Notes under the pieces: model-generated | Seen by the model: only the letters and a program-made list of their open reading frames with translations | What the model was told of the DNA's origin: nothing | The model's database searches: none | Program-made: the position numbers and the translations under genes | NCBI GenBank assembly: GCA_902768985.1 | Contig: CACXNA010000015.1 | Location: 1 to 64,000 of the forward strand | Direction: 5' to 3' | Source: an uncultured Bacteroidia bacterium | Lineage (GTDB): Bacteria > Bacteroidota > Bacteroidia > Bacteroidales > UBA932 | DNA: 64,000 bases | Shown here: in pieces, positions 1 to 64,000 of the stretch | Layout: every line of letters starts with the position of its first letter | Numbering within the stretch: position 1 is the stretch's first letter

Positions 1-60
1 ACCATCATCTAACAACTGCATTGCTTGGACATACTTAGGATAATTCTCGTTTCTTTTCAT
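1..60 (-). CDS. Possible 5' end of a divergent gene cut by the left edge
   Basis: An ATG on the minus strand at 58-60 opens a frame that stays open for all 20 visible codons (MKRNENYPKYVQAMQ...). The fragment is polar and clearly more AT-rich than its neighbours. No family can be assigned from 20 residues. It would be divergent from the DUF1295 gene, and the roughly 105 bases between them would hold both promoters. It could be chance, because 20 open codons is weak evidence. Confidence 0.35.
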   Translation of the reverse strand, partial: MKRNENYPKYVQAMQLLDDG

Positions 61-166
61 TTACCTTCTGTTTGTGTCCAACTTTTGGGGCGCAGATCAT
101 TTTCCCGGGGAGGGACCAAATGTGCTGAGTTTTTCGTAACTTCGCATGCTCCAGATACAAGCGATA

Positions 167-1024
167 ATGAAGGATACACGCATTTACTCCAAAGCCTCCA
201 GCATGGCTATCATGGTGGTAATTTATGGAATTGCCATCGCGCTGGGGGTCCTCGTCTTTGATCTGGCGTCGGCGTCGATGCCGGAGATGTGGGCGCTGTT
301 GCTGGCAGACGTGCTGGCGACCGTCTTTGTCTGGGGGATGGGGCTGGTGTACAGGAACGTCTCTGTCTATGACCCCTACTGGAGCGTGGCGCCGCCGGTG
401 ATGTACACGGCCTGGGCGTTCTACAAAGGGTGTTTCACGCTGCCGGTCATCCTGCTGCTGATCGCCATTTGGTACTGGGGGATTCGCCTGACCGGAAACT
501 GGGCCGGCACTTTCAAGGGCCTCGGCCACGAAGACTGGCGCTACACCCGCTATCGGGAGAGCCAGTCGCCGCTGCTTTTCCAGGTGACGAACTTTTTCGG
601 CCTGAACATGATGCCCACCCTGCTGGTATTCGCCTGCATGCTGCCGGGCTTCGGCCTCTTCGAGCCGGGCCTCACGGCCGGCGCGCTGACCTGGCTGGGG
701 TTCCTGCTGTGCCTGGCTTCCGCGACGATCCAGCTGGTCGCAGACACGCAAAGCCATCGCTTCCGGCAGGCACATCCCGGAGAAGTCTGCAACGCAGGCC
801 TTTGGAGGCATGGCCGCCACCCCAACTACTTCGGTGAGGTCCAGATGTGGTGGGGCGTCTGGGTGATGTATGCCTCGCTGCACGGCGTCGACTGGCTAAT
901 CCTGGCTCCCGTGGCCATGACCTGCCTGTTCCTGTTCGTCAGCATCCCGATGATGGAGCGACGTCAGTTGGCCAACAAACCCGGCTACGCGGCCTATCGC
1001 AAAGCCACGCGCATCCTCATATAA
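167..1024 (+). CDS. DUF1295 / steroid 5-alpha-reductase-like membrane protein
   Basis: This 285-residue polytopic membrane protein has about six to seven hydrophobic segments. The family hallmark is near the C-terminus: an LWRHGRHPNYFGE block followed by a long hydrophobic stretch and a final PGYAAYRKATR segment, as in DUF1295 and isoprenylcysteine methyltransferase-like enzymes. The family is related to NADPH-dependent steroid reductases, but the substrate in Bacteroidota is not established. I prefer the ATG at 167 to the one at 146, because a TAACTTCG box (137-144) resembling the -7 element TAnnTTTG directly abuts 146. It appears monocistronic, followed by about 1 kb without genes. Confidence 0.85.
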   Translation: MKDTRIYSKASSMAIMVVIYGIAIALGVLVFDLASASMPEMWALLLADVLATVFVWGMGLVYRNVSVYDPYWSVAPPVMYTAWAFYKGCFTLPVILLLIAIWYWGIRLTGNWAGTFKGLGHEDWRYTRYRESQSPLLFQVTNFFGLNMMPTLLVFACMLPGFGLFEPGLTAGALTWLGFLLCLASATIQLVADTQSHRFRQAHPGEVCNAGLWRHGRHPNYFGEVQMWWGVWVMYASLHGVDWLILAPVAMTCLFLFVSIPMMERRQLANKPGYAAYRKATRILI

Positions 1025-1060
1025 CTCCGAAAAATAACGAACCAAGCACCATTCCCGTCC

Positions 1061-1085
1061 TGCCCGACCTGATCGGGCATCTCCT
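1061..1085 (-). repeat. Short interspersed palindrome, type A (copy 1)
   Basis: These 25 bases occur again, reverse-complemented and identical, at 11245-11269. The core is a 7-bp stem TGCCCGA/TCGGGCA around a five-base loop, flanked by GAGA on one side. A run of eight T follows on the plus strand, so it could also act as a terminator for the DUF1295 gene. Confidence 0.85.
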
Positions 1086-1092
1086 TTTTTTT

Positions 1093-1165
1093 GCCGGAGG
1101 CGGCAGGGCTGCGCCCGTCCAAGCAAAAAAATGCTTGTCCGGCCGCACCCTGCCGCCTTCCCGGC
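1093..1165. repeat. Imperfect inverted repeat with nested hairpin
   Basis: Arms of about 21 bases (1093-1113 and 1144-1165; cores GGCGGCAGGG and CCCTGCCGCC) enclose a smaller hairpin, AAGCA-n6-TGCTT. The structure could extrude as a cruciform or fold in RNA. No similar copy was noticed elsewhere in the window. Confidence 0.6.
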
Positions 1166-1272
1166 ACCAATCCTATAGCAGTTGCCGACCTCCCCATGCC
1201 CCCGCACGTCCCCCGACGGCGCGGGCAAACGGCCACAGGCCCCCGCACGCCTCCCGCACCGGCAACTGCAAG

Positions 1273-1425
1273 TTAATCAAAAACATCTGCGGAGCCGACC
1301 TTGAATTGGCGTCACTGTAGGCAGGGTCAGGTCCGCAGATGCGCACCCCAGGTCGCCATCAGCGGACCTCACCGCCATTCTACGTTGCCCAGTGGCACAT
1401 TGCCTCCGCAGATGTTTTTGATTAA
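1273..1425. repeat. 153-bp element with perfect 21-bp terminal inverted repeats (MITE-like)
   Basis: The first 21 bases (1273-1293, starting TTAATCAAAAACATCTG) are the exact reverse complement of the last 21 (1405-1425). The interior has a second, imperfect complementarity (GGTCCGC against GCGGACC) and no coding capacity. Terminal inverted repeats with a short non-coding interior are what a miniature inverted-repeat transposable element looks like. No clear target-site duplication was seen, and the left flank is itself inside another inverted repeat (GCAGTTGCCG/CGGCAACTGC). Confidence 0.65.
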
Positions 1426-1460
1426 GGAAAATTCAAGGGACTTGCCGGTCAAACCGGGCA

Positions 1461-1512
1461 GCAAGCGGGCGATTTTGAGAGCCCCCATGGCTCTCAAAAT
1501 CGCCCGTCTTGC
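1461..1512. repeat. Long hairpin, 23-bp arms
   Basis: Arms of 23 and 24 bases (core CGATTTTGAGAGCC against GGCTCTCAAAATCG) pair with a single bulge around a five-base loop. The CTCAAAAT part of the arm resembles the stem of the 51-bp-period array at 1827-1979. Confidence 0.7.
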
Positions 1513-1599
1513 AGCCGCCGACTATGGTAATGGGAGGCGGCGGTGCCCCCCAAGCGCATTCATTCGCACTGGACGACCTTGCCTGCAAGCTGAACATCC

Positions 1600-1639
1600 G
1601 CGTTCACCGCCGGTATATACGATTTCCGGCGGTGAACGC
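1600..1639. repeat. Perfect 14-bp inverted repeat
   Basis: GCGTTCACCGCCGG at 1600-1613 is exactly inverted at 1626-1639, with a 12-base AT-rich loop. It could be a transcription terminator-like hairpin or a palindromic element; no T tract follows. Confidence 0.7.
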
Positions 1640-1693
1640 TTAAGGTGGGGAGTAGGACCTACTGCCCGGGCGAATCTCAGTACCCACCATTAC

Positions 1694-1767
1694 AGATGTC
1701 CAAAAAACGGGGACATCTAGCATGAAAACAGGCTTTTTCGTTACCGATGTCCCTTCCCTGGGACATC
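1694..1767. repeat. Two sibling hairpins sharing the stem GATGTCC
   Basis: AGATGTCC/GGACATCT pairs at 1694-1701 with 1711-1718, and GATGTCCC/GGGACATC at 1746-1753 with 1760-1767. The two hairpins have the same stem but different loops, which suggests duplication with a drifting loop. Confidence 0.65.
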
Positions 1768-1826
1768 TGGAACACGGGGATAGAAAAGGGGATCCCGGCG
1801 GAGAAGGCTTTGGGTGGGGACTGGCT

Positions 1827-1979
1827 GTCCTCAAAAAAGGTCTGTTCTGAGGATGGGCGGCAGAAAAACCTGCAGCCGTCCTCAAAATAGGGCGGTTTTG
1901 AGGATAAGTGGCGGAAAAACTGGTGGCCGTCCTCAAATAGGGCCAGTTTTGAGGATAGGTGGCGGGGGAAGGGGGAGTC
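1827..1979. repeat. Hairpin array with 51-bp period, three units (locus 1)
   Basis: Units begin at 1827, 1878 and 1929. Each starts GTCCTCAAA, has a variable centre, then TTTTGAGGAT (TTCTGAGGAT in unit 1), so the first 28 or so bases form a hairpin. The next 23 bases are a semi-conserved spacer rich in GGCGG and AAAAAC. The same start, hairpin and 51-bp step recur at 29985-30086. The conserved stem with variable centre, and the few units, argue against CRISPR. Confidence 0.75.
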
Positions 1980-1980
1980 G

Positions 1981-2007
1981 GTGCACAAAAACGGCGTTTT
2001 TGCGCAC
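1981..2007. repeat. Near-perfect hairpin GTGCACAAAAACG / CGTTTTTGCGCAC
   Basis: Two 13-base arms with one mismatch and almost no loop follow directly after the 51-bp-period array and lie 40 bases upstream of the luxS -7-like box. Confidence 0.6.
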
Positions 2008-2045
2008 TGGGAGGGAGATTCGCCGGTCGGAGCGGAAAAAATGTG

Positions 2046-2053
2046 TAAATTTG
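2046..2053 (+). promoter_or_regulatory. Possible -7 box of luxS
   Basis: TAAATTTG matches the Bacteroidota -7 consensus TAnnTTTG and ends 19 bases before the luxS ATG. No TTTG is present at the usual 19-20 base distance upstream, so the call rests on one box. Confidence 0.45.
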
Positions 2054-2072
2054 CCGTACAAAGTCAGCAGCC

Positions 2073-2567
2073 ATGGAAGTAATTCAGAGTTTTACGATTG
2101 ATCATACGCACCTGAAGCCGGGGATCTATGTGTCCCGGGTGGACAGGGGATTCACGACGTTCGACCTTCGGATCACGGAGCCGAACAAGGAGCCGGCGGT
2201 GGCGCCGGCGGCCATGCACAGCATCGAGCACCTAATGGCCACGTGGTTCCGCAACTCGGCCGCGAAGGACGACGTGGTCTACGTCGGCCCGATGGGCTGC
2301 CTGACGGGCATGTACATCATCATGACCGGCAGCTACACGGCGGAGGACATGCGCCGGCTGACCATCGAATGCCTGGAATGGATCCTCACGCAGGACGAAG
2401 TCCCGGCCACGACCCCGGAGACCTGCGGCAACTACCTGCTGCATGACCTGCCGATGTGCAAATGGGAGTGCGCCCGCTACCTGGACCGCCTCCGCAACGA
2501 CTTCCACAGCGAATATACCAAACTTCAGGTCGTCCTGGACGACGGCAAGACCTTCGCCGACGCATAA
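2073..2567 (+). CDS. luxS: S-ribosylhomocysteine lyase (autoinducer-2 synthase)
   Basis: LuxS cleaves S-ribosylhomocysteine to homocysteine and DPD, the precursor of AI-2, in the cytosolic activated-methyl cycle. The 164-residue length is normal. The metal-binding HxxEH motif is H49-S-I-E52-H53, the third ligand is C118 in ETCGNY, and the catalytic cysteine is C76 in GPMGC. All key residues are intact, so the enzyme should be active. It stands alone, downstream of the palindrome-rich stretch and 139 bases before an unrelated gene, so it is probably monocistronic. Confidence 0.96.
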   Translation: MEVIQSFTIDHTHLKPGIYVSRVDRGFTTFDLRITEPNKEPAVAPAAMHSIEHLMATWFRNSAAKDDVVYVGPMGCLTGMYIIMTGSYTAEDMRRLTIECLEWILTQDEVPATTPETCGNYLLHDLPMCKWECARYLDRLRNDFHSEYTKLQVVLDDGKTFADA

Positions 2568-2654
2568 TGGACCGGGTGCGAGGGATAGGGCAGAATTTGT
2601 AGCGTTTTTACGCATTTATTGCTCCGTTTTGACGCGACATCGCCACGGGCGCCC

Positions 2655-2662
2655 TATCTTTG
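2655..2662 (+). promoter_or_regulatory. -7 box upstream of the unknown membrane-anchored gene
   Basis: TATCTTTG fits TAnnTTTG. A TTTG lies at 2628-2631, 23 bases upstream, which is longer than the usual spacing. The start codon is 44 bases downstream. Confidence 0.5.
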
Positions 2663-2706
2663 TACCAGAAACAAAAAGATAGTGAACCAGTAATACCTTC
2701 ATTCAC

Positions 2707-3663
2707 ATGAAAACCAAGAAAGGCTCTATCCTCCTGATTTCTGCCGCGGCGATCATCGTCGCCGGCGTCCTCCTCTCCATCTTCGCGAACTGGCCTGTCG
2801 ACCGCAGCGGTGCCCGCGGCGACATCGCCAAGGCCTCCCGCTTCTCTCGCCAGACGGCGGCCGGGAGCCTTTCCAATCTGGAAGAGCTGATCCGCAGCGA
2901 CGAGGATTACAAGAACGCCGTCGTCGTGTCCTATGTGGTGATGCAGATGCGCGCGGAGCAGTTCGGCACCCTGGTGGACATGTCCAACGAGGTGGCCGGG
3001 GAGATCCCCGCGTTCGCCGGCGTGCTGGGCAAGATGAACGAGGTCCGCGAGATGGCCGATAACGCTTGCGCCACGCTCGCGGAGGCTGGCGAAAGCCTGG
3101 AGGCCATCCTGGGCGGCGAGTCCCGTCCGGAGGTGGGCCAGCAGACGAACAACGCCGCCCTGGCCTACCTGGCCCTGCAGAAGCAGAACAAGCTGGCGAC
3201 CCAGTTCTTTGACACGGCCGACAACTACCTGGCCGCCAACGAAGGCTCGGACGAACTGAAATTCGCGCGCGACCAGTGGCTGGAATATCAGCAGGCGACG
3301 GCGTCCCTGGAAGGCGACAGCAAGCTGGAGAAGAAGCTGGCCGGCAAGGAAGCACTTCTTTCCCCGGGACAGAGCGACGCGGTTTTGGGTGTATTATATG
3401 GGGAGTCGAATCCTTCGACGCTGCCTACCCCCTTTAGAAACATCCCGACCCTCGACTTTCATTATTTCATGGATCACACGCAGCATTTGTGTGACATGCC
3501 GCTGGTGATTGAGAATTTCATTTTTACTTTTCAGGCTTTGGCCCCGCAAACAGAGCTGGAATTTATCAGGGAGCTCGAGGACAACGTGCTTGGCAAAGCT
3601 GGCCAGATCATTGAGGAAATAGCCTCCGGCAACGTCGAACCGCTTGAGGCTTATCACCTTTAA
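2707..3663 (+). CDS. Unknown membrane-anchored protein
   Basis: I do not recognise the family. The 318-residue product starts with a lysine-rich tip and one hydrophobic segment (about residues 7-26, SILLISAAAIIVAGVLLSIF), so it is probably inner-membrane anchored with a periplasmic, mostly helical, acidic body. Roughly residues 225-318 are noticeably less GC-rich than the first part (near 48% in the sample I counted at 3421-3480), which could mark a fused or recombined C-terminus. It has its own likely promoter and is followed by the phosphohexomutase promoter, so it is probably a single-gene unit. Confidence 0.7.
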   Translation: MKTKKGSILLISAAAIIVAGVLLSIFANWPVDRSGARGDIAKASRFSRQTAAGSLSNLEELIRSDEDYKNAVVVSYVVMQMRAEQFGTLVDMSNEVAGEIPAFAGVLGKMNEVREMADNACATLAEAGESLEAILGGESRPEVGQQTNNAALAYLALQKQNKLATQFFDTADNYLAANEGSDELKFARDQWLEYQQATASLEGDSKLEKKLAGKEALLSPGQSDAVLGVLYGESNPSTLPTPFRNIPTLDFHYFMDHTQHLCDMPLVIENFIFTFQALAPQTELEFIRELEDNVLGKAGQIIEEIASGNVEPLEAYHL

Positions 3664-3685
3664 TAGTTGAAGGGCCCCCGGCGGA

Positions 3686-3716
3686 TTGGTTGGTACGTAC
3701 TTTTTTTGTAAATTTG
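3686..3716 (+). promoter_or_regulatory. Consensus promoter for the phosphohexomutase operon
   Basis: TTGG at 3686-3689, 19 bases, then TAAATTTG at 3709-3716. Box sequence and spacing match the Bacteroidota primary-sigma promoter. The start codon is 25 bases downstream. Confidence 0.8.
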
Positions 3717-3741
3717 TACGTTTACAACTAACCGCGAACCA

Positions 3742-5106
3742 ATGGGAGCATTCCACGCTTACGATATCCGGGGAGTCTACGGAGTTGATTTCGACCGGAC
3801 TACGGCCTACAAGGTAGGCTACTTCATTCCCAAACTGCTGGGCGCCAAAGAGGTGCTGGTGGGTCGGGATTGCCGTGTGTCCTCGCAGGAGATCCACGAC
3901 GCGCTCGTGGAAGGCATCTGCGATGCGGGCGCCGATGTCGCCGACATCGGGCTGAGCAGCACGCCGATGGTCTACTTCGGGACCGCCAATTATGGCTACA
4001 AAGCCTCCGTGCAGATCACCGCGAGCCACAACCCCGCCGAGTACAACGGCATGAAGGTGAGCCGCGAGAATGCGCTCCCGGTGGGCCTGGACACGGGCCT
4101 GGGCCAGATCAAGGACTGGATCGAGCAGGGGCGCCCGACGCCCGTCGCCGCCAGTCGCGGCACGGTGCGCATGAAGGACATCCATGAAGACTACATGAGC
4201 TTCATGCGGAAGTTCAAGGGGGACTACAGCGACCTGAATATCGCCTTCGACCTGTCGAACGGCATGGCGTGCCTGTTCGCGCACGAGATGTTCGGCGAAG
4301 GGCCGAACTACCTCTTCGACACGATCGACGGCCGCTTCCCGAACCACGAACCCAACCCGCTGGTGGCGAAGAACGTCGAGCCGCTCAGCCAGCTGGTGCG
4401 CCGCAAGGGCGCCGACGTGGGCGTGATCTACGACGGCGACGCCGACCGCGTGATGTTCGTGGACGAACGGGGGAAGTTCGTGGCGCCGGACCTGGTGATC
4501 GCGATGATGGCGAAATACTTCTGCGAGGAGCGCGGCGCGGAGAAGCCGCGCGTGCTGCAGGAGATCCGCTCCTCCAAGGCGGTGGGTGAGTACCTCGCGC
4601 GCTACGGCGCGGACGTGCACACCTGGCGCGTGGGCCGCGCCTTCGCGGCCCCCAAACTCCGCGAGATCGACGGCCTGTGGGGCGGCGAGCTGGCGGGCCA
4701 TTACTATTTCAAGGATTTCTTCTACTCCGACAGCGGATTGCTGTCCTCGCTGATCGTGCTGCGCATCGTGGCCGCGCTCAAGCGGCAGGGCCGGACTTTC
4801 GGTCAGCAGATCGCCGAGATCGCGGGCTACTGCAACTCCGGCGAGATCAACTTCCGCCTCGAGGACAAGCCGGGCGCGATGAAGGCGGTGTGCGCGCATT
4901 TCTCCGCGCAGGAGACCCCGATCAAGACAATGGATTTCGACGGCTTCCGCCTGGAGTTCGCCGACTGGTGGTTCAACATCCGCCCTTCCAACACGGAGCC
5001 GTACCTCCGCTTCATCTGCGAGGCACGCACGGAAGAAATGCTGCAGGAAAAAGTCGCGCAGGCATGCAAATTGCTGGAAAAACGCTTCGGCGCCGTGCGC
5101 TCGTAA
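3742..5106 (+). CDS. Phosphomannomutase/phosphoglucomutase
   Basis: An alpha-D-phosphohexomutase of 454 residues that interconverts hexose 1- and 6-phosphates in the cytosol to supply sugar nucleotides for envelope glycans. The phosphoserine loop is TASHNP with S95, the magnesium loop is DGDADR (D231-R236), the sugar-binding loop is GGELAGHYYF, and the phosphate-binding loop near the C-terminus is RPSNTEPYLR. All four are intact. The GGExxGHxxF loop favours the ManB/AlgC type with dual mannose/glucose specificity over phosphoglucosamine mutase. The M23 peptidase gene follows 9 bases later. Confidence 0.93.
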   Translation: MGAFHAYDIRGVYGVDFDRTTAYKVGYFIPKLLGAKEVLVGRDCRVSSQEIHDALVEGICDAGADVADIGLSSTPMVYFGTANYGYKASVQITASHNPAEYNGMKVSRENALPVGLDTGLGQIKDWIEQGRPTPVAASRGTVRMKDIHEDYMSFMRKFKGDYSDLNIAFDLSNGMACLFAHEMFGEGPNYLFDTIDGRFPNHEPNPLVAKNVEPLSQLVRRKGADVGVIYDGDADRVMFVDERGKFVAPDLVIAMMAKYFCEERGAEKPRVLQEIRSSKAVGEYLARYGADVHTWRVGRAFAAPKLREIDGLWGGELAGHYYFKDFFYSDSGLLSSLIVLRIVAALKRQGRTFGQQIAEIAGYCNSGEINFRLEDKPGAMKAVCAHFSAQETPIKTMDFDGFRLEFADWWFNIRPSNTEPYLRFICEARTEEMLQEKVAQACKLLEKRFGAVRS

Positions 5107-5115
5107 TCTGACATC

Positions 5116-6180
5116 ATGAAGAAACAATATATTTCGTTAGTTATTAGTTTATTCCTGCCTGTCGCCCTGTTTGCGCAGGCGCCCGATACCACCATCAACA
5201 AACGCGCTCTCTTCCCGGGCGGCGGCACTTCGGCCCCCGACACGCTGACCATCCCGAAAGATTTCGTCACCGAGCCCGGCTCCTTCCAGCAGGGCAAGGG
5301 CGCCGAGGTCGACACCCTGGACATCCAGGACGGCCGCCTGCTGCTCGTCCTCAAGGACGACCACACGTGGTACTATATCAAGAATTTCAAGATGATGGAA
5401 AGCGACAGCACCTTCGTCAAGGACTGGGCGCCGAACACCACGAATCCATACACCTCCCCGCTGGAGCGCCTCCCGCTGCGCAACAGCATTGCGCTGGTGG
5501 ACTCCGCCAGCCGCTTCGTGGTCCCGTACCAGACCAAGGTCTTCTCCCGCTTCGGCATGCGCCGCGGCCGGCGCCACCAGGGCGTGGACCTGCCGCTGAA
5601 GACGGGCACGCCCGTGGTGGCGGCCTTCGACGGCCGCGTGCGCGCGTCCACCTACAGCAAGGGCTACGGCAACCTGGTCATCATCCGCCACGAGAACGGC
5701 CTGGAGACCTTCTACGGCCACCTTTCCAAGCGTGAGGTCGAGGTGGGGGACTGGGTGCGCGCGGGCGACGAGATCGGCCTCGGCGGCTCGACCGGCCGCT
5801 CCACGGGCCCGCACCTGCACTTCGAGACCCGCTACCAGGGCTACGCCTTCGATCCCGAATGGATCGCGGACTACGAGAAGGGCGAGCTCCGCAAGAACGT
5901 CTTCGTGCTGCGCCGCAGCTACCTCGACGCGCACTCCCGCTACACGCCCGAGTCGATCGACGAGGAGGATGAGATCTACGCCGACGAGGAGCGCATCGTG
6001 GAGGAGGAGAAGCGCATCGCCGCGGAGCGCGCCGCCATGCGCTACCACACCGTCAAGAACGGTGAGAGCCTGAGCGTCATCGCCCGCAAGGAGGGCAAGT
6101 CGCTGAACGCCATCATCAAACTCAACCCCGGCATCAACCCCGACAAGCTTTCGATCGGCCAGAAGATCCGGGTGAACTAA
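5116..6180 (+). CDS. M23 family metallopeptidase with C-terminal LysM
   Basis: A secreted peptidoglycan endopeptidase or septal regulator of 354 residues. A signal peptide (residues 1-20, ending LFAQ) is followed by a linker and an M23/LytM domain with the zinc motif H154-x3-D158 (HQGVD) and H233-L-H235 (GPHLHFE). All ligands are present, so it is probably catalytic rather than an EnvC-like pseudoenzyme. A charged acidic helix (about residues 275-308) leads to a LysM domain (310-354, YHTVKNGESL...) that would hold it on peptidoglycan. It lies in an operon with the phosphohexomutase. Confidence 0.93.
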   Translation: MKKQYISLVISLFLPVALFAQAPDTTINKRALFPGGGTSAPDTLTIPKDFVTEPGSFQQGKGAEVDTLDIQDGRLLLVLKDDHTWYYIKNFKMMESDSTFVKDWAPNTTNPYTSPLERLPLRNSIALVDSASRFVVPYQTKVFSRFGMRRGRRHQGVDLPLKTGTPVVAAFDGRVRASTYSKGYGNLVIIRHENGLETFYGHLSKREVEVGDWVRAGDEIGLGGSTGRSTGPHLHFETRYQGYAFDPEWIADYEKGELRKNVFVLRRSYLDAHSRYTPESIDEEDEIYADEERIVEEEKRIAAERAAMRYHTVKNGESLSVIARKEGKSLNAIIKLNPGINPDKLSIGQKIRVN

Positions 6181-6219
6181 GGAACCAACCATAAACCTTT
6201 ATTTAATAACTACTTAATT

Positions 6220-6603
6220 ATGCGTAACGCTATTGTCAAATTCTTTGTGGCGGCCACGATCATGATCGCGGGTGCCTTTGTCTCCAATGCCCAGCCGGGT
6301 GGCGGTTTCCAGTTCGATCCCAACGAGATCGCGAAAATGCGCGCCGACGACATGAAGCAGACTGTCAAGCTTACCGACGACCAGTACACCAAGGTGGTCG
6401 CCCTCTTCAAAGCCGAGATGGAGAACATGCAGAAGATGTTCGAAGGCGGCGGCATGCCGGACATGGACGCGATGCAGAAGCAGCGCGAGGAGCAGACCAA
6501 GAAGCTTAAGGAAGTCCTGAACAAGGATCAGTTCGAGGCCTGGCAGAAGCACGAGCAGGAGCGTATGCAGCAATTCGGCGGCGGCTTCGGCGGCCCGCAG
6601 TAG
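6220..6603 (+). CDS. Small periplasmic Spy/CpxP-like protein
   Basis: A 127-residue exported protein. A signal peptide (residues 1-24, VSNAQ) precedes a helical, methionine- and glutamine-rich domain with an LTDDQ-type motif (KLTDDQYTKV) and a second LNKDQF repeat, as in the Spy/LTXXQ group of periplasmic chaperones and stress sensors. The tail is glycine-rich (FGGGFGGPQ). Function in Bacteroidota is not established. It lies 39 bases after the M23 gene and ends in a strong terminator. Confidence 0.7.
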   Translation: MRNAIVKFFVAATIMIAGAFVSNAQPGGGFQFDPNEIAKMRADDMKQTVKLTDDQYTKVVALFKAEMENMQKMFEGGGMPDMDAMQKQREEQTKKLKEVLNKDQFEAWQKHEQERMQQFGGGFGGPQ

Positions 6604-6621
6604 GGCTCCCTTCAACCCCTG

Positions 6622-6664
6622 AAAGAGGCGGTGCAGCAGACAGTTGCACCGCCTCTTTATTTTT
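6622..6664 (+). terminator. Rho-independent terminator
   Basis: AAGAGGCGGTGCA pairs with TGCACCGCCTCTT (13 bp, nine-base loop), followed by TATTTTTG. It closes the Spy-like gene unit. Its downstream arm overlaps the promoter of the M48 gene. Confidence 0.85.
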
Positions 6665-6674
6665 GCTATATTTG
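6644..6674 (+). promoter_or_regulatory. Consensus promoter for the M48 protease gene
   Basis: TTGC at 6644-6647, exactly 19 bases, then TATATTTG at 6667-6674. The -33 box lies inside the terminator stem. Only four bases separate the -7 box from the ATG at 6679, so the transcript would be leaderless or nearly so. Confidence 0.8.
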
Positions 6675-6678
6675 CCCT

Positions 6679-7461
6679 ATGATGAAACGATTCTTTCCTC
6701 TTCTGCTTGCGGCCGTGCTCTCTTGCGGTTGCAGCACCCTGGCCAACATCGACTGGGACTACAGCCGTCTGGCCAGCGCCGGCGTGAAGGCCGCCACGGC
6801 CGCCTCGATCTCTGACGAGCAGGTGACCGAACTCTGCCGCCAGGCGGTGGCGTACTCCGATCAGCAGACGCCCGTGGCGGACGCCAAGTACCAGCAGCGC
6901 CTCCAGAAGCTGATGGGCGGCGTGGGGTCCGTGGCCGGCAAGTCGCTCAACTTCAAGGTGTACCGCTCCAACGAGGTGAACGCCTGCGCCTACGGCGACG
7001 GCTCCGTGCGCGTGAATTCCGCGCTGATGGACCTCATGGACGATGACGAGCTCTTCGCCGTAATCGGCCACGAGCTCGGCCACGTGGCCAACAAGGACTC
7101 GATGAAGGCGATGAAGCGGGCCTACCTGGGCTCCGCCGCGCGCGAAGCCATCTACGCGGCGGGCGGCTACGGCCAGCTGGCCGGGACCGTCCTCGGCGAC
7201 ATCTCCGAGGCCTACGTCAACGCCCAGTTCTCGCAGAGCCAGGAGTCGCAGGCCGACGAGTACGGCTTCCAGTTCTCCGTGACCAACGGGCGCGACCCCT
7301 ACGGCATGGCCCGATCCCTGGAGAAACTCAACAACCTCTCCGGCGGCGCGCAGTCGTCGGCTCTCGCGAAGATGTTCTCCTCGCACCCGGACAGCGCCAA
7401 ACGCGCCGCCAAGATGCGCAAGAAGGCCGACCAGCTGACCGGGCAGGAAACCACGAAATAA
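6679..7461 (+). CDS. M48 family metalloprotease, lipoprotein
   Basis: A periplasm-facing zinc protease of the M48/BepA-LoiP type, 260 residues. A type II signal peptide ends in a lipobox (LSCGC) near residue 18. The zinc motif is HELGH (H131-H135), followed by a helix and a QESQADEYG segment that supplies the third ligand. Relatives degrade misfolded outer-membrane proteins. I use the first ATG at 6679; the second ATG (6682) is equally possible given the very short leader. The GH3 gene follows 29 bases later. Confidence 0.9.
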   Translation: MMKRFFPLLLAAVLSCGCSTLANIDWDYSRLASAGVKAATAASISDEQVTELCRQAVAYSDQQTPVADAKYQQRLQKLMGGVGSVAGKSLNFKVYRSNEVNACAYGDGSVRVNSALMDLMDDDELFAVIGHELGHVANKDSMKAMKRAYLGSAAREAIYAAGGYGQLAGTVLGDISEAYVNAQFSQSQESQADEYGFQFSVTNGRDPYGMARSLEKLNNLSGGAQSSALAKMFSSHPDSAKRAAKMRKKADQLTGQETTK

Positions 7462-7490
7462 TCCATTATTAACCAGATAACCACCACGTA

Positions 7491-9770
7491 ATGAAATCCT
7501 TACGCACTCCGTTCCTGGCGCTTGCGCTGGGACTCGCGGCGGCCCTGTCGGCCCTCGCGCAGCCGTATCCTTATCAGAATAAGAACCTCCCGCCGGAGCA
7601 GCGCGCCGCCGACCTGCTCGGCCGCCTCACCCTCGAGGAGAAGGCCTCGCTGACGATGCACGCCAGCCCGGCCATCCCGCGCCTGGGCATCAAGCAGTAC
7701 AACTGGTGGAGCGAGGCCCTGCACGGCATCGCCCGCAACGGCAGCGCGACCGTGTTCCCGCAGCCGATCGGCATGGCGTCGAGCTTCGACGAGCGCCTGA
7801 TCGAGGAGGTCTTCACCGCCGCCAGCGACGAGGCGCGCGTGAAGTACCTGGAGACGAAAGACAACGTCAAGGTGTACCAGGGTCTGACCTTCTGGACGCC
7901 GAATATCAACATTTTCCGCGATCCCCGCTGGGGTCGCGGCATGGAGACCTACGGGGAGGATCCCTTCCTGACCGGCCGCCTCGGCATGGCCGTGGTGCGC
8001 GGCCTGCAGGGCCCGGAGGATTCCCCCGTCCGCAAGACGCACGCCTGCGCGAAGCACTACGCCGTCCACTCCGGCCTGGAGTCCAACCGCCACCGCTTCG
8101 ACGCGGTGGTCTCCGAGCGTGACCTGCGCGAGACCTACCTGCCGGCCTTCAAGGACCTGGTGACCAAGGCGCACGTGCAGGAGGTAATGACGGCCTACAA
8201 CCGCTTCCGCGGGGAGCCCTGCGCCGCCTCCAGCTACCTGGTGGACCAGATCCTCCGCAAGGAGTGGGGCTACCAGGGCATGGTGGTCTCCGACTGCTGG
8301 GCCATTCCCGACTTCTTCGAGAAAGGCCGCCACGGCTTCACCGACAGCCCCGCGAAGGCGGCGGCCCTCGCCGTGCACAACGGCCTCGACGTGGAGTGCG
8401 GCAGCACCTTCGTGAACATCCCCGCCGCCGTGGAGCAGGGCCTGCTCGACGTGGCGGACCTCGACCGCAACCTGATGCGGATCCTGACCGAGCGCTTCCG
8501 CCTAGGCGAGATGGACGGCAACTCCCCCTGGGACGACCTCGATCCCGCCATCGTGGAGGGCCCGGAGCACCGCGCCCTCTCCCTGAAGATGGCGCGCGAG
8601 TCACTGGTGCTCCTGCAGAACAACGGCATCCTGCCGCTGCGGCCCGGCCAGAAAGTGGCCGTGATCGGCCCGAACGCCGACGACGCCGAGATGATGTGGG
8701 GCAACTACAACCCCGTCCCGAAGAGCACCGTGACGCTGCTCGACGCCTTCAAGGCCCGCGATCCGCAGATCGTGAACTTCCGCGGCTGCGGCATCATCGG
8801 CGCCGAATACATGCCTGAGAACAATCCCGACGACCGCATGGCCCAGCTGATGAACCTCTCCAACGAGGAACTCGAGGAGGTGGCCAAGCAGTACGCCATC
8901 AACATCAACGACGTCAAGGCCTACGCCCGCCGCACCAAGCTCCTGCACGACAGCTTCCTGCCCAAGCTCGACGCGAACGACGTGCTGCAGCGCCTGGAGG
9001 GCATCGACGTGGTTGTCTTCGCGGGCGGCATCTCGCCGCGTCTCGAAGGCGAGGAGATGCCCGTGCAGCTGCCCGGCTTCTCCGGCGGCGACCGCACCGA
9101 CCTCGAACTGCCCGCCGTGCAGCGCGACCTGCTGAAGGTCCTGCACGCCGCCGGCAAGAAGGTCATCCTCGTGAACTTCTCCGGCTGCGCCATCGGCCTC
9201 GTGCCCGAGACGGAGAGCTGCGACGCCATCCTGCAGGCCTGGTATCCCGGCCAGGAGGGCGGCACCGCCATCGTGGAGGCGCTTTACGGCGAATTCAACC
9301 CCTCCGGCAAGCTGCCCGTGACCTTCTACCGCTCGGTGGACCAGCTCCCCGAGGTGGAGGATTATAATATGGAAGGCCACACCTACCGCTACTTCCGCGG
9401 CAGCCCGCTCTTCCCCTTCGGCTTCGGCCTGAGCTACACCGACTTCCACTTCGGCGCTGCCAAGGTGCAGAACGGGGTCCTCGAGTTCACGGTCCGCAAC
9501 ACCGGTAAGCGCAACGGCACCGAGGTCGTCCAGCTGTACGTCCGCAAGCCGGGCGACGTGGGCGGCCCGAACAAGACCCTGCGCGCCTTCCAGCGCGTGA
9601 CGGTGATGGCCGGCGCCTCCGCGACGGTCCGCATCCCGCTCGACGACGAGGTCTTCACCTGGTGGAGCGAGTCCGCGCAGAACATGGTCCCCGTGCACGG
9701 CGAGTACGAGCTGCTCTACGGCTCCAGTTCCGCCGACGCCGACCTCAAGAAGGTGCACTACAAGTTCTAG
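7491..9770 (+). CDS. Glycoside hydrolase family 3 (beta-xylosidase/beta-glucosidase-like)
   Basis: A secreted GH3 enzyme of 759 residues with signal peptide (ends SALAQ, about residue 23). The (beta/alpha)8 domain carries the nucleophile region MVVSDCWAI, with D268 the likely nucleophile. The alpha/beta sandwich domain follows (about 390-620), then a fibronectin-III-like C-terminal domain. The HGIARNG segment near the N-terminus resembles the xylan 1,4-beta-xylosidase branch, but substrate cannot be read from sequence with confidence. Family length is normal. It sits between the M48 and M28 peptidases with a 4-base gap downstream. Confidence 0.92.
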   Translation: MKSLRTPFLALALGLAAALSALAQPYPYQNKNLPPEQRAADLLGRLTLEEKASLTMHASPAIPRLGIKQYNWWSEALHGIARNGSATVFPQPIGMASSFDERLIEEVFTAASDEARVKYLETKDNVKVYQGLTFWTPNINIFRDPRWGRGMETYGEDPFLTGRLGMAVVRGLQGPEDSPVRKTHACAKHYAVHSGLESNRHRFDAVVSERDLRETYLPAFKDLVTKAHVQEVMTAYNRFRGEPCAASSYLVDQILRKEWGYQGMVVSDCWAIPDFFEKGRHGFTDSPAKAAALAVHNGLDVECGSTFVNIPAAVEQGLLDVADLDRNLMRILTERFRLGEMDGNSPWDDLDPAIVEGPEHRALSLKMARESLVLLQNNGILPLRPGQKVAVIGPNADDAEMMWGNYNPVPKSTVTLLDAFKARDPQIVNFRGCGIIGAEYMPENNPDDRMAQLMNLSNEELEEVAKQYAININDVKAYARRTKLLHDSFLPKLDANDVLQRLEGIDVVVFAGGISPRLEGEEMPVQLPGFSGGDRTDLELPAVQRDLLKVLHAAGKKVILVNFSGCAIGLVPETESCDAILQAWYPGQEGGTAIVEALYGEFNPSGKLPVTFYRSVDQLPEVEDYNMEGHTYRYFRGSPLFPFGFGLSYTDFHFGAAKVQNGVLEFTVRNTGKRNGTEVVQLYVRKPGDVGGPNKTLRAFQRVTVMAGASATVRIPLDDEVFTWWSESAQNMVPVHGEYELLYGSSSADADLKKVHYKF

Positions 9771-9774
9771 AAGC

Positions 9775-11244
9775 ATGAAAAAGATCTGTCTTTCCCTGGG
9801 CGCCGCCCTGCTGCTGGCGCTCTCCCTGGGTGCGCAGGATAAGGTGACGAAGAAGGTCCTCGAACTCGGCAGGACCGACAACCGCACGATGGCGCACGCG
9901 GACTACATCGCCCGCAACATCGGCGGGCGCCTGGTGGGCACGCACATGCTCAACCACGCCGAGGACTGGGTCGCGGAGCAGTTCCGCGCCTGGGGCCTGG
10001 AGGTGACGATGCAGGAGGCCGTCACCATCGGCGTCGGCTTCGACCGGGGTCCCTGGTCCGGCCGCATGCTCGCCGAGGACGGCATGACGCTGCACTTCGG
10101 CACGCCCGCCTACACGGCCGGCACGCGCGGCCCCCAGAAGGGGCGCGTGCTGCTGGAGCCGAAGAGCCAGCGGGACTTCGACCGCGTGAAGGGCGCGCTC
10201 CGGGGCGCCTGGGTGCTCGTCGAGTCGGGCCCGACCAACGGTCTGGCCCTCGACGCCAGCGCCAAGGCGGACTCCACGCGCGCCGCGCAGCTCGCCGAGG
10301 GCAAGAAGGACGTCTCCGTGCCCTTCTACCGCCAGATGGTCGAGGCGGGCGTGCTGGGCTTCATCCGCCCCGCCAAGCTCCCCATGCAGGTGCTCTACAA
10401 CCGCGCGATGTGCTTCGACCTGACGATGGACACGCTGCCCACCGCCTGCGACATCCTGCTCGACGAGCATCAGTTTGAGATTATCAAACAGAAGGCCCTC
10501 GACCGGCAGGATTTCCTGCTGGAGTTCGACATCCGCAACCACTTCTTCCCGGGGCCGATGCGGCATCGCAACATCCTCGCCGTCATCAAGGGCACCCAGC
10601 ATCCCGACGAATACGTCCTGCTGGGCGGCCACCTGGACGCCTACGACATCGCCACCGGCGCGGTCGACGACGGGCAGGGCGTGTGCGTGACGATGGAGGC
10701 CGCGCGGCTGCTCGCCGCAGCAGGCGCGAAGCCCAAGCGCTCCATCATGTTCTGCATCTGGACGGGCGAGGAGTACGGCCTGCTGGGCTCGAAGTATTTC
10801 GTTGAGAATAAGACGATTCCCTGGGGCAAGATCTCCAATTACTTCAACCGCGACGGCGGGCCGCTGGCCTGCACGTCCATCACCGTCCCGCCGGCCATGT
10901 ACGACGACTTCGTCAAGGTCTGCGAGCCGCTGACCGACTACAATCCGGAGATTCCCTTCAGCGTCAATAAGCGCGAGGGCGAGCCGCAGGCGCGCCCGAC
11001 GAGCGCCGGCGGCTCCGACCACGCCTACTTCGCGATGAACGGCATCCCGGCCATCTCCTTCCGCGAGACGGACGTCTTCGGCCTGGACTTCAACTACCGC
11101 GACATCTGGCACACGGAGGACGACCTCTTCGACAAGCTGATCCCGGCCTACCTGGAGCATTCGGCGGTGGTCAACGCCGTCACGGCCTACGGCCTGGCGA
11201 ACCTCCCGCACCTCCTTTCCCGGGAAGGATTGTATAAGGAATAA
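9775..11244 (+). CDS. M28 family zinc peptidase
   Basis: A secreted aminopeptidase-type enzyme of 489 residues. Signal peptide (residues 1-20, SLGAQ), then a PA-like insert (about 100-240), then the M28 domain. Metal ligands are visible in GGHLDAY (H286, D288), AVDDGQG, TGEEYG, and the late SDHAYF and HTEDD segments. The family removes N-terminal residues from peptides in the periplasm or outside. It ends the plus-strand run that begins with the M48 gene. Confidence 0.92.
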   Translation: MKKICLSLGAALLLALSLGAQDKVTKKVLELGRTDNRTMAHADYIARNIGGRLVGTHMLNHAEDWVAEQFRAWGLEVTMQEAVTIGVGFDRGPWSGRMLAEDGMTLHFGTPAYTAGTRGPQKGRVLLEPKSQRDFDRVKGALRGAWVLVESGPTNGLALDASAKADSTRAAQLAEGKKDVSVPFYRQMVEAGVLGFIRPAKLPMQVLYNRAMCFDLTMDTLPTACDILLDEHQFEIIKQKALDRQDFLLEFDIRNHFFPGPMRHRNILAVIKGTQHPDEYVLLGGHLDAYDIATGAVDDGQGVCVTMEAARLLAAAGAKPKRSIMFCIWTGEEYGLLGSKYFVENKTIPWGKISNYFNRDGGPLACTSITVPPAMYDDFVKVCEPLTDYNPEIPFSVNKREGEPQARPTSAGGSDHAYFAMNGIPAISFRETDVFGLDFNYRDIWHTEDDLFDKLIPAYLEHSAVVNAVTAYGLANLPHLLSREGLYKE

Positions 11245-11269
11245 AGGAGATGCCCGATCAGGTCGGGCA
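11245..11269 (+). repeat. Short interspersed palindrome, type A (copy 2)
   Basis: Identical over 25 bases to the reverse complement of 1061-1085, and followed here by the ATGACG ending that types B and C also have. It begins immediately after the stop codon of the M28 gene. Confidence 0.85.
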
Positions 11270-11276
11270 TGACGTG

Positions 11277-11306
11277 AAAAAGGCCAGGAAAATTCCTGGC
11301 CTTTTT
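11277..11306. terminator. Bidirectional terminator between M28 gene and tRNA-Leu
   Basis: AAAAAGGCCAGG pairs with CCTGGCCTTTTT around a six-base loop. The A/T-flanked stem would stop the plus-strand M28 transcript and the minus-strand tRNA transcript. Confidence 0.85.
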
Positions 11307-11308
11307 CG

Positions 11309-11390
11309 TGCGGGTGGCGGGGCTCGAACCCGCACGCCTTGCGGCACGGGATCCTAAGTCCCGCTTGGCTACCAATTACAACACACCCGC
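11309..11390 (-). tRNA. tRNA-Leu (anticodon UAG)
   Basis: Reading the minus strand, the acceptor GCGGGTG pairs with CACCCGC, with an A discriminator. The anticodon stem CGGGA/TCCCG encloses CTTAGGA, giving anticodon TAG. A long variable arm (TGCCGCAAGGCG) identifies a class II tRNA, as expected for leucine. The T arm GCGGGTTCGAGCCCCGC is intact and CCA is not encoded. Confidence 0.93.
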
Positions 11391-11402
11391 AATGCAAGAT
11401 TG

Positions 11403-11410
11403 CAAATATA
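11403..11410 (-). promoter_or_regulatory. -7 box of tRNA-Leu
   Basis: On the minus strand this reads TATATTTG and ends 12 bases before the tRNA. No clear TTTG is found at the -33 position. Confidence 0.55.
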
Positions 11411-11423
11411 GTAAAATTTGATG

Positions 11424-11531
11424 ACGGTTTCGGAGCGAAGCGACGCAGGGGAGTTTGAGGGGGAACGCCCCCTCAATCATGAAGCGAAGCGGATTCGCAG
11501 ATCGAGACCGTTAGGGATCGATCTGCGAATC
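11424..11531. repeat. Gene-end palindromic element downstream of serB (related to the 88-bp repeat)
   Basis: A perfect 14-bp inverted repeat (11492-11505 with 11518-11531; arm GATTCGCAGATCGA) has one arm inside the last serB codons and the stop codon in its loop. Beyond it lie CGCTTCGCTTCATGA, a GGGGGCGTTCCCCC palindrome and CTGCGTCGC (minus strand). The same order occurs after the LytTR gene at 63563-63775. Confidence 0.75.
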
Positions 11532-12728
11532 TTTGAGTCCGAGGAAGTACAGGATTCCGTCGAGGCCGATGGAGGTGATGTTCTGCTGGGCGTTGGCCTG
11601 GACCTTGGGCTTGGCGTGGTAGGCGATGCCCAGACCTGCGAGCGAGAGCATCGGCAGGTCGTTGGCGCCGTCGCCGACGGCCACCGCCTGCGCCAGGTTG
11701 ATGTTCTCCACCTGGCACAGCAGACGCAGCAGCTCCGCCTTGCGGCGGCCGTCCACCACGTCGCCGACGTAGCGGCCGGTGAGCTTGCCGTCCTCGATCT
11801 CCAGCTCGTTGGCGTAGACGTAGTCGAAGCCGAACTTCTGCTGGAGGAATTTGCCGAAGTAGGTGAATCCGCCGGAGAGGATGGCGGTCTTGTAGCCCAC
11901 CATCTTGAGGATCTTCATCATGCGCTCCAGGCCCTCGTTGAAGGGCAGGTGCTGCGCAATCTCCTCCATCACGCTGATGTCCAGCCCCTTGAGCAGGGCC
12001 ACGCGCCGCGTGAAGCTCTCGGTGAAGTCGATCTCGCCGCGCATCGCCTGCGCGGTGATCGCCTTCACCTGCTCGCCCACGCCCGCGCGGGCCGCCAGCT
12101 CGTCGATGCACTCAGTGTGCACGAGGGTGGAGTCCATATCGAAGCAGATGAGCCGGCGCGAGCGCCGGTAAATGTCGTCCTTCTGGAAGGAGATGTCCAG
12201 GCCGCTCTTCGGCAGGCTCAGCAGCGCGTTCTGCAGGGCGCCCCGCTCCTCGTCGCTGAGCGAGCCGCGGACGGAAATCTCGATGCAGGCCTTCGTGGCG
12301 CGCTCGTCCACGCCCTCGAGGGGCGGGCGGCCGGTCAGACGCCGGATGGCGTCGATGTTCAGGCCGAAACGGAAGATCACCGCCGTCACGTCCGCGATCT
12401 GCCGGGCCGTCACCGTGCGGCCCAGCAGGGTCACGATGTAGCGGTTCTTGCCCTGGCGGGCCACCCACGCGTCGTAGGCCTCACGCTCGATGGGCGTGAA
12501 GCGGATCTGCACGCCCAGCTCGGAGGCCTTGAAGAGCAGGTCCTTCATGATGAAGCCGGACTTCTCCTGGGTCGTCAGGAAGAGGATGCCCAGGGCCAGC
12601 GATTTGTGGATGTTCTCCTGGCCGATGTCCAGGATCGTGGCGTCGTACTGCGCCAGGATCGAGGTGAGGGCCGTGGTCAAGCCGGGCTTGTCCTCGCCGG
12701 AGATGTTGACTTGGATGATCTCTATCAT
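11511..12728 (-). CDS. serB: Phosphoserine phosphatase with N-terminal ACT domains
   Basis: SerB dephosphorylates phosphoserine in the last step of serine synthesis. The 405-residue protein has two ACT-like regulatory domains (about residues 1-85 and 95-180) and a HAD phosphatase domain starting at the nucleophile motif FDMDST (D197, D199). Later HAD motifs are LSGGFTYF and VGDGANDLPML. Length and layout match the double-ACT SerB of many Bacteroidota. It starts 12 bases after the fumarase stop, and its final codons form one arm of a perfect inverted repeat that probably ends the long minus-strand operon. Confidence 0.95.
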   Translation of the reverse strand: MIEIIQVNISGEDKPGLTTALTSILAQYDATILDIGQENIHKSLALGILFLTTQEKSGFIMKDLLFKASELGVQIRFTPIEREAYDAWVARQGKNRYIVTLLGRTVTARQIADVTAVIFRFGLNIDAIRRLTGRPPLEGVDERATKACIEISVRGSLSDEERGALQNALLSLPKSGLDISFQKDDIYRRSRRLICFDMDSTLVHTECIDELAARAGVGEQVKAITAQAMRGEIDFTESFTRRVALLKGLDISVMEEIAQHLPFNEGLERMMKILKMVGYKTAILSGGFTYFGKFLQQKFGFDYVYANELEIEDGKLTGRYVGDVVDGRRKAELLRLLCQVENINLAQAVAVGDGANDLPMLSLAGLGIAYHAKPKVQANAQQNITSIGLDGILYFLGLKDSQIDP

Positions 12729-12740
12729 GTCTGTTTTCTG

Positions 12741-14369
12741 TTACAGGCCAAGCTTCTTGAAGAAGTCGTTGCCCTTGTCGTCCACGAGGATGAAGGCGGG
12801 GAAGTCCTCGACCTTGATTTTCCAGATGGCCTCCATGCCGAGCTCCGGGTACTCCACGCACTCGATGCTGCGGATGCTGCTCTGCGACAGGACGGCCGCC
12901 ACACCGCCGATGGTGCCCAGATAGAAACCGCCGTGCTTCTCGCAGGCGTCCGTCACCACCTTGGAGCGGTTGCCCTTGGCGATCATCACCAGGGAAGCGC
13001 CGTGATCCTGGAATTCATCCACATACGGGTCCATGCGGTTGGCCGTGGTGGGGCCCATGGAACCGCAGGGGTAGCCGGCCGGCGTCTTGGCAGGGCCGGC
13101 GTACAGCACCGGATAATCCTTGAAGTACTGCGGCAGGCCTTCGCCGGCGTCCAGACGGGCCTTGAGCTTGGCGTGGGCGATGTCGCGCGCCACGATGATG
13201 GTGCCCTTCAGGTTCACGCGGGTGCCGACGGTGTATTTGGTGAGCTCGGCACGCACGGCGTCGATGCCCTTGTCCAGGTCTATTTCAATGCCCTTGGGGC
13301 CTTCGCCGGGACGGCGCAGCTCTTCGGGGATGAGTTCCGAAGGGTTGCTGTCCATCTTTTCAATCCACACGCCGTCGGCGTTGATCTTGCTCTTGATGTT
13401 GCGGTCCGCGGAACAGCTGACGCCCATGCCGATGGGGCAGCTGGCGCCGTGGCGCGGCAGGCGGATCACGCGGATGTCGTGGGCCAGGTATTTGCCGCCG
13501 AACTGGGCGCCCAGGCCAATCTTCTGGGACTCAACCAGGAGTTTCTGCTCCAGATCGATATCCCGGAATGCGCGGCCGGTCTCGTCACCGGTGGTGGGAA
13601 GATTGTCGTAGAACTTGATGCTGGCCAGTTTCACCGTGAGGAGGTTCTTCTCGGCCGACGTACCGCCAATCACGAAGGCGATGTGGTAGGGCGGGCAGGC
13701 TGCCGTACCCAGGGATTTCATCTTCTCCACCAGGAAAGGAATGAGGGTACCCTCGTTCTGGATGGTGGCCTTGGTCATGGGGTAGAAATAGGTCTTGTTG
13801 GCGCTGCCGCCGCCCTTGGCCACCATGATGAAGCGATACTCGTCGCCCTGCGTGGCCTCAATGTCAATCTGAGCGGGAAGGTTGCACTTGGTGTTCACCT
13901 CGTCGTACATGTTCAGCGGGGCGTTCTGGCTGTAGCGCAGGTTCTCCTGCGTATAGGTGTTGAAAACGCCGCGGCTGAGCGCCTCTTCGTCCTCGAAGTC
14001 CGTCCACACGTGCTGTCCCTTTTCGCCGTGGATGATGGCGGTGCCGGTATCCTGGCAGAAAGGAAGTACGCCCTTGACGGCGGTCTCGGCGTTGCGCAGG
14101 AACTGCAGTGCAACGTATTTGTCGTTCTCCGAGGCCTCGGGATCCTTGAGGATGGCCGCCACCTGCTCATTGTGGGCGCGGCGCAGCATGAACTCACAAT
14201 CGTGGAAGGACTGCTGGGCCACCAGCGTGAGGGCCTCCGGAGATACCTCCAGGATCGTCTTGTCACCCAGCTTGGATGTCTTTACCAGCTTTTCAGAGTC
14301 GGGAATCTTGTAGTACTCAGTCGTGTCGGGGCCCAGCTGAAACATGGGCGCGTATTTAAACTCAGTCAT
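12741..14369 (-). CDS. Fumarate hydratase, class I (iron-sulfur)
   Basis: A 542-residue class I fumarase of the FumA/FumB type, converting fumarate and malate in the TCA or fumarate-reduction route. The iron-sulfur cysteines are recognisable in [15 protein letters not shown] and [13 protein letters not shown]-like segments; [12 protein letters not shown] and the C-terminal beta domain are conserved. I take the ATG at 14369 ([10 protein letters not shown]); the frame stays open upstream only as an artefact across prfB. The oxygen-labile class I enzyme suits an anaerobe. The gene begins 5 bases after prfB ends. Confidence 0.93.
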
Positions 14370-14374
14370 ATCAG

Positions 14375-15442
14375 TTAGTTGTGCATTAAGAATTCTTTCA
14401 TGAAGGCGTTGAGGTCGCCGTCCAGGACGCCCTGCGTGTCGGCGGTCTCCCAGCCGGTGCGCAGGTCCTTGACCATCTTGTAGGGGTGCAGGACGTAAGA
14501 GCGGATCTGCGAACCCCATTCGATCTTGCGCTTCTGGCCCTCGAGCTCGGCCTGCTTCTCCTGGCGCTTCTTGAGCTCGATGTCGTAGAGGCGGGATTTG
14601 AGGATGGTCAGCGCGCGCTGGCGGTTGTCCTGCTGGCTGCGGGTCTCGGTGTTCTCGACCGTGATGCCGGTCGGCAGGTGCCGTACGCGCACGCCGGTCT
14701 CCACCTTGTTGACGTTCTGGCCGCCGTGGCCGCCGGAGCGGAAGGTGTCCCACTCGATGTCGGAGGGGCTGATCTCGATGTTGATGCTGTCGTCCACGAG
14801 GGGATAGACGAACACGGAGCTGAAGGTGGTCTGGCGCTTGCCCTGCGCGTTGAACGGGGAGATGCGCACCAGGCGGTGCACGCCCGACTCGGCCTTGAGG
14901 TAGCCGTAGGCGTAGTCGCCCTCGTACTGGATGGTGCAGGACTTGATGCCGGTCTCGTCGCCCTCGATCTCCTCGGTGACGGTCATTTTGTAGCCGTTGC
15001 GCTCGCCCCAGCGCATGTACATGCGCATCAGCATGGCGCTCCAGTCGTTGGCCTCGGTGCCGCCGGCGCCGGAGTTGATGGTGAGCACGGCGCCGAGGTT
15101 GTCGCCCTCCGCGCCCAGCATATTCTTGAGCTCCAGGTCTTCGACCAGGGTGCAAGCCTGCTTGTAAGTCGTATCGATATCTTCTCCTTCGGGATCCAGC
15201 TCCTGCAGGACTTCCAGGTCCTCGACGGCCGAGGCGGCCTTGTCGTAGGCGCTTACCCAGGCCTTCAGGCCGCTGAGTCCCTTGAGGAAGGCCTCGGCCG
15301 CCTTGGGGTCGTTCCAGAAGTCCGGTGCCTGGCTCTGCTGCTCTTTTTCCGCCACTTCCGCGCGCTTCTTCTCAATGAACAGGCACTGGTGCAGCGTCTG
15401 CACGCGCCCCTGAAGGTCCTTTATCTGCTCTTGTGTAATCAT
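14375..15442 (-). CDS. prfB: Peptide chain release factor 2
   Basis: RF2 releases nascent peptides at UGA and UAA. The 355-residue protein has the codon-recognition SPF tripeptide (RISPFN) and the catalytic GGQ (G240-G241-Q242). The frame is continuous from [10 protein letters not shown], so the programmed +1 frameshift found in many prfB genes is absent here. A -7 box immediately upstream suggests its own promoter within the larger minus-strand run. Confidence 0.95.
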
Positions 15443-15450
15443 ATAGATTA

Positions 15451-15458
15451 CAAAGATA
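15451..15458 (-). promoter_or_regulatory. Internal promoter -7 box for prfB
   Basis: The minus strand reads TATCTTTG, ending 8 bases before the prfB ATG. Transcription would start at or within a few bases of the start codon. No TTTG at the -33 position is evident. Confidence 0.55.
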
Positions 15459-15465
15459 ACAATTT

Positions 15466-16227
15466 TTACAGATTTGAAGCGAGTCGCTGAAGGGTAGTCG
15501 GGTCGCCGGAGGCGAGGAGCTCGAGGGCGGGGGATTCCGGGTCAAGCCCGGAATGACTGTTAAGCAGACCGCGCTCAGTGAGAATGTGAACGAGCTGGCG
15601 GGCGACCGCGGGCGCGGGGTCGATGACGCGCACGCCGGGACCGGCGAGCCGCTCGATGACGGGCAGCAGGAAGGGGTAGTGCGTGCAGCCGAGCACAATG
15701 GTGTCGGCGCCGGCGTCGAGCAGCGGCTGCAGGCTCGCGCGGACGACGCGCTCGGCCTCCGGGCCGTCGAGCTCGCCGCGCTCGACGAGCTGCACGAAGC
15801 CCTCGCCGACGTGCTCCTCGATGCGCACGTTGTCCTGGAACTTCCCCTTGGTATTCAGATACTTGGACGCCTTGAGGGTGCCGGCCGTGGCGAGCACGCC
15901 GATCACGCCGCTGCGCGTGCCGAGGGCGGCCGGCTTCACGGCCGGTTCCATCCCGATGAAGGGGACGTCAAACTCCGCGCGCAGGGTCGCGATGGCGGCG
16001 CCGGTGGCCGTGTTGCAGGCCACGACGATCACGTCCGCGCCCCGGTCCAGCAGCAGGCGCGTGATGACGCGCGCACGCTCCTGGATGTACTCCGCGCTTT
16101 TCTCCCCGTAAGGGCAGTGGGCGTTGTCGGAGTAGTAGATATAACGTTCGGAAGGGAGGACCTTCCGTATTTCTCGCAATACTGAAAGTCCTCCCGAACC
16201 GGAATCGAATATGCCGATGACAGCCAC
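15466..16227 (-). CDS. murI: Glutamate racemase
   Basis: MurI makes D-glutamate for peptidoglycan. In 253 residues the two catalytic cysteines are C71 (VVACNTAT) and C181 (LGCTHYP), with the N-terminal FDSGSGG motif intact. The start is GTG, and the upstream DUF6515 stop and this start share one base (TAGTG), implying translational coupling. Residues 223-232 (NSHSGLDPES) are encoded by a palindromic repeat that is identical to one in ispG; it lies in the C-terminal tail, after the catalytic residues, so activity should survive. Confidence 0.95.
   Translation of the reverse strand: MAVIGIFDSGSGGLSVLREIRKVLPSERYIYYSDNAHCPYGEKSAEYIQERARVITRLLLDRGADVIVVACNTATGAAIATLRAEFDVPFIGMEPAVKPAALGTRSGVIGVLATAGTLKASKYLNTKGKFQDNVRIEEHVGEGFVQLVERGELDGPEAERVVRASLQPLLDAGADTIVLGCTHYPFLLPVIERLAGPGVRVIDPAPAVARQLVHILTERGLLNSHSGLDPESPALELLASGDPTTLQRLASNL
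15531..15561 (-). repeat. Coding palindromic element type B, copy in murI
   Basis: 31 bases identical to 54731-54761 in ispG. The stem is ATTCCGGG/CCCGGAAT around TCAAG, with the ATGAC ending. It is translated on the minus strand as NSHSGLDPES. Confidence 0.9.
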
Positions 16228-17678
16228 TACAGCGATTCGTACGGGTCGTATTTCTGTGCCAGGGTGCCGGTCAGCTGGCCGAGCACCTCGAAGTAGGGCG
16301 ATCCGTCGATGATGGTGAGCTTGTACACGGTGTCATCCACCTTGTAATACTCCTCACCGTCGAGGGTGATCGTTTCGTAGTCGTCAGGCAGCTCGTTGAC
16401 CAGGGCGCCCGCAGGCGGGACGATGGTCACGTACTTGCCGTCCTTGTCCTTGATGAAGAACACGCCGTCCTGGTAGAAGTACTCCACGCCGGCGTCGGCG
16501 TAGCTCTGCACCAGGCCGAGGCGGTCGGCCTCCTTGTAGGACTGGGCAGCGCGCTCCGTGTTGAGGGCGATGTCCGCGTTCTGCTTGGCGATCGTGGCGT
16601 TGTTGGCCGCGATGGTCGCATTCTGGCTGGCGATGGTCTGCGCGTTCTCGTTGATCGTACGGTACGTGTTGGCCACGTCGTAGTAGTAGGCGAAGTTGCA
16701 GGCCGTGTAGATGATATTGTCCAGGATGGCGTCGACGACGATGCCGAACGGAGGACGGCTCACGTAGTAGTAGCCACCATAGTAGCGGTAGTAGATGCCG
16801 TCAAGCAGGTAGTACGGGATCCCTGCGTACACCACGCGGGTGCGGCGGGCCGGCAGGTAGGAGACGCGGTAGCCGAAGTAGTGGCGGCCGCCGTCCCAGA
16901 AGCGGACGGCGCGTCCGTACGGCATCGGGTCGCGGTGGCGCGGCGGGACGCGCTCCATGTTGTGGCCGGGACCCGGGCGCATCTTGATGTGGTGCGGCTC
17001 GCGGCCGCCCTCGAAGTTGCGCGGGGTGCCGGGGCGCTCACGCACGGTGCGGGGGGCATCCGGCTTCACGCTCATGCCCGGCTGGGGCTGGTTGCGGTTG
17101 ACGCTGCCGCCCGGCGAATTGGGACGCTGGCGGTTCTCCGCCTGCGGCTCATTGCGGCGCGGCTCGTCGCGGCGCGGCTCCGGCTTGCGGACATTGCTGC
17201 CGCTGCGGGACGGCTGGTCGCCGCTGCGCGGGGCCTGGGCCCGCGGCTGCTCTTTCGGCTGCTGAGGCTGGGCCTTCGGCTGGGAAGGAGCGCTGGGCTG
17301 GCTGGAAGCCTTCGGCGGCTGCTGCGGCTGGGCCTTCGGCTGCGGTTGGGTCCGCTGCTGCGGGGCCGTACGCTGCGGGGCCGTACGCTGCGGCTGCGAC
17401 TGCGGGGCAGAGCGCTGCGGTTGTGCGGAGCTATGGGACTGGGAGCTGCGGTTCACGGAACCGAGGCCCTTGGTATTGCCGGACTGACCGGCGCTTCTGT
17501 TCTGGGAAGCAGGTGCGGACATCGAAGAGGAAGGACGGGTGCCGCCGTTGTTGCGGGCATTGCCGCCGCCCGATCCACCGCGGGAATTGCTGCCGCCCCT
17601 GGTCTGAGCGTCTACGGGGACCGCGATCATAGCCGCTGCGGCTACTGCGATCAGGGAGAGTGTGGTCAAGCGTTTCAT
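16227..17678 (-). CDS. Secreted low-complexity DUF6515-like protein
   Basis: A 483-residue exported protein of unknown function. Signal peptide (residues 1-24, VPVDAQ), a long disordered region rich in Q, P, S, R and N (about 25-230), then a tyrosine/glycine-rich segment (YYRYYGGYYYVSRPPFG) typical of DUF6515 proteins. A coiled stretch with ATIA-x3-N repeats (about 345-380) follows, and a beta-rich C-terminal domain with repeated EYYKVDDTVY-like strands. It starts 12 bases after namZ and overlaps murI by one base, placing it among wall-turnover genes; an envelope role is inferred. Confidence 0.75.
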   Translation of the reverse strand: MKRLTTLSLIAVAAAAMIAVPVDAQTRGGSNSRGGSGGGNARNNGGTRPSSSMSAPASQNRSAGQSGNTKGLGSVNRSSQSHSSAQPQRSAPQSQPQRTAPQRTAPQQRTQPQPKAQPQQPPKASSQPSAPSQPKAQPQQPKEQPRAQAPRSGDQPSRSGSNVRKPEPRRDEPRRNEPQAENRQRPNSPGGSVNRNQPQPGMSVKPDAPRTVRERPGTPRNFEGGREPHHIKMRPGPGHNMERVPPRHRDPMPYGRAVRFWDGGRHYFGYRVSYLPARRTRVVYAGIPYYLLDGIYYRYYGGYYYVSRPPFGIVVDAILDNIIYTACNFAYYYDVANTYRTINENAQTIASQNATIAANNATIAKQNADIALNTERAAQSYKEADRLGLVQSYADAGVEYFYQDGVFFIKDKDGKYVTIVPPAGALVNELPDDYETITLDGEEYYKVDDTVYKLTIIDGSPYFEVLGQLTGTLAQKYDPYESL

Positions 17679-17690
17679 AATTGTGTGATT

Positions 17691-18977
17691 TTAGTAAATG
17701 TAATACTTCTTGGACAGGGCTTTGAAAGCGGGGACGTCCGCGGACCAGAAGTCGGCGATGTCGGAGACTTTCATCGTCCGTCCAAACGTATTACTGACAA
17801 AATCAGTGCCGCAAACTTTATTGAACATGGAAAGCCTGTCTGAGGCCCCTGAAATGGGGTTTTTCTGGTAGAGTTCCCAGACGGCCTGCATCACGTAGAA
17901 CTGCGTGAGGGTGAGCGTCGCGGCTTCGTAGTCGGTGTAGTAGTACTGGACGCCGTGGATGAGTTTGCCCGACAGGCGCCCCGAAATCGGCTGGTAATGG
18001 ATGGTGCGCCAGGCCACGCCCGGGACGTGGTAGCTGTCCAGCTTCTCCTTTAACTGATCGGCGTCGACCCACTCCTCGGCGAAGGTCGCGAAGGGGAGGG
18101 TGTAGCCGATGCCGATGTTGAGGTAGTTGTACATCTCGCCGCAGAGGCCCGCGGAAGGGTAGCAGATGGCTGTCTCGGCGTAGGGGATGTTCGGGGAGGG
18201 GAGGATCCATGGGAGACCCGTGTCATTGAAGAGCATGTCGCGCGTCCAGCCCTCCATCGGGATGACGGTGAGCTTACACTTCAGCGGCGCGGCCTTGCCG
18301 TTCTGGCCGCGGTTCAGGCCCTCCTCGTTGATGAGGGTGGCGAGCTCGCCAACCGTCAGGCCGTAGACATAGGGGATCTTGTACTGGCTGACGAAGGAAT
18401 GGAAACCGTCGCGCACGAGCGGCCCCTCGACCTTGCGACCGCCCAGCGGGTTGGGGCGGTCGAGCACCATCACGGGGATGCCCATCTCCGCGCAGGTGCG
18501 CATCACCAGGCCCAGCGTGGAGATGAAGGTGTAGGAGCGGCTGCCCACGTCCTGAATGTCGTAGACCATGATGTCCACGCCCTGGAGCATCTCCTTCGTG
18601 GGCTGGCGGGTGCTGCCGAAGAGCGAGTGTACCGGCAGGCCGGTGTGCTCGTCCTTGCCGGATTCGACCTTGCCGCCGGCATAGACGTCGCCGCGCACGC
18701 CGTGCTCGGGGGCGTAGAGCGCCACGAGCTTCACGTTCGGCGCCTCGAAGAGGATGTCGATGGTGGAGTTGAGCTGGCTGTCAACGCCCGAAGGGTTGGT
18801 GACCAGGCCGACGCGCTTGCCTTCCAGGCCCGCGAAGCCGCGGTCCCGCAGGACCTCGATGCCCGGCTTGACCTTCGGAGCGGAGGATTCAGCGGGGGAG
18901 GCGGCGTTGGCGCAGGCGGCTAGGATGAGCAGCGCCGCCGCGCAAAGAAGGTGACGGTAATGGTGGCGAGACAACAT
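17691..18977 (-). CDS. namZ: Exo-beta-N-acetylmuramidase NamZ family (DUF1343), lipoprotein
   Basis: DUF1343 proteins include NamZ, which removes MurNAc from the non-reducing ends of peptidoglycan fragments (GH171). The 428-residue protein has a type II signal peptide with lipobox LAAC and the conserved blocks GLVTNPSGVD, YAPEHGVRG, VYDIQDVGSRSYTF, DRPNPLGG and PSPNIPYAETA. Start at 18977 overlaps the end of the permease gene by 58 bases in another frame, so the two are coupled. The neighbours (SpoIID-like, AmpG-like, MurI) support muropeptide scavenging. Confidence 0.88.
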   Translation of the reverse strand: MLSRHHYRHLLCAAALLILAACANAASPAESSAPKVKPGIEVLRDRGFAGLEGKRVGLVTNPSGVDSQLNSTIDILFEAPNVKLVALYAPEHGVRGDVYAGGKVESGKDEHTGLPVHSLFGSTRQPTKEMLQGVDIMVYDIQDVGSRSYTFISTLGLVMRTCAEMGIPVMVLDRPNPLGGRKVEGPLVRDGFHSFVSQYKIPYVYGLTVGELATLINEEGLNRGQNGKAAPLKCKLTVIPMEGWTRDMLFNDTGLPWILPSPNIPYAETAICYPSAGLCGEMYNYLNIGIGYTLPFATFAEEWVDADQLKEKLDSYHVPGVAWRTIHYQPISGRLSGKLIHGVQYYYTDYEAATLTLTQFYVMQAVWELYQKNPISGASDRLSMFNKVCGTDFVSNTFGRTMKVSDIADFWSADVPAFKALSKKYYIY

Positions 18978-20245
18978 ATCATGACAACGATAAAGAATCC
19001 GACATAGCCGAGGGCTTCCTGCATCCAGCCCGCGAACAGGCCGGGGATCATCATCGACAGGGCCATGAAGGCCGTGCAGATGGCGTAGTGCGAGGTCTTG
19101 AAGGAGCCTTCGGAGAACTGCATCATGTAGAGCATGTAGGCCGTGAAGCCGAAGCCGTAGCCGAACTGGTCGAGGGCGACGAGCGCGAAGATGCTCCAGA
19201 GCGCGGTGGGCTGCACGGCGGCGAGGATGAGGTACACGGCGCAGGGCAGGGCCAGGGCCATGGACATGGGCCACATGGACTTGCGCAGACCTTGTTTGGC
19301 AGCGTACAGGCCGCCCAGGATGCCGCCCACCGTCAGGGCGATGACGCCCACGGTGCCGTACACGAGGCCCGACTGGGCGGTGCTGAGCCCGAGGCCGCCG
19401 GCCTCGACGGGGTCGAGCAGGAAGGGCGTGAGCATCTTGACGGAGAAGGCCTCCGGCAGGCGGTACAGTAACATAAAGGTAATCGCGAGCCAGACGCCCG
19501 GCTTCTTGAAGAAGGTCACCCAGGCCTGTCCGAACTCCCGCAGTACGTCGGAGCCGGAGCGGCAGGGCCCTTCCGGAGCCGTTCTCCCGGGCAGGGTCGA
19601 ACAAGCGGAGCGCTGTTCGATAGCGGAGGAAGGACCGCTGCCGTCCGGCGACTCCACCTTCGGAAGGAATCGGGTGTGCCACAGGGTGATGAGCGCGAAG
19701 AGCACGGCCGAGGCGAACAGGGTGATGCTCCAGGCGCGCGGGATGGCGCCCAGGCGCTCCTCCAGCACGCCCGCCAGTACCACGATCACGCCCTGCCCGA
19801 AGACCGACGCGATGCGGTAGAAGGTGCTGCGGATGCCCACGAAGGTGGCCTGCTGCTTCTGCTCCAGGGCGATCATATAGTAGCCGTCCGCGGCGATGTC
19901 GTGCGTGGCGGAGGCGAAGGCGATGATGTAGAAGATGACCAGCGACCAGCCGAAGACGTCCGGGCTGACGCTCAGCGCGAGGCCGGCGAAGCCGACGGTG
20001 CACAGCAGCTGCATCAGCACGATCCACCAGCGCTTGGTGCGGATCACGTCCACGAAGGGGCTCCACAGGGGCTTGATGACCCAGGGGAGGTAGAGCAGGG
20101 AGGTGTACATGGCCAGGTCACCGTTCGGCATGCCCAGGCGCTTGAACATCGTCACGGAGATGTTGTTGACGATGAAGTAGGGGATGCCCTCGGCGAAGTA
20201 GAGCGTGGGGATCCACCACCAGGGGGAGCGTAGCTTATTCGACAT
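18920..20245 (-). CDS. AmpG-like MFS permease
   Basis: A 12-segment major facilitator of 441 residues resembling AmpG-type muropeptide importers (PWWWIPTLYFAEGIPYF start, FASATHDIAADG in segment 4-5, LDQFGYGFGFTAYMLYMM). The cargo is probably an anhydro-muropeptide or MurNAc-containing sugar, inferred from NamZ immediately downstream. The central loop between segments 6 and 7 carries about 35 extra residues (about 197-232) encoded by a palindromic element that also occurs in ligA. Start MSNKLR overlaps the upstream stop by 11 bases. Confidence 0.85.
   Translation of the reverse strand: MSNKLRSPWWWIPTLYFAEGIPYFIVNNISVTMFKRLGMPNGDLAMYTSLLYLPWVIKPLWSPFVDVIRTKRWWIVLMQLLCTVGFAGLALSVSPDVFGWSLVIFYIIAFASATHDIAADGYYMIALEQKQQATFVGIRSTFYRIASVFGQGVIVVLAGVLEERLGAIPRAWSITLFASAVLFALITLWHTRFLPKVESPDGSGPSSAIEQRSACSTLPGRTAPEGPCRSGSDVLREFGQAWVTFFKKPGVWLAITFMLLYRLPEAFSVKMLTPFLLDPVEAGGLGLSTAQSGLVYGTVGVIALTVGGILGGLYAAKQGLRKSMWPMSMALALPCAVYLILAAVQPTALWSIFALVALDQFGYGFGFTAYMLYMMQFSEGSFKTSHYAICTAFMALSMMIPGLFAGWMQEALGYVGFFIVVMICCLATITVTFFARRRCSS
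19551..19655 (-). repeat. Coding palindromic element type D, copy in the permease gene
   Basis: About 105 bases with complementary ends (GGCAGGGCCCTTCCG against GGAAGGACCGCTGCC). The sequence is clearly related, in opposite orientation relative to coding, to 61301-61402 in ligA, sharing blocks such as CCTTCCTCCGCTATCG and GGAAGGGCCCTGCCG. It is open in frame in both hosts. Confidence 0.85.
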
Positions 20246-22388
20246 CGGTTCCGGGATAATAGTGTTGGAGTATCTTCCTGTAATCAAAGCCGCGGGCGGC
20301 CATCACGGCGGCGCCGATCTGGCAGAGGCCGACGCCGTGGCCCCAGCCGCGGCCGCGCAGGATCCACGCGCCGGCGGGGTCGCGCTCCACCTCGAAGGCG
20401 GAGCTCTTGAGGTGGGAGCTGCTCAGCGCGCGGCGGATCTTCAGTTCCTTGCCGACGACCTCCGTGCGCTGGCTGCCCACGATGCGCAGGTACTTGATGC
20501 GCCCGGACGGGCCGCGCTCGATGGGCTCCAGCGCCTGAATCTCGCCGAAGTCGATGCCGGTGCGCTCGCGCACCAGGGCGGCGAGCTCGTCGGCGCCGTA
20601 GCGGACGGTCCAGTCGTGGAAGTCCTTGGTCGTCTGGTCGTAATCGTTGAGGACCTGCGAGAGGATCTCATCGTTCTCGCAGTCGCACCAGGGGTCGTCG
20701 ACGCACTGCAGGTAGGGGTAGTCGACGTCCTCCCAACAAGTGCTGAAGAGCTCGGTCTTGCCGCCGCAGCACTTCGAATAACGGGTGTCGCAGAGCTGCC
20801 CCTGATAGCGCAGCACCTGGCCCCAGGTCTCGTCGATGACGGTGCGGACGTTGTCGCCCACGGCCATCGTAAGTCCTTGATATCTTTGACAATGGTCATC
20901 CGCGCAGACATCGAAATCCCTGTGCGGGATTTCGACCTTCGGGATCTTCACCCCCTGCGCCCCCTCAAGGGGGATGGCCGGATAATCGCTGTCGCGATCC
21001 GGCCTGCTCGCGGCGAGTCTGTCGCGCATGCGGGCAAGGAGCCAGGAACGGGAGATGACGGCGTGGGCCTTCAGGAGGTTGACGGAGGCGCTGGACTTCA
21101 TCTCGGAGGAAATGACGCTGAGCAGGTAGTCCTCCATGCCCACGAGGTTGACGGCGCGGACCTTGTCGCCCTCGACGATGAATTTCAGGCCGCCGGCGAA
21201 CTTGAGCGTGCGCTTCTGCTGCCAGTGGAAGTCGATGCCGATGACCACGTCGTGCAGGATGAAGGACGGCTCGGCGAAGCGCGTCGAGCGCGTGATGGAG
21301 TCGAAAAAGAGCTCGTCGTAGAGCGCGCCGTTGTAGGCGATGCGGCCGTCGCACCAGCGCACGCGCTGGGGGCCGGCGCCGTCGGAGATGATCTCGAAGC
21401 AGATCTCCTCGGCGGCGAGGATGCCCACGGCCACGCGGGGCTGGGTGCGTGTGAGGCGCCATTCGATCATTTCCTGCTCGTGGGCAGGGATTGTCACCTC
21501 GTCGAGGATGGCCTCCAGCAGCGCGGGCGTCGCTTTCTCGAAGTCCTCGCGGAAGGGGGTCACGAACACGCCCGCCATGTCGGCGGCGCCGGGGCTGACG
21601 GTCAGGTGCTCCTCGCCCACGGCGTCGAAGTGGTGCGAGCGCTTGGCGGAGCGGAGCACCACGAAGCAGCGCCACTCCGCGCCCTTGACGTAGGCGTAGA
21701 GGTTGAATTTGGGTTCCGTCTCGTCCGGGCGGCGGTCGCAGCAGTCCAGCAGGCGGTAGAAGAGCTTGGTCAGGGATTTCGAGGTCGTCGCCTTGAGCGC
21801 GTATACGCCCCGGCAGTAGCCGGGAAATCTGTACAGCGTCGCGTCCTTGACGCTCGCGAGCGCCTCGCCGGGCGCGTCGAGGAAGGCGTCCACCGCCTCC
21901 TCGAGCGGCATCCTGTGGCGCGGCGCCGCCTGGAAGTGCAGGTGGTCGGGCGCGGAGGCGCCGCTGGCCGGGCCGTTGTAGAACGCCGTGAAATCGGGAT
22001 ACTTGCGGGCGAAGTCCAGGATGTCCGGCATGTGGTGCCAGATGGCCTGGGGGAGGTGCTCGTCGCGGACGATCACCAGGTGGTCCTTGAAGATGGGGAA
22101 GGGGTTGATCTGGACGTTGTACGTCCGCCCCTTGCGGCCTTCGAATTTAATATGGTGCTGCTCCGGCGGGCGGTTTTTCTCACAGAGGAAGCAGGGCCGG
22201 GCGGCGATGGCCTCGGGGGAGGTGTCCGCCGTCGAGGAGCCGACCCGCTCGGGGTTCCACTGGATGCGGCAGGGGAGGCCGAAGACCGGGAACTCCCGGG
22301 TCTTGACGGCCTTGAGCGCCCGGAAATTGGTCGCGGCGAGCGGCCATATGGAGAGCTGGTCTTTGATGAATTTACGCAGTTCTTGCAT
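20235..22388 (-). CDS. DUF4922 (HIT-like) and SpoIID/LytB fusion protein
   Basis: A 717-residue two-part protein. The N-terminal half (about 1-300) is DUF4922, with a FLCEKNRP zinc-like segment and a DHLHFQ motif typical of HIT/galactose-1-phosphate uridylyltransferase-like nucleotidyl enzymes. The C-terminal half (about 330-717) is SpoIID/LytB, with EDYLLSVISSEM, LKAHAVISRSW, CGGKTE and GWGHGVGLCQIGA; SpoIID cleaves peptide-free glycan strands. No signal peptide is visible, which is odd for a wall lytic enzyme. A palindromic insertion adds about residues 458-492. Its start overlaps the Nudix stop (TAATG). Confidence 0.85.
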   Translation of the reverse strand: MQELRKFIKDQLSIWPLAATNFRALKAVKTREFPVFGLPCRIQWNPERVGSSTADTSPEAIAARPCFLCEKNRPPEQHHIKFEGRKGRTYNVQINPFPIFKDHLVIVRDEHLPQAIWHHMPDILDFARKYPDFTAFYNGPASGASAPDHLHFQAAPRHRMPLEEAVDAFLDAPGEALASVKDATLYRFPGYCRGVYALKATTSKSLTKLFYRLLDCCDRRPDETEPKFNLYAYVKGAEWRCFVVLRSAKRSHHFDAVGEEHLTVSPGAADMAGVFVTPFREDFEKATPALLEAILDEVTIPAHEQEMIEWRLTRTQPRVAVGILAAEEICFEIISDGAGPQRVRWCDGRIAYNGALYDELFFDSITRSTRFAEPSFILHDVVIGIDFHWQQKRTLKFAGGLKFIVEGDKVRAVNLVGMEDYLLSVISSEMKSSASVNLLKAHAVISRSWLLARMRDRLAASRPDRDSDYPAIPLEGAQGVKIPKVEIPHRDFDVCADDHCQRYQGLTMAVGDNVRTVIDETWGQVLRYQGQLCDTRYSKCCGGKTELFSTCWEDVDYPYLQCVDDPWCDCENDEILSQVLNDYDQTTKDFHDWTVRYGADELAALVRERTGIDFGEIQALEPIERGPSGRIKYLRIVGSQRTEVVGKELKIRRALSSSHLKSSAFEVERDPAGAWILRGRGWGHGVGLCQIGAAVMAARGFDYRKILQHYYPGTDVE
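20911..21015 (-). repeat. Coding palindromic element type E/F, copy in DUF4922-SpoIID
   Basis: About 105 bases made of consecutive hairpins: TCGAAATCCC/GGGATTTCGA, a CCCCCTTGAGGGGG block followed by CGCAGGGGGT, and GGCCGGAT/ATCCGGCC. The middle module recurs in the methyltransferase gene near 49770-49800 in the same reading frame (GAQGV). Confidence 0.85.
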
Positions 22389-22957
22389 TACAGGAGGGCC
22401 AGGAGTGCGTTCTTGATACGGTGGTATTCCCCTTCGAAATTGGGGGTCAGGATGCCTTTGCCGATGGCCTGCTCGATCTCCTCGAAGGTCCAGAAGCGGC
22501 CGCCGGCGAGCTCATCGGGGTCCGGGTGGATCTCATATTCGCCGACCGCGGCGAACACGTTCACCAGTTCGCATTCGTCGGCAGACTCGAAGACATAGTG
22601 GCAGAGCCCCTGGGGTAGGAAATCGTGCAGCCCGAGCTCCTCGGCCGCCTCGCGGTAGAGGGCCTCGGAGATGTATTCCCCGTAGGCGACGTGGCCGCCC
22701 ACGGCGGTGTCCCAGTAGAGGGGAAGGAGGTCTTTGTGGGCGCCGCGCTGCTGGAGGTATAGCTCGCCGCGGCGGTTGATGACGTGCAGGTGGACGACGG
22801 GGTGGAGCGGCTTGGCGCCGTGGTGGACCATCTCCCGGGGCGCCTGGGCGCGCACGTTGCCGAGCTCGTCCACAATGGGGAGCATTTCCGCGGCGGTGCC
22901 GCGCTTACAGCCTTTCAGGAGCGGCGCGGGCGAAACGGGGTAAATCAGTTCGACCAT
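22388..22957 (-). CDS. Nudix hydrolase
   Basis: A 189-residue Nudix protein with a complete Nudix box (GGHVAYGE-x7-REAAEELGL). The N-terminal VHLHVINRRGELYLQQR segment and length resemble the isopentenyl-diphosphate isomerase-like/YfcD branch that acts on nucleotide-linked or other pyrophosphates; substrate is unknown. Start MVELIYPV at 22957 lies 4 bases after the HU-like gene, and the stop overlaps the next start by one base, so it is co-translated with the DUF4922-SpoIID fusion, whose DUF4922 half is also nucleotide-related. Confidence 0.88.
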   Translation of the reverse strand: MVELIYPVSPAPLLKGCKRGTAAEMLPIVDELGNVRAQAPREMVHHGAKPLHPVVHLHVINRRGELYLQQRGAHKDLLPLYWDTAVGGHVAYGEYISEALYREAAEELGLHDFLPQGLCHYVFESADECELVNVFAAVGEYEIHPDPDELAGGRFWTFEEIEQAIGKGILTPNFEGEYHRIKNALLALL

Positions 22958-22961
22958 GGCA

Positions 22962-23792
22962 TCAGTAATTGATGATCCGCAGTTCGTCCGGGCTATAAAG
23001 CAGGGTGTCGATGAAGTCCGGGGCCACGCGGGCGAGGACCATGAAGGCGACGAGCGCGACGATCGCAACGCTGATGAGGATAATCAAAAGGATGATCCAG
23101 ACCGGGAGACCTTTCCGCTCGGGCTCCTTCCAGTCGTCGTGGATCCAGGCCGCCGGGTAGGTGGCCGGCCGGGACTTGGGTTCCTCTTCCTCGCTTTCCG
23201 GCTCTGACTCTTCCGTCTGCTCGGAAGCCTCCTTGTCGTCATTCGCCGGCTCGACCGGCGAATCTCCTTCCTCCGTCCCGACCGTCTCGGGGGCCTCCTC
23301 TTCGACCGGCTCAACGGTCTCCGCCCCTGGCAGTGGCACGTCGATGACGACCGGCTCCTGCTCTTCGGGCTCCAGGCTCTTCAGGGAGACGGGCTCCAGG
23401 CCCACGCCGGCGGGGTAGATGTCCAGCCCCTCGTCGGGGACGAAGAACAGCGTGTTCTCCCGCGTGGCGCGCAGGCGCCCCAGGCCCGGGAGGACGATGG
23501 TCTTGCGCTCCTCGAGCACGCTTTTCAGCTCGGCGAGGTATTGGGTGATATAGGCGGCGGATGCTTCGCGCGTGATCTGGTTGGCTTCGGCGTAGAACTT
23601 GATCAACAGGCTGTCCTCCAGGCGGCTGGGATAGAAGGAAAGCCGCCGGTAGGGGGGATGGATGGTGTAGCCCTTGTCGGAGAAGGTCGCAGGGACCATC
23701 TCGGCCACAAAGGTGCCGACACCGGGAAGGCCTACCTGATCGTGTTCGAGGATCAGTTCGCCCACCATTCTGGACAGTAAATCGATATCCAT
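22962..23792 (-). CDS. HU-CCDC81-like domain protein with C-terminal membrane anchor
   Basis: The N-terminal 140 residues (MDIDLLSRMVGELILEHD..., LPGVGTF, LPGLGRLRA) match the duplicated HU-like domain of HU-CCDC81 proteins in Bacteroidota, which are often joined to a SPOR domain. Here an acidic E/P-rich linker (about 140-210) leads to a single transmembrane segment (about 226-252, VWIILLIILISVAIVALV) and a short tail with no SPOR domain. The orientation implies a cytoplasmic DNA-binding-like head at the membrane. It is the first gene of the minus-strand run and has its own -7 box. Confidence 0.75.
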   Translation of the reverse strand: MDIDLLSRMVGELILEHDQVGLPGVGTFVAEMVPATFSDKGYTIHPPYRRLSFYPSRLEDSLLIKFYAEANQITREASAAYITQYLAELKSVLEERKTIVLPGLGRLRATRENTLFFVPDEGLDIYPAGVGLEPVSLKSLEPEEQEPVVIDVPLPGAETVEPVEEEAPETVGTEEGDSPVEPANDDKEASEQTEESEPESEEEEPKSRPATYPAAWIHDDWKEPERKGLPVWIILLIILISVAIVALVAFMVLARVAPDFIDTLLYSPDELRIINY

Positions 23793-23806
23793 ACGCGTAT
23801 GATGTA

Positions 23807-23814
23807 CAAATATA
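23807..23814 (-). promoter_or_regulatory. -7 box heading the wall-turnover operon
   Basis: The minus strand reads TATATTTG, 14 bases before the ATG of the HU-like gene. The -33 region reads GGTG rather than TTTG. Confidence 0.6.
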
Positions 23815-23883
23815 GTGATTTTTCCTTGAATTCCACCTCACTCGCGCGAGAAGTGGATTGCGCGCAAAAAATTGTCAAAATAA

Positions 23884-23914
23884 TTTGCGCATTCAAGAAT
23901 TCTCCGTATATTTG
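23884..23914 (+). promoter_or_regulatory. Consensus promoter of tRNA-Asn
   Basis: TTTG at 23884-23887, exactly 19 bases, TATATTTG at 23907-23914. This is a full match to the Bacteroidota consensus, 30 bases before the tRNA. Confidence 0.88.
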
Positions 23915-23944
23915 CAGTCCCAAAACGCAAGTAGCGGGAAACAT

Positions 23945-24018
23945 TCCTCCTTAGCTCAGTTGGTTAGAGCACCTGACTGTTAATCAGGGGGTCCTGGGTT
24001 CAAGTCCCCGAGGGGGAG
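23945..24018 (+). tRNA. tRNA-Asn (anticodon GUU)
   Basis: Acceptor TCCTCCT pairs with AGGGGGA (one G-U), discriminator G. The D arm TAGCTCAGTTGGTTAGAGCA is typical, and the anticodon stem CCTGA/TCAGG encloses CTGTTAA with anticodon GTT. The T stem CTGGG/CCCCG contains one U-C mismatch. CCA is not encoded. Confidence 0.93.
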
Positions 24019-24021
24019 CAA

Positions 24022-24055
24022 AAAAGCAAGCACCGTAAGATGCTTGCTTTTTTTG
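24022..24055 (+). terminator. Terminator of tRNA-Asn
   Basis: AAAAGCAAGCA pairs with TGCTTGCTTTT, followed by more T. The A-rich 5' side means it could also serve the converging esterase transcript. Confidence 0.85.
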
Positions 24056-24068
24056 TTTGTGTAAATTC

Positions 24069-25529
24069 CTATTCTTCCGGGAGGGAGGCGCTGAAGGGGA
24101 TGAGCGGGAGGCCGTTGGCGCCCTTGAGGGTGCCGACCTCGAAGTCCTTGTAGCAGTAGCGCACGGCGACGGGCTCGGGTACGGCCGGGGTGGACAGGAT
24201 CACGGTCAGGCCGCCCGGGAAGGACATCTTCGTCTCGGCCTTGGCTGGGTGGAAGCCGCCGCCCTTGCCGGCGATCTCGAAGCCGCGGATCTCATCCACG
24301 CCGAGGAAGCCCGAGCGGGCGTTGTCGAACGACACGATCACCTTGTCGCCCTCCACGCGCATCGCCTTGAAGCAGGGGTTCAGCGCGGGCACGGAAGGAT
24401 AGCCGTAGGCCTTGTTCAGGGCCATGTAGCACAGCCGTTCGCCCACCTGGCGCTTCTGCGACGGGTGCACCTGCGTGCGCTCGTACTCGTAGGCCAGGTC
24501 GTTGGTGCCGATGAGGGCGGCGTTCGGGATGCGCTGCGAAGCGAGGAATTGCTGCTCGCGCACGATGGGCCCGTGGCCGTCCTGCAGGCCGTACTGGCCG
24601 TCGTAATAATCATAAGGAGGGAGCTCCACGATGAAGAAGGGGATGTCGCCCCTGCCGATGTCCTTGCGCCAGAGCTCCGCCATCGCCGTCAGGCGGTTGG
24701 CGTACTCGTAGCAGGCGATGCTGATGTTCGACTCGCCCTGGTACCAGATGATGCCGGCCACGGTGTAGCGGCTGGCGGGCTTGAACATCGCGTTGTACAT
24801 GATCATCGGCTTGTACATGTCGTTGGTCTTGGCATCGGAGGCCTTGGACAGGTCCACGTCGGGGCAGTTTTTGAGCAGGTCCTTGCTCATCCAGGCCTCG
24901 ATCACGGAGCCGCCCCAGCTGGCGTTGATGATGCCCACGGGCACGTCAAGTGCCCGCGACAGGCGGCTGGCGAAGAAATAAGCCACGGCGCTGAAGCGCG
25001 GCGCCGTCGCGGGCGTGCACTCCTCCCAGACGCCCTCGGCGTCCTCCTTGGGCTCGACCGCGCGGTCCTTCTTGACCGCCAGGTAGCGGACGCCCTTGTA
25101 CTGGCGCGCCATCGCGATCTCGTCCAGCGCGCCCTCGACGGGCGTGCCCATGCCGCCGCCGAGCGTCATCTCCATGTTGCTCTGGCCGGAGCAGAACCAC
25201 ACCTCGCCGATCAGGATATTCGCGGCCTGGATGCGCTCGGAGCCGCTTTCAGCCACGAGCGTCTGCGGCTCGAAGGTCGCCGCAGGCGTCGGCACGAGCA
25301 GCTCCCAGCGGCCGCGGCCGTCCGCCTTCGCGGACAGCGGCTCCGCCAGCCACGAGGCGCTCACGCGCACCGTGGCGCCGCGCCCGGCCGTGCCCCAGAT
25401 GCGGGCTTCGGTCTGCTGCTGGAGCACCATGTTGTCGCCCAGCAGCGAGGAGAACTTCAGGTCGCCGGCGAAGGCCGGCGCAACGGAAAGGAGCGCCACA
25501 GCGAGCAGCGCGAGCAAAGGCTTTCTCAT
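24069..25529 (-). CDS. Sialate O-acetylesterase
   Basis: A secreted 486-residue SGNH-type esterase that removes acetyl groups from sialic acids or other glycans. Signal peptide (residues 1-21, APAFA); a beta-rich N-terminal domain (DNMVLQQQ...IWGTA); the nucleophile block GQSNMEM; ASWGGSVIEAW; IWYQGESN; and the D/H pair near the end in a VHPSQK-like segment. All blocks of the family are present. It follows the glutaminyl cyclase gene by 24 bases, so they are probably co-transcribed. Confidence 0.93.
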   Translation of the reverse strand: MRKPLLALLAVALLSVAPAFAGDLKFSSLLGDNMVLQQQTEARIWGTAGRGATVRVSASWLAEPLSAKADGRGRWELLVPTPAATFEPQTLVAESGSERIQAANILIGEVWFCSGQSNMEMTLGGGMGTPVEGALDEIAMARQYKGVRYLAVKKDRAVEPKEDAEGVWEECTPATAPRFSAVAYFFASRLSRALDVPVGIINASWGGSVIEAWMSKDLLKNCPDVDLSKASDAKTNDMYKPMIMYNAMFKPASRYTVAGIIWYQGESNISIACYEYANRLTAMAELWRKDIGRGDIPFFIVELPPYDYYDGQYGLQDGHGPIVREQQFLASQRIPNAALIGTNDLAYEYERTQVHPSQKRQVGERLCYMALNKAYGYPSVPALNPCFKAMRVEGDKVIVSFDNARSGFLGVDEIRGFEIAGKGGGFHPAKAETKMSFPGGLTVILSTPAVPEPVAVRYCYKDFEVGTLKGANGLPLIPFSASLPEE

Positions 25530-25553
25530 AAGTGTATGTTATTGTTCCAGTGT

Positions 25554-26321
25554 CTATTTCGCGGGTACGAGCCGGACCTCGTAGAGGCGCGGCCAGTACT
25601 TGCCCGTCAGGTAAATCTTGCCGGTGGCGGGATCCTGCGCGATGCCGTTGAGCACATCCGTGCGGGGCTCGCGCAGCTTCTGTGGCAGCAGGCCGGAGCA
25701 GTCGATGCTGGCCTCCACGGTGCCATCTGTCGGGTTGATGATGACGATGAGATCGGTCATGTAGACGTTCGCCCAGACCTTGCCGTCGATGTACTCCAGC
25801 TCGTTGAGGTTGCGCACCGACCGGCCGTCCATCTTCACGTCCACATAGCGCTCCTGCTTGAATTCCGGCGTGAGGAAGTACAGGCGCGCGGAGCCGTCCG
25901 AGGCGATCAGGGACTTGCCGTCCGTGGTCAGGCCCCAGCCTTCGCGCGGATAGGAATAGGTCTGCTTGTATTCAAGCGTCTTCGCGTCGTACACGAAGGC
26001 GACCTTGTTCAGCCAGGTCAGGATGTAGAGGTTGCCGCCGAGCATGACGGAGCCCTCCCCGAAGTATTTCTGCTGGAAATTCATCTTCGAGAGCACCTTG
26101 CCGGTGGCGAGCTCCACTTCGCGGAAGCTGGACTCGCCGAACTGGCCCGTGCTTTCGAAGAAACGGCCCCCGTCGAAGAAGAGCCCCTGCGTGTACGCGC
26201 CCGTGTCGTGCGGGTATTCCTTCACGACTTCCACCTTGTATTGCTTCACGCGTGCGGAGCAGCCGGCGCAGAGAAGCGCCAGCGCCAGCGGCAGCAGAAT
26301 TCTAATCATGGTTCGAATCAT
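25554..26321 (-). CDS. Glutaminyl-peptide cyclotransferase (plant-type), lipoprotein
   Basis: A five-bladed propeller glutamine cyclotransferase that converts N-terminal Gln of exported proteins to pyroglutamate. The 255-residue protein has lipobox LLCAGCS and family blocks YTQGLFFDGGRFFESTG, EGWGLTTDGKSLIASDGS, LNELEYIDGKVWANVY and VLNGIAQDPATGKIYLTGK. In Bacteroidota, N-terminal pyroglutamate is common on secreted proteins. Either ATG (26321, or 26309 giving a 4-residue shorter N-terminus) may be used; the -7 box abuts the first. Confidence 0.92.
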   Translation of the reverse strand: MIRTMIRILLPLALALLCAGCSARVKQYKVEVVKEYPHDTGAYTQGLFFDGGRFFESTGQFGESSFREVELATGKVLSKMNFQQKYFGEGSVMLGGNLYILTWLNKVAFVYDAKTLEYKQTYSYPREGWGLTTDGKSLIASDGSARLYFLTPEFKQERYVDVKMDGRSVRNLNELEYIDGKVWANVYMTDLIVIINPTDGTVEASIDCSGLLPQKLREPRTDVLNGIAQDPATGKIYLTGKYWPRLYEVRLVPAK

Positions 26322-26326
26322 ATTTA

Positions 26327-26334
26327 CAAAGTTA
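26327..26334 (-). promoter_or_regulatory. -7 box of the glutaminyl cyclase-esterase operon
   Basis: The minus strand reads TAACTTTG, only 5 bases before the first ATG, again implying a leaderless transcript from the first ATG or a very short leader to the second. Confidence 0.65.
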
Positions 26335-26405
26335 GCATTTTTCGGGTATCACGGACCAAAAGCGTTCAAATATGTTTCAAATACCCGCTCGCGGACGGCA
26401 AGGTG

Positions 26406-26436
26406 CTTGCAATATGCAGACGATTCCTTATCTTTG
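26406..26436 (+). promoter_or_regulatory. Consensus promoter of the histidine phosphatase gene
   Basis: CTTG at 26406-26409, 19 bases, TATCTTTG at 26429-26436. Confidence 0.8.
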
Positions 26437-26467
26437 ATACACAAGAATGCTAAAACAGTATCCCATT

Positions 26468-27832
26468 ATGAACCTCAAAAGAATCCTGACCCTCCCCCTG
26501 TTGCTGGCCCTGAGCCTCGGTGCCGGTGCGCAGCAGGCCGAAGTCGTCCGCCTCTTTGCGGAGAATCCCGACCGCGCGTCCAACAACATGCACTCCTACG
26601 AGTTCGACCCGATCGTGGACACCCCCGCGCCGAAGGGCTTCAAACCTTTTTATATTACCCACTACGGCCGTCACGGTTCCCGCTACGAGCAGAACTCCAC
26701 CTTTGCCCGCAACGCCCAGGCCGGCTTCACCTACCTCGATTCCCTCGGTCTGCTGACGCCGGCCGGCAAAGCCCTCTGGGCTGACGTCGAGGCCGTCGTC
26801 GACGCACACAAGGGCATGGAGGGGTCCCTGACCCCGCGCGGCGCCCGCGAGCATCAGCAGATCGCCGCCCGCATGGCCCACCGCTATCCCGGCATCTTCA
26901 AGGACAAGGCCCGCCAGGAAGTCAACTGCTTCTCCAGCACCAACTTCCGCTGCATCGTCAGCATGTGTAACTTCACCTACGGCCTGAAGGACGTCTTCCC
27001 GAAGATCCAGTTCACCTTCACCAGCGCCGAGCGCTTCATGGCCTACATCAACCCGAGCCTCTCCGTTCCGCGCCCGGGCGAGGCCCCGCGCCCGCGTCCT
27101 TCCTTCCCGGCCGGCTTCGGCCGTCAGCAGGAGCAGCCCCAGGGCTTCAAGCCCTTCCCTGGCGAGCCCGGCTATGATCTCCGCCGCTTCCTGACCCCGC
27201 TCTTCACGGACTACGATGCGGCCGTCAAGGCCCTCGGCAATCCGGAGCCCTTCGTGAAGGCCATCTTCACCACCGGCGGCCTCTGCCAGCTGATCGACTT
27301 CCTCGGCATCGACATCTACCGCAACTACTTCACCCCGGAGGAGCTCGCTTACTTCTGGGCTGACGGCAACGACAACATCTACCGCATGTGGGGCGGCTCC
27401 GTGGAGCAGGGCGACGTGATCCGTTACGCGATTCGTCCGCTGCTGATGGACTTCGTCCAGAAGGCTGACGCCGCGCTCGAGCCCGGCAGCCAGCGCGCCG
27501 CCGACCTGCGTTTCGGCCACGACACCTCCATCCTGCCGCTCTTCGCGCTCCTCGGCGTGGACGACCTGCAGGGCCGCGTGTTCCCCTACAAGGAGGCCCA
27601 CCTGAACAACTGGTACGCCTTCTTCCAGGTCCCGATGGCCACGAACATCCAGATGGTGTTCTACCGCAACAAGAAGGGTGAGGTGCTGACCAAGATTCTC
27701 TACAACGAGAAGGAGATCACGATTCCGGGCATCGAGCCCGTCTCCGGCCCGTACTACAGCTGGCCGGCCCTCCGCACGCACTTCTTCCAGCTCTGCGAGA
27801 AAGCCGCCGAGCCGTGGACCCGCCATCGTTAG
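26468..27832 (+). CDS. Secreted histidine acid phosphatase (phytase/MINPP-like)
   Basis: A branch-2 histidine phosphatase of 454 residues from the preferred ATG at 26468, which begins a clean signal peptide (MNLKRILTLPLLLALSLGAGAQ). The phosphohistidine motif is R68-H-G-S-R72 and the proton donor is H351-D352 (FGHDTSILPL), the HD form seen in phytase-like members. Substrate is probably an inositol polyphosphate or another phosphoester; gut Bacteroidota relatives include MINPP-type enzymes. An extra ATG at 26447 would precede the signal peptide and is less likely. Confidence 0.88.
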   Translation: MNLKRILTLPLLLALSLGAGAQQAEVVRLFAENPDRASNNMHSYEFDPIVDTPAPKGFKPFYITHYGRHGSRYEQNSTFARNAQAGFTYLDSLGLLTPAGKALWADVEAVVDAHKGMEGSLTPRGAREHQQIAARMAHRYPGIFKDKARQEVNCFSSTNFRCIVSMCNFTYGLKDVFPKIQFTFTSAERFMAYINPSLSVPRPGEAPRPRPSFPAGFGRQQEQPQGFKPFPGEPGYDLRRFLTPLFTDYDAAVKALGNPEPFVKAIFTTGGLCQLIDFLGIDIYRNYFTPEELAYFWADGNDNIYRMWGGSVEQGDVIRYAIRPLLMDFVQKADAALEPGSQRAADLRFGHDTSILPLFALLGVDDLQGRVFPYKEAHLNNWYAFFQVPMATNIQMVFYRNKKGEVLTKILYNEKEITIPGIEPVSGPYYSWPALRTHFFQLCEKAAEPWTRHR

Positions 27833-27863
27833 CGGTCCGCTCTAATAAGATATAAAGGAAAAG

Positions 27864-27896
27864 AATGGCCGGGTGCTAAGAACGCACCTGGCCATT
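27864..27896. terminator. Bidirectional terminator, phosphatase / proA
   Basis: AATGGCCGGGTGC pairs with GCACCTGGCCATT (12 of 13). The stem includes the last proA codons and lies between the converging genes. Confidence 0.7.
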
Positions 27897-29111
27897 TCCG
27901 TCAATGAGCCACTTGTACGTGGTGATCTCGCAGAGGCCCATCGGGCCGCGGGCGCCGAGCTTCTGCGTGCTGATGCCGATCTCCGCGCCGAGGCCGAACT
28001 GGGCGCCGTCGGTGAAGGCCGTGGGGGCGTTCACGTAGACGCAGGCGGCGTCGACTTCCGCCTGGAAGCGCGCGGCCGCCGCGGCGTCGGCCGTGACGAT
28101 GCTCTCGCTGTGGCCGGAGCCGTAGCGGGCGATGTGTTCGAGCGCCTCGTCGAGCGAATCGACGGTGCGGATGGCCATCTTGTAGTCCATGTACTCCGTG
28201 CCGAAGGACTCCGGCGTGGCGGGCTCCAGCAGGGGATAGCGGCCCGCGAGGGCCGCGAAGGCCGCTTCGTCGGCGAAGATCTGCACGTCTTTCTGCGCCA
28301 GCGGCGCTACCAGGGCGGGCAGGTCCGGCAGGCGGTCATGATGCACGATCAGGCAGTCGAGCGCGTTGCACACCGACACGCGGCGCGTCTTGGCGTTCAG
28401 CACGATGCGCCGGCCGATCTCCAGGTCGCCGGCGACGTCGAAATAGGTGTTTACCACGCCGGCGCCCGTCTCGATGCAGGGCACCTTGGCGTTGTCGCGG
28501 ACAAAATCGATCAGGCGGCGGCCGCCGCGCGGGATCACCAGATCCACGTAGCCGACGGCGCCGAGCAGCTCCCCGACCGCCTCGTGGGTGGGCGGGAGCA
28601 GCGTCACGGCCGCCTCGGGCAGGCCGCGCTCCGCGAGCACGCGGCGGATCAGCGCCACGGCCGCGTGGTTGGACGCGCCGGCGTCGCTGCCGCCCTTGAG
28701 CATGCAGGCGTTGCCGCTCTTGAAGCAGAGCGAGAAGACGTCGAAGGTCACGTTCGGACGCGCCTCGTAGATCACGCCGATCACGCCGAACGGCACGCTG
28801 ACCTTGCGCAGGCGCAGCCCGTTGGGCAGCGTGCGGTCCTCGAGCACACGGCCCAGGGGCGAGGGGAGCGCCGCCACGTGGCGCATGTCGGAGGCGATGC
28901 CCTCCAGGCGCTCCGGCGTCAGCTTGAGCCGGTCGTAGAGCGGATTCTGCGGATCCATCCGCGAGAGGTCCTCCGCGTTGGCGGAGAGGAGTTCCGCGCT
29001 GTGCGCGAGAATGGCGTCGGCCACGGCTTCCAGCGCCGCGGCGCGCTCCGCATCCGGGATCAGCGCCACCTGCGCCGCACCCCGCTTGGCTGCTTCGAAC
29101 AGATTCTTCAC
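27876..29111 (-). CDS. proA: Gamma-glutamyl phosphate reductase
   Basis: ProA reduces gamma-glutamyl phosphate to the semialdehyde in proline synthesis. The 411-residue protein has the catalytic cysteine C248 (SVCNALDC), [17 protein letters not shown], and [15 protein letters not shown]. The best start is a GTG at 29111 ([11 protein letters not shown]), because the frame upstream has no ATG and the length then matches the family. That GTG lies inside a palindromic repeat (29101-29128), so an inserted repeat seems to have supplied or replaced the N-terminus. proB is 35 bases upstream. Confidence 0.93.
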
Positions 29112-29128
29112 TTCGTTCAGAATGACAG
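29101..29128 (-). repeat. Palindromic element type C at the proB-proA junction
   Basis: An AGATTCTTC...GTTCAGAATGACAG element: imperfect palindrome with the ATGACnG ending shared with types A (11245-11269) and B. On the coding strand it reads GTCATTCTGAACGAAGTGAA, whose GTG is the likely proA start. From memory, close relatives are frequent in Bacteroidota genomes. Confidence 0.75.
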
Positions 29129-29146
29129 GATTATCAGAATACAGGA

Positions 29147-29911
29147 TTAGGGGAGGAATTCGGTGAAAACGGTCTGCTCCGGGCGCTCCAGCAGGTCCGG
29201 CAGGATCCGCTCGCGCTTGCCGTCGGCAATCAGCACGCGGATGCCGCCGGCGGCCACGCGCCGGGCGGTATTGTACTTGGAGAACATCCCTCCGCGCCCG
29301 AAGGCGCTCTTCTCCTCGCGGATGCAGCCGGACAGGTCGTCCGAGCAGTGCACGGTGCGGATGACCTGCGCCGCCGGGTCGTCGGGATGGCGGTCGTACA
29401 GGCCGGGGATGTTGCTCAGCAGGATGAGCGTCTGCGCGCTGACCATCTCGGCGATCAGCCCGGAGAGCTCGTCGTTGTCGGTGAACATCAGCTCGGTGAC
29501 GCTCACGGTATCGTTCTCGTTGACGATGGGCACGACGCCGTGCTCCAGCATCACCTCCATACAGGCCCGCTGGTTGTCGCGCTCGCGCTCCGTCTCGAAA
29601 TTCTGCTTGGTGGTGAGGATCTGGCCGATGGGCAGGCCATAGTCCCGGAAAAGGCGATAATAGAGGTCCATCAGGCGGACCTGGCCGACGGCGGAATACA
29701 GCTGGCGCTGCTCTACGCTGTCCAGGTCCTTGTCCAGCCGCAGCTCCGTGCGGCCGCAGGCCACGGCGCCGGAGCTCACGAGCACCACCGCCCAACCCGC
29801 CTTGCGCAGGCCGACCACCTGATCCACGAGCGCGGACACGCGCGTGACATCCAGCGTGCCGTCCGCACGCGTCAGCACATTCGTGCCGATTTTGACTACA
29901 ATGCGTTTCAA
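29147..29911 (-). CDS. proB: Glutamate 5-kinase
   Basis: ProB phosphorylates glutamate in the first step of proline synthesis. The 254-residue protein comprises only the amino-acid-kinase domain ([44 protein letters not shown]) and lacks the C-terminal PUA domain found in E. coli ProB. The start is TTG: the in-frame codons upstream contain a stop and no ATG or GTG. proA follows in the same operon. Confidence 0.95.
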
Positions 29912-29984
29912 GACTACTTAACTAACAAAGGTTAAACGCTCAAATATACACCTTTTTAACCAAAAAAGAAAGCCCGCCCCACCC

Positions 29985-30086
29985 GTCCTCAAAAACGGCC
30001 CGTTTTGAGGACAAACCCGCCAAAACCACCCTTCCGTCCTCACCAGGGCCCCGATTTGAGGATGAAAGGGCCGGAATTCGCGACGG
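29985..30086. repeat. Hairpin array with 51-bp period, two units (locus 2)
   Basis: Units start at 29985 and 30036. The first has GTCCTCAAAAACGG/CCGTTTTGAGGAC with one bulge; the second GTCCTCA/TGAGGAT. Start sequence and 51-bp step match locus 1 at 1827-1979. Confidence 0.75.
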
Positions 30087-30089
30087 CTC

Positions 30090-30240
30090 CTTCGCGTCGC
30101 TGGGGATTCCTTTCGAGCGCGTGGACACGGACCCGGGCCTCACCATGGAAGATTGCCAGCACATCGATGCGAAGATCCGCACGAAAGACTTGCTTGAAAA
30201 GTATTTGCCCGCCTCAGGGCACGAACTGAAAGTTCTATAG
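30090..30240 (+). pseudogene. Internally deleted remnant of a prolyl-tRNA deacylase-like gene
   Basis: The translation SLGIPFERVDTDPGLTMEDC...DAKI is nearly identical to the intact gene at 36609-37142, then jumps at GAAGATC (30171-30177) to RTKDLLEKYLPASGHELKVL and a stop. In the intact gene the two parts are separated by 306 bases bounded by GAAGATC at 36767-36773 and 37073-37079, so the loss is an in-frame deletion between 7-bp direct repeats. The first 26 or so codons are also missing, replaced by the hairpin array. No start codon remains in place; the product cannot be functional. Confidence 0.9.
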
Positions 30241-30247
30241 GAGACTA

Positions 30248-31231
30248 TTAATAGCCGGGGTTCTGAGTAAGATTTTCATTGTGCATCAGGGCTGCGTATG
30301 GAATGGGGAGAAGCAATTGGTGCTCCTCGCAATGGACTTTTTGCTGAGCAATTCCCAAACGCTTCAAGGCTGCCCAGTAGCCATAGGCACGGAGGAATGT
30401 TTCATCCCAGGATGCGGCAAGGTCTTGAATATCGCCGGCGGCTTCTTTTGAGTAAAGACTGGCTTTCGTCTTGGAATAGACGGAAATCTCAATCGATTTC
30501 TGAGGCCGGTACGGGTCAGTATGCCGCAGCGAGAAGAACTCTCCGTCATCGCCTCTGACGGCAAAATCGGAATACCCTTTGGCTCTCCCCCCTTTATTGT
30601 CGTGAAGAGCACACTCGGCCATGAGCATGTAGATGACCCGCTCGCTGACACATCCCTCGCCGGCATCCCAACGGTTTGCCGAAGAACCGCCTATTTCATT
30701 TAAGGCATCCTGAAGATCGTCCAGGATATAACGATAAACCTCCGCTTCCTCGGATCGGGGAAGTTTGTCGTACTGCACTGGGTCGGGATTCTCCTTCGGT
30801 AAAGGAATGCCGCCCCAGAGATGGTTCATATTGTACAATACGAAATCCCGCAGGACGCTGAGATGCGTGATATACTGATCTTTGTAGTAGTCAATCTGGG
30901 CGTCGTCGAGCAATTGAATATTATATATTTGCTTATTGGCATTTTTGACGAGGTTATACCCGTCGTTCCAAAGACGTTCAATCTCTCTGGAAGAGCTGTT
31001 TATTTGCTGCCAGTTGCCATAGTAGATATAGGATTCAACCAGCAGTTGCCTGTCCAGGAACTGGGCGGTCTCATCGTAAATACTTTCCACTGCCGCTTGA
31101 ACAGTGGTCTCGGGGGTGTTAAAGAAGCCGCCCACGCCGTTGTCTTCATCGACGTTGAGCTCCGGTCCGCATCCGGTCCAAATAAAACAGGCAGAAAGAG
31201 CAGCAAATAAGGTTAACACTACTTTTTGCAT
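30248..31231 (-). CDS. Compact SusD/RagB-like outer-membrane lipoprotein
   Basis: SusD-like proteins sit on the outer surface and cap TonB transporters. This one is 327 residues from ATG 31231, far shorter than the usual 450-600. Lipobox WTGC precedes a typical N-terminal region (LVKNANKQIYNI, VLRDFVLYNMNHLWGGIPL) and the end has the family's final block (RAYGYWAALKRLG, LLLPIPYAALMHN, LTQNPGY). Both ends are present, so it looks compact rather than truncated. It has its own promoter and is separated from the TonB receptor gene by a terminator. Composition is less GC-rich than its neighbours. Confidence 0.82.
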   Translation of the reverse strand: MQKVVLTLFAALSACFIWTGCGPELNVDEDNGVGGFFNTPETTVQAAVESIYDETAQFLDRQLLVESYIYYGNWQQINSSSREIERLWNDGYNLVKNANKQIYNIQLLDDAQIDYYKDQYITHLSVLRDFVLYNMNHLWGGIPLPKENPDPVQYDKLPRSEEAEVYRYILDDLQDALNEIGGSSANRWDAGEGCVSERVIYMLMAECALHDNKGGRAKGYSDFAVRGDDGEFFSLRHTDPYRPQKSIEISVYSKTKASLYSKEAAGDIQDLAASWDETFLRAYGYWAALKRLGIAQQKVHCEEHQLLLPIPYAALMHNENLTQNPGY

Positions 31232-31254
31232 AGAAAGGGTCTTTGGTCGGAATG

Positions 31255-31262
31255 CAAAGATA
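31255..31262 (-). promoter_or_regulatory. -7 box of the SusD-like gene
   Basis: The minus strand reads TATCTTTG, 23 bases before the ATG at 31231. No strong -33 box was found. Confidence 0.55.
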
Positions 31263-31267
31263 AGCAT

Positions 31268-31306
31268 AAAAACGACAACAACCTGCTGTCAAAAAACAGG
31301 TTGTTG
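31268..31306 (-). terminator. Terminator after the TonB receptor gene
   Basis: On the minus strand CAACAACCTG pairs with CAGGTTGTTG around 11 bases and is followed by TCGTTTTT. It separates the receptor from the SusD-like gene. Confidence 0.8.
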
Positions 31307-31323
31307 CGTTGTGGCCGGGCCGG

Positions 31324-33330
31324 TTACAGCGGGACGATGACCTTCAAGACCACGTTGCGGCCCATATTGGCGACGCCGATGTATTTGAGGCGGCTCAGGT
31401 GGGGCATGTAGACCTGGTCTGTCAGGTTGTTCCCGATGAGGTAAAGCGACAGGCGGGTCTTGCCGCGGATCACCAGGTCCGTTCCCGCCGATGCGCCCAG
31501 CAGTACATAGGCGGGCGTGGCCGTTTCCGTATCGTCCCTGCCGTAGAAACGGTCCTGGCGCATGTTCCAGTCTGTATTCAATGCTATAAAAGCGTTGTTG
31601 AACAGGCGGCCGCCGTGGGAAAGCTCCCACTTGATCTCCGAATAGAGCCGGGGAGCGGGAATCAGCGGCAGGTTGTCGCCGCCGGCTTCGCGGGCGTACA
31701 CGCACGAGAAGGCGCTGCTCAGGTGCAGCTGGTGAACCGGATGGACGTCGATGCCGATTTCTCCGCCGCGCAGGTGCGCCAGACCGCTGCGGAAGGCATA
31801 GACGGGGAGGCCCTCGTCGGAGACCTGGCCGTTGCGGGCGGCGAAGATGTAGTTGTCAATCCGGCTGGCGAACGCGGCCATCTGCACGGAGACATACCGG
31901 GAGCTGAAGTCTAGTCCCAGGTCCCCCTGGAGGCTGTATTCCGGTTTTAGGTCCTTGTTTCCCAGCTCAAAACGGAAGGTGCCTTCATGCTCGCCGTTGG
32001 AGCCCAGCTCCGCCAGGTTGGGCGCGCGGAAACCGCGGGCCACATTGACGCGCAGCGTGAAATGCTCTCCCAGCAGCCGGACGGCGCCCAGGCTGGCGCT
32101 GATGCCCGTGAAGCGGCGCCGGAACGCTTCAAACCGCCCCTCCAGGGCTTCGCTGCGCAGCCAGCGGACGTCCGCCCGCAGGCCGCCGGACAGGGTCCAT
32201 GGCCCCAGGGCCTTGGTGGCCGTGGCGAAGATGCCGGCGTCCAGGAGGCCGTAGGCGGGAATCAGATATTCGTCTCCGAGGTTGTCGCTCAGCTGGGCCA
32301 TGCCGGCCAGACCGAAAGCGGTTTTCCATCCCCGGCCGAATTCACCCTGGTAGCGGATGTCGTAATTGAGCGTGTTGAGGCGGAAATCCAGACCCGGCTC
32401 GTTCGCCTGCTCTTCGAATTCCTGCCGGCGGTTTTGCTGCCATCCCAGGATGACCTTCAGGCTGCCCGGGCCCAGGTGGAAGGTGTTGTCGGAGACGACT
32501 TTCCAGTGGCGGACATGCTGGAAGGGGAGGGACGGCGTGTAGCCGAAGTTGTCCCCCTCGCCTTCGATCATGCCCGGGGTGAGATGATAGTAGCTGAAAC
32601 GCAGGCGGGAATAGCCCCAGGAGCCGTTCCGGCCCAGCATGACGGAGCCCGCCCGTTCCCGGTAGGCGGAGTTGGCCACCTGGCCGTTCAGCGCATTCCG
32701 GTAGGCGTGGGCGTATTTGTCCGAGAACCGGCCGCCCCAGAGCCAGCCGTTCGCGTTGCCGTCGAGCGAGAGCGAATAGGCCAGCAAGCCGTTGTTGGTC
32801 TGGTATTCCGTGGAGAGGCCGCCGCCGATCTCGCCGGGGGCCCGGACCGGATCGGGGTGGAAGATGAGGATGCCGGCGAGGGCATCCGAACCGTACATCA
32901 GCGAGGCCGGGCCCTTGAGGATTTCCACGGAGTGGACGCCGGCGCCGTCGATTTCGATGCCGTGCTCGTCGCCCCACTGCTGGCCTTCCTGGCGGATGCC
33001 GTCGTTCACGACGACCACGCGGTTGTAGCCCATGCCGCGGATGACGGGTTTGGAAATGCCGTTGCCGGTGGTGATCTCGCTCAGGCCCGGCTCCGCGGCG
33101 ATGGCGCTGATGATGTTGCCGCCGGACCGGGCGGACAGGTCGGCGGGCCGGATGACCGATACGGGCGCCGGCATCTCTTTCATTTTGGTGTCTCCGGCCA
33201 GGCCGGTCACCACGAGTTCGTTGATCTGCAGATGCCCGAAGAACACGTCTGTCGAGTCGGGCACATTATTCTGAGCCGTCGCTGCCAGGCACACGACCAG
33301 CAGCGACAATGCAAGGATTGTCTTTTTCAT
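31324..33330 (-). CDS. TonB-dependent outer-membrane receptor (metal or heme type)
   Basis: A 668-residue TonB receptor. Signal peptide (residues 1-19, AATAQ), TonB-box-like INELVVTG, plug domain (KEMPAPVSVIRPADL..., GNGISKPVIRGMG, VNDGIRQEGQQWGDEHG), and a barrel with RGFRAPNLAELGSNGEHEGTFRFE. It lacks the N-terminal carboxypeptidase-like domain of SusC proteins and is shorter than them. The plug and the NLAELGSNGEHEGT block recall zinc, copper and heme receptors. The His-rich protein gene 35 bases upstream supports metal uptake; substrate is inferred. Confidence 0.9.
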   Translation of the reverse strand: MKKTILALSLLVVCLAATAQNNVPDSTDVFFGHLQINELVVTGLAGDTKMKEMPAPVSVIRPADLSARSGGNIISAIAAEPGLSEITTGNGISKPVIRGMGYNRVVVVNDGIRQEGQQWGDEHGIEIDGAGVHSVEILKGPASLMYGSDALAGILIFHPDPVRAPGEIGGGLSTEYQTNNGLLAYSLSLDGNANGWLWGGRFSDKYAHAYRNALNGQVANSAYRERAGSVMLGRNGSWGYSRLRFSYYHLTPGMIEGEGDNFGYTPSLPFQHVRHWKVVSDNTFHLGPGSLKVILGWQQNRRQEFEEQANEPGLDFRLNTLNYDIRYQGEFGRGWKTAFGLAGMAQLSDNLGDEYLIPAYGLLDAGIFATATKALGPWTLSGGLRADVRWLRSEALEGRFEAFRRRFTGISASLGAVRLLGEHFTLRVNVARGFRAPNLAELGSNGEHEGTFRFELGNKDLKPEYSLQGDLGLDFSSRYVSVQMAAFASRIDNYIFAARNGQVSDEGLPVYAFRSGLAHLRGGEIGIDVHPVHQLHLSSAFSCVYAREAGGDNLPLIPAPRLYSEIKWELSHGGRLFNNAFIALNTDWNMRQDRFYGRDDTETATPAYVLLGASAGTDLVIRGKTRLSLYLIGNNLTDQVYMPHLSRLKYIGVANMGRNVVLKVIVPL

Positions 33331-33365
33331 TCTGTTTATTTAAAGGATTAATACGGTAAAACCAA

Positions 33366-33713
33366 TTAACGACAGAATGAAACGGGTGGGGCTCGTGAAG
33401 AGAAATGGTGGGTGGAACGGAGAATCAGCCCTTCGGACAGACAGTCGATTCGGGCGCTACAGTCTGCGGAAAACAGATCTGCGACGAGGTTCGTGGACGG
33501 GACATACTGCTGGGTGAGGAGCAGGCAGATCAGACAGTCGTCAGTGTCGCTTTCGTCAGAGAGGTGCCCCGGATGCGGCTGATGGTGAGCGCATTGTTCG
33601 CAGGCGACGTCTGCGTGGTGGTGTTCGTCGTGATGGTGGAACGGCGCCAGCAATACCACCGGCAGGATGACCGACAGCAGGATAAGACCCGATATGCGCC
33701 GCTTCAGAAGCAT
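33366..33713 (-). CDS. Small His-rich envelope protein
   Basis: About 115 residues from the internal ATG at 33713, which starts a good signal or anchor segment (LLKRRISGLILLSVILPVVLLAPF). It is followed at once by HHHDEHHH, then CEQCAHHQPHPGH and DDCLICLLL, so it is loaded with potential metal ligands, and ends HHFSSRAPP. Such small proteins are often found upstream of TonB metal receptors in Bacteroidota and are presumed to bind zinc or copper. The longer frame from 33821 has no support. Likely one operon with the receptor. Confidence 0.72.
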   Translation of the reverse strand: MLLKRRISGLILLSVILPVVLLAPFHHHDEHHHADVACEQCAHHQPHPGHLSDESDTDDCLICLLLTQQYVPSTNLVADLFSADCSARIDCLSEGLILRSTHHFSSRAPPVSFCR

Positions 33714-33751
33714 TTTTATGACCGCGATTCGCGCGGCGAAGATACGATTTT

Positions 33752-33782
33752 TTTGGTGTTTGTGCGAATAATTGTACCTTAG
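33752..33782 (+). promoter_or_regulatory. Promoter of the gltS operon
   Basis: TTTG at 33752-33755, 19 bases, TACCTTAG at 33775-33782 (seven of eight defined or free positions of TAnnTTTG). The ATG is 16 bases downstream. Confidence 0.7.
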
Positions 33783-33798
33783 TAGGACAAAAGAACCT

Positions 33799-35040
33799 AT
33801 GATTAGTTTAGAACTGGACATGATTCAGTCTGCCGGCCTGGGCGCCCTGGCCCTTTTCGTCGGTATGATCTTGACAAGGAAGATTCCCTTTCTTCAGAAA
33901 TTCTGCGTGCCCTCGCCGGTGAGCGGCGGCATTATCTTCTCCCTGATCACGCTCGCCCTCTATGCCTGGTTTGATGTGGAGGTGTCGTTCGTGAGCACCT
34001 TGCAGGATGTCTTCATGATGGCATTCTTTACCAGCGTGGGCTTCCAGTGTGACCTCAAGGTCATCAGGCAGGGAGGAAAACTGCTGGGCTTCATGCTTAT
34101 CCTGCTGGTGCTCAACATCACCCTGCAGAATTTGATGCCCTTGGGACTTACCCGGCTGATGGGTGTCGATCCCCTGGTCGGCATGGCTGCCGGCAGCGTC
34201 TCCATGACCGGCGGACACGGCACGGTAGGCGGATTCAAAAGCGTGCTCGAGGGCATGGGCCTGCAGGGGGCGGAAACCATCGGCATGGCCGCCGCCACAT
34301 TCGGCCTGGTGGCCGGCTCCATGCTGGGCGGCCCCCTGGCGGAGAAGCTGATCCGTACGAAACTGAAGCATGAGCAGATTCAGCCGCCGCCCGAAGAGAT
34401 CGATCCCGCCATGTCCGGCATCGAGATCGATGAGGCCTCGCCGGTCAACCGGACGAAGCGTGTCAGCACAAACGAGCAGGAGTTCCAGCAGTATGCGAAG
34501 GCCACCTATTTCATCCTCCTGGTCATGGGAGGCGGTGTCTTGCTCGGCCGGCTGCTTGCCCGGACCGGGATCACGTTCCCGACCTATTTCGGCGCCTTGA
34601 TCCTGGCGGCTATCATCCGCAACACCCTGGGCCTTTTCAAAAAAGAGAAGTCGCTGGACATGGACCGTATCGTCAGTGTCGGAAACATCTGTCTGTCCAT
34701 GTTCCTCGGCATGGCTCTGATCTCACTGAAGCTGTGGCAGTTGCAGAGCCTGGCCCTTCCCCTGATCGTCATTCTGCTGTCCCAGGTGCTGATGATCGCC
34801 CTGTTCGCCTACTTCGTGGCTTTCCCCATGCTGGGACGCGATTACGACGCCGCCGTCCTGTGTGCCGGCCTGTGCGGTTTCGGGCTGGGCGCCACGCCCA
34901 ATGCCATGGCCAACATGAGCGCCGTCTGTTATAAATACCACTATACGGTCAAGCCTTTCCTCATCATCCCCATCGTCGGGGCTGTGTTCACCGATCTGTT
35001 CAACACAGGACTCATCACCCTCTTCCTGAATCTCATTTAG
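33799..35040 (+). CDS. gltS: Sodium/glutamate symporter family protein
   Basis: A GltS-type inner-membrane carrier of 413 residues with about 10-11 hydrophobic segments. Family blocks include FCVPSPVSGGIIFSL near the start, GGHGT (TGGHGTVGGFK) and, in the second half, CAGLCGFGLGATPNAMANM. A central cytoplasmic loop (about 195-235) is charged. It would import glutamate or a similar dicarboxylic compound with sodium. The next gene, an outer-membrane barrel, begins 3 bases after the stop, an unusual pairing. Confidence 0.9.
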   Translation: MISLELDMIQSAGLGALALFVGMILTRKIPFLQKFCVPSPVSGGIIFSLITLALYAWFDVEVSFVSTLQDVFMMAFFTSVGFQCDLKVIRQGGKLLGFMLILLVLNITLQNLMPLGLTRLMGVDPLVGMAAGSVSMTGGHGTVGGFKSVLEGMGLQGAETIGMAAATFGLVAGSMLGGPLAEKLIRTKLKHEQIQPPPEEIDPAMSGIEIDEASPVNRTKRVSTNEQEFQQYAKATYFILLVMGGGVLLGRLLARTGITFPTYFGALILAAIIRNTLGLFKKEKSLDMDRIVSVGNICLSMFLGMALISLKLWQLQSLALPLIVILLSQVLMIALFAYFVAFPMLGRDYDAAVLCAGLCGFGLGATPNAMANMSAVCYKYHYTVKPFLIIPIVGAVFTDLFNTGLITLFLNLI

Positions 35041-35043
35041 TCC

Positions 35044-36609
35044 ATGCGCCACGGTGTCCTCACAGCCATCTGCCTGTTGCTCTTCCATCTCACCGCTTTC
35101 GCGGAAGGCGATGAGCCCGTCATCGAGATCAAGGCGGACCGGACCTACATCTATCCCCAGCGGATGGACCTGACGGGGGAGGAGTCCCTGATGGATGTCC
35201 TCCAGATGGTGCCGGACCTGATGATCGCCGGCTACGAAGATGTCATCGCCAACTACAACCTGCGCCTCGATAACTGCCCGATGAATGGCGACAACAGGCT
35301 GATCCTGAGCCAGATGAAAGCCAAGGACGTCGCCAGGATCCAGGTCTGTGACAACACGGGCGTCGCGAAGGGTACCATCGGAACGGGCCGGGTGCTGGAC
35401 ATCAACATGAAGATCCCCGGGGCGCTGGAGGGGTTTGTGGAAGGGCAGGCCGGCCTGGGAAAGGAAATGGCCGGTATCGCCTCCGCAAACGTGCTGTACG
35501 GCAGTCAGCGCATGGACCTCTATGCCAATGCGTCCTACCGCTATCAGGGCGGAAACCGGGAGCATCTGACCCTGCACATGACCAACCGTTTCGACGACAG
35601 GAACAGGCTGCTGACCTATTTCACCCAGCAGTATCTCGATCAGCCCGCCGGCGCGTCGCACAAGGTCATGGGCCGGGCGAGATACTTCCACACCTTCAAC
35701 GACCGGGGGACGGAGCTGCTCCTCGTGGGCGGGTATCAGTACTCCACGGACCCGGCCCTCTCCAGCACGCTGCCCCTGTTTATCGCCGAGCTGAACACGC
35801 CGCTGCTGACCCCGCGGCTGTCCATGACGCTGGGCGCGGAAGGGGATTACCTGATGACCCGGCAAAAGGGGACCGGCCGGAGCTGGGACATCTTCAACCA
35901 CGACATTTATCTCCAGCTGACCTATACCTTGCCCCGGTGGCGCTTTACGGCCGGCTCCCGCGTGATGTTCTATCACTGGCAGCTGATGGAAAGCGGGCGT
36001 GCGCAGCGGCATGCCGACGTCCGCGACAACGCGAATGCCTGCGTCATCTTTGTGCCGGATGGCCGCAATCAGGTCCAGCTGGGCTATTTTCGCAAATACT
36101 ACAATCCCGCCTTCTCCGCCCTGTTCATGGAGGCCCCTTCGCTCTCTGACGAGGAATGGGCGGTCACCCGGGGGCAGCTGGCGGAGCGGACGATCAATCA
36201 GGTGAAGCTCGCTTATGCCTTCAGCCGGCGGAAGCTGACCGTACAGACGGAGGCCAGCTACTACGCCGTCCAGGGGCAGGAACATTTCGCGCAGCTGGGC
36301 GCGTCGGCCTTCTGGAAGACGAAAGGGCTGGCGCTGACTGGCGGCACCAATCTCTATATAGCCCAGAGCGGGACCTATGCTTCCGTGAGGTTCGCCCCGA
36401 CGGCCTATCTTCCTCACAACTGGCAGATCGGAGCACAGGTCGTCTATTATACCGCGAATTCACCCATCCGCGCGGCCTACGGCGCGCCCGTCTATGGATG
36501 CCTGTCCGTGAACAAACAGTTCGGGAGGAACTGGAACCTGGGCATCGACTGGCACGACATGTTCTCCGCCTGGCATGCGGCCCACGTGAAGCTGCAGTAT
36601 CGATTCTAA
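35044..36609 (+). CDS. Outer-membrane beta-barrel protein with TonB-plug-like N-terminus
   Basis: A 521-residue exported protein. Signal peptide (residues 1-20, LTAFAE), then a plug-like region (about 25-125, ESLMDVLQMVPDLMIAG..., ARIQVCDNTGVAKGTIGTG, VLDINMK) and a barrel with alternating aromatic strands ending QYRF, a proper outer-membrane terminal motif. It resembles the outer-membrane barrel family related to TonB receptors but lacks a clear TonB box. Sandwiched between gltS (3 bases) and the deacylase-like gene (1-base overlap, TAATG), it may pass the GltS substrate through the outer membrane; that is inference. Confidence 0.75.
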   Translation: MRHGVLTAICLLLFHLTAFAEGDEPVIEIKADRTYIYPQRMDLTGEESLMDVLQMVPDLMIAGYEDVIANYNLRLDNCPMNGDNRLILSQMKAKDVARIQVCDNTGVAKGTIGTGRVLDINMKIPGALEGFVEGQAGLGKEMAGIASANVLYGSQRMDLYANASYRYQGGNREHLTLHMTNRFDDRNRLLTYFTQQYLDQPAGASHKVMGRARYFHTFNDRGTELLLVGGYQYSTDPALSSTLPLFIAELNTPLLTPRLSMTLGAEGDYLMTRQKGTGRSWDIFNHDIYLQLTYTLPRWRFTAGSRVMFYHWQLMESGRAQRHADVRDNANACVIFVPDGRNQVQLGYFRKYYNPAFSALFMEAPSLSDEEWAVTRGQLAERTINQVKLAYAFSRRKLTVQTEASYYAVQGQEHFAQLGASAFWKTKGLALTGGTNLYIAQSGTYASVRFAPTAYLPHNWQIGAQVVYYTANSPIRAAYGAPVYGCLSVNKQFGRNWNLGIDWHDMFSAWHAAHVKLQYRF

Positions 36610-37142
36610 TGTTTAAAGTAAGCGACATCATCACCACGCCGCCGCGGGAGTTCAGCTCGGAGCTTCAGCGGCAGGTCTATGCGACCTTCGCGTCGCTGGG
36701 GATTCCTTTCGAGCGCGTGGATACGGATCCAGGCCTCACGATGGAAGACTGCCAGCACATCGATGCGAAGATCGGCGTGCGGATCGTAAAGACCATCTTT
36801 CTGTGCAACCGGCAGCAGACGGAGTTCTATCTGTATGTGACGACGGACGACAAGCCATTCGTGACGCGGGACTTCTGCGGAGCGCTTGGGATTCCTCGGG
36901 TGTCCTTCGCCTCAGCGGAGAAGCTCTGGGAGCTGACGGGCGTGCAGGTGGGCGCCACGACCATCCTGAGCGCCATCCTGCCGCAGTCGGCCGGCGTGCA
37001 CCTGGTGATGGACCGCAGCGTGGCGGAAGGGGAGTGGTTCGCCTGCACGGACGGCACGGCCACCTGCTTCGTGAAGATCCGCACGGCGGACCTGCTCGAC
37101 AAGTATTTGCCCGCCTCCGGGCACGAAGTGAGGGTTATCTGA
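36609..37142 (+). CDS. Prolyl-tRNA deacylase-like protein (YbaK/PrdX family)
   Basis: A 177-residue member of the YbaK/ProX-PrdX editing family, which hydrolyses mischarged tRNA such as Ala-tRNA(Pro). Recognisable parts are VYATFASLGIPFERVD, GVRIVKTIFLCNRQQTEFYLYVTTDDK with the conserved K of VKTIFL, and GVQVGATTILSAI. The start overlaps the upstream stop by one base. A deleted second copy lies at 30090-30240 in the same orientation, so the two copies bracket a 6.4-kb block. Confidence 0.9.
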   Translation: MFKVSDIITTPPREFSSELQRQVYATFASLGIPFERVDTDPGLTMEDCQHIDAKIGVRIVKTIFLCNRQQTEFYLYVTTDDKPFVTRDFCGALGIPRVSFASAEKLWELTGVQVGATTILSAILPQSAGVHLVMDRSVAEGEWFACTDGTATCFVKIRTADLLDKYLPASGHEVRVI

Positions 37143-37204
37143 CCAGGTTGGCGCTTTCCTGAAAAGGTCTATTATATCTGAAAAGCCAATAGAACAGACC
37201 GAAT

Positions 37205-37335
37205 AAAACGACAAACAGCCGCTGTCTCAGCGGCTGTTTACGGTTAGTTAGTAGTGTATTACCTTATAGAAGGTTCAATTATTGTTGGTTAGAAGTCTCC
37301 GGCACAGAACCGGAGTCGAGTTGTTTTCATTTCCG
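37205..37335 (-). ncRNA. Candidate small RNA (or short leader-peptide mRNA)
   Basis: A perfect promoter (37340-37370) points into about 130 bases that end at a strong terminator (37213-37239), with no annotated gene between. The predicted transcript has a GTTGT...ACAAC stem and a CTCCGG/CCGGAG hairpin near the 5' end. It also contains a 13-codon frame, MKTTRLRFCAGDF, starting near the 5' end. No known RNA family was recognised. It lies between the deacylase-like gene and trmD. Confidence 0.6.
37213..37239 (-). terminator. Terminator of the candidate small RNA
   Basis: AAACAGCCGCTG pairs with CAGCGGCTGTTT (12 bp, three-base loop); on the minus strand it continues GTCGTTTTA. It could also end the plus-strand gltS operon, although the plus-side tail is not T-rich. 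Confidence 0.8.
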
Positions 37336-37339
37336 ACAA

Positions 37340-37370
37340 CAAAGTTACGCACATTTTTTAATTGTGCAAA
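37340..37370 (-). promoter_or_regulatory. Perfect consensus promoter reading leftward
   Basis: On the minus strand: TTTG (37367-37370), exactly 19 bases, TAACTTTG (37340-37347). It has no protein gene downstream and is the main evidence for the small RNA. Confidence 0.8.
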
Positions 37371-37425
37371 CTTTTTCGAACTTTTTTTCAAAAAAATATG
37401 AAAAAAATCTTTTGAGTTATTAAAA

Positions 37426-38103
37426 TTATTTATTAAGTAGCTCCGGACGGAGGCGTTTCGTGCGCTCCAAAGCTTGCTCATCTTGCCATGCATCAATGAG
37501 TTTCGGGTTCCCGCTCAGCAGAACGTCCGGAACACGCCATCCATGGAACTCGACGGGCCGGGTGTAGACGGGCGGAGAGAGCAAATTGTCCTGAAAACTG
37601 TCGGACAGGGCGGAAGTCTCGTCGGTCAGGGCGCCGGGGATGAGCCGGACGATGGAGTCGGTGAGCAGGGCGGCCGGGATTTCGCCGCCGCTGACGACGT
37701 AGTCGCCCACGGAGATCTCGCGCGTGACGAGGTGCTCGCGGATGCGGTGGTCGATGCCTTTGTAGTGGCCGCAGAGCAGGATGAGGTTCTCCTTGAGGGA
37801 GAGCTCGTTGGAGATGCCCTGGTCGAGGCGCTCGCCGTCGGGGGAGAGGTAGATGATCTCGTCGTAGTCGCGCTCGGCGCGCAGCTCCTCGATCATGTCG
37901 TAGACGGGCTCGATGCGCATGACCATGCCGGCGTCGCCGCCGTAGCTGTAGTCGTCCACGTTCTTGCGGGGGCCGATGCCGTATTTGCGCAGGTTGTGGA
38001 CCTGGATGTCCACCAGGCCCTTCTTGATGGCGCGTCCGACGATGGAGTGGGAGAGGGGGCTCTCCAGCAGCTCGGGCACGACGGTGAGTATATCGATTCG
38101 CAT
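37426..38103 (-). CDS. trmD: tRNA (guanine-N1)-methyltransferase
   Basis: TrmD methylates G37 of tRNAs reading CUN, CCN and CGG, preventing frameshifts. The 225-residue SPOUT protein has the start [12 protein letters not shown], the knot region [14 protein letters not shown], and [11 protein letters not shown] with the essential aspartate region. The C-terminal [24 protein letters not shown] is family-typical. It is transcribed alone, away from the usual rimM-rplS context, and divergently from the DUF349 gene. Confidence 0.95.
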
Positions 38104-38123
38104 GTTGCTTGGTATTTGTCCCG

Positions 38124-38161
38124 CAAAATTACCCTTTTTATTTTATATTTTAGTATATTTG
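38124..38161. promoter_or_regulatory. Divergent promoter boxes, trmD (-) and DUF349-yidC (+)
   Basis: On the minus strand 38124-38131 reads TAATTTTG, 20 bases before the trmD ATG. On the plus strand 38154-38161 reads TATATTTG, 31 bases before the DUF349 gene. The -33 boxes are not clear on either side. Confidence 0.55.
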
Positions 38162-38192
38162 TCAGCTATAACAATTTTTAAACTCTGATAAT

Positions 38193-39977
38193 ATGAGCGA
38201 GAACATCATTCCTGAGGAGATCCGCAAGGTCGCCGCAGATGTAGAAAATCAGGTGGTTGAGGCCACCGAGCAAGCCGCCGAGGCCGTCGCTGAGAAGGTC
38301 AGTGACGTCGCGGACAAAGTCGAAAACTTGGCCGACAAGTCCCTCTCGGAGCTCTCCGACATGTTTGTTGAACTGAAAGACAGCGCGGAGCGGATGTCCC
38401 GTTCCAAGGAGGCGGAGTCCATCAAGTCCGCTTTCTACAAGCTGTTGGGCCGCCTCAAGGGCGAGAGCGGCGTGTCGGACGAGACGGCGTCCAGCCAGGA
38501 CAACCCTTTCGAGGCCGTTGAACAGAACTTCAAGGCGCTGTATGCCGACTACAAGAAGGAGCGCGCCGAGTTCAACAAGGAGCAGGACGCCCGCCGCGAA
38601 GAGAACCTGGCCAAGAAGCAGGCCATCATCGAGGAGCTCAAGGCCCTCGTCGAAGGTCAGGAAGATGTCAGCGCCCAGTTCCCGGCATTCCGCGAACTCC
38701 AGAACCGCTGGAGGGAGGCAGGCCCCGTGCCCGCCACCGCATTCCGGGACATCAACGATACCTACCAGTTCTATGTGGAGAAGTTCTACGACATGGTCAA
38801 GATCAACCGCGACCTGCGCGACCTGGACTTCCGCAAGAACCTCGAGGCCAAGGAAGCTTTCTGCGAAGCCGCGGAGAAGCTGGCCGAGAACGAGAACGTG
38901 GTGAGCGCCTTCCACGAGCTGCAGAAGCTGCACGAGCAGTGGAAGGAGTACGGCCCCGTGGCCAAGGAGAAGCGTGAGGACATCTGGAACCGCTTCAAGG
39001 CCGCCACGGCCGTGATCAACAAGCGCTACCAGGCCCACTTCGAGGGGCTGAAGGAGCAGCAGGCCGACAATCTCACCAAGAAGACGGAGCTCTGCGAGAA
39101 GACTGAAGAGATCGCCGCCCGCGAGATCACGAACACCGCCGGCTGGAACGCCGCCTCCAAGGAGATCGAGGAGATCCAGGCCGCCTGGCGCCGCATCGGC
39201 TACGCCACCAAGAAGGATAACCAGAAGATTTACGACCGTTTCCGCGCCGCCTGCGACGCGTTCTTCACCCGCAAGCGCGAGTTCTACTCCGGCATCAAGG
39301 ACAACATGTCCGAGAACCTGGAGAAGAAGCTCTCGCTGATCGAGCAGGCCGAGGCCCTCAAGACCAGCACGGAGTGGAAGAAGGCCACGGACCAGTTCAT
39401 CGCCCTGCAGAAGCAGTGGAAGGAGATTGGCGCCGTGCCGCGCAAGAAGTCCGAGGCGCTCTGGAAGCGCTTCCGCGCCGCCTGCGACGAGTACTTCGCC
39501 GCGCGTGACGCCAACGCCGGCGGCGAGAACGACTTCTACGGCAACCTTCGCGCGAAGCGCAAGGTGGTCGAGGACATCCAGGCCTACGAGCCCGCGGACG
39601 CCGCCGCCAACGAGGCCGCGATGCGCGCCTTCCAGGAGCGCTGGTCGGCCATCGGCCACGTCCCCTTCAAGGAGAAGGACGCCATCGGCCGCGCCTACCG
39701 CGACGCGATGCAGGAGAAGTTCCCGGAGTTCAGCGCTCCCCGCGGCGCGTCTTCCCACGCCGGCCGCGCCCCGCGCAGCCCCAAGGACGCCCTGATCGAG
39801 AAGTACAACAAGCTCCAGCAGAACATCACCACCTACGAGAATAACATCGGATTCTTCTCCGCTTCCAAGAACAGCGAACCGCTGATCCGCCAGATGGAGG
39901 AGAGAATCGAGCAAGCCAAGGCCGAGTTGAAGGAATTGGAGGCGCAGATCCGTAAGGCTGAGGAGGGCGAGGCATAA
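38193..39977 (+). CDS. DUF349 repeat protein
   Basis: A 594-residue, highly charged, mainly helical cytosolic protein. The N-terminal 90 residues are an acidic helix; the rest contains several DUF349 repeats of about 70 residues, each with a pattern like LQ-x-W-x2-G-x-VP and a W/F-x-RFRAACD core (LQKQWKEIGAVPRKKSEALWKRF, WSAIGHVPFKEKD). DUF349 proteins are abundant in Bacteroidota; function is not established. The stop overlaps the yidC start by one base. Confidence 0.85.
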   Translation: MSENIIPEEIRKVAADVENQVVEATEQAAEAVAEKVSDVADKVENLADKSLSELSDMFVELKDSAERMSRSKEAESIKSAFYKLLGRLKGESGVSDETASSQDNPFEAVEQNFKALYADYKKERAEFNKEQDARREENLAKKQAIIEELKALVEGQEDVSAQFPAFRELQNRWREAGPVPATAFRDINDTYQFYVEKFYDMVKINRDLRDLDFRKNLEAKEAFCEAAEKLAENENVVSAFHELQKLHEQWKEYGPVAKEKREDIWNRFKAATAVINKRYQAHFEGLKEQQADNLTKKTELCEKTEEIAAREITNTAGWNAASKEIEEIQAAWRRIGYATKKDNQKIYDRFRAACDAFFTRKREFYSGIKDNMSENLEKKLSLIEQAEALKTSTEWKKATDQFIALQKQWKEIGAVPRKKSEALWKRFRAACDEYFAARDANAGGENDFYGNLRAKRKVVEDIQAYEPADAAANEAAMRAFQERWSAIGHVPFKEKDAIGRAYRDAMQEKFPEFSAPRGASSHAGRAPRSPKDALIEKYNKLQQNITTYENNIGFFSASKNSEPLIRQMEERIEQAKAELKELEAQIRKAEEGEA

Positions 39978-41842
39978 TGGATAAGAATTCAATCATCGGC
40001 TTCATCCTGATCGCCGCCATCTTCATCGGCTTCACCGTCTTCCAGTCCAACCAGGCCCGCAAGCGGGCGGAGCTGCAGGCGCAGCTGGATTCCATCTCCC
40101 GCGTCGAATCGCTGGAGCGCCAGCTCGCCGAGGCGGAGTGGACCGCATCGCAGCCCGACAGCGTGACGACCGCCCTGGGCGAGACGGCCCCCGTGGCCAT
40201 CTACAAGGACTCCCTGCTGGAAGTGGCTTCCCGCGCGGCGGAGGAGATCGTCACCCTTGAGAACAGCAAGATCAAGGTGGCGTTCACCACCCGCGGCGCC
40301 CAGCCGTATTCCGTGCAGGTCAAGGACTACAAGAACTACGACAGCACCGACCTCTATATCTTCAAGCCCGGCAAGGCGGCGTATTCGCTCAGCCTGTATG
40401 CCGGCGAGGCCATCAATACCAAGGATTTCAACTTCCAGGTGGCGGAGCGGACGGACAGCACCGTGGTGATGCGCCTACCTTTCGCCGGAGGCGGCTACAT
40501 CGAGCAGAAGTACACCCTGCACGCGGACAGCTACCAGATGGACAACCTGCTCTCCTTCGTGGACATGCAGAACGTCATCCCGCGCAACGTCAACATGTTC
40601 GACATCGACTTCGACATGACGCTCCCGCGCATGGAGAAGGGTTATAAGAACGAATCCCAGTACTCCAAGCTGGACTACTACTTCGAGGGCGACAAGAAGC
40701 CCACGGAGATCGGCCGCGGCCGCAATGCGAGCCGCCGCGTCGACTCCAAGCTGAGCTGGTTCGCCTTCCAGCAGCAGTTCTTCTCCGCGATCGTGCGCGC
40801 ACCGCAGGAGTTCGCCTCCGGCGAGCTGGCGGTGAGCTTCTATCCGCAGGAGGACCCGGACCGCAACCTGATGGCCTGCAGCGCGAAGATGCGCGCCGAC
40901 CTGCCCGCGGGCGGCAACGGGAGCATTCCTTTCGAGTTCTACTTCGGTCCGAACCATTTCCGGACCCTCAAGGCCATCGGGCATAAGTTCGAGAAGATCA
41001 TCCCGCTGGGCGGCTGGCTCGTGGGCTGGTTCACCCGCTACGCGATCATCCCGATGTTCGACTTCTTCCATCGCTTCATCTCCAGCTTCGGCCTGATCAT
41101 CCTCCTGATGACCCTCGTCATCAAGACCGTGGTCTTCCCGCTGACCTATAAGTCTTACGCTTCTTCCGCCAAGATGAGCGCGCTGAAGCCCGAGCTGGAC
41201 AAGATCAACGAGAAGTTCCCGCACGCGGACAACCAGCAGGAGATGATGAAGAAGCAGCAAGCCACCATGGACCTCTACAAGCGGGCGGGCGTGAGCCCGA
41301 TGGGCGGCTGCCTGCCGACCCTGCTGACGTTCCCGATCCTGTGGGCCATGTTCCGCTTCTTCCCGGCGTCCATCGAGCTGCGCCAGCAGCCGTTCCTGTG
41401 GTGCGACGACCTGTCGGCCTACGATGCCTTCATCGATTTCGGCACCCGCGTGCCACTGATCGGCGACCACGTCTCGCTGTTCGCCCTGCTCATGGCCGTC
41501 ACCATGTGGGGCTACTCCAAGATGACGATGTCCAGCCAGCCGGGCGGTAACGATCCCAACGCCGCGTCGATGCGCTTCATGAGCGTGTGGATGATGCCGA
41601 TCATGATGTTCTTCATCTGTAACAGCCTCTCCGCCGCCTTGAGCTACTACTATCTGCTTTCGCAGCTGATCGCCATCGTGCAGACCTGGCTGATCCGCCG
41701 CTCCATCGACAAGGATGCCATCCTCGCGAAGGTGCGCGCCTCCGCCGGCAAGCCGCTGCCGAAGAGCAAGTGGCAGCAGCGCCTCGAGGAAGCACAGAAA
41801 ATGCAGGAGCAGCAGATGCGGAACCAGCAGAAGAGACGCTAA
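39977..41842 (+). CDS. yidC: Membrane protein insertase YidC
   Basis: YidC inserts and folds inner-membrane proteins. The 621-residue protein has the N-terminal signal-anchor (IIGFILIAAIFIGFTVF), a large periplasmic beta domain (about 70-340), then the conserved core segments beginning IIPMFDFFHRFISSFGLIILLMTLVIKTVVFPLTYKS, with the loop KMSALKPELDKINEKF, GGCLPTLLTFPILWAMFRFF, and a basic C-terminus. It is coupled to the DUF349 gene (TAATG). Confidence 0.95.
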   Translation: MDKNSIIGFILIAAIFIGFTVFQSNQARKRAELQAQLDSISRVESLERQLAEAEWTASQPDSVTTALGETAPVAIYKDSLLEVASRAAEEIVTLENSKIKVAFTTRGAQPYSVQVKDYKNYDSTDLYIFKPGKAAYSLSLYAGEAINTKDFNFQVAERTDSTVVMRLPFAGGGYIEQKYTLHADSYQMDNLLSFVDMQNVIPRNVNMFDIDFDMTLPRMEKGYKNESQYSKLDYYFEGDKKPTEIGRGRNASRRVDSKLSWFAFQQQFFSAIVRAPQEFASGELAVSFYPQEDPDRNLMACSAKMRADLPAGGNGSIPFEFYFGPNHFRTLKAIGHKFEKIIPLGGWLVGWFTRYAIIPMFDFFHRFISSFGLIILLMTLVIKTVVFPLTYKSYASSAKMSALKPELDKINEKFPHADNQQEMMKKQQATMDLYKRAGVSPMGGCLPTLLTFPILWAMFRFFPASIELRQQPFLWCDDLSAYDAFIDFGTRVPLIGDHVSLFALLMAVTMWGYSKMTMSSQPGGNDPNAASMRFMSVWMMPIMMFFICNSLSAALSYYYLLSQLIAIVQTWLIRRSIDKDAILAKVRASAGKPLPKSKWQQRLEEAQKMQEQQMRNQQKRR

Positions 41843-41882
41843 TGACCTACCTGCATCTGCCGCTCCGAAGCAATATCCGGCA

Positions 41883-42548
41883 ATGTCAATGATACGCGAA
41901 CATATAGCAGAAATACGCGAACAACTGCCATCGGAAGTCAAACTGGTGGCAGTTTCCAAATTTCACCCGGCCGAAGCCATCCGGGAGGCGTATGCCGCCG
42001 GACAGCGCCGCTTCGGCGAGAACCGTCCGCAGGAGTTCGCCGCCAAGGTCGAGGAGCTCAAGGACCTTGATCTGGAGTGGCACTTCATCGGTCATTTACA
42101 GACCAATAAATTAAAGCTCGTCCTGCCGTACGCCGACCTGGTGCAGTCCGTGGACAGCCAGCACCTGCTGGACGCCATCCAGGACTGGGGCAAGGCGAAC
42201 GACAAGGTGATCCGTGTGCTGTTGGAACTGCACATCGGGGCGGAGGAGACCAAGAGCGGTTTCAAGGAGGAGGAGGTCCTGGACATCCTTTTCCGGGCCG
42301 ACAAATACAAGAATATCTCCTTTTGCGGCCTTATGGGCATGGCCTCGCACACGGACAACGAGGACGACATCCGTGCGGACTTCGCGCGCATCGCCGACTT
42401 CAAGGCCTACCTGGACGACCTCTTCCCGGAACTTGCCGACTTCAAGGAGCTCTCCATCGGCATGTCCGGCGACTGGAAGCTCGCCCTCGACTACGGGGCG
42501 ACCATTGTAAGAATAGGAACCGCCATCTTTGGCGAAAGACAGTATTGA
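41883..42548 (+). CDS. PLP homeostasis protein, YggS family
   Basis: A 221-residue single-domain PLP-binding protein (YggS/PLPBP), important for vitamin B6 balance rather than a known catalysis. The PLP lysine is in VAVSKFHP, followed by FGENRPQEFAAK, WHFIGHLQTNK and, at the end, LSIGMSGDWKLALDYGATIVRIGTAIFG. The start at 41883 gives a normal N-terminus; the ATG two codons later is also possible. The surE gene follows by one base. Confidence 0.93.
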   Translation: MSMIREHIAEIREQLPSEVKLVAVSKFHPAEAIREAYAAGQRRFGENRPQEFAAKVEELKDLDLEWHFIGHLQTNKLKLVLPYADLVQSVDSQHLLDAIQDWGKANDKVIRVLLELHIGAEETKSGFKEEEVLDILFRADKYKNISFCGLMGMASHTDNEDDIRADFARIADFKAYLDDLFPELADFKELSIGMSGDWKLALDYGATIVRIGTAIFGERQY

Positions 42549-42549
42549 T

Positions 42550-43386
42550 ATGATCATGCACAGAAAGGTCCTCGTCACCAATGACGATGGATATGATTCC
42601 GCGGGTCTGCACAAGTTGGTAGACATCCTCCGCCCGTGGTGCGACCTCACCGTCGTGGCGCCGAAGCGTCCCCAGAGCGGCATGTCCATGGCCGTGACGA
42701 TGGGCCTCAAGCCCATTGCCGTCAAGCACCTAGAGCAGCAGCCCGGCGAAGACTGGTGGTACCTCGACGGCACCCCCGCCAGCTGCGTCAAGTTCGGTAT
42801 TGACAACGTCATGTATCCGAACCGCCCGGAGCTCCTGATCAGCGGCATCAACCACGGCAGCAACGCCGCCACCGCGTCCATCTACTCCGGCACCATCGGC
42901 GCCGCGATGGAGGGGGCGGTCAACGGCATCCCGGCTGTGGGCCTGAGTATCGACAGTTTCAACCCTGACAAGGGTTTCTCCGCCGTGGCGGGGATGCTGC
43001 CGGACATCCTGGAGCGCATCATCCCCGTGATGGAGCGCCGTTTCGGCCTCTTCTACAACATCAATTTCCCGGATTATCCCCTGGAGGAGATCAAGGGCAT
43101 CAAGACCGGCCGGATGGGCCGCGCGCACTGGGAGCGGGAGTACCGGGACTATGGCGAATTCCTGCGTGAGAGCGGGTTTACCCCCAGCGAGGAAGACCTC
43201 CGTTACGTGGCCGCCAAGGAAGAAGGCGAGCAGCTCTACGTGATGGCGGGCGACTTCACGGACAACGGGGACAACCCCCGCGACGCCGACCATCTCCTGC
43301 TGCACCAGGGCTACGTGGTCGTGACTCCGCAGAACATCGACAATACCGATAAATCGGAAATCGAACGCCTGTGCGCTATTTTCTGA
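42550..43386 (+). CDS. surE: 5'-nucleotidase SurE
   Basis: SurE is a metal-dependent nucleoside monophosphatase of the cytosol linked to stationary survival. The metal site LVTNDDG is near the N-terminus, with PKRPQSGMS, LDGTPASCVKFG, LLISGINHGSNAA, and YSGTIGAAMEG. I take the ATG at 42550, one base after the yggS stop, instead of the earlier in-frame ATG at 42529 that would overlap yggS; 278 residues fits the family. Confidence 0.95.
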   Translation: MIMHRKVLVTNDDGYDSAGLHKLVDILRPWCDLTVVAPKRPQSGMSMAVTMGLKPIAVKHLEQQPGEDWWYLDGTPASCVKFGIDNVMYPNRPELLISGINHGSNAATASIYSGTIGAAMEGAVNGIPAVGLSIDSFNPDKGFSAVAGMLPDILERIIPVMERRFGLFYNINFPDYPLEEIKGIKTGRMGRAHWEREYRDYGEFLRESGFTPSEEDLRYVAAKEEGEQLYVMAGDFTDNGDNPRDADHLLLHQGYVVVTPQNIDNTDKSEIERLCAIF

Positions 43387-44519
43387 TAGCCGGCGAGGCG
43401 TCCGGCGACCTGCACGGCAGCAACCTCATCCGGGGCCTGCTCGCCGAGGATCCGGAGGCGGCGTGCCGCTGCCGGGGCGGGGAGCTGATGGAGGCGGCCG
43501 GCGCGACGCTGGTCCAGCACTACCGCGAAGGCGCGGTGATGGGCCTGACGGACGTGCTCGGCAAGGCCGGGAAGCTGCTCCGCAGCCTGCGCGACTGCAA
43601 GCGCGAAATCGCTTCCTGGCAGCCTGACGCCGTGATTCTGATCGACTATCCAGGTTTCAACATGAAGATCGCGAAATGGTGCCACCAGCGTGGCATCCGT
43701 GTCTTCTATTATATTGCCCCCAAGACCTGGGCCTCACGCGCGAGCCGCAACCGCAAGTTGAAGGCCTGGGTGGACCGGCTCTTCGTCGTGTTCCCCTTCG
43801 AGGTGCCGTATTTCACGGAGCAGGGGATTCCTTTCACCTATCGGGGCAATCCGCTGCTGGATGCCGTGGACGGCCACGAATACGCGCGCCCCGTGGAGGG
43901 GCGCTACATCGCCCTGCTCGCGGGCTCGCGCCGGGGCGAGATCGCCCGCATGATGCCCGTGCTGATGGACGCGGCCGACCGGCTCGCCGCCCTGCCGGGC
44001 TGGGCGGACGTGCGCTTCGTCGTGGCCGGCGCGCCGGCCCGCAGCGAAGCGGACTACGCGCCCTACATCGCCGGCCGGCGGAACGTGGACCTGCTCTTCG
44101 GGCGCACCTATGATATTCTCCGCTTCGCGGACGCGGCGGTCATCAATTCCGGCACCGCCTCGCTGGAAGCGGCGCTGATCGGCACCCCGCAGGTGGTCGG
44201 CTGGAACACTTCGGCCGTGACGGCATGGCTGGCGCGCAAGATCTTCCGCGTGATGGACCACATCAAGTTCATCTCCCTGGGCAACCTCTGCCTGGACCGG
44301 GCGGCCTTCCGCGAACTGATCCAGGAGGACCTGACGGGCGCGGCGGTCGCGGACGAAGTCCGGCGCCTGGTCGAAGACGCCCCGTACCGGGAGAAAATGC
44401 TCTCGGATTACGCCGAAATCCGCCGCTCGCTCGGCGGCACGGGTGCCTCCTGCGCCGTTGCCCGCGCGATGATTGAAGAAATTCGCAAAGGGGTTGATTT
44501 TCACGAAAAAAAGCGCTAA
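43371..44519 (+). CDS. lpxB: Lipid-A-disaccharide synthase
   Basis: LpxB joins UDP-diacylglucosamine and lipid X to form the lipid A disaccharide, showing that this organism makes LPS. The 382-residue GT-B protein has the N-terminal IAGEASGDLHG, ILIDYPGFNMKIAK, YYIAPKTWAS, LLAGSRRGEIAR and NSGTASLEAALIGTPQVV. The start is GTG at 43371, overlapping surE by 16 bases. The stop codon overlaps the -7 box of the following gapA promoter. Confidence 0.95.
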   Translation: MRYFLIAGEASGDLHGSNLIRGLLAEDPEAACRCRGGELMEAAGATLVQHYREGAVMGLTDVLGKAGKLLRSLRDCKREIASWQPDAVILIDYPGFNMKIAKWCHQRGIRVFYYIAPKTWASRASRNRKLKAWVDRLFVVFPFEVPYFTEQGIPFTYRGNPLLDAVDGHEYARPVEGRYIALLAGSRRGEIARMMPVLMDAADRLAALPGWADVRFVVAGAPARSEADYAPYIAGRRNVDLLFGRTYDILRFADAAVINSGTASLEAALIGTPQVVGWNTSAVTAWLARKIFRVMDHIKFISLGNLCLDRAAFRELIQEDLTGAAVADEVRRLVEDAPYREKMLSDYAEIRRSLGGTGASCAVARAMIEEIRKGVDFHEKKR

Positions 44520-44524
44520 ATTTG
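44494..44524 (+). promoter_or_regulatory. Consensus promoter of gapA inside the lpxB 3' end
   Basis: TTGA at 44494-44497, 19 bases, TAAATTTG at 44517-44524. The first three bases of the -7 box are the lpxB stop codon. The gapA leader is about 58 bases. Confidence 0.78.
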
Positions 44525-44576
44525 CGACGCTTTTTGGTTAGAAGTAGTATAACAACAATTTATTAACAACTTATAG

Positions 44577-45552
<976 letters not shown>

Positions 45553-45580
45553 TTCGGAGAGTACACAAGACTTTTTTTAT

Positions 45581-45612
45581 AAAGGATGGCAGATTTCTGC
45601 CATCCTTTTGTT
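45581..45612 (+). terminator. Terminator of gapA
   Basis: AAAGGATGGCAGA pairs with TCTGCCATCCTTT, followed by TGTT. The promoter of the next gene starts in its tail. Confidence 0.8.
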
Positions 45613-45619
45613 ATCTTTG
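45612..45619 (+). promoter_or_regulatory. -7 box of the C1 peptidase operon
   Basis: TATCTTTG, 29 bases before the ATG. The -33 region overlaps the gapA terminator stem and has no TTTG. Confidence 0.55.
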
Positions 45620-45648
45620 TAAGTTAGAAACCAATTACAAAAGATACC

Positions 45649-46848
45649 ATGAAACGATTCATCTTTTTCTCCGCAGCCTTGCTGTGTCTGAGCGTGTTTG
45701 CATCCGCCCAGCAGCGTGCTGCCGCCGACCTCCCCGAGTATACTTTCACGACCGTGAAGGCCGCCCCGATCACGCCGATTAAGAACCAGGCCAGCAGCGG
45801 TACCTGCTGGTCCTTCTCCGCCATCAGCTTCCTCGAGTCTGAGGCCATCCGCCTCGGCAACATCCAGGACGAGTCGAAGTATCCGGATTTCTCCGAGTTC
45901 TACGTGGTCTCCAACTCCTACAAGGAGCGCGCGGAGAAGTTCATCCGCCTGGACGGTAAGCTCGGCTTCAGCGCCGGCTCCGGCTGCGGCGACGTGATGG
46001 ACGTGGTGAAGAACCATGGCATCGTCCCGAACGCTGAGATGACGGGCATGAATTACGGCTCCTCGCTGCCGCAGCAGGCCGAGATGGACGCCGTGCTCCT
46101 CGCTTACGTGGAGGCGGTCGCCAAGACCCGCGGCAAGCTCTCGACCGCCTGGAAGCGCGGCTTCGACGCCGTCGTGGACGAGTACCTGGGCAAGGCCCCC
46201 GAGACCTTCGTGGTGGACGGCAAGACCTACACCCCGGCTTCCTACCGCGATGCGATGAAGATCAATGCCGACGATTACGTGGAGCTGACTTCGTTCACCC
46301 ACCATCCGTTCTATACCTGGTTCGCCCTGGAGGTCTGCGACAACTGGCGCGGCTCCCAGTCCTACAACGTGCCGATCGACGAGCTGATGGCCGTCCTCGA
46401 CAACGCGCTGGAGAACGGCTACACCGTTTGCTGGGGCGCTGACGTGAGCCACACGGGCTTCACCCGCGGGGGCCTCGCCATCCTCGTGGACGTGGACGCC
46501 ACCCAGGCCCAGGCCGGCTCCGACCAGGAGCACTGGGTCGGCAAGGAGGAGGGCAAACCCAATCCCAAGCCGATTGAGATCATCGAGGCTGTCCCGACGC
46601 AGGAGTCCCGTCAGATCGAGTTCGACAACAAGACCATGACCGACGACCACGGCATGCACATCTACGGCATCGCCAAGGACCAGAATGGCAAGAAGTACTA
46701 CATGGTCAAGAATTCCTGGGGCGAGACCGGCGCCTACAAGGGCCTCTGGTACGCCACCGAGGCTTTCGTGAAGGCCCAGACCCTGGACATCACCGTCCAC
46801 AAGTCCGCCCTCACCAAGGACCTGAAGAAGAGACTCAACGTTAAGTAA
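45649..46848 (+). CDS. C1B cysteine peptidase (bleomycin hydrolase-like), exported
   Basis: A papain-fold aminopeptidase of 399 residues with signal peptide (residues 1-20, FASAQQ). Catalytic residues are in SGTCWSFSA (Cys), DDHGMHIYG (His) and VKNSWG (Asn). Intracellular relatives are aminopeptidase C/bleomycin hydrolase; exported versions are common in Bacteroidota and presumably process peptides in the periplasm. The stop overlaps the pssA start by one base. Confidence 0.92.
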   Translation: MKRFIFFSAALLCLSVFASAQQRAAADLPEYTFTTVKAAPITPIKNQASSGTCWSFSAISFLESEAIRLGNIQDESKYPDFSEFYVVSNSYKERAEKFIRLDGKLGFSAGSGCGDVMDVVKNHGIVPNAEMTGMNYGSSLPQQAEMDAVLLAYVEAVAKTRGKLSTAWKRGFDAVVDEYLGKAPETFVVDGKTYTPASYRDAMKINADDYVELTSFTHHPFYTWFALEVCDNWRGSQSYNVPIDELMAVLDNALENGYTVCWGADVSHTGFTRGGLAILVDVDATQAQAGSDQEHWVGKEEGKPNPKPIEIIEAVPTQESRQIEFDNKTMTDDHGMHIYGIAKDQNGKKYYMVKNSWGETGAYKGLWYATEAFVKAQTLDITVHKSALTKDLKKRLNVK

Positions 46849-47567
46849 TGAGTTTGCGCAAGCATATCCCCAACGGCATCACCTCGATGAATCTGATTTG
46901 CGGACTCATCGGGGTGATCGCCGCGTTGAAGCACCAGCTGGACTGGGCGTTCTATGCGATGCTGGCGGCCTCCGTCTTCGATTTCCTCGACGGGCTGGCC
47001 GCGCGGGCGTTGAATGCCTATTCCGATAAGGGCAAGGAGCTCGATTCGCTCAGCGACCTGATCAGCTTCGGCTTCCTGCCGGGCCTGATGCTGAGTGTGC
47101 TGATGCAGACGTACCGCTTCGACAACAGCCTGTACAACTGGTTCCCCCTGATCCTGACGCTCTTCAGCGCGCATCGCCTCGCGAAGTTCAACGTGGACGA
47201 GCGGCAGACTTCGGGTTTCCTCGGCCTGCCCACGCCGGCGGCGGCGCTGTTCAGCGGCGCCCTGTGCTGCTATTGCTGCTTCTCGCCGGTGGAGTTCCTC
47301 TCCACCTGGGTGGCGGGGCTGTATTTCGTGCCCGTGCTGACGCTCTGCCTCTGCGTGCTGCTGGTCAGCGAGGTGCCGATGTTCTCCTTCAAGATGCATC
47401 GGGACGACTCCCGCACGCTCTGGATCAAGCGCTTGACCCTGGTGGCCTTCTTCGTGGCGGCCGCCGTGTTCTGCCTGGTGGCCGGCCACCACTGGTCGCT
47501 GACCGTGGTGCTGGGCCTGCTGTTCTACATTCTGAACAATCTGGTTTACGCCTTATTCAAGTTATGA
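46848..47567 (+). CDS. pssA: CDP-diacylglycerol-serine O-phosphatidyltransferase
   Basis: PssA makes phosphatidylserine, precursor of phosphatidylethanolamine. The 239-residue protein has about seven membrane segments and the CDP-alcohol phosphatidyltransferase motif DG-x2-AR-x8-G-x3-D-x3-D (DGLAARALNAYSDKGKELDSLSD region). The usual partner psd is not adjacent. ATGA overlap with the following lipoprotein gene indicates coupling. Confidence 0.92.
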   Translation: MSLRKHIPNGITSMNLICGLIGVIAALKHQLDWAFYAMLAASVFDFLDGLAARALNAYSDKGKELDSLSDLISFGFLPGLMLSVLMQTYRFDNSLYNWFPLILTLFSAHRLAKFNVDERQTSGFLGLPTPAAALFSGALCCYCCFSPVEFLSTWVAGLYFVPVLTLCLCVLLVSEVPMFSFKMHRDDSRTLWIKRLTLVAFFVAAAVFCLVAGHHWSLTVVLGLLFYILNNLVYALFKL

Positions 47568-48658
47568 ATCCCAGACTCTTCCTGCTGGCACTCGCGTTGC
47601 TGCCTGTCGCGTGTAAGCGTCAGGTAGAGGAAGCGCGCCAGACCGTCCCCGTGGTGCGGGAGATCCTTTCGGACCGCTCCGACCCGCGGACGCAACTGCT
47701 GCGTGGACGCGCGCCCGTGTCGCAGGCGGATATTACGATTATCGGTCCCGAGTTCACCTGCGACCGCCTGGCGGAGCAGCTTTCCTTCCGGGATCTGCAG
47801 GACAACGTGGACGCCCGGATGGTGCCGGACGGCCTGCCGGACTTTGCCGGTGAGACTTTCGTCTGCATCGAGGACACGACGCCCTATGCGGATGTCCTGG
47901 CGAGCCAGGGCGCCGAGGCGCTGCGCCAGCAGACGGTGCACCGCGTGCTCGCGGCGCTGGACACCACGGTCCACATCAGCCCGTATGACATGGAGGGCCT
48001 TTCCGCCAAGGCTTCGTCCAAGCTCGTCGTGCTGGCCGATCCCTTCCTTTGCGAGTACGGCGGCTTCGACGTGGACACGCTGTTCCACTCGATCGGCTGC
48101 CGGGTTCCCGTGATCAGCCCGATCGAGAAGATGATCGAGCTGGCGTTCGAGCAGGGCGCCCACCCCGACCTCTCGGTCGGCGTGATCTGCGATCCACAGC
48201 TCGATTCGGCGGATATTTACGAGAAGATTTTTGCCCGGATGGCCGCCGAACGCGGCCGCCCCGGCGCCAGCCTGGTTTCGATCGGCGTCGGCCAGCGTGA
48301 CAGTGCGCTGTACGATTTCCTGGACCGCTACCAGACGGCCGGCTACATCAAGCCGTTGGACGTGATCCTGGTGGACGACCTTTCGGTCGATGTCGAGCAG
48401 CTCAAGATCGAGCTGGCGGAGATCGTGTCCGTGATGAATGAGAGTTCGATTACGCTCGGACGTCTGCTGTCGCGCGATTTCTTCTTCATTGACGCGATGG
48501 AGACCGTGTCCGGGCAGTGTTACAGTTTCTTGCGGGAGAACAACATGTTCACCCACAATATAGCCAAACCCCAGGTGACGGTGTACCGTCCGGTCCGCAA
48601 GCCGGAGTCCGAGGACGGTTCGATCATCCTGATTCCCGGTTCTTATGTACAAAATTAG
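47564..48658 (+). CDS. Unknown lipoprotein
   Basis: I do not recognise the family. The 364-residue product has a type II signal peptide with lipobox LPVACK (Cys at residue 17). The body has alternating strands and helices with sequences such as ADITIIGPEFTCD, VISPIEKMIELAFEQGA, SVGVICDPQLDSADIYEKIF and DVILVDDLSVDVEQLKIEL, which suggest a Rossmann-like or periplasmic-binding-like alpha/beta fold, but no catalytic motif stands out. It overlaps pssA by 4 bases and the exonuclease gene by 14 bases. Confidence 0.8.
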   Translation: MNPRLFLLALALLPVACKRQVEEARQTVPVVREILSDRSDPRTQLLRGRAPVSQADITIIGPEFTCDRLAEQLSFRDLQDNVDARMVPDGLPDFAGETFVCIEDTTPYADVLASQGAEALRQQTVHRVLAALDTTVHISPYDMEGLSAKASSKLVVLADPFLCEYGGFDVDTLFHSIGCRVPVISPIEKMIELAFEQGAHPDLSVGVICDPQLDSADIYEKIFARMAAERGRPGASLVSIGVGQRDSALYDFLDRYQTAGYIKPLDVILVDDLSVDVEQLKIELAEIVSVMNESSITLGRLLSRDFFFIDAMETVSGQCYSFLRENNMFTHNIAKPQVTVYRPVRKPESEDGSIILIPGSYVQN

Positions 48659-49406
48659 CATTCAGCCAGAAGAAATAGAGAAAATGCCGCTGGGGTCTTT
48701 CCCCGGCAAGATCCATGTGATTGACAAAACCGGGATCGATTTCGTGCGGGCGATCGCTTATCTGGGCACGCAGCGGATCATCGGTTTCGATACGGAGACG
48801 CGTCCTGTGTTTTCGCCGGGCCAGCGCCATAATCATGTGGCGCTCCTGCAGTTGTCCGGCGGCGGGAAGGCGTATCTTTTCCGCGTCGGGACGATGGGCA
48901 TGAACCGCCTGCTGTGCGCCTTGATGGCCAATCCGCGCATCCTGAAGGTCGGCGCCGCCGTCCACGACGATGTGCGCGGCCTGCAGTATTATCGGAAGTT
49001 CGACGCGAAGGGCTTCATCGATCTGCAGAAGATCGCATATGAGTGGGGCATTCGCGACAAGAGCGTGAAGAAGATGGCTGCGAACATCCTTGGCGTGCGT
49101 ATTTCGAAGTCGCAGCAGTTGTCGAACTGGGAGGCGGAGGAGCTGTCGGCCGCGCAGCAGATGTATGCGGCGACGGACGCCTGGGTGTGCCGGGAGATGT
49201 ATCTGAAGCTGCTCCAGAGCGAGAAGCATCCGCTGACGCCGGAGGAGCTGAATCCGCCGCAGCCGCAGCAGCAACAGCAGCAGCCGAAGGTGGAGGCTGC
49301 GCCGGCCGGCGAGGATAAGCCGAAGGCGAAGAAGCGCCGCCGCCGTCATCGCAGCAAGGCGAAGAAGGCTGCCGAGGCACAAACGACACAGCAGGACAAT
49401 GGTTAA
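48645..49406 (+). CDS. 3'-5' exonuclease, RNase D-like (DEDD)
   Basis: A 253-residue protein with a DEDD exonuclease domain (residues 1-190): GFDTETRP supplies the first D and E, GAAVHDDVRGL the second D, and YAATDAWVCREMY the final D with Y, so it is the DEDDy type. The C-terminal 50 residues are a glutamine run followed by a very basic KKRRRRHRSKAKK tail likely to bind nucleic acid. There is no HRDC domain. It is coupled to both neighbours by overlaps of 14 and 8 bases. Confidence 0.9.
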   Translation: MYKISIQPEEIEKMPLGSFPGKIHVIDKTGIDFVRAIAYLGTQRIIGFDTETRPVFSPGQRHNHVALLQLSGGGKAYLFRVGTMGMNRLLCALMANPRILKVGAAVHDDVRGLQYYRKFDAKGFIDLQKIAYEWGIRDKSVKKMAANILGVRISKSQQLSNWEAEELSAAQQMYAATDAWVCREMYLKLLQSEKHPLTPEELNPPQPQQQQQQPKVEAAPAGEDKPKAKKRRRRHRSKAKKAAEAQTTQQDNG

Positions 49407-50775
49407 GGTTTTTCTGAAGCACGGGCGCGACGAGTCGCTGCGCCGTTTCCATCCGTGGGTGTTCAGCGGAGCGGTCGCCCAGGTGCAGGGTTCGCCCGCC
49501 GAGGGCGACATCGTCGGCGTGTACAGCGCCGAGGGGCAGTTCCTGGCCTCCGGCCACTGGCAGGTCGGCTCCATCGCCGTCCGCATCCTTTCTTTCGACG
49601 CCGATCCCACCGCTCCCGACTTCTGGACCAATTCCATCGCCCGCGCCCTGCAGGCGCGTATCGCTGTCGGACTGTATGCTGACGGAAGCGGGCAACTGCT
49701 TCCCGAAACGTCCGGCTGCGCCGGACCCCTCCCATCTGACGATGGGCCCCTCCCTCTTACGATGCCGCCCGACAAGGACAAATCCCCCTGGAAGGGGGCG
49801 CAGGGGGTTGAAGGACAAGCCAGCTTGCTGGCACGGTTTCCGGAAGCAGTTCCCGCTTCCGATCAGCGAACGAATTGCTTCCGACTGATACATGGTGAGG
49901 GTGATGGGTTGCCGGGGTTGATTATTGACTGGTATGACGGGGTGTGCGTGATGCAGGCTCACTCGGTGGGCATGTTCCGCGCGAAGGCGCAGATCTGCGA
50001 GGCGCTGAAGGCCGTCTTCGGGGAGCGCCTGAAGGCCGTGTATGACAAGAGTTCCGGGACGGCGCCGTTCAAGGCGGGCCTGGAGCTGGTCGACGGCTAT
50101 CTGTACCGCGCGCCGGGCTTCGAGGCCTCCGAGACGGTGGTGCTCGAGAACGGCCGCAAGTTCCTCGTGAACTGGGAGGAGGGCCAGAAAACCGGCTTCT
50201 TCCTGGACCAGCGGGACAACCGCGCGCTGGTCGGCAAGTATGCCGCCGGGCGCCGCGTGCTCAATCTTTTCTGCTATACCGGCGGCTTCAGCATCTACGC
50301 GCTGACGTCCGGCGCCGTGCAGGTCGACTCCGTCGACTCTTCCGCCCGCGCCATGGACCTCGTCGCGCGCAACATTCAGTTGAATATTGCTGACGGTGCC
50401 GCGGAGGTACATAACTACTGCGAGGACGCTATCGATTTCCTTCATAAGACGCCGGAGGGGAAGTACGACCTGATGATCGTTGACCCGCCGGCATTCGCCA
50501 AGCACCGCGGGGCGCTGAAGAACGCGCTGCGCGCTTATCAGCGGCTGAATGCCGCCGCCATCGCCAAGGTGGCACCGGGCGGCCTGGTGTTTACCTTCAG
50601 CTGCTCGCAGGTCGTGGACAAGATCACCTTCGCCAACACGGTCTTCTCTGCGGCCGCCCAGACCGGGCGCAGCGTGCGCATCCTGGACCGCCTCTGCCAG
50701 GGCGCCGACCATCCGGTCAGCATCTATCACCCGGAAGGGGAGTACCTGAAGGGCCTGCTGCTGTACGTGGAATAA
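49399..50775 (+). CDS. Class I rRNA methyltransferase (RlmI/RlmK-type) with coding palindromic insertion
   Basis: An SAM-dependent 23S rRNA cytosine-C5 methyltransferase-like protein, 458 residues. The N-terminal PUA-like domain (RFHPWVFSGAVAQV) and the EEI middle region are followed by the catalytic domain (KTGFFLDQRDNR, VLNLFCYTGGFSIYAL, YDLMIVDPPAFAKH, TFSCSQVVD). Between RIAVGL and TNCFRLIHGEGDG about 59 residues (96-154) are encoded by a 177-bp palindromic element that keeps the frame; orthologues join these two parts directly. The enzyme may still be active because the insert is in a linker. Confidence 0.9.
   Translation: MVKVFLKHGRDESLRRFHPWVFSGAVAQVQGSPAEGDIVGVYSAEGQFLASGHWQVGSIAVRILSFDADPTAPDFWTNSIARALQARIAVGLYADGSGQLLPETSGCAGPLPSDDGPLPLTMPPDKDKSPWKGAQGVEGQASLLARFPEAVPASDQRTNCFRLIHGEGDGLPGLIIDWYDGVCVMQAHSVGMFRAKAQICEALKAVFGERLKAVYDKSSGTAPFKAGLELVDGYLYRAPGFEASETVVLENGRKFLVNWEEGQKTGFFLDQRDNRALVGKYAAGRRVLNLFCYTGGFSIYALTSGAVQVDSVDSSARAMDLVARNIQLNIADGAAEVHNYCEDAIDFLHKTPEGKYDLMIVDPPAFAKHRGALKNALRAYQRLNAAAIAKVAPGGLVFTFSCSQVVDKITFANTVFSAAAQTGRSVRILDRLCQGADHPVSIYHPEGEYLKGLLLYVE
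49684..49860 (+). repeat. Coding palindromic element type E/F, copy in the methyltransferase gene
   Basis: 177 bp (59 codons). Outer arms of about 25 bases (49684-49709 with 49836-49860; cores GAAGCGGGCAACTGCTTCC and GGAAGCAGTTCCCGCTTC) enclose small hairpins GTCCGG/CCGGAC, CCCATC/GATGGG, CCCCCTGGAAGGGGG and GCCAG/CTGGC. The block from TCCCCCT to CGCAGGGGGT matches the DUF4922-SpoIID copy. Confidence 0.88.
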
Positions 50776-50790
50776 CCATTTTCTACCTAT

Positions 50791-53700
50791 ATGCGTAAAA
50801 TATTGCTTGTGGCAGGACTGCTCGCCCTGGTGGCGTGCGGTCGGCAGCATGGTCCGTCCGCGGACGGCGGAACCCGTGGTATCGGCGTCTATCCCGGCAA
50901 TCCGGCGGAATACACGGGGCCGGAGTTCGTCCCTGCGGGGAATGACTACCGCAACCTCGCTTTGTTGCGCGTGGCGCGGGCCTCTTCCAGCATCGATTAT
51001 AATCTGACCGCGCAGCTGGCCACGGACGGCATTCAGGCCTCCGGGGAGCCGCTGCTCCTGAACGTGTCGGCCGGCGGGCGGCCGCTTTCCAAACGCGACC
51101 GCGAGAAGCTTTTCGACAGCAACGGCTGGACCACGGTCAGCGTCCCGGGCGGGGCGGACGCCTCACTGACGCTGCAGCTGCAGGGCGGCGCGATCGCCGC
51201 CGACCGCCTGCTGGTCTATGGGCTCGCCAGACCCCTGGGCGGGGACTTTTCCGCTGCGCCGCAGCCTTGCACCGTCATCGTGGAGCGTTCGTCCGACGGC
51301 GAACGCTGGGAGCCGGTGGCGAAGCGGGAGGAGAAGCAGTTCGCGCTCTGGCGCGTTGATTACCGCGAAGGGGTCAATGCGACCAATTTCTGCTGGGAAT
51401 TCCCCTTACCCGCCGAGCCTTTTGCCGCCCTGCGCCTCCGCCTGGACGCGCCGGGCGTGGAGAGCTGGTCGCTGCAGCAGCTGGATTTCTCGCTACGCGG
51501 GCAGGCGGTCAACATCCTTCCCTCGGCGCGGTTCTACAGCGCCTGGATGAGCGAAGGTGCTGACGATGAATGGCTTTGTGTCGACCTGGGCGCGGATGCC
51601 CGTTTCGACGAAGTGCGCTTCCAGTGGCTGGAACGGCCGGAAGGGGGCGTGGTGGAGTCGTCCTCGGACGGGGTGCGCTGGAAGCGACTGAAGGAGCTTC
51701 CGGCTGCGGGTCCGAAGGACGAGCGGCTGGCTGTGCGCGGCCGCGGGCGCTATGTGCGCCTGGCCGGCCTGCAGGCTTCGCCCGAAGGGCACATCGCCCT
51801 CGGGGAGTTGGAGGTCTGGGGCCGCGGCGGCGTCCGGCCGCAGGCGCAGGCGCAGCCCCTGCGGCGGACGGATGGGAGCGGGCGCATGGATCTGCGCTGC
51901 GGCGCATGGCGCCTGCAGCGCGCCGACGAGGTGCCCGAGACGGGGGAGGTTCTCTCCGCTGTGGGCTTCGACGCGCAGCGCTGGCTGCCGGCGACCGTCC
52001 CCGGGACGGTGCTGACTTCCTATTTCAATGCGGGTGCCGTCCCCGACCAGCGCTATGACGATGACCAGCTGCAGATCTCCGAGTCTTTCTTCCTCAGCGA
52101 TTTCTGGTATCGCGACGAGTTCGACCTGCCGGAGGACTGGGCCGGCAAGGAGGTGGTCCTGCATTTCGACGGGATCAACTGGAAGGCCGATGTCTTCGTG
52201 AACGGCAGCCGGGCGGGCCGCATCGAAGGGGCCTTCTCCCGGGCTGCGCTGGACGTGACGAAGCTCCTGAAGCCCGGGCACAATGCACTGGCTGTCAGGA
52301 TACTGAAGAATGATCATCCCGGAATCGTGAAGGAGCAGGATCGCATCAGTGCGGACCTGAACGGCGGCGTGCTCGGCGCGGACAATCCCACGATGCACGC
52401 CACCATCGGCTGGGACTGGATCCCCACGGTGCGCGGCCGCAACATCGGCATCTGGAACGACGTGTGGCTCTCCGCGCACCAGGGCGGCGTCTCGATTGAC
52501 GACGTGTTCGTGGACACCGACCTGTCGCTGCCTTCCACCGCCTATGCAGACCTCAAGCCCGTGGTTACGCTCACGAACCATGGCGCGCAGGAGCGTCTGG
52601 CGGAGATTTCCCTCTTCTACGGCGAGCTGGAGATGAAGGGATCGGCGGTGCTGGCGGCGGGGGAGACCCGCGACGTGGCGCTGCCCGTCGCGCGGCTGGA
52701 GCAGCCGCAGCTGTGGTGGCCGGCCGGCTACGGCGAGCCGCACCTGTACCAGGTGGATGCTTCCGTGTGGGTGGACGGGGTGCCGTCCGACTCGAAGCGC
52801 CTGTACTCCGGCGTCCGGGAGATGTCCTATACGATGGACGGCGGGGTGCTGGACTTCTACGTGAACGGACGCCGCCTGATCGGCAACGGCGGCAACTGGG
52901 GCTATCCCGAGGTGAACCTGAATTACCGCGCCCGCGAATATGATATCGCCGTGGCCTACCACGCCGACATGCATTTCACGATGATACGCAACTGGGTGGG
53001 CCAGACCGGCGACGAGGAGTTCTGGGAGGCTTGCGACCGCCATGGCGTGATGGTGTGGCAGGATTTCTGGCTGGCGAACCCGGCCGACGGCCCCGTGCCG
53101 GACGACGAGGCGATGTTCCTCGCGAACGCCGAGGACTACCTGCGCAAGATCCGCCATCATCCCTGCCTGGCGCTCTACTGCGGGCGCAACGAGGGCAATC
53201 CGCCGGCCGCGCTGGACGAAGGTCTGCGCGCCCTGGTGAACCGCCTGCATCCGGGGATGCAGTATATCCCGCATTCCGCGACCGGGCCCGTGAGCGGCAA
53301 CGGCCCTTACCGGGCCCTGCCGGTGGAGGAATACTTCACGCTGGAGCGCGGACGTGACCGCTTCCACAGCGAGCGGGGTATGCCCAACGTGCCGACCGTC
53401 GAGAGCCTGGAGCGGATGCTCGCACCGGCGCACCGCTGGCCGCAGGATGATGTCTGGGGTATGCACGATTACGCCTTGGAGAGCGCCCAGAGCGCAGCCA
53501 CCTTCAATGCGATGGTGGAGAAGGCCTTCGGTCAGCCGGAGAGCCTGGAGCAGTTCGCCCAGTGGGCGCAGTGGATCAATTACGACGGCTACCGGGCCAT
53601 GTACGAATCACGCAGCGCGCAGCGCAAGGGCCTGCTGATCTGGATGAGCCACAGCTGCTGGCCCTCGATGGTCTGGCAGACCTATGATTATTATTTCGCG

Positions 53701-54312
53701 CCCACGGCGGCCTACTTCGGCGCCAAGAAGGGCAGCGCTCCTGTCCGCATTCAGTGGAACCCCGCCGCCGGCCGGGTGGAGGTGGTCAACAACAACGCCG
53801 GCGACCTGTCGGGTCTCACGGCCCTCGCCGTCGTGGCGGCCCCCGACGGGACGCTCCTGTCGGAGCAGCAGACGGAGCTGGACGCCGCGGAGGATTCGAC
53901 CGTTGCGCTGCCGTTCGAAATCCCGGGGCAGGACCTCTTCCTGCTGCGCCTGCGCCTGCTGCAGGGCGACGCGGAGCTGGCTGACAATTTCTACGTCCTC
54001 CATCCGGATGACCCGGGTAACCTGCAGGCCCTGAAGGAGTTGCCTGCGGCGAAGGTGGACCTGCGCACCGAATGGATCCGCGAGGGCGACCAGTGGATTG
54101 GTACCGCTACGCTGGAGAATAAGTCCGGCACGCCGGCGCTGATGCTTCGGCTCAACCTGGTCGGCGCCCGCAGCGGCGGGCAGATCCTGCCCGTCTTCTA
54201 CGAGGACAACTGGATTTCCCTGCTGCCGGGCGAGCGCAAGTGCATCCGCGTGCGCTGTGCTGTCGCAGACACGCGTGGGGAGCAGCCGGAGCTGCAGCTC
54301 GTACGGAATTAG
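50791..54312 (+). CDS. Glycoside hydrolase family 2 lipoprotein (exo-glucosaminidase/mannosidase-like)
   Basis: A large 1173-residue GH2 enzyme. A lipobox (ALVACG) near residue 17 anchors it, and an N-terminal extension (about 60-350) contains two discoidin-like (F5/8 C) regions with WLCVDLGADARFDEVRFQW. The GH2 sugar-binding domain (FWYRDEFDLPEDWAGKEVVLHFDGINWKADVFVNG) and TIM barrel follow. The acid/base is likely E801 (GRNEGNPP) and the nucleophile E861 (HSERGMPN). The WQDFWLANP and NEGNPP features resemble exo-beta-glucosaminidases and beta-mannosidases more than beta-galactosidases. Its stop overlaps the converging ispG stop. Confidence 0.88.
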   Translation: MRKILLVAGLLALVACGRQHGPSADGGTRGIGVYPGNPAEYTGPEFVPAGNDYRNLALLRVARASSSIDYNLTAQLATDGIQASGEPLLLNVSAGGRPLSKRDREKLFDSNGWTTVSVPGGADASLTLQLQGGAIAADRLLVYGLARPLGGDFSAAPQPCTVIVERSSDGERWEPVAKREEKQFALWRVDYREGVNATNFCWEFPLPAEPFAALRLRLDAPGVESWSLQQLDFSLRGQAVNILPSARFYSAWMSEGADDEWLCVDLGADARFDEVRFQWLERPEGGVVESSSDGVRWKRLKELPAAGPKDERLAVRGRGRYVRLAGLQASPEGHIALGELEVWGRGGVRPQAQAQPLRRTDGSGRMDLRCGAWRLQRADEVPETGEVLSAVGFDAQRWLPATVPGTVLTSYFNAGAVPDQRYDDDQLQISESFFLSDFWYRDEFDLPEDWAGKEVVLHFDGINWKADVFVNGSRAGRIEGAFSRAALDVTKLLKPGHNALAVRILKNDHPGIVKEQDRISADLNGGVLGADNPTMHATIGWDWIPTVRGRNIGIWNDVWLSAHQGGVSIDDVFVDTDLSLPSTAYADLKPVVTLTNHGAQERLAEISLFYGELEMKGSAVLAAGETRDVALPVARLEQPQLWWPAGYGEPHLYQVDASVWVDGVPSDSKRLYSGVREMSYTMDGGVLDFYVNGRRLIGNGGNWGYPEVNLNYRAREYDIAVAYHADMHFTMIRNWVGQTGDEEFWEACDRHGVMVWQDFWLANPADGPVPDDEAMFLANAEDYLRKIRHHPCLALYCGRNEGNPPAALDEGLRALVNRLHPGMQYIPHSATGPVSGNGPYRALPVEEYFTLERGRDRFHSERGMPNVPTVESLERMLAPAHRWPQDDVWGMHDYALESAQSAATFNAMVEKAFGQPESLEQFAQWAQWINYDGYRAMYESRSAQRKGLLIWMSHSCWPSMVWQTYDYYFAPTAAYFGAKKGSAPVRIQWNPAAGRVEVVNNNAGDLSGLTALAVVAAPDGTLLSEQQTELDAAEDSTVALPFEIPGQDLFLLRLRLLQGDAELADNFYVLHPDDPGNLQALKELPAAKVDLRTEWIREGDQWIGTATLENKSGTPALMLRLNLVGARSGGQILPVFYEDNWISLLPGERKCIRVRCAVADTRGEQPELQLVRN

Positions 54313-55550
54313 GCGTTGTCCGCCTCGATGAGGCGGAGGAGCTCGTCGATGGCTTCGCTGTCGGGGATGTGGCGCAGGACGGGCTCGCCGCGGTGGTAGA
54401 TCGTGACCTTGCCGCCGCCTTCACCCACATAGCCCCAGTCGGCGTCGGCCATCTCGCCGGGGCCGTTGACGATGCAGCCCATCACGGCGATGACCATGCC
54501 CTTGAGGTGGGCGGTGCGGCGCTGGACCTCCTCGAAGGTCTCCTGGAGGTTGTACATCGTGCGGCCGCAGCCCGGGCAGGCGATGTATTCGGGTTTGTAG
54601 AAGCGGCGCCGCGCGGCCTGCATGATCTCGTCGACGAGGTACGCGCTCAGGCCCGCCGTCGCCGGGATCTCGTCGATCTCGCGCTTCAGCAGCTTCGGCC
54701 CCCAGGTGGTGGCAGCCTTCAGCATGGCAAGGGATTCCGGGTCAAGCCCGGAATGACTGTTTGCAAGGTATTTTGCTACCGGTAATTCATTGACGGGCGG
54801 CTCGGTGAGGGAGACGCGGATGGTGTCGCCGATGCCTTCCTGCAGCAGCGAGGCGATGCCGACGCAGGACTTGATGCGGCCGCTGTCGCCGCCGCCGGCT
54901 TCCGTGACGCCCAGGTGCATCGGGAACACGACGCCGCGCTCCTGCATCCGCTGCGCGAGCTCGCGATACGCCTCGACCATCACGACGGTATTGCTCGCCT
55001 TCAGCGAGACGACGACGTTCAGGAAGTCCGCCTCGATGCACATCTCCAGCCATTCCATCGCCGCCATCGCCATCGCGTGCGGCGTGTTGCCGTAGCGGTC
55101 GGTGATATAGCGGCCGAGCGAGCCGTGGTTCAGGCCCACGCGCACGGCGGTGCCGTGCTCCTTGCAGACCTGCAGGAAGCGGGCGAACTGGGCGCGCGCC
55201 TGCTCGTGGTCGGGGTGGAAGTTGCCGGGGTTGATGCGGACCTTCTCCACGACGGGGGCCACGTCGATGGCCGTCTCCGACGAGAAATGGATGTCCGCCA
55301 CCAGCGGGACGTTGCAGCCCGCGGCGCGCAGCCGGCGCTTGATCTCCGCGACGTGCGGGACGTCCTGGCGGCCCGGCACCGTGATCCGGACCAGCTGCGC
55401 GCCCGCCGCGGCGAGCTCCAGGGCCTGGGCCACGGTGGCGTCCACGTCGGAGGTGTGGGTGTTGCACATCGTCTGGACGACGATGGGGTGGCCGGCGCCG
55501 ATGACGAGTGCGTCACCGATCCGTACCGGAAGCGTCTGTATGCGAGCCAT
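54309..55550 (-). CDS. ispG: 4-hydroxy-3-methylbut-2-enyl diphosphate synthase (flavodoxin/ferredoxin)
   Basis: IspG makes HMBPP in the MEP isoprenoid pathway. The 413-residue protein has a TIM-barrel domain (HPIVVQTMCNTHTSDV, LVADIHFS, VRINPGN, VGLNHGSLG) and an iron-sulfur domain with C325, C328 (CPGCGRT) and C359 (GCIVNGPGE). It lacks the roughly 250-residue extra domain that I recall for most Bacteroidota, plant and chlamydial enzymes; only a short linker lies between the domains. About residues 264-273 in this linker (NSHSGLDPES) come from a palindromic element identical to that in murI. Confidence 0.95.
   Translation of the reverse strand: MARIQTLPVRIGDALVIGAGHPIVVQTMCNTHTSDVDATVAQALELAAAGAQLVRITVPGRQDVPHVAEIKRRLRAAGCNVPLVADIHFSSETAIDVAPVVEKVRINPGNFHPDHEQARAQFARFLQVCKEHGTAVRVGLNHGSLGRYITDRYGNTPHAMAMAAMEWLEMCIEADFLNVVVSLKASNTVVMVEAYRELAQRMQERGVVFPMHLGVTEAGGGDSGRIKSCVGIASLLQEGIGDTIRVSLTEPPVNELPVAKYLANSHSGLDPESLAMLKAATTWGPKLLKREIDEIPATAGLSAYLVDEIMQAARRRFYKPEYIACPGCGRTMYNLQETFEEVQRRTAHLKGMVIAVMGCIVNGPGEMADADWGYVGEGGGKVTIYHRGEPVLRHIPDSEAIDELLRLIEADNA
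54731..54761 (-). repeat. Coding palindromic element type B, copy in ispG
   Basis: Identical over 31 bases to 15531-15561 in murI and translated in the same frame (NSHSGLDPES). The stem is ATTCCGGG/CCCGGAAT with the ATGAC ending. Confidence 0.9.
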
Positions 55551-56346
55551 ATACGAGTTCTTTCGCCTGCCGGCGGAGGGCCTTGGTGGTCTTGCCGGAG
55601 CGTTTGGTCAACTGGAAATGCACGCCCACCGTGGCCATGATGTCGAGCGGGTAGGCGTAGCGGTAATAATACTTGCTGGCGTAGTCCGGCGCGTAGAGCG
55701 AGGACCAGGACCAGCGGACGAGTGCGTTGAAATGGATCTCCACCGGGTCGAACATCAGCGCGAAGCCCGCGCCGCCCTGCAGGCCGTAGTCCCAGCGGTT
55801 CTCATAGGAGCGGAACGCGTTGGCGAATTCCGGCTCGAGGTTGGGGCCGCTGCGCGAGATGCTGTTGCGCCAGCCGCCGTACACGCCCACGTTGGCCATG
55901 ATCTTGCCGGGGTGGAAGTCCACGTGGATCTGCGCCATCGCAGGGATCTCGAAGACCTCGATCGTGCCCTGCTCGGCGCCGTCCAGCTCCTGTGAGCGCC
56001 CCGTCTCGGGGTCGCGCAGGAAGCCGAAGCCTTCGTAGGTGTGCGCCACGCCGATCACGAGGCCGAACATGGGGATGTTGTCAAACATCTTGCTGTACTT
56101 CGTGAAGGTGACGCTGATGTAGTTGGGCATGAACTGCCAGGCACGGTTGTGCTTGGACGGGTTGTAGTACATATTGGAGAAGGAGACGCCGTAGTTGACG
56201 CCGATCATCACATAGTCGTTGATGAGCGCCTTCTTGCCCGGCTTCTCGGCGACGAGCGAGTCGACGTCGAAGGTGACTTCCTGCGCCCGGGCACCGACGG
56301 CGGCCAGGACGGAGAGCAGGAGGAAGAGGGTCAGGATTCTACGCAT
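55513..56346 (-). CDS. Outer-membrane beta-barrel protein
   Basis: A 277-residue exported protein with signal peptide (residues 1-21, ARAQ) and aromatic amphipathic strands (YVMIGVNYGVSFSNMYYNP, YISVTFTKYSKMF, DYGLQGGAGFALMF, YPLDIMATVGVHFQLT) typical of small porin-like barrels of Bacteroidota. Function unknown. The basic C-terminal tail after the last strand is unusual for a barrel. It lies 4 bases after the Ig-like lipoprotein gene, and its end overlaps the ispG start by 38 bases. Confidence 0.8.
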   Translation of the reverse strand: MRRILTLFLLLSVLAAVGARAQEVTFDVDSLVAEKPGKKALINDYVMIGVNYGVSFSNMYYNPSKHNRAWQFMPNYISVTFTKYSKMFDNIPMFGLVIGVAHTYEGFGFLRDPETGRSQELDGAEQGTIEVFEIPAMAQIHVDFHPGKIMANVGVYGGWRNSISRSGPNLEPEFANAFRSYENRWDYGLQGGAGFALMFDPVEIHFNALVRWSWSSLYAPDYASKYYYRYAYPLDIMATVGVHFQLTKRSGKTTKALRRQAKELVYGSHTDASGTDR

Positions 56347-56350
56347 GGCA

Positions 56351-58135
56351 TCAGTGGAACAGGGCGCCCACGTCGACGCTCTGCGTGAGCTCGACGCTGG
56401 CGGGGATCTTAATGTAGTTGCTGCCGGAGAAGTCCAGGAAGACGACCTGCTCGGGCTGGCGGTGCTCCAGCAGCGAACCGGTGTCGATGATGGAGTTCCG
56501 GTTGCGGTCCTCCGTGATGCGGATGCTGTAGCGGCCGGCCTTGATGTAGGGGAAGTGCAGGGTGCCGTCGCGGTCCGTGACGAAGCTGCGGAGGACCTTG
56601 TCGCGCTTCTCGCCCAGCAGGTCCACGATGAGCTTGCGGTCCACGCCGGAGAGCTCCAGGTCCAGCGAACTCAGGGTCTCGTCGCTGGGGAGGCTCACCT
56701 TGACGAGGGTGCTGTCGGACCAGAAGCCGTTGATGTCGCGGAAGGCCCGGTAGGGGAGCTTCATCTGGTATTCGAAGCCCGGCATGAGCCGGTCTTTCGG
56801 GCGCAGGATGTAGCGCCGCAGGTTGAGGCTGTCCCGCTCGACGGTGAACTCGGCGGCGCTCTGCCGCTGGCGGGTGTTGATCGAGTAGAACTTCACCGAG
56901 TCGAAGTGCTCGGTGATGATCGGGTTGCGGAACTCCAGCTCGAAGCCGTTCTGCTCCACGGTCTCCGGGGTGGCCTTGAAGGTGTAGACGCAGGTGGTGT
57001 CGTCGTGCTTGAGGTCGCGGCGCGTGGTCTTGGAGTAAGTGCGCTTGTTCTGCGGCAGGGCGAGCCGGACGATCTCCTGCGTCGGCACCAGCCGGCCCAG
57101 GGAGTCCGTCTTGCGGAAATTGACAAAGATCTGCATGGTGTCCGGGGCGGCCCGGCGGCTGTTGATCCAGAGCTCCAGGCTGTCCTGCAGGATGTTGAAC
57201 TGGCTGATGACCTGGTCGGCGCGGTAGCCGCGGATCCACAGGGAGTCGATCCAGGCGCCGGGGGCCTGGAAGGTGAGGTAGGCGGAGCGCTCGGCGGTGC
57301 GCACCTTGTTCACGATGTACTGCCGGCTCGGCTTCTCGCGGAAGAGCTTCAGCTCGTACTCGCTGCGGCGCGCCAGGCAGCGCAGCGTGTCGAGCATGTC
57401 GTATTTGAGCATTTCCGGGACGGTGTCGTTGGCGATCATGACCGGCCGGACGAGCGTGTCGATGAAGGCGATGTTGTCCGTGCCGGGGTCGTAGATGTTG
57501 TCGTTGCTCGCGTCCTTGATGGCGTAGAGCCGGTAGACGGTGTCCTGGATGAAGGGCAGGGTGAAGAAGCCCCAGTCGTCGGTCTTGACCGCTGCGTAGG
57601 GGCGGTGCAGCAGGGCGGCGGAGTCCGCCAGGTCCCGGTGCAGGAGCACGGTCGCGTCCTTGACGGGCGCGAGGGTGTTGCAGTCCACGACCGTGCCCGT
57701 GATCATCATCGAATCGATCTTCGATCCGGTGGAGAAGACGTAGGTGTAGCCCGGGAACATGTTGCCCTCGTTGGCGTCCGCGATGGCGTTGGTGAACGAA
57801 AGCGTGTAGGTCGTCTCGGGCTGCAGCGGCTCCTCGAAGGAGACGACCAGGTTGCGCCCGCGCAGGCGGGACTTCGGCTGGCGCGCCAGAGGCGGCGACA
57901 GGAAGATGTTTGCGGGCGTCTTGATGGTCACGTATTCGTTGAAGGTGAACACGAAACTGGCGCCCTCCACGGGGACGTTCACGGCGCCCGGCAGGGGCTT
58001 GATGTCGATGATCAGCGGGGGAATGGTGTCCTTCTTGCCGCCGGACGGAGCCTGCGTCGTGTTGGCGCAGGAGGGGAAGAAGAGCGGCAGCAGGCAGGCG
58101 CCGACAAGAATCAGCAGGGGGAGGAATCTCTTCAT
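56351..58135 (-). CDS. Ig-like domain lipoprotein
   Basis: A 594-residue surface or periplasmic lipoprotein (lipobox FPSC) from ATG 58135. The N-terminal Big_5/SbsA-type Ig domain reads DTIPPLIIDIKPLPGAVNVP...FTFNEYVTI...LSPPL...YTLSFTNAI, followed by a carboxypeptidase-regulatory-like or prealbumin-like part (ITGTVVDCNTLAPVKDATVLLHR...YRLYAIKDASNDNIYDPGTDNIAF) and further beta domains ending with a similar DRNRNSIIDTG turn. Such proteins are widespread in Bacteroidota beside rsh and ligA-type genes; role unknown, perhaps structural or gliding/T9-related adhesion. It sits in the ligA-ispG operon. Confidence 0.82.
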   Translation of the reverse strand: MKRFLPLLILVGACLLPLFFPSCANTTQAPSGGKKDTIPPLIIDIKPLPGAVNVPVEGASFVFTFNEYVTIKTPANIFLSPPLARQPKSRLRGRNLVVSFEEPLQPETTYTLSFTNAIADANEGNMFPGYTYVFSTGSKIDSMMITGTVVDCNTLAPVKDATVLLHRDLADSAALLHRPYAAVKTDDWGFFTLPFIQDTVYRLYAIKDASNDNIYDPGTDNIAFIDTLVRPVMIANDTVPEMLKYDMLDTLRCLARRSEYELKLFREKPSRQYIVNKVRTAERSAYLTFQAPGAWIDSLWIRGYRADQVISQFNILQDSLELWINSRRAAPDTMQIFVNFRKTDSLGRLVPTQEIVRLALPQNKRTYSKTTRRDLKHDDTTCVYTFKATPETVEQNGFELEFRNPIITEHFDSVKFYSINTRQRQSAAEFTVERDSLNLRRYILRPKDRLMPGFEYQMKLPYRAFRDINGFWSDSTLVKVSLPSDETLSSLDLELSGVDRKLIVDLLGEKRDKVLRSFVTDRDGTLHFPYIKAGRYSIRITEDRNRNSIIDTGSLLEHRQPEQVVFLDFSGSNYIKIPASVELTQSVDVGALFH

Positions 58136-58139
58136 GGCG

Positions 58140-60329
58140 TCAGATGTCGGTGCGGACGACATCCTGGATGCCGTCGATTTTGGAAAGGCCCTCCACCATC
58201 CGCTCGAGGTTCTTCTTGTCGCGGACGTGCAGTTCGATGAATCCTTCGAACAGGCCGCCTTCCGTGGAGAGCTGGAGCTTGCGGATGTTGATGCCGAAGG
58301 TCTGGGAGATGAGGCCGGAGATGTCGTTCAGCATGCCCACGCGGTCGATGCCGCGCAGCGAGATGCGGATCGGATATTCCTGCTGGACGGCGCCCCACTG
58401 CGGGACGACCATGCGGTTGCCGTATTTGCTGGCGAGGCTCTCCGCGACCGGGCAGGACTTCTTGTGGACGATGACCAGGTTGTCGCTCATCGAGAAGCCG
58501 ATCACCGGGTCGCCGGGGATCGGGTGGCAGCACTCGGCGATCTTGTACTCGATCGGGTGCGCGTTGTCGTCGTGGAGCGAGAACTTGCGTTTCTGGCCCG
58601 TGGAGAGGTCCTTCTCGTCGATGATGGCCTTGAATTCCTCGGGACCGAGCAGACCCAGTCCGATGCGGAAGAAGAGCTCGTCCTCGTCGTTGAGCTGGGT
58701 GTAGTCCTGGAACTTGCGCACCAGCTCGCGGGTGTTCTGCAGGCCCATCAGGCGGACGCGCTCCTCGAAGATGCGCTCGCCCTCGCGGGCGATGGTGTCG
58801 AAGTCGCGGCGGAAGTATTCGATGACGCGGTTGCGCGCATAGCGCGTGTGCAGGAAGGACACCCATTCCATCTTGGGCCGTGCGTTCTCGGCGGTGATGA
58901 TCTCCACCTGGTCGCCCGCCTTGAGGCTGTGCGAGAGGGGCACGAGCTTCATGTTCACCTTGGCGGCGATGGCGCGGTTGCCGATCTCCGTGTGGATCTG
59001 GTAGGCGAAGTCGAGGGCCGTGGCGCCGCCGCGGATGGCGCGCTGCTCGCCCTTGGGCGTGAAGACCACGATCTCGCTGCTGACGAGGTCCTTGTGGATG
59101 ATGTCCAGCAGCTCGAGGGCGCTCACGTCGTTGCTCAGCAGGATGTCCTGGACCTCGGCGAGCCACTTGTCCATCTCGGAGTCGTTCTCGGAGATGTAGC
59201 CGTCGTTCTTGTAGGCCCAGTGGGCGGCGATGCCCTTCTCGGCGATGTCGTCCATGCGGCGGGAGCGGATCTGCACCTCGACCCAGAAGCCGGAGCGGCT
59301 CATCAGGGTGCAGTGCAGGGCTTCGTAGCCGTTGCTCTTGGGCTGGGAGATCCAGTCGCGGCGCCGCGAGAGGTTCTCGCGGTAGAGGTGCGTGACCGTC
59401 GAGAAGATGAGGTAGGCCTGGCCGCGCTCGGTCTGGATGTTGCTGTCGGCCGGGTCGAAGATGATGCGGACGGCGTAGAGGTCGTAGATCTGCTCGAAGG
59501 GGACCTGTTTCGTGCGCATCTTGTACCAGATGGAGTACGGGGTCTTGATACGTTTCTTGATGGTGAACTTGTAGCCGGCCTCCTTGAGCGCCTCCTCGAT
59601 GGGGGCGATGAAGGTGTCGATGTCCTTGTCGCGCTGGGCGACGTTGCCCTTGATGCGCTCGGTGATGCGGCGGTAGTCCTCGGGTTCCTTGTAGCGGAGC
59701 CAGATGTTCTCCATCTCGGACTTGACGCTGTACAGGCCGAGCCGGTGCGCCAGCGGGATGAAGATGAACATGGTCTCGGAGAGGATCTTGTCCCGCTTGT
59801 GCTCGGGCATGTATTCGATGGTGCGGCAGTTGTGCAGCCGGTCCGCGAGCTTGATCAGCACGACGCGGACGTCGTCGTTGAGGGTCAGCAGGATGCGCTT
59901 GAAGTTCTCCGCCTGGAGGCTCTCCGTGCTGGCCGCCTCGCCCTTGCGGTCCTCGTTGTCCAGCACGGTCTTGATCTTGGTGAGGCCGTCCACCAGGGTC
60001 GCGATCTTGTCCCCGAAGAGGTTGCGGATGTCCTCGACCGTGTAGGCGGTGTCTTCGACAACATCGTGCAGCAGGGCGGCGCAGATGGACTTGCAGCCCA
60101 GGCCGATCTCCGTGACGACAATCTTGGCGACGGCGATGGGGTGGAGCATGTACGGCTCGCCCGAGCGGCGGCGGACGTTCTTATGGGCCTGGTTGGCGAA
60201 CTGGAAGGCCTTCCGGACGATCTCCACCTCCTCTTTGTCCTTGCAGCGCTTGGCGGCGACCTCCATCAGCGAGGTGTACTCCTCGTCGATCAGGCGGAAA
60301 TCATCGGGTGTGAACTGGGAAAAACTCAT
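58140..60329 (-). CDS. Bifunctional (p)ppGpp synthetase/hydrolase, Rel/Spo family
   Basis: The stringent-response enzyme, 729 residues. An HD hydrolase domain (HPIAVAKIV, LLHDVVEDT, LADRLHNCRTI), synthetase domain (KTPYSIWYKM, YDLYAVRIIF, QPKSNGYEALHCTL, EVQIRS), TGS domain (VVFTPKGEQRAIRGGATALDFAY), a zinc-finger/helical region (CCHPIPGDPVIGF) and a C-terminal ACT domain (RISLRGIDRVGMLNDISGL) are all present. Both HD and synthetase signatures look intact, so it is probably bifunctional. Its start overlaps the yihY stop (TAATG). Confidence 0.95.
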   Translation of the reverse strand: MSFSQFTPDDFRLIDEEYTSLMEVAAKRCKDKEEVEIVRKAFQFANQAHKNVRRRSGEPYMLHPIAVAKIVVTEIGLGCKSICAALLHDVVEDTAYTVEDIRNLFGDKIATLVDGLTKIKTVLDNEDRKGEAASTESLQAENFKRILLTLNDDVRVVLIKLADRLHNCRTIEYMPEHKRDKILSETMFIFIPLAHRLGLYSVKSEMENIWLRYKEPEDYRRITERIKGNVAQRDKDIDTFIAPIEEALKEAGYKFTIKKRIKTPYSIWYKMRTKQVPFEQIYDLYAVRIIFDPADSNIQTERGQAYLIFSTVTHLYRENLSRRRDWISQPKSNGYEALHCTLMSRSGFWVEVQIRSRRMDDIAEKGIAAHWAYKNDGYISENDSEMDKWLAEVQDILLSNDVSALELLDIIHKDLVSSEIVVFTPKGEQRAIRGGATALDFAYQIHTEIGNRAIAAKVNMKLVPLSHSLKAGDQVEIITAENARPKMEWVSFLHTRYARNRVIEYFRRDFDTIAREGERIFEERVRLMGLQNTRELVRKFQDYTQLNDEDELFFRIGLGLLGPEEFKAIIDEKDLSTGQKRKFSLHDDNAHPIEYKIAECCHPIPGDPVIGFSMSDNLVIVHKKSCPVAESLASKYGNRMVVPQWGAVQQEYPIRISLRGIDRVGMLNDISGLISQTFGINIRKLQLSTEGGLFEGFIELHVRDKKNLERMVEGLSKIDGIQDVVRTDI

Positions 60330-61264
60330 TATCTGGCTTCAGTGTCCCACGCGGAGACATTATATTTATCGACATTCTGGAAACTATAGGTAAGCTGCGC
60401 CCCGTAGATGATGATCTGCCAGCTGAAGTTCAGCCAGATCAGGAAGAGGGGGATGGCGGCGAGGAGTCCGTATGCCTGGTTGAGGCGCCCCACAAACATC
60501 TGCGTGTGCAGGTAGAGGTGCTGGAACAGCATGAAGATCAGGCCGGCGATCAGGGCGGCCCAGAAGGCGTACTTGGGCCGGACGTAGGTGGCCGGGATGT
60601 ATTTGTACATGACCCAGAGGGTGCCCACGAGGATGGCGTAGAAGATGAGGTTGCCCAGCCACTTGAACAGCGTGCGCACTTCCTTTAGGTCCAGGCCGAA
60701 GAGGTCCGTCATGTTGGTGGCGTAGATGATGCCGGTACCGAAGATGATCATGATGAAGGGCGCCAGGATGAGCACCAGGAAGTAGAAACCGAAGCGCTTG
60801 TAGAGCTTGCGGGGGATCTTGAGGATGCCCCAGACGTTGTTGAACACGCGCTCCACCTGGAACATCATCCAGAGGATGGCCCAGAGGAACATCAGCGCGG
60901 AGATGAGTCCCAGTCCGCCGCCCTGCGCGCCGGTGAGGATGTTGCCGGCCTTCTCGGAGAGCATGCTGACGATCTCCGGGTGGGAGGGGATGAGCATCTG
61001 CAGGCCCTCGGTGATCTTGCTGTCCAGGCCCAGGCCGCCCGTGACCGCGAAGGCGAAGGCGAGCATGGGGACGAGGGCCAGGGTGATGAAGTAGCTCAGC
61101 GACACGCACTGGAAGCCCATCCGGTTCTCCGTGAAGGTCTTGAAGGTGATGCGGATGATCTTCCAGGTGCGGACCAGCCAGGCGTATAACCTGGAACTCC
61201 CGCTGGTGTCGAGGGTCCAGATCCGGTCGCTGAGAAGGTCCGTTATTTTGCTGGTTATCTTCAT
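60329..61264 (-). CDS. YihY/virulence factor BrkB family membrane protein
   Basis: A 311-residue inner-membrane protein with six hydrophobic segments. The family start is seen in SLSYFITLALVPMLAFAFAVTGG and the central ILWMMFQVERVFNNVWGILKIPRKLYKR. The second half has YIPATYVRPKYAFWAALIAGL and the NQAYGLLAAIPLFLIWLNFSWQIIIYGAQLTYSFQN block. Once called ribonuclease BN, the family is now considered a transporter or envelope protein of unknown cargo. Gap of 8 bases after ligA. Confidence 0.93.
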   Translation of the reverse strand: MKITSKITDLLSDRIWTLDTSGSSRLYAWLVRTWKIIRITFKTFTENRMGFQCVSLSYFITLALVPMLAFAFAVTGGLGLDSKITEGLQMLIPSHPEIVSMLSEKAGNILTGAQGGGLGLISALMFLWAILWMMFQVERVFNNVWGILKIPRKLYKRFGFYFLVLILAPFIMIIFGTGIIYATNMTDLFGLDLKEVRTLFKWLGNLIFYAILVGTLWVMYKYIPATYVRPKYAFWAALIAGLIFMLFQHLYLHTQMFVGRLNQAYGLLAAIPLFLIWLNFSWQIIIYGAQLTYSFQNVDKYNVSAWDTEAR

Positions 61265-61272
61265 TTTATCTT

Positions 61273-63501
<2,229 letters not shown>

Positions 63502-63562
63502 AAGCAGCTACCGGGAACGAAACAAAGCTCTTGCTGCCTTTCCTCCCGCGGCCGGCCATTTG

Positions 63563-63775
63563 TATTTATCGCAACATCCGTTGCGATTCGGAGCCTGGCG
63601 ACTCAGGGGGTTCGGGGGGAACGCCCCCCGTCATAGGGCGAAGCGAGCAGTATTTATCGCAACATCCGTTGCGATTCGGAGCCTGGCGACGCAGGGGGTT
63701 CGGGGGGAACGCCCCCCGTCATAGGGCGAAGCGAGCAGTATTTATCGCAACATCCGTTGCGATAAATACTGCTCG
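63563..63775. repeat. 88-bp tandem repeat with gene-end palindrome
   Basis: Units start at 63563, 63651 and 63739; the first two are full 88-bp copies differing at about one position, and the third diverges after 25 bases. Each unit has ATCGCAAC/GTTGCGAT and GGGGGGAACGCCCCCC hairpins. At 63732-63773 a perfect 19-bp inverted repeat (arm GAGCAGTATTTATCGCAAC) includes the last codons and stop of the LytTR gene. Related to 11424-11531. Confidence 0.88.
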
Positions 63776-64000
63776 AAGGCAGGCCTGTACGCGTCAGAGA
63801 CGTGGATGAGGGCGCCGCCGATGGAGATGTCGTAGGAGCCGCCGATGGACTCGATCTGGTCCAGGGCGACGATGTAGGAGCGGTGGACCCGCATGAAACG
63901 GCTGGCGGGCAGCAGCTCCTCGACGGCCTTCATCGTGATGTGGGTGACGAGCGGCCGCTTCTCGGAGCAGAGGTACAGCAGGACGTAGTCCTTCATGCCC
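63742..64000 (-). CDS. LytTR DNA-binding domain regulator, N-terminus beyond the right edge
   Basis: The visible 85 residues are the LytTR domain: GMKDYVLLYLCSEKRPLVTHITMKAVEELLP, FMRVHRSYIVALDQIESIGG and AYRPAFEQYLSQRMLR at the end. The residue before the first visible Met is Gly, matching the EGMKDYV context inside the domain, so the gene continues off the window and is probably a LytR/AlgR response regulator with an N-terminal receiver. Its last nine codons form part of a 19-bp perfect palindrome continuous with the 88-bp repeats. Confidence 0.88.
   Translation of the reverse strand, partial: GMKDYVLLYLCSEKRPLVTHITMKAVEELLPASRFMRVHRSYIVALDQIESIGGSYDISIGGALIHVSDAYRPAFEQYLSQRMLR

Follow-up and report, generated by a model that had tools for sequence, protein, structure and literature searches.

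In the window, that is, the whole 64,000-nucleotide stretch of DNA analyzed here, a 31-bp sequence is found twice, in the genes murI and ispG. This sequence is almost certainly a copy of a repeat of the CGTC-tagged REP class, and hairpins of this kind are probably exchanged at addresses that already exist, with the site preserved. The full account, in which a CGTC-class repeat spread and its hairpins were then exchanged in place, is given a probability of about 0.6. The repeat is non-coding, non-autonomous, and palindromic, and its class is already known, including its intragenic copies; the new part is comparative, namely the turnover of hairpins at sites common to related genomes.

The repeat and its distribution

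Positions 15531-15561 and 54731-54761 agree in all 31 bases, as direct comparison confirmed; the identity includes flank bases beyond the palindrome and its tag, and the repeat family extends to 36 nt at 94%. For the 21-nt palindrome, the window gave two matches with up to three mismatches, while none was expected from 100 shuffles. The first core, ATTCCGGGTCAAGCCCGGAATGAC (15534-15557, plus strand), lies in murI, the glutamate racemase gene (15466-16227, minus strand; TIGR00067, 5.1e-64), where the minus strand reads SHSGLDPES. The second, an exact copy (54734-54757, plus strand), lies in ispG (54309-55550, minus strand; TIGR00612, 9.4e-126), in the linker that precedes the iron-sulphur part at the C-terminus. 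The common frame proposed in the original prediction is real, the peptide following residue 223 in MurI and residue 264 in IspG.

The same tag accompanies other hairpins in the window: ATGCCCGA-TCAGG-TCGGGCAT-GAC, of another stem family, at 11250-11273 (plus), directly after a gene called at 9775-11244; ATTCGCCGG-TCGAG-CCGGCGAAT-GAC, again of another stem family, at 23238-23263 (minus), within an ORF called at 22962-23792 (minus); and an imperfect hairpin of the ATTCTTC...TTCAGAAT-GAC type, with 6 of 8 arm positions paired, at 29103-29126 (plus).

Across the 2.35 Mb genome the hairpin family numbers 78 copies at up to three mismatches, 61 of them exact, against 0 for the reversed control. In line with the earlier suspicion of mobile or converted DNA, the sequence is a dispersed repeat; murI and ispG both carry copies, but they are not singled out. 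The unit is GTC-ATTCCGGG-CTTGA-CCCGGAAT, followed by CTC in most copies. Its core is 24 nt long, made up of a palindrome proper of 21 nt, with an 8-bp stem that starts with AT (ATTCCGGG/CCCGGAAT) and a 5-nt loop (CTTGA), plus the GAC/GTC tag. Among the 67 copies with at most one mismatch, the consensus of one flank is (G)AG and that of the opposite flank TAT, the tag GTC is present in all 67, preceded by A in 55, C in 11, and G in 1, and an unpaired tail, mostly CTC, stands at the end opposite the tag. A CGTC tag is carried by other hairpin families of the genome, for example, the ATTCGCCGG type. Head-head dimers do not predominate, with two pairs within 250 bp among the 78 copies in genome coordinates. 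Solo half-elements were found for the tag side of 16 of the 78 copies versus the other side of 2. Intergenic copies are commonly positioned after stop codons. Rfam has no family at the element, and its only hits in the window are two tRNAs.

Wholly intragenic copies amount to 26 of the 78, and in 25 of these 26 the host ORF has a Pfam or NCBIfam domain. All four open frames are used, unevenly (17/2/4/3, p 6.4e-5), with the SHSGLDPES frame favored; within the antisense orientation alone the split is 17 versus 2 (p 7e-4). In the host proteins these sites fall in variable linkers or loops. The preference for an open, soluble reading and the tolerant places that had been proposed from two genes are supported in the set as a whole. 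Copies are under-represented in genes, and the survivors are those in tolerant linkers and stop-free frames, mostly the hydrophilic one. A homologue search of the 26 intragenic sites returned a homologue for 17; L039 and L041 (three sites) were left out, and L025, L026, L037, both L052 sites, L054, and L065 stand apart from this count, some of them being aligned elsewhere.

Relation to known repeats

The class assignment follows from a comparison of stem, loop, and tag with the accessible text of Di Nocera 2013. As described there, CGTC REPs have a stem of 8-9 bp starting with AT, a loop of 4-5 nt, a tag of CGTC or TGTC/CCTC, and an unpaired tail of about 3 nt, mostly CCA; head-head dimers predominate as a tendency and not by definition (PMC3733652). 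The present repeat resembles them, as far as that text describes them, in its AT-initial stem, its short loop, its having an unpaired tag and, at the opposite end, a 3-nt tail, its occurrence in Bacteroidetes, its copies within genes and close behind stop codons, and its lack of an associated transposase: a genome search, with a survey of Y1 loci, gave no such gene for the hairpin. A stem of 8 and a loop of 5 would fit family 2 of the same text. The repeat differs from the CGTC REPs described there in its tag, mostly AGTC (55/67, with CGTC in 11/67), in its tail (CTC instead of CCA), and in the predominance of single copies over head-head dimers. In the portions available, tag-side half-elements and family turnover at a shared address are undescribed for CGTC REPs, except that in recB REPs occupy about the same site and are different in two Xanthomonas species (PMC3733652).

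The superfamily includes Rickettsia RPE-4 and RPE-6 and Neisseria dRS3 (CGTC-1), according to the same accessible text (Di Nocera 2013, PMC3733652), so that the analogy first drawn with Rickettsia palindromic elements is right at the level of class. In-frame occurrence in protein genes with recognized domains appears, from the sequence, to be shared with the Rickettsia elements. RPE-4 and RPE-6 also lie in frame in functional genes, their kinship being one of superfamily according to the 2013 classification, as accessible, while phylum and stems differ and RPE-1 is longer. Neisseria dRS3, the CGTC-1 member in the available text (PMC3733652), likewise has an 8-bp stem, but it is present in hundreds of copies, clustered and mainly intergenic. 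GTAG REPs and REPINs are also short tagged hairpins in many dispersed copies; they differ in having a GTAG tag and a linked RAYT gene, and a RAYT-driven GTAG REPIN was rejected because both the tag and a flanking RAYT are absent here.

Hairpin turnover at shared sites

A site was called shared when both flanks were homologous, offsets were at most 10 nt, and orientation was the same, which gave 21 sites. The hairpin was identical at 6, had a point change at 1 and a loop change at 1, showed compensated changes in one or two stem pairs at 5, and belonged to another stem family at 8. These 8 fall in about 6 loci, of which two are adjacent pairs, and one of the comparisons (L142) involves another TolC homologue in G011, its second, possibly a paralogue. 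These counts exclude two types of chance coding hairpin, which remain in the orientation and offset counts below; loci L361-L388 were also excluded. The set is non-random, its loci having been chosen for an element or a site orthologue, and gives no share of empty sites. The genomes compared in detail are all drafts, and the correction of read errors could in principle have obscured rare variants in them. In each genome one or two stem types prevail.

In 9 pairwise comparisons all stem differences were paired (positions 6/16 and 3/19), so that 24 differences make 12 pairs. Within 10 nt, 35 pairs had the same orientation versus 3 reversed, and all 3 were identical hairpins. At looser limits reversed versus same pairs were 11 versus 69 (30 nt) and 51 versus 87 (60 nt); some of these reversed neighbors are back-to-back pairs. 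The boundaries show a polarity, the flank offset having a median of 3 nt on the tail side versus 15 nt on the tag side (61 non-identical pairs).

Three hairpin families occupy the MurI site across five related genomes. The window genome, G105, and G106 have ATTCCGGG, with one arm base changed in G106; G086 has ATTCGCCGG with the adjoining bases unchanged; and G085 has a CCTGAGC-type hairpin within about 6 nt. With the same element at the same place in G105 and G106, the MurI copy is not recent. At TolC, the comparison with G011 gave flanks 88-97% identical, a stem that differs by one compensated pair, an unchanged neighboring palindrome, and a conserved spacer between the two palindromes. The TolC site of G085 is ATTCCCGG, although ATTCCGGG makes up most G085 copies among the matches listed, which implies that homogenization is incomplete. 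IspG is a different case, its element filling a variable linker, and there the reading of ten inserted residues is not quite right: relative G008 (90% identical) has a linker one codon longer, which means that the element took the place of linker sequence.

Probable exchange in place and its alternatives

What had been left open between mobility and gene conversion can be narrowed: the family changes at fixed sites fit conversion, or exchange in place, better than simple mobility. The repeat has spread to the 78 places, and beyond this, exchange would act at the existing addresses. Address, orientation, and tail-side boundary would be inherited, while another copy, whether of its own family or not, would replace the resident hairpin. 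It is nearly an even bet that CGTC hairpins form an exchange system with fixed, inherited, oriented addresses, including in-frame ones in essential genes, with cassette swaps between families alike only in their short ends, by which every genome would move towards a dominant hairpin of its own.

How might one hairpin take the place of another? A template switch at the hairpin is the likeliest answer, though with the odds somewhat against it. Replication or repair would stall at the hairpin, and the nascent end would switch to another copy, the different stem families having in common only their ends (GTCAT ... AT + tail), whose 5 shared bases would serve as microhomology. The switched strand would copy the other hairpin and then return; incomplete returns could leave the tag-side partial half-elements. 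Simple slippage does not explain all of these half-elements. No enzyme or intermediate of exchange was seen in the genomes compared. Gene conversion was reportedly suggested for REPs by Higgins et al. in 1988, to go by the title. In open-licence PMC literature on REP concerted evolution, gene conversion, and CGTC REPs, nothing describing an exchange of hairpins at a fixed site was found, nor any paper with the exact hairpin letters.

Could an enzyme do the same? A trans-acting single-strand nuclease or transposase, for example, of the Y1/HUH type, would recognize tag and hairpin and replace or insert hairpins, a rather doubtful alternative. Ends held in common, together with a stem and loop that are free to vary, do resemble a recognition signature, and TnpAREP, acting on GTAG REPs in vitro according to the accessible text of PMC8266576, provides a model. 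Of the 61 genomes of the genus, 46 have Y1_Tnp genes, and these 46 hold 201 of 204 degenerate-pattern copies; element-positive genomes are 18/46 with the gene versus 2/15 without it (Fisher p 0.11, Mann-Whitney p 0.046), an association that may reflect genome completeness. However, a survey of 31 Y1 genes, those at the 30 best loci and the one in the window genome, found just 3 CGTC hairpins in the surrounding 95 kb, and the window genome has a single Y1 gene, which scores weakly (20 bits against a cut-off of 23) and has GGGGAAGG palindromes on its flanks instead. A CGTC-flanked transposase was likewise not found in the 2013 study, as far as its accessible text goes (PMC3733652).

It is unlikely that no exchange occurs and that permissive linkers and positions behind stop codons are each hit repeatedly by independent insertions. 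The sites are tolerant regions, and independent hits on permissive linkers are certain to happen: the IspG linker of four relatives holds an unrelated repeat of ~108 bp, and the elements there are unrelated in different species, with opposite orientations in G085 and G086. Occupants in opposite orientation also stand at one shared spot in G075 (L055) and at another in L294. Against this reading are the exact positions and single orientation at the 21 sites, the fact that different hairpins are never reversed within 10 nt, the conserved TolC spacer, and the empty orthologues of occupied sites, which have no obvious target motif.

Compensatory mutation alone, with the hairpin drifting in place under selection for pairing, is very improbable. 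It would account for the 5 sites that differ by compensated pairs only, but not for the 8 in which the entire stem, or its length, is different, nor for the stem types dominating each genome, and unpaired intermediates are rare among the matches listed (one in each of two listings). As a sole cause, stepwise change was rejected on cross-family sites such as MurI. An ordinary terminator or conserved protein motif is scarcely credible: intergenic copies often lie just past stop codons, but four frames and both orientations are read, Rfam is silent at the element, and 29 IspG and 29 MurI loci of relatives contain no such residues, in diverged codons or otherwise, so that a protein motif was rejected.

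Perspectives

CGTC REPs come without a transposase, as the available text of the 2013 study has it, so that their spread has been a puzzle ever since. If hairpins are replaced at inherited addresses, the question of their spread becomes testable. If true, peptide segments of essential enzymes (SHSGLDPES, VIPGLTRN, IPGQARND, FRVKPGM, and others) would be rewritable by a non-coding repeat, and such rewriting would bear on protein annotation and on estimates of selection in gut Bacteroidales.

A dispersed CGTC-type hairpin repeat

The original prediction of exact identity over 31 bases between a stretch of murI (15531-15561) and one of ispG (54731-54761), both on the minus strand and read in one common frame, is borne out. 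The genome-wide search that it proposed returns 78 copies of the 24-base core (a GTC tag and an 8-bp stem around the loop CTTGA), so the pair belongs to a dispersed repeat. These copies, found at up to three mismatches in the whole genome (2,348,660 bases, 28 contigs), comprise 61 exact matches, six with one mismatch, nine with two and two with three; the reversed-sequence control gave no match in the same search. Among the 67 copies with at most one mismatch, G stands at -1 in all 67, A at -2 in 52 and G at -3 in 50, and T, A and T follow the core in 55, 53 and 45, so that the common flank is limited to a few bases. As single-stranded DNA the element is predicted to fold into the 8-bp stem and 5-nt loop at -8.6 kcal/mol (z -4.1). 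Its assignment to the CGTC-type REPs is well supported and hardly in doubt.

The degenerate pattern ATKCCSGGTCAAGCCSGGMATGAC matches in 20 of 61 genus genomes, this one included. Here, 61 of 62 matches are ATTCCGGG and one is ATTCCCGG, and all 11 in G075 are ATTCCGGG; among the matches listed, G003 has mostly ATTCCCGG, and G019 has mixed stem types. The arms are complementary in almost all matches listed, although the pattern permits otherwise, the exceptions being one in G019 and one in G085. The 27-mer occurs in at least 108 stretches. Beyond Bacteroidales it turns up in draft assemblies whose labels include Alphaproteobacteria, Fibrobacter, Treponema, Gastranaerophilales and Patescibacteria; copy numbers were taken in 20 such genomes. 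A viral-collection contig, IMGVR_UViG_3300003667_000196 (L422, L428), holds ten exact 24-mer copies and may be bacterial DNA.

The window has other repeats as well: 88-bp tandem repeats at 63562-63775 (two and a part, each holding an inner GTATTTATCGCAAC inverted repeat), 92-nt stretches 93% identical at 30089-30180 and 36685-36776, and a similar pair close by (30171-30234 and 37073-37136).

Hairpins at shared addresses

What do relatives carry at the same sites? Own copies were first compared with relatives having homologous flanks on both sides, at loci L007 (in G011 and G003), L043 (G008), L025 (G019), L058 (G003), L048 (G008) and L044 (G003 and G005), together with G019 against G075. The stems are unlike at every one of these sites, and their 24 differences form 12 base pairs, all still paired. 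The genome pairs G011-G003, G028-G019 and G005-G078 share the same hairpin.

A second comparison used the closer relatives G085 (RUG13447), G086 (Red_deer_4_mag_112) and G087 (Tb.RUG.407). At MurI, G086 has GTC-ATTCGCCGG-CTTGA-CCGGCGAAT with the adjoining bases CCCCCGCCCTCGA unchanged, and the G085 hairpin, at most about 6 nt off, is of the CCTGAGC type; G085 has the CCTGAGC type at TP_methylase also, the ATGCCCGA type at EamA, ATTCCCGG at TolC, and none at PrmC, where G086 has ATTCGCCGG. At FtsX/MacB, G086 and G008 carry ATGCCCGG and G085 none. The hairpin is unchanged at GSCFA in G085, EamA in G086 and FtsX in G087.

The third comparison took, pairwise, all 478 tagged hairpins of named or handled loci except loci 361-388. 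Sites counted as shared when each flank offset, the distance to the best flank match rather than the exact junction, was at most 10 nt; two chance coding types were removed. The resulting 33 pairs fall at 21 sites: six identical, one with a point change, five with one or two compensated pairs, one differing in the loop only, and eight of another stem family. These eight represent about six loci, with two sites apiece at TolC and in the L008 region; one of the TolC comparisons was made against a second G011 homologue.

Within 10 nt, 35 pairs share orientation and three are reversed (chance coding types included), the latter at two sites with identical hairpins. The figures are 69 against 11 within 30 nt, and 87 against 51 within 60 nt, where adjacent hairpins lying back to back, as the palindrome pair at TolC does, inflate the reversed class. 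Orientation is kept at inherited sites anyway; the informative point is that unlike hairpins are never reversed at 10 nt. Across the 61 non-identical pairs, which are not independent, flank offsets have a median of 3 nt towards the tail and of 15 nt towards the tag. Solo half-elements (loop G, 3' arm and tag, up to two mismatches to CCGGAATGAC) were sought within 60 nt: of the 78 copies, 16 have them on the tag side and two on the tail side, against a background of about 4% of windows; 12 of 19 units are exact.

Copies within genes

Gene calling, with the window as training sequence, and Pfam together place 26 of the 78 copies wholly within ORFs. For 25 of these the host ORF matches a Pfam or NCBIfam model, L065 being the exception. 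Hosts include GSCFA, AIR synthase-type, TP_methylase, outer membrane efflux, EamA, DsbD, dTDP-glucose/GDP-mannose dehydratase-type, PrmC-type and MacB-type genes, methionine synthase (two copies), lipoate ligase, RNase P protein, DNA alkylation repair and indole-glycerol phosphate synthase. Genes end within the element at five further loci (L009, L015, L033 at 5119, L045, L053). The TruB-type gene at L045:2596-3372 stops at a TGA inside the element, its C-terminal domain matched at 41 of 66 positions only. Copies are depleted in genes, since the 31 of 78 that touch them are far under the window's coding share of 92%.

Four of the six frames are stop-free, and the intragenic copies use SHSGLDPES 17 times, VIPGLTRN twice, IPGQARND four times and FRVKPGM three times. 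This departs from equal use (p 6.4e-5; antisense orientation alone, 17 versus 2, p 7e-4), in counts not fully independent because some copies share a gene (L039, L048, L052).

The alignment of sites covered 16 of the 26, with L039 (two) and L041 left out and no homologue for seven (L025, L026, L037, two in L052, L054, L065). L035 at 2001 and L058 aligned only with relatives other than G008 and G015, whose closeness was judged by IspG (89-90% identity). Fourteen sites aligned with G008 or G015; in this first set, 12 have no such residues in the relatives, and two (L043, L048 at 2915) have a hairpin of another stem in G008.

MurI, TP_methylase and others show a net gain at the element. The IspG linker is about equally long in relatives without it, so there the element replaced sequence rather than adding to it. 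At MurI, the ATTCCGGG element recurs in G105 (RGIG9685), with an extra half-element on the tag side, and in G106 (RUG14425), with one arm base changed; this copy is thus common to separate assemblies. The IspG element was found in none of the relatives examined. Their linker is longer in G085, G086, G105 and G106. In G085 and G086 the insert is a repeat of about 108 bp with inverted ends, in opposite orientations, which recurs in the G085 GSCFA gene; judged from protein sequence, G105 and G106 probably carry it too. This second in-frame dispersed repeat, of about 94-108 bp, lies at L459:636-743, L460:675-782 and L467:581-674. IspG (54309-55550) is short in the genus, about 413 aa; same-order relatives have open frames of 470-650 aa, with a long insert where the element sits.

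Probable exchange in place and its possible mechanisms

The main rival to template switching, the mechanism chosen below, holds that an enzyme acting in trans, such as a Y1 transposase, drives the exchange. PF01797 matches in 46 of 61 genus genomes (42 above cut-off); in this genome it finds one weak gene, 20 bits against a cut-off of 23. That divergent Y1 gene (L031:1396-2316, 306 aa) is flanked by GGGGAAGG...CCTTCCCC palindromes and resembles the transposases with terminal repeats in Di Nocera 2013 (PMC3733652). The same palindromes recur close to further loci, L033 and L061 among them. Around 31 Y1 genes, 95,257 bases hold three CGTC hairpins. Across the genus, genomes with Y1 genes show a weak tendency to hold more of the repeat, and a Y1 enzyme may therefore act in trans.

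The shared sites are best read as inherited addresses at which hairpins are exchanged, with a probability of roughly 0.7. As mechanism we choose, tentatively, template switching at stalled hairpins, which would proceed via the shared ends. There are prior hints of such a history: the title of Higgins et al. 1988 asks if REPs evolve by gene conversion, and a passage of Di Nocera 2013 places unlike REPs at about the same recB site in two Xanthomonas species.
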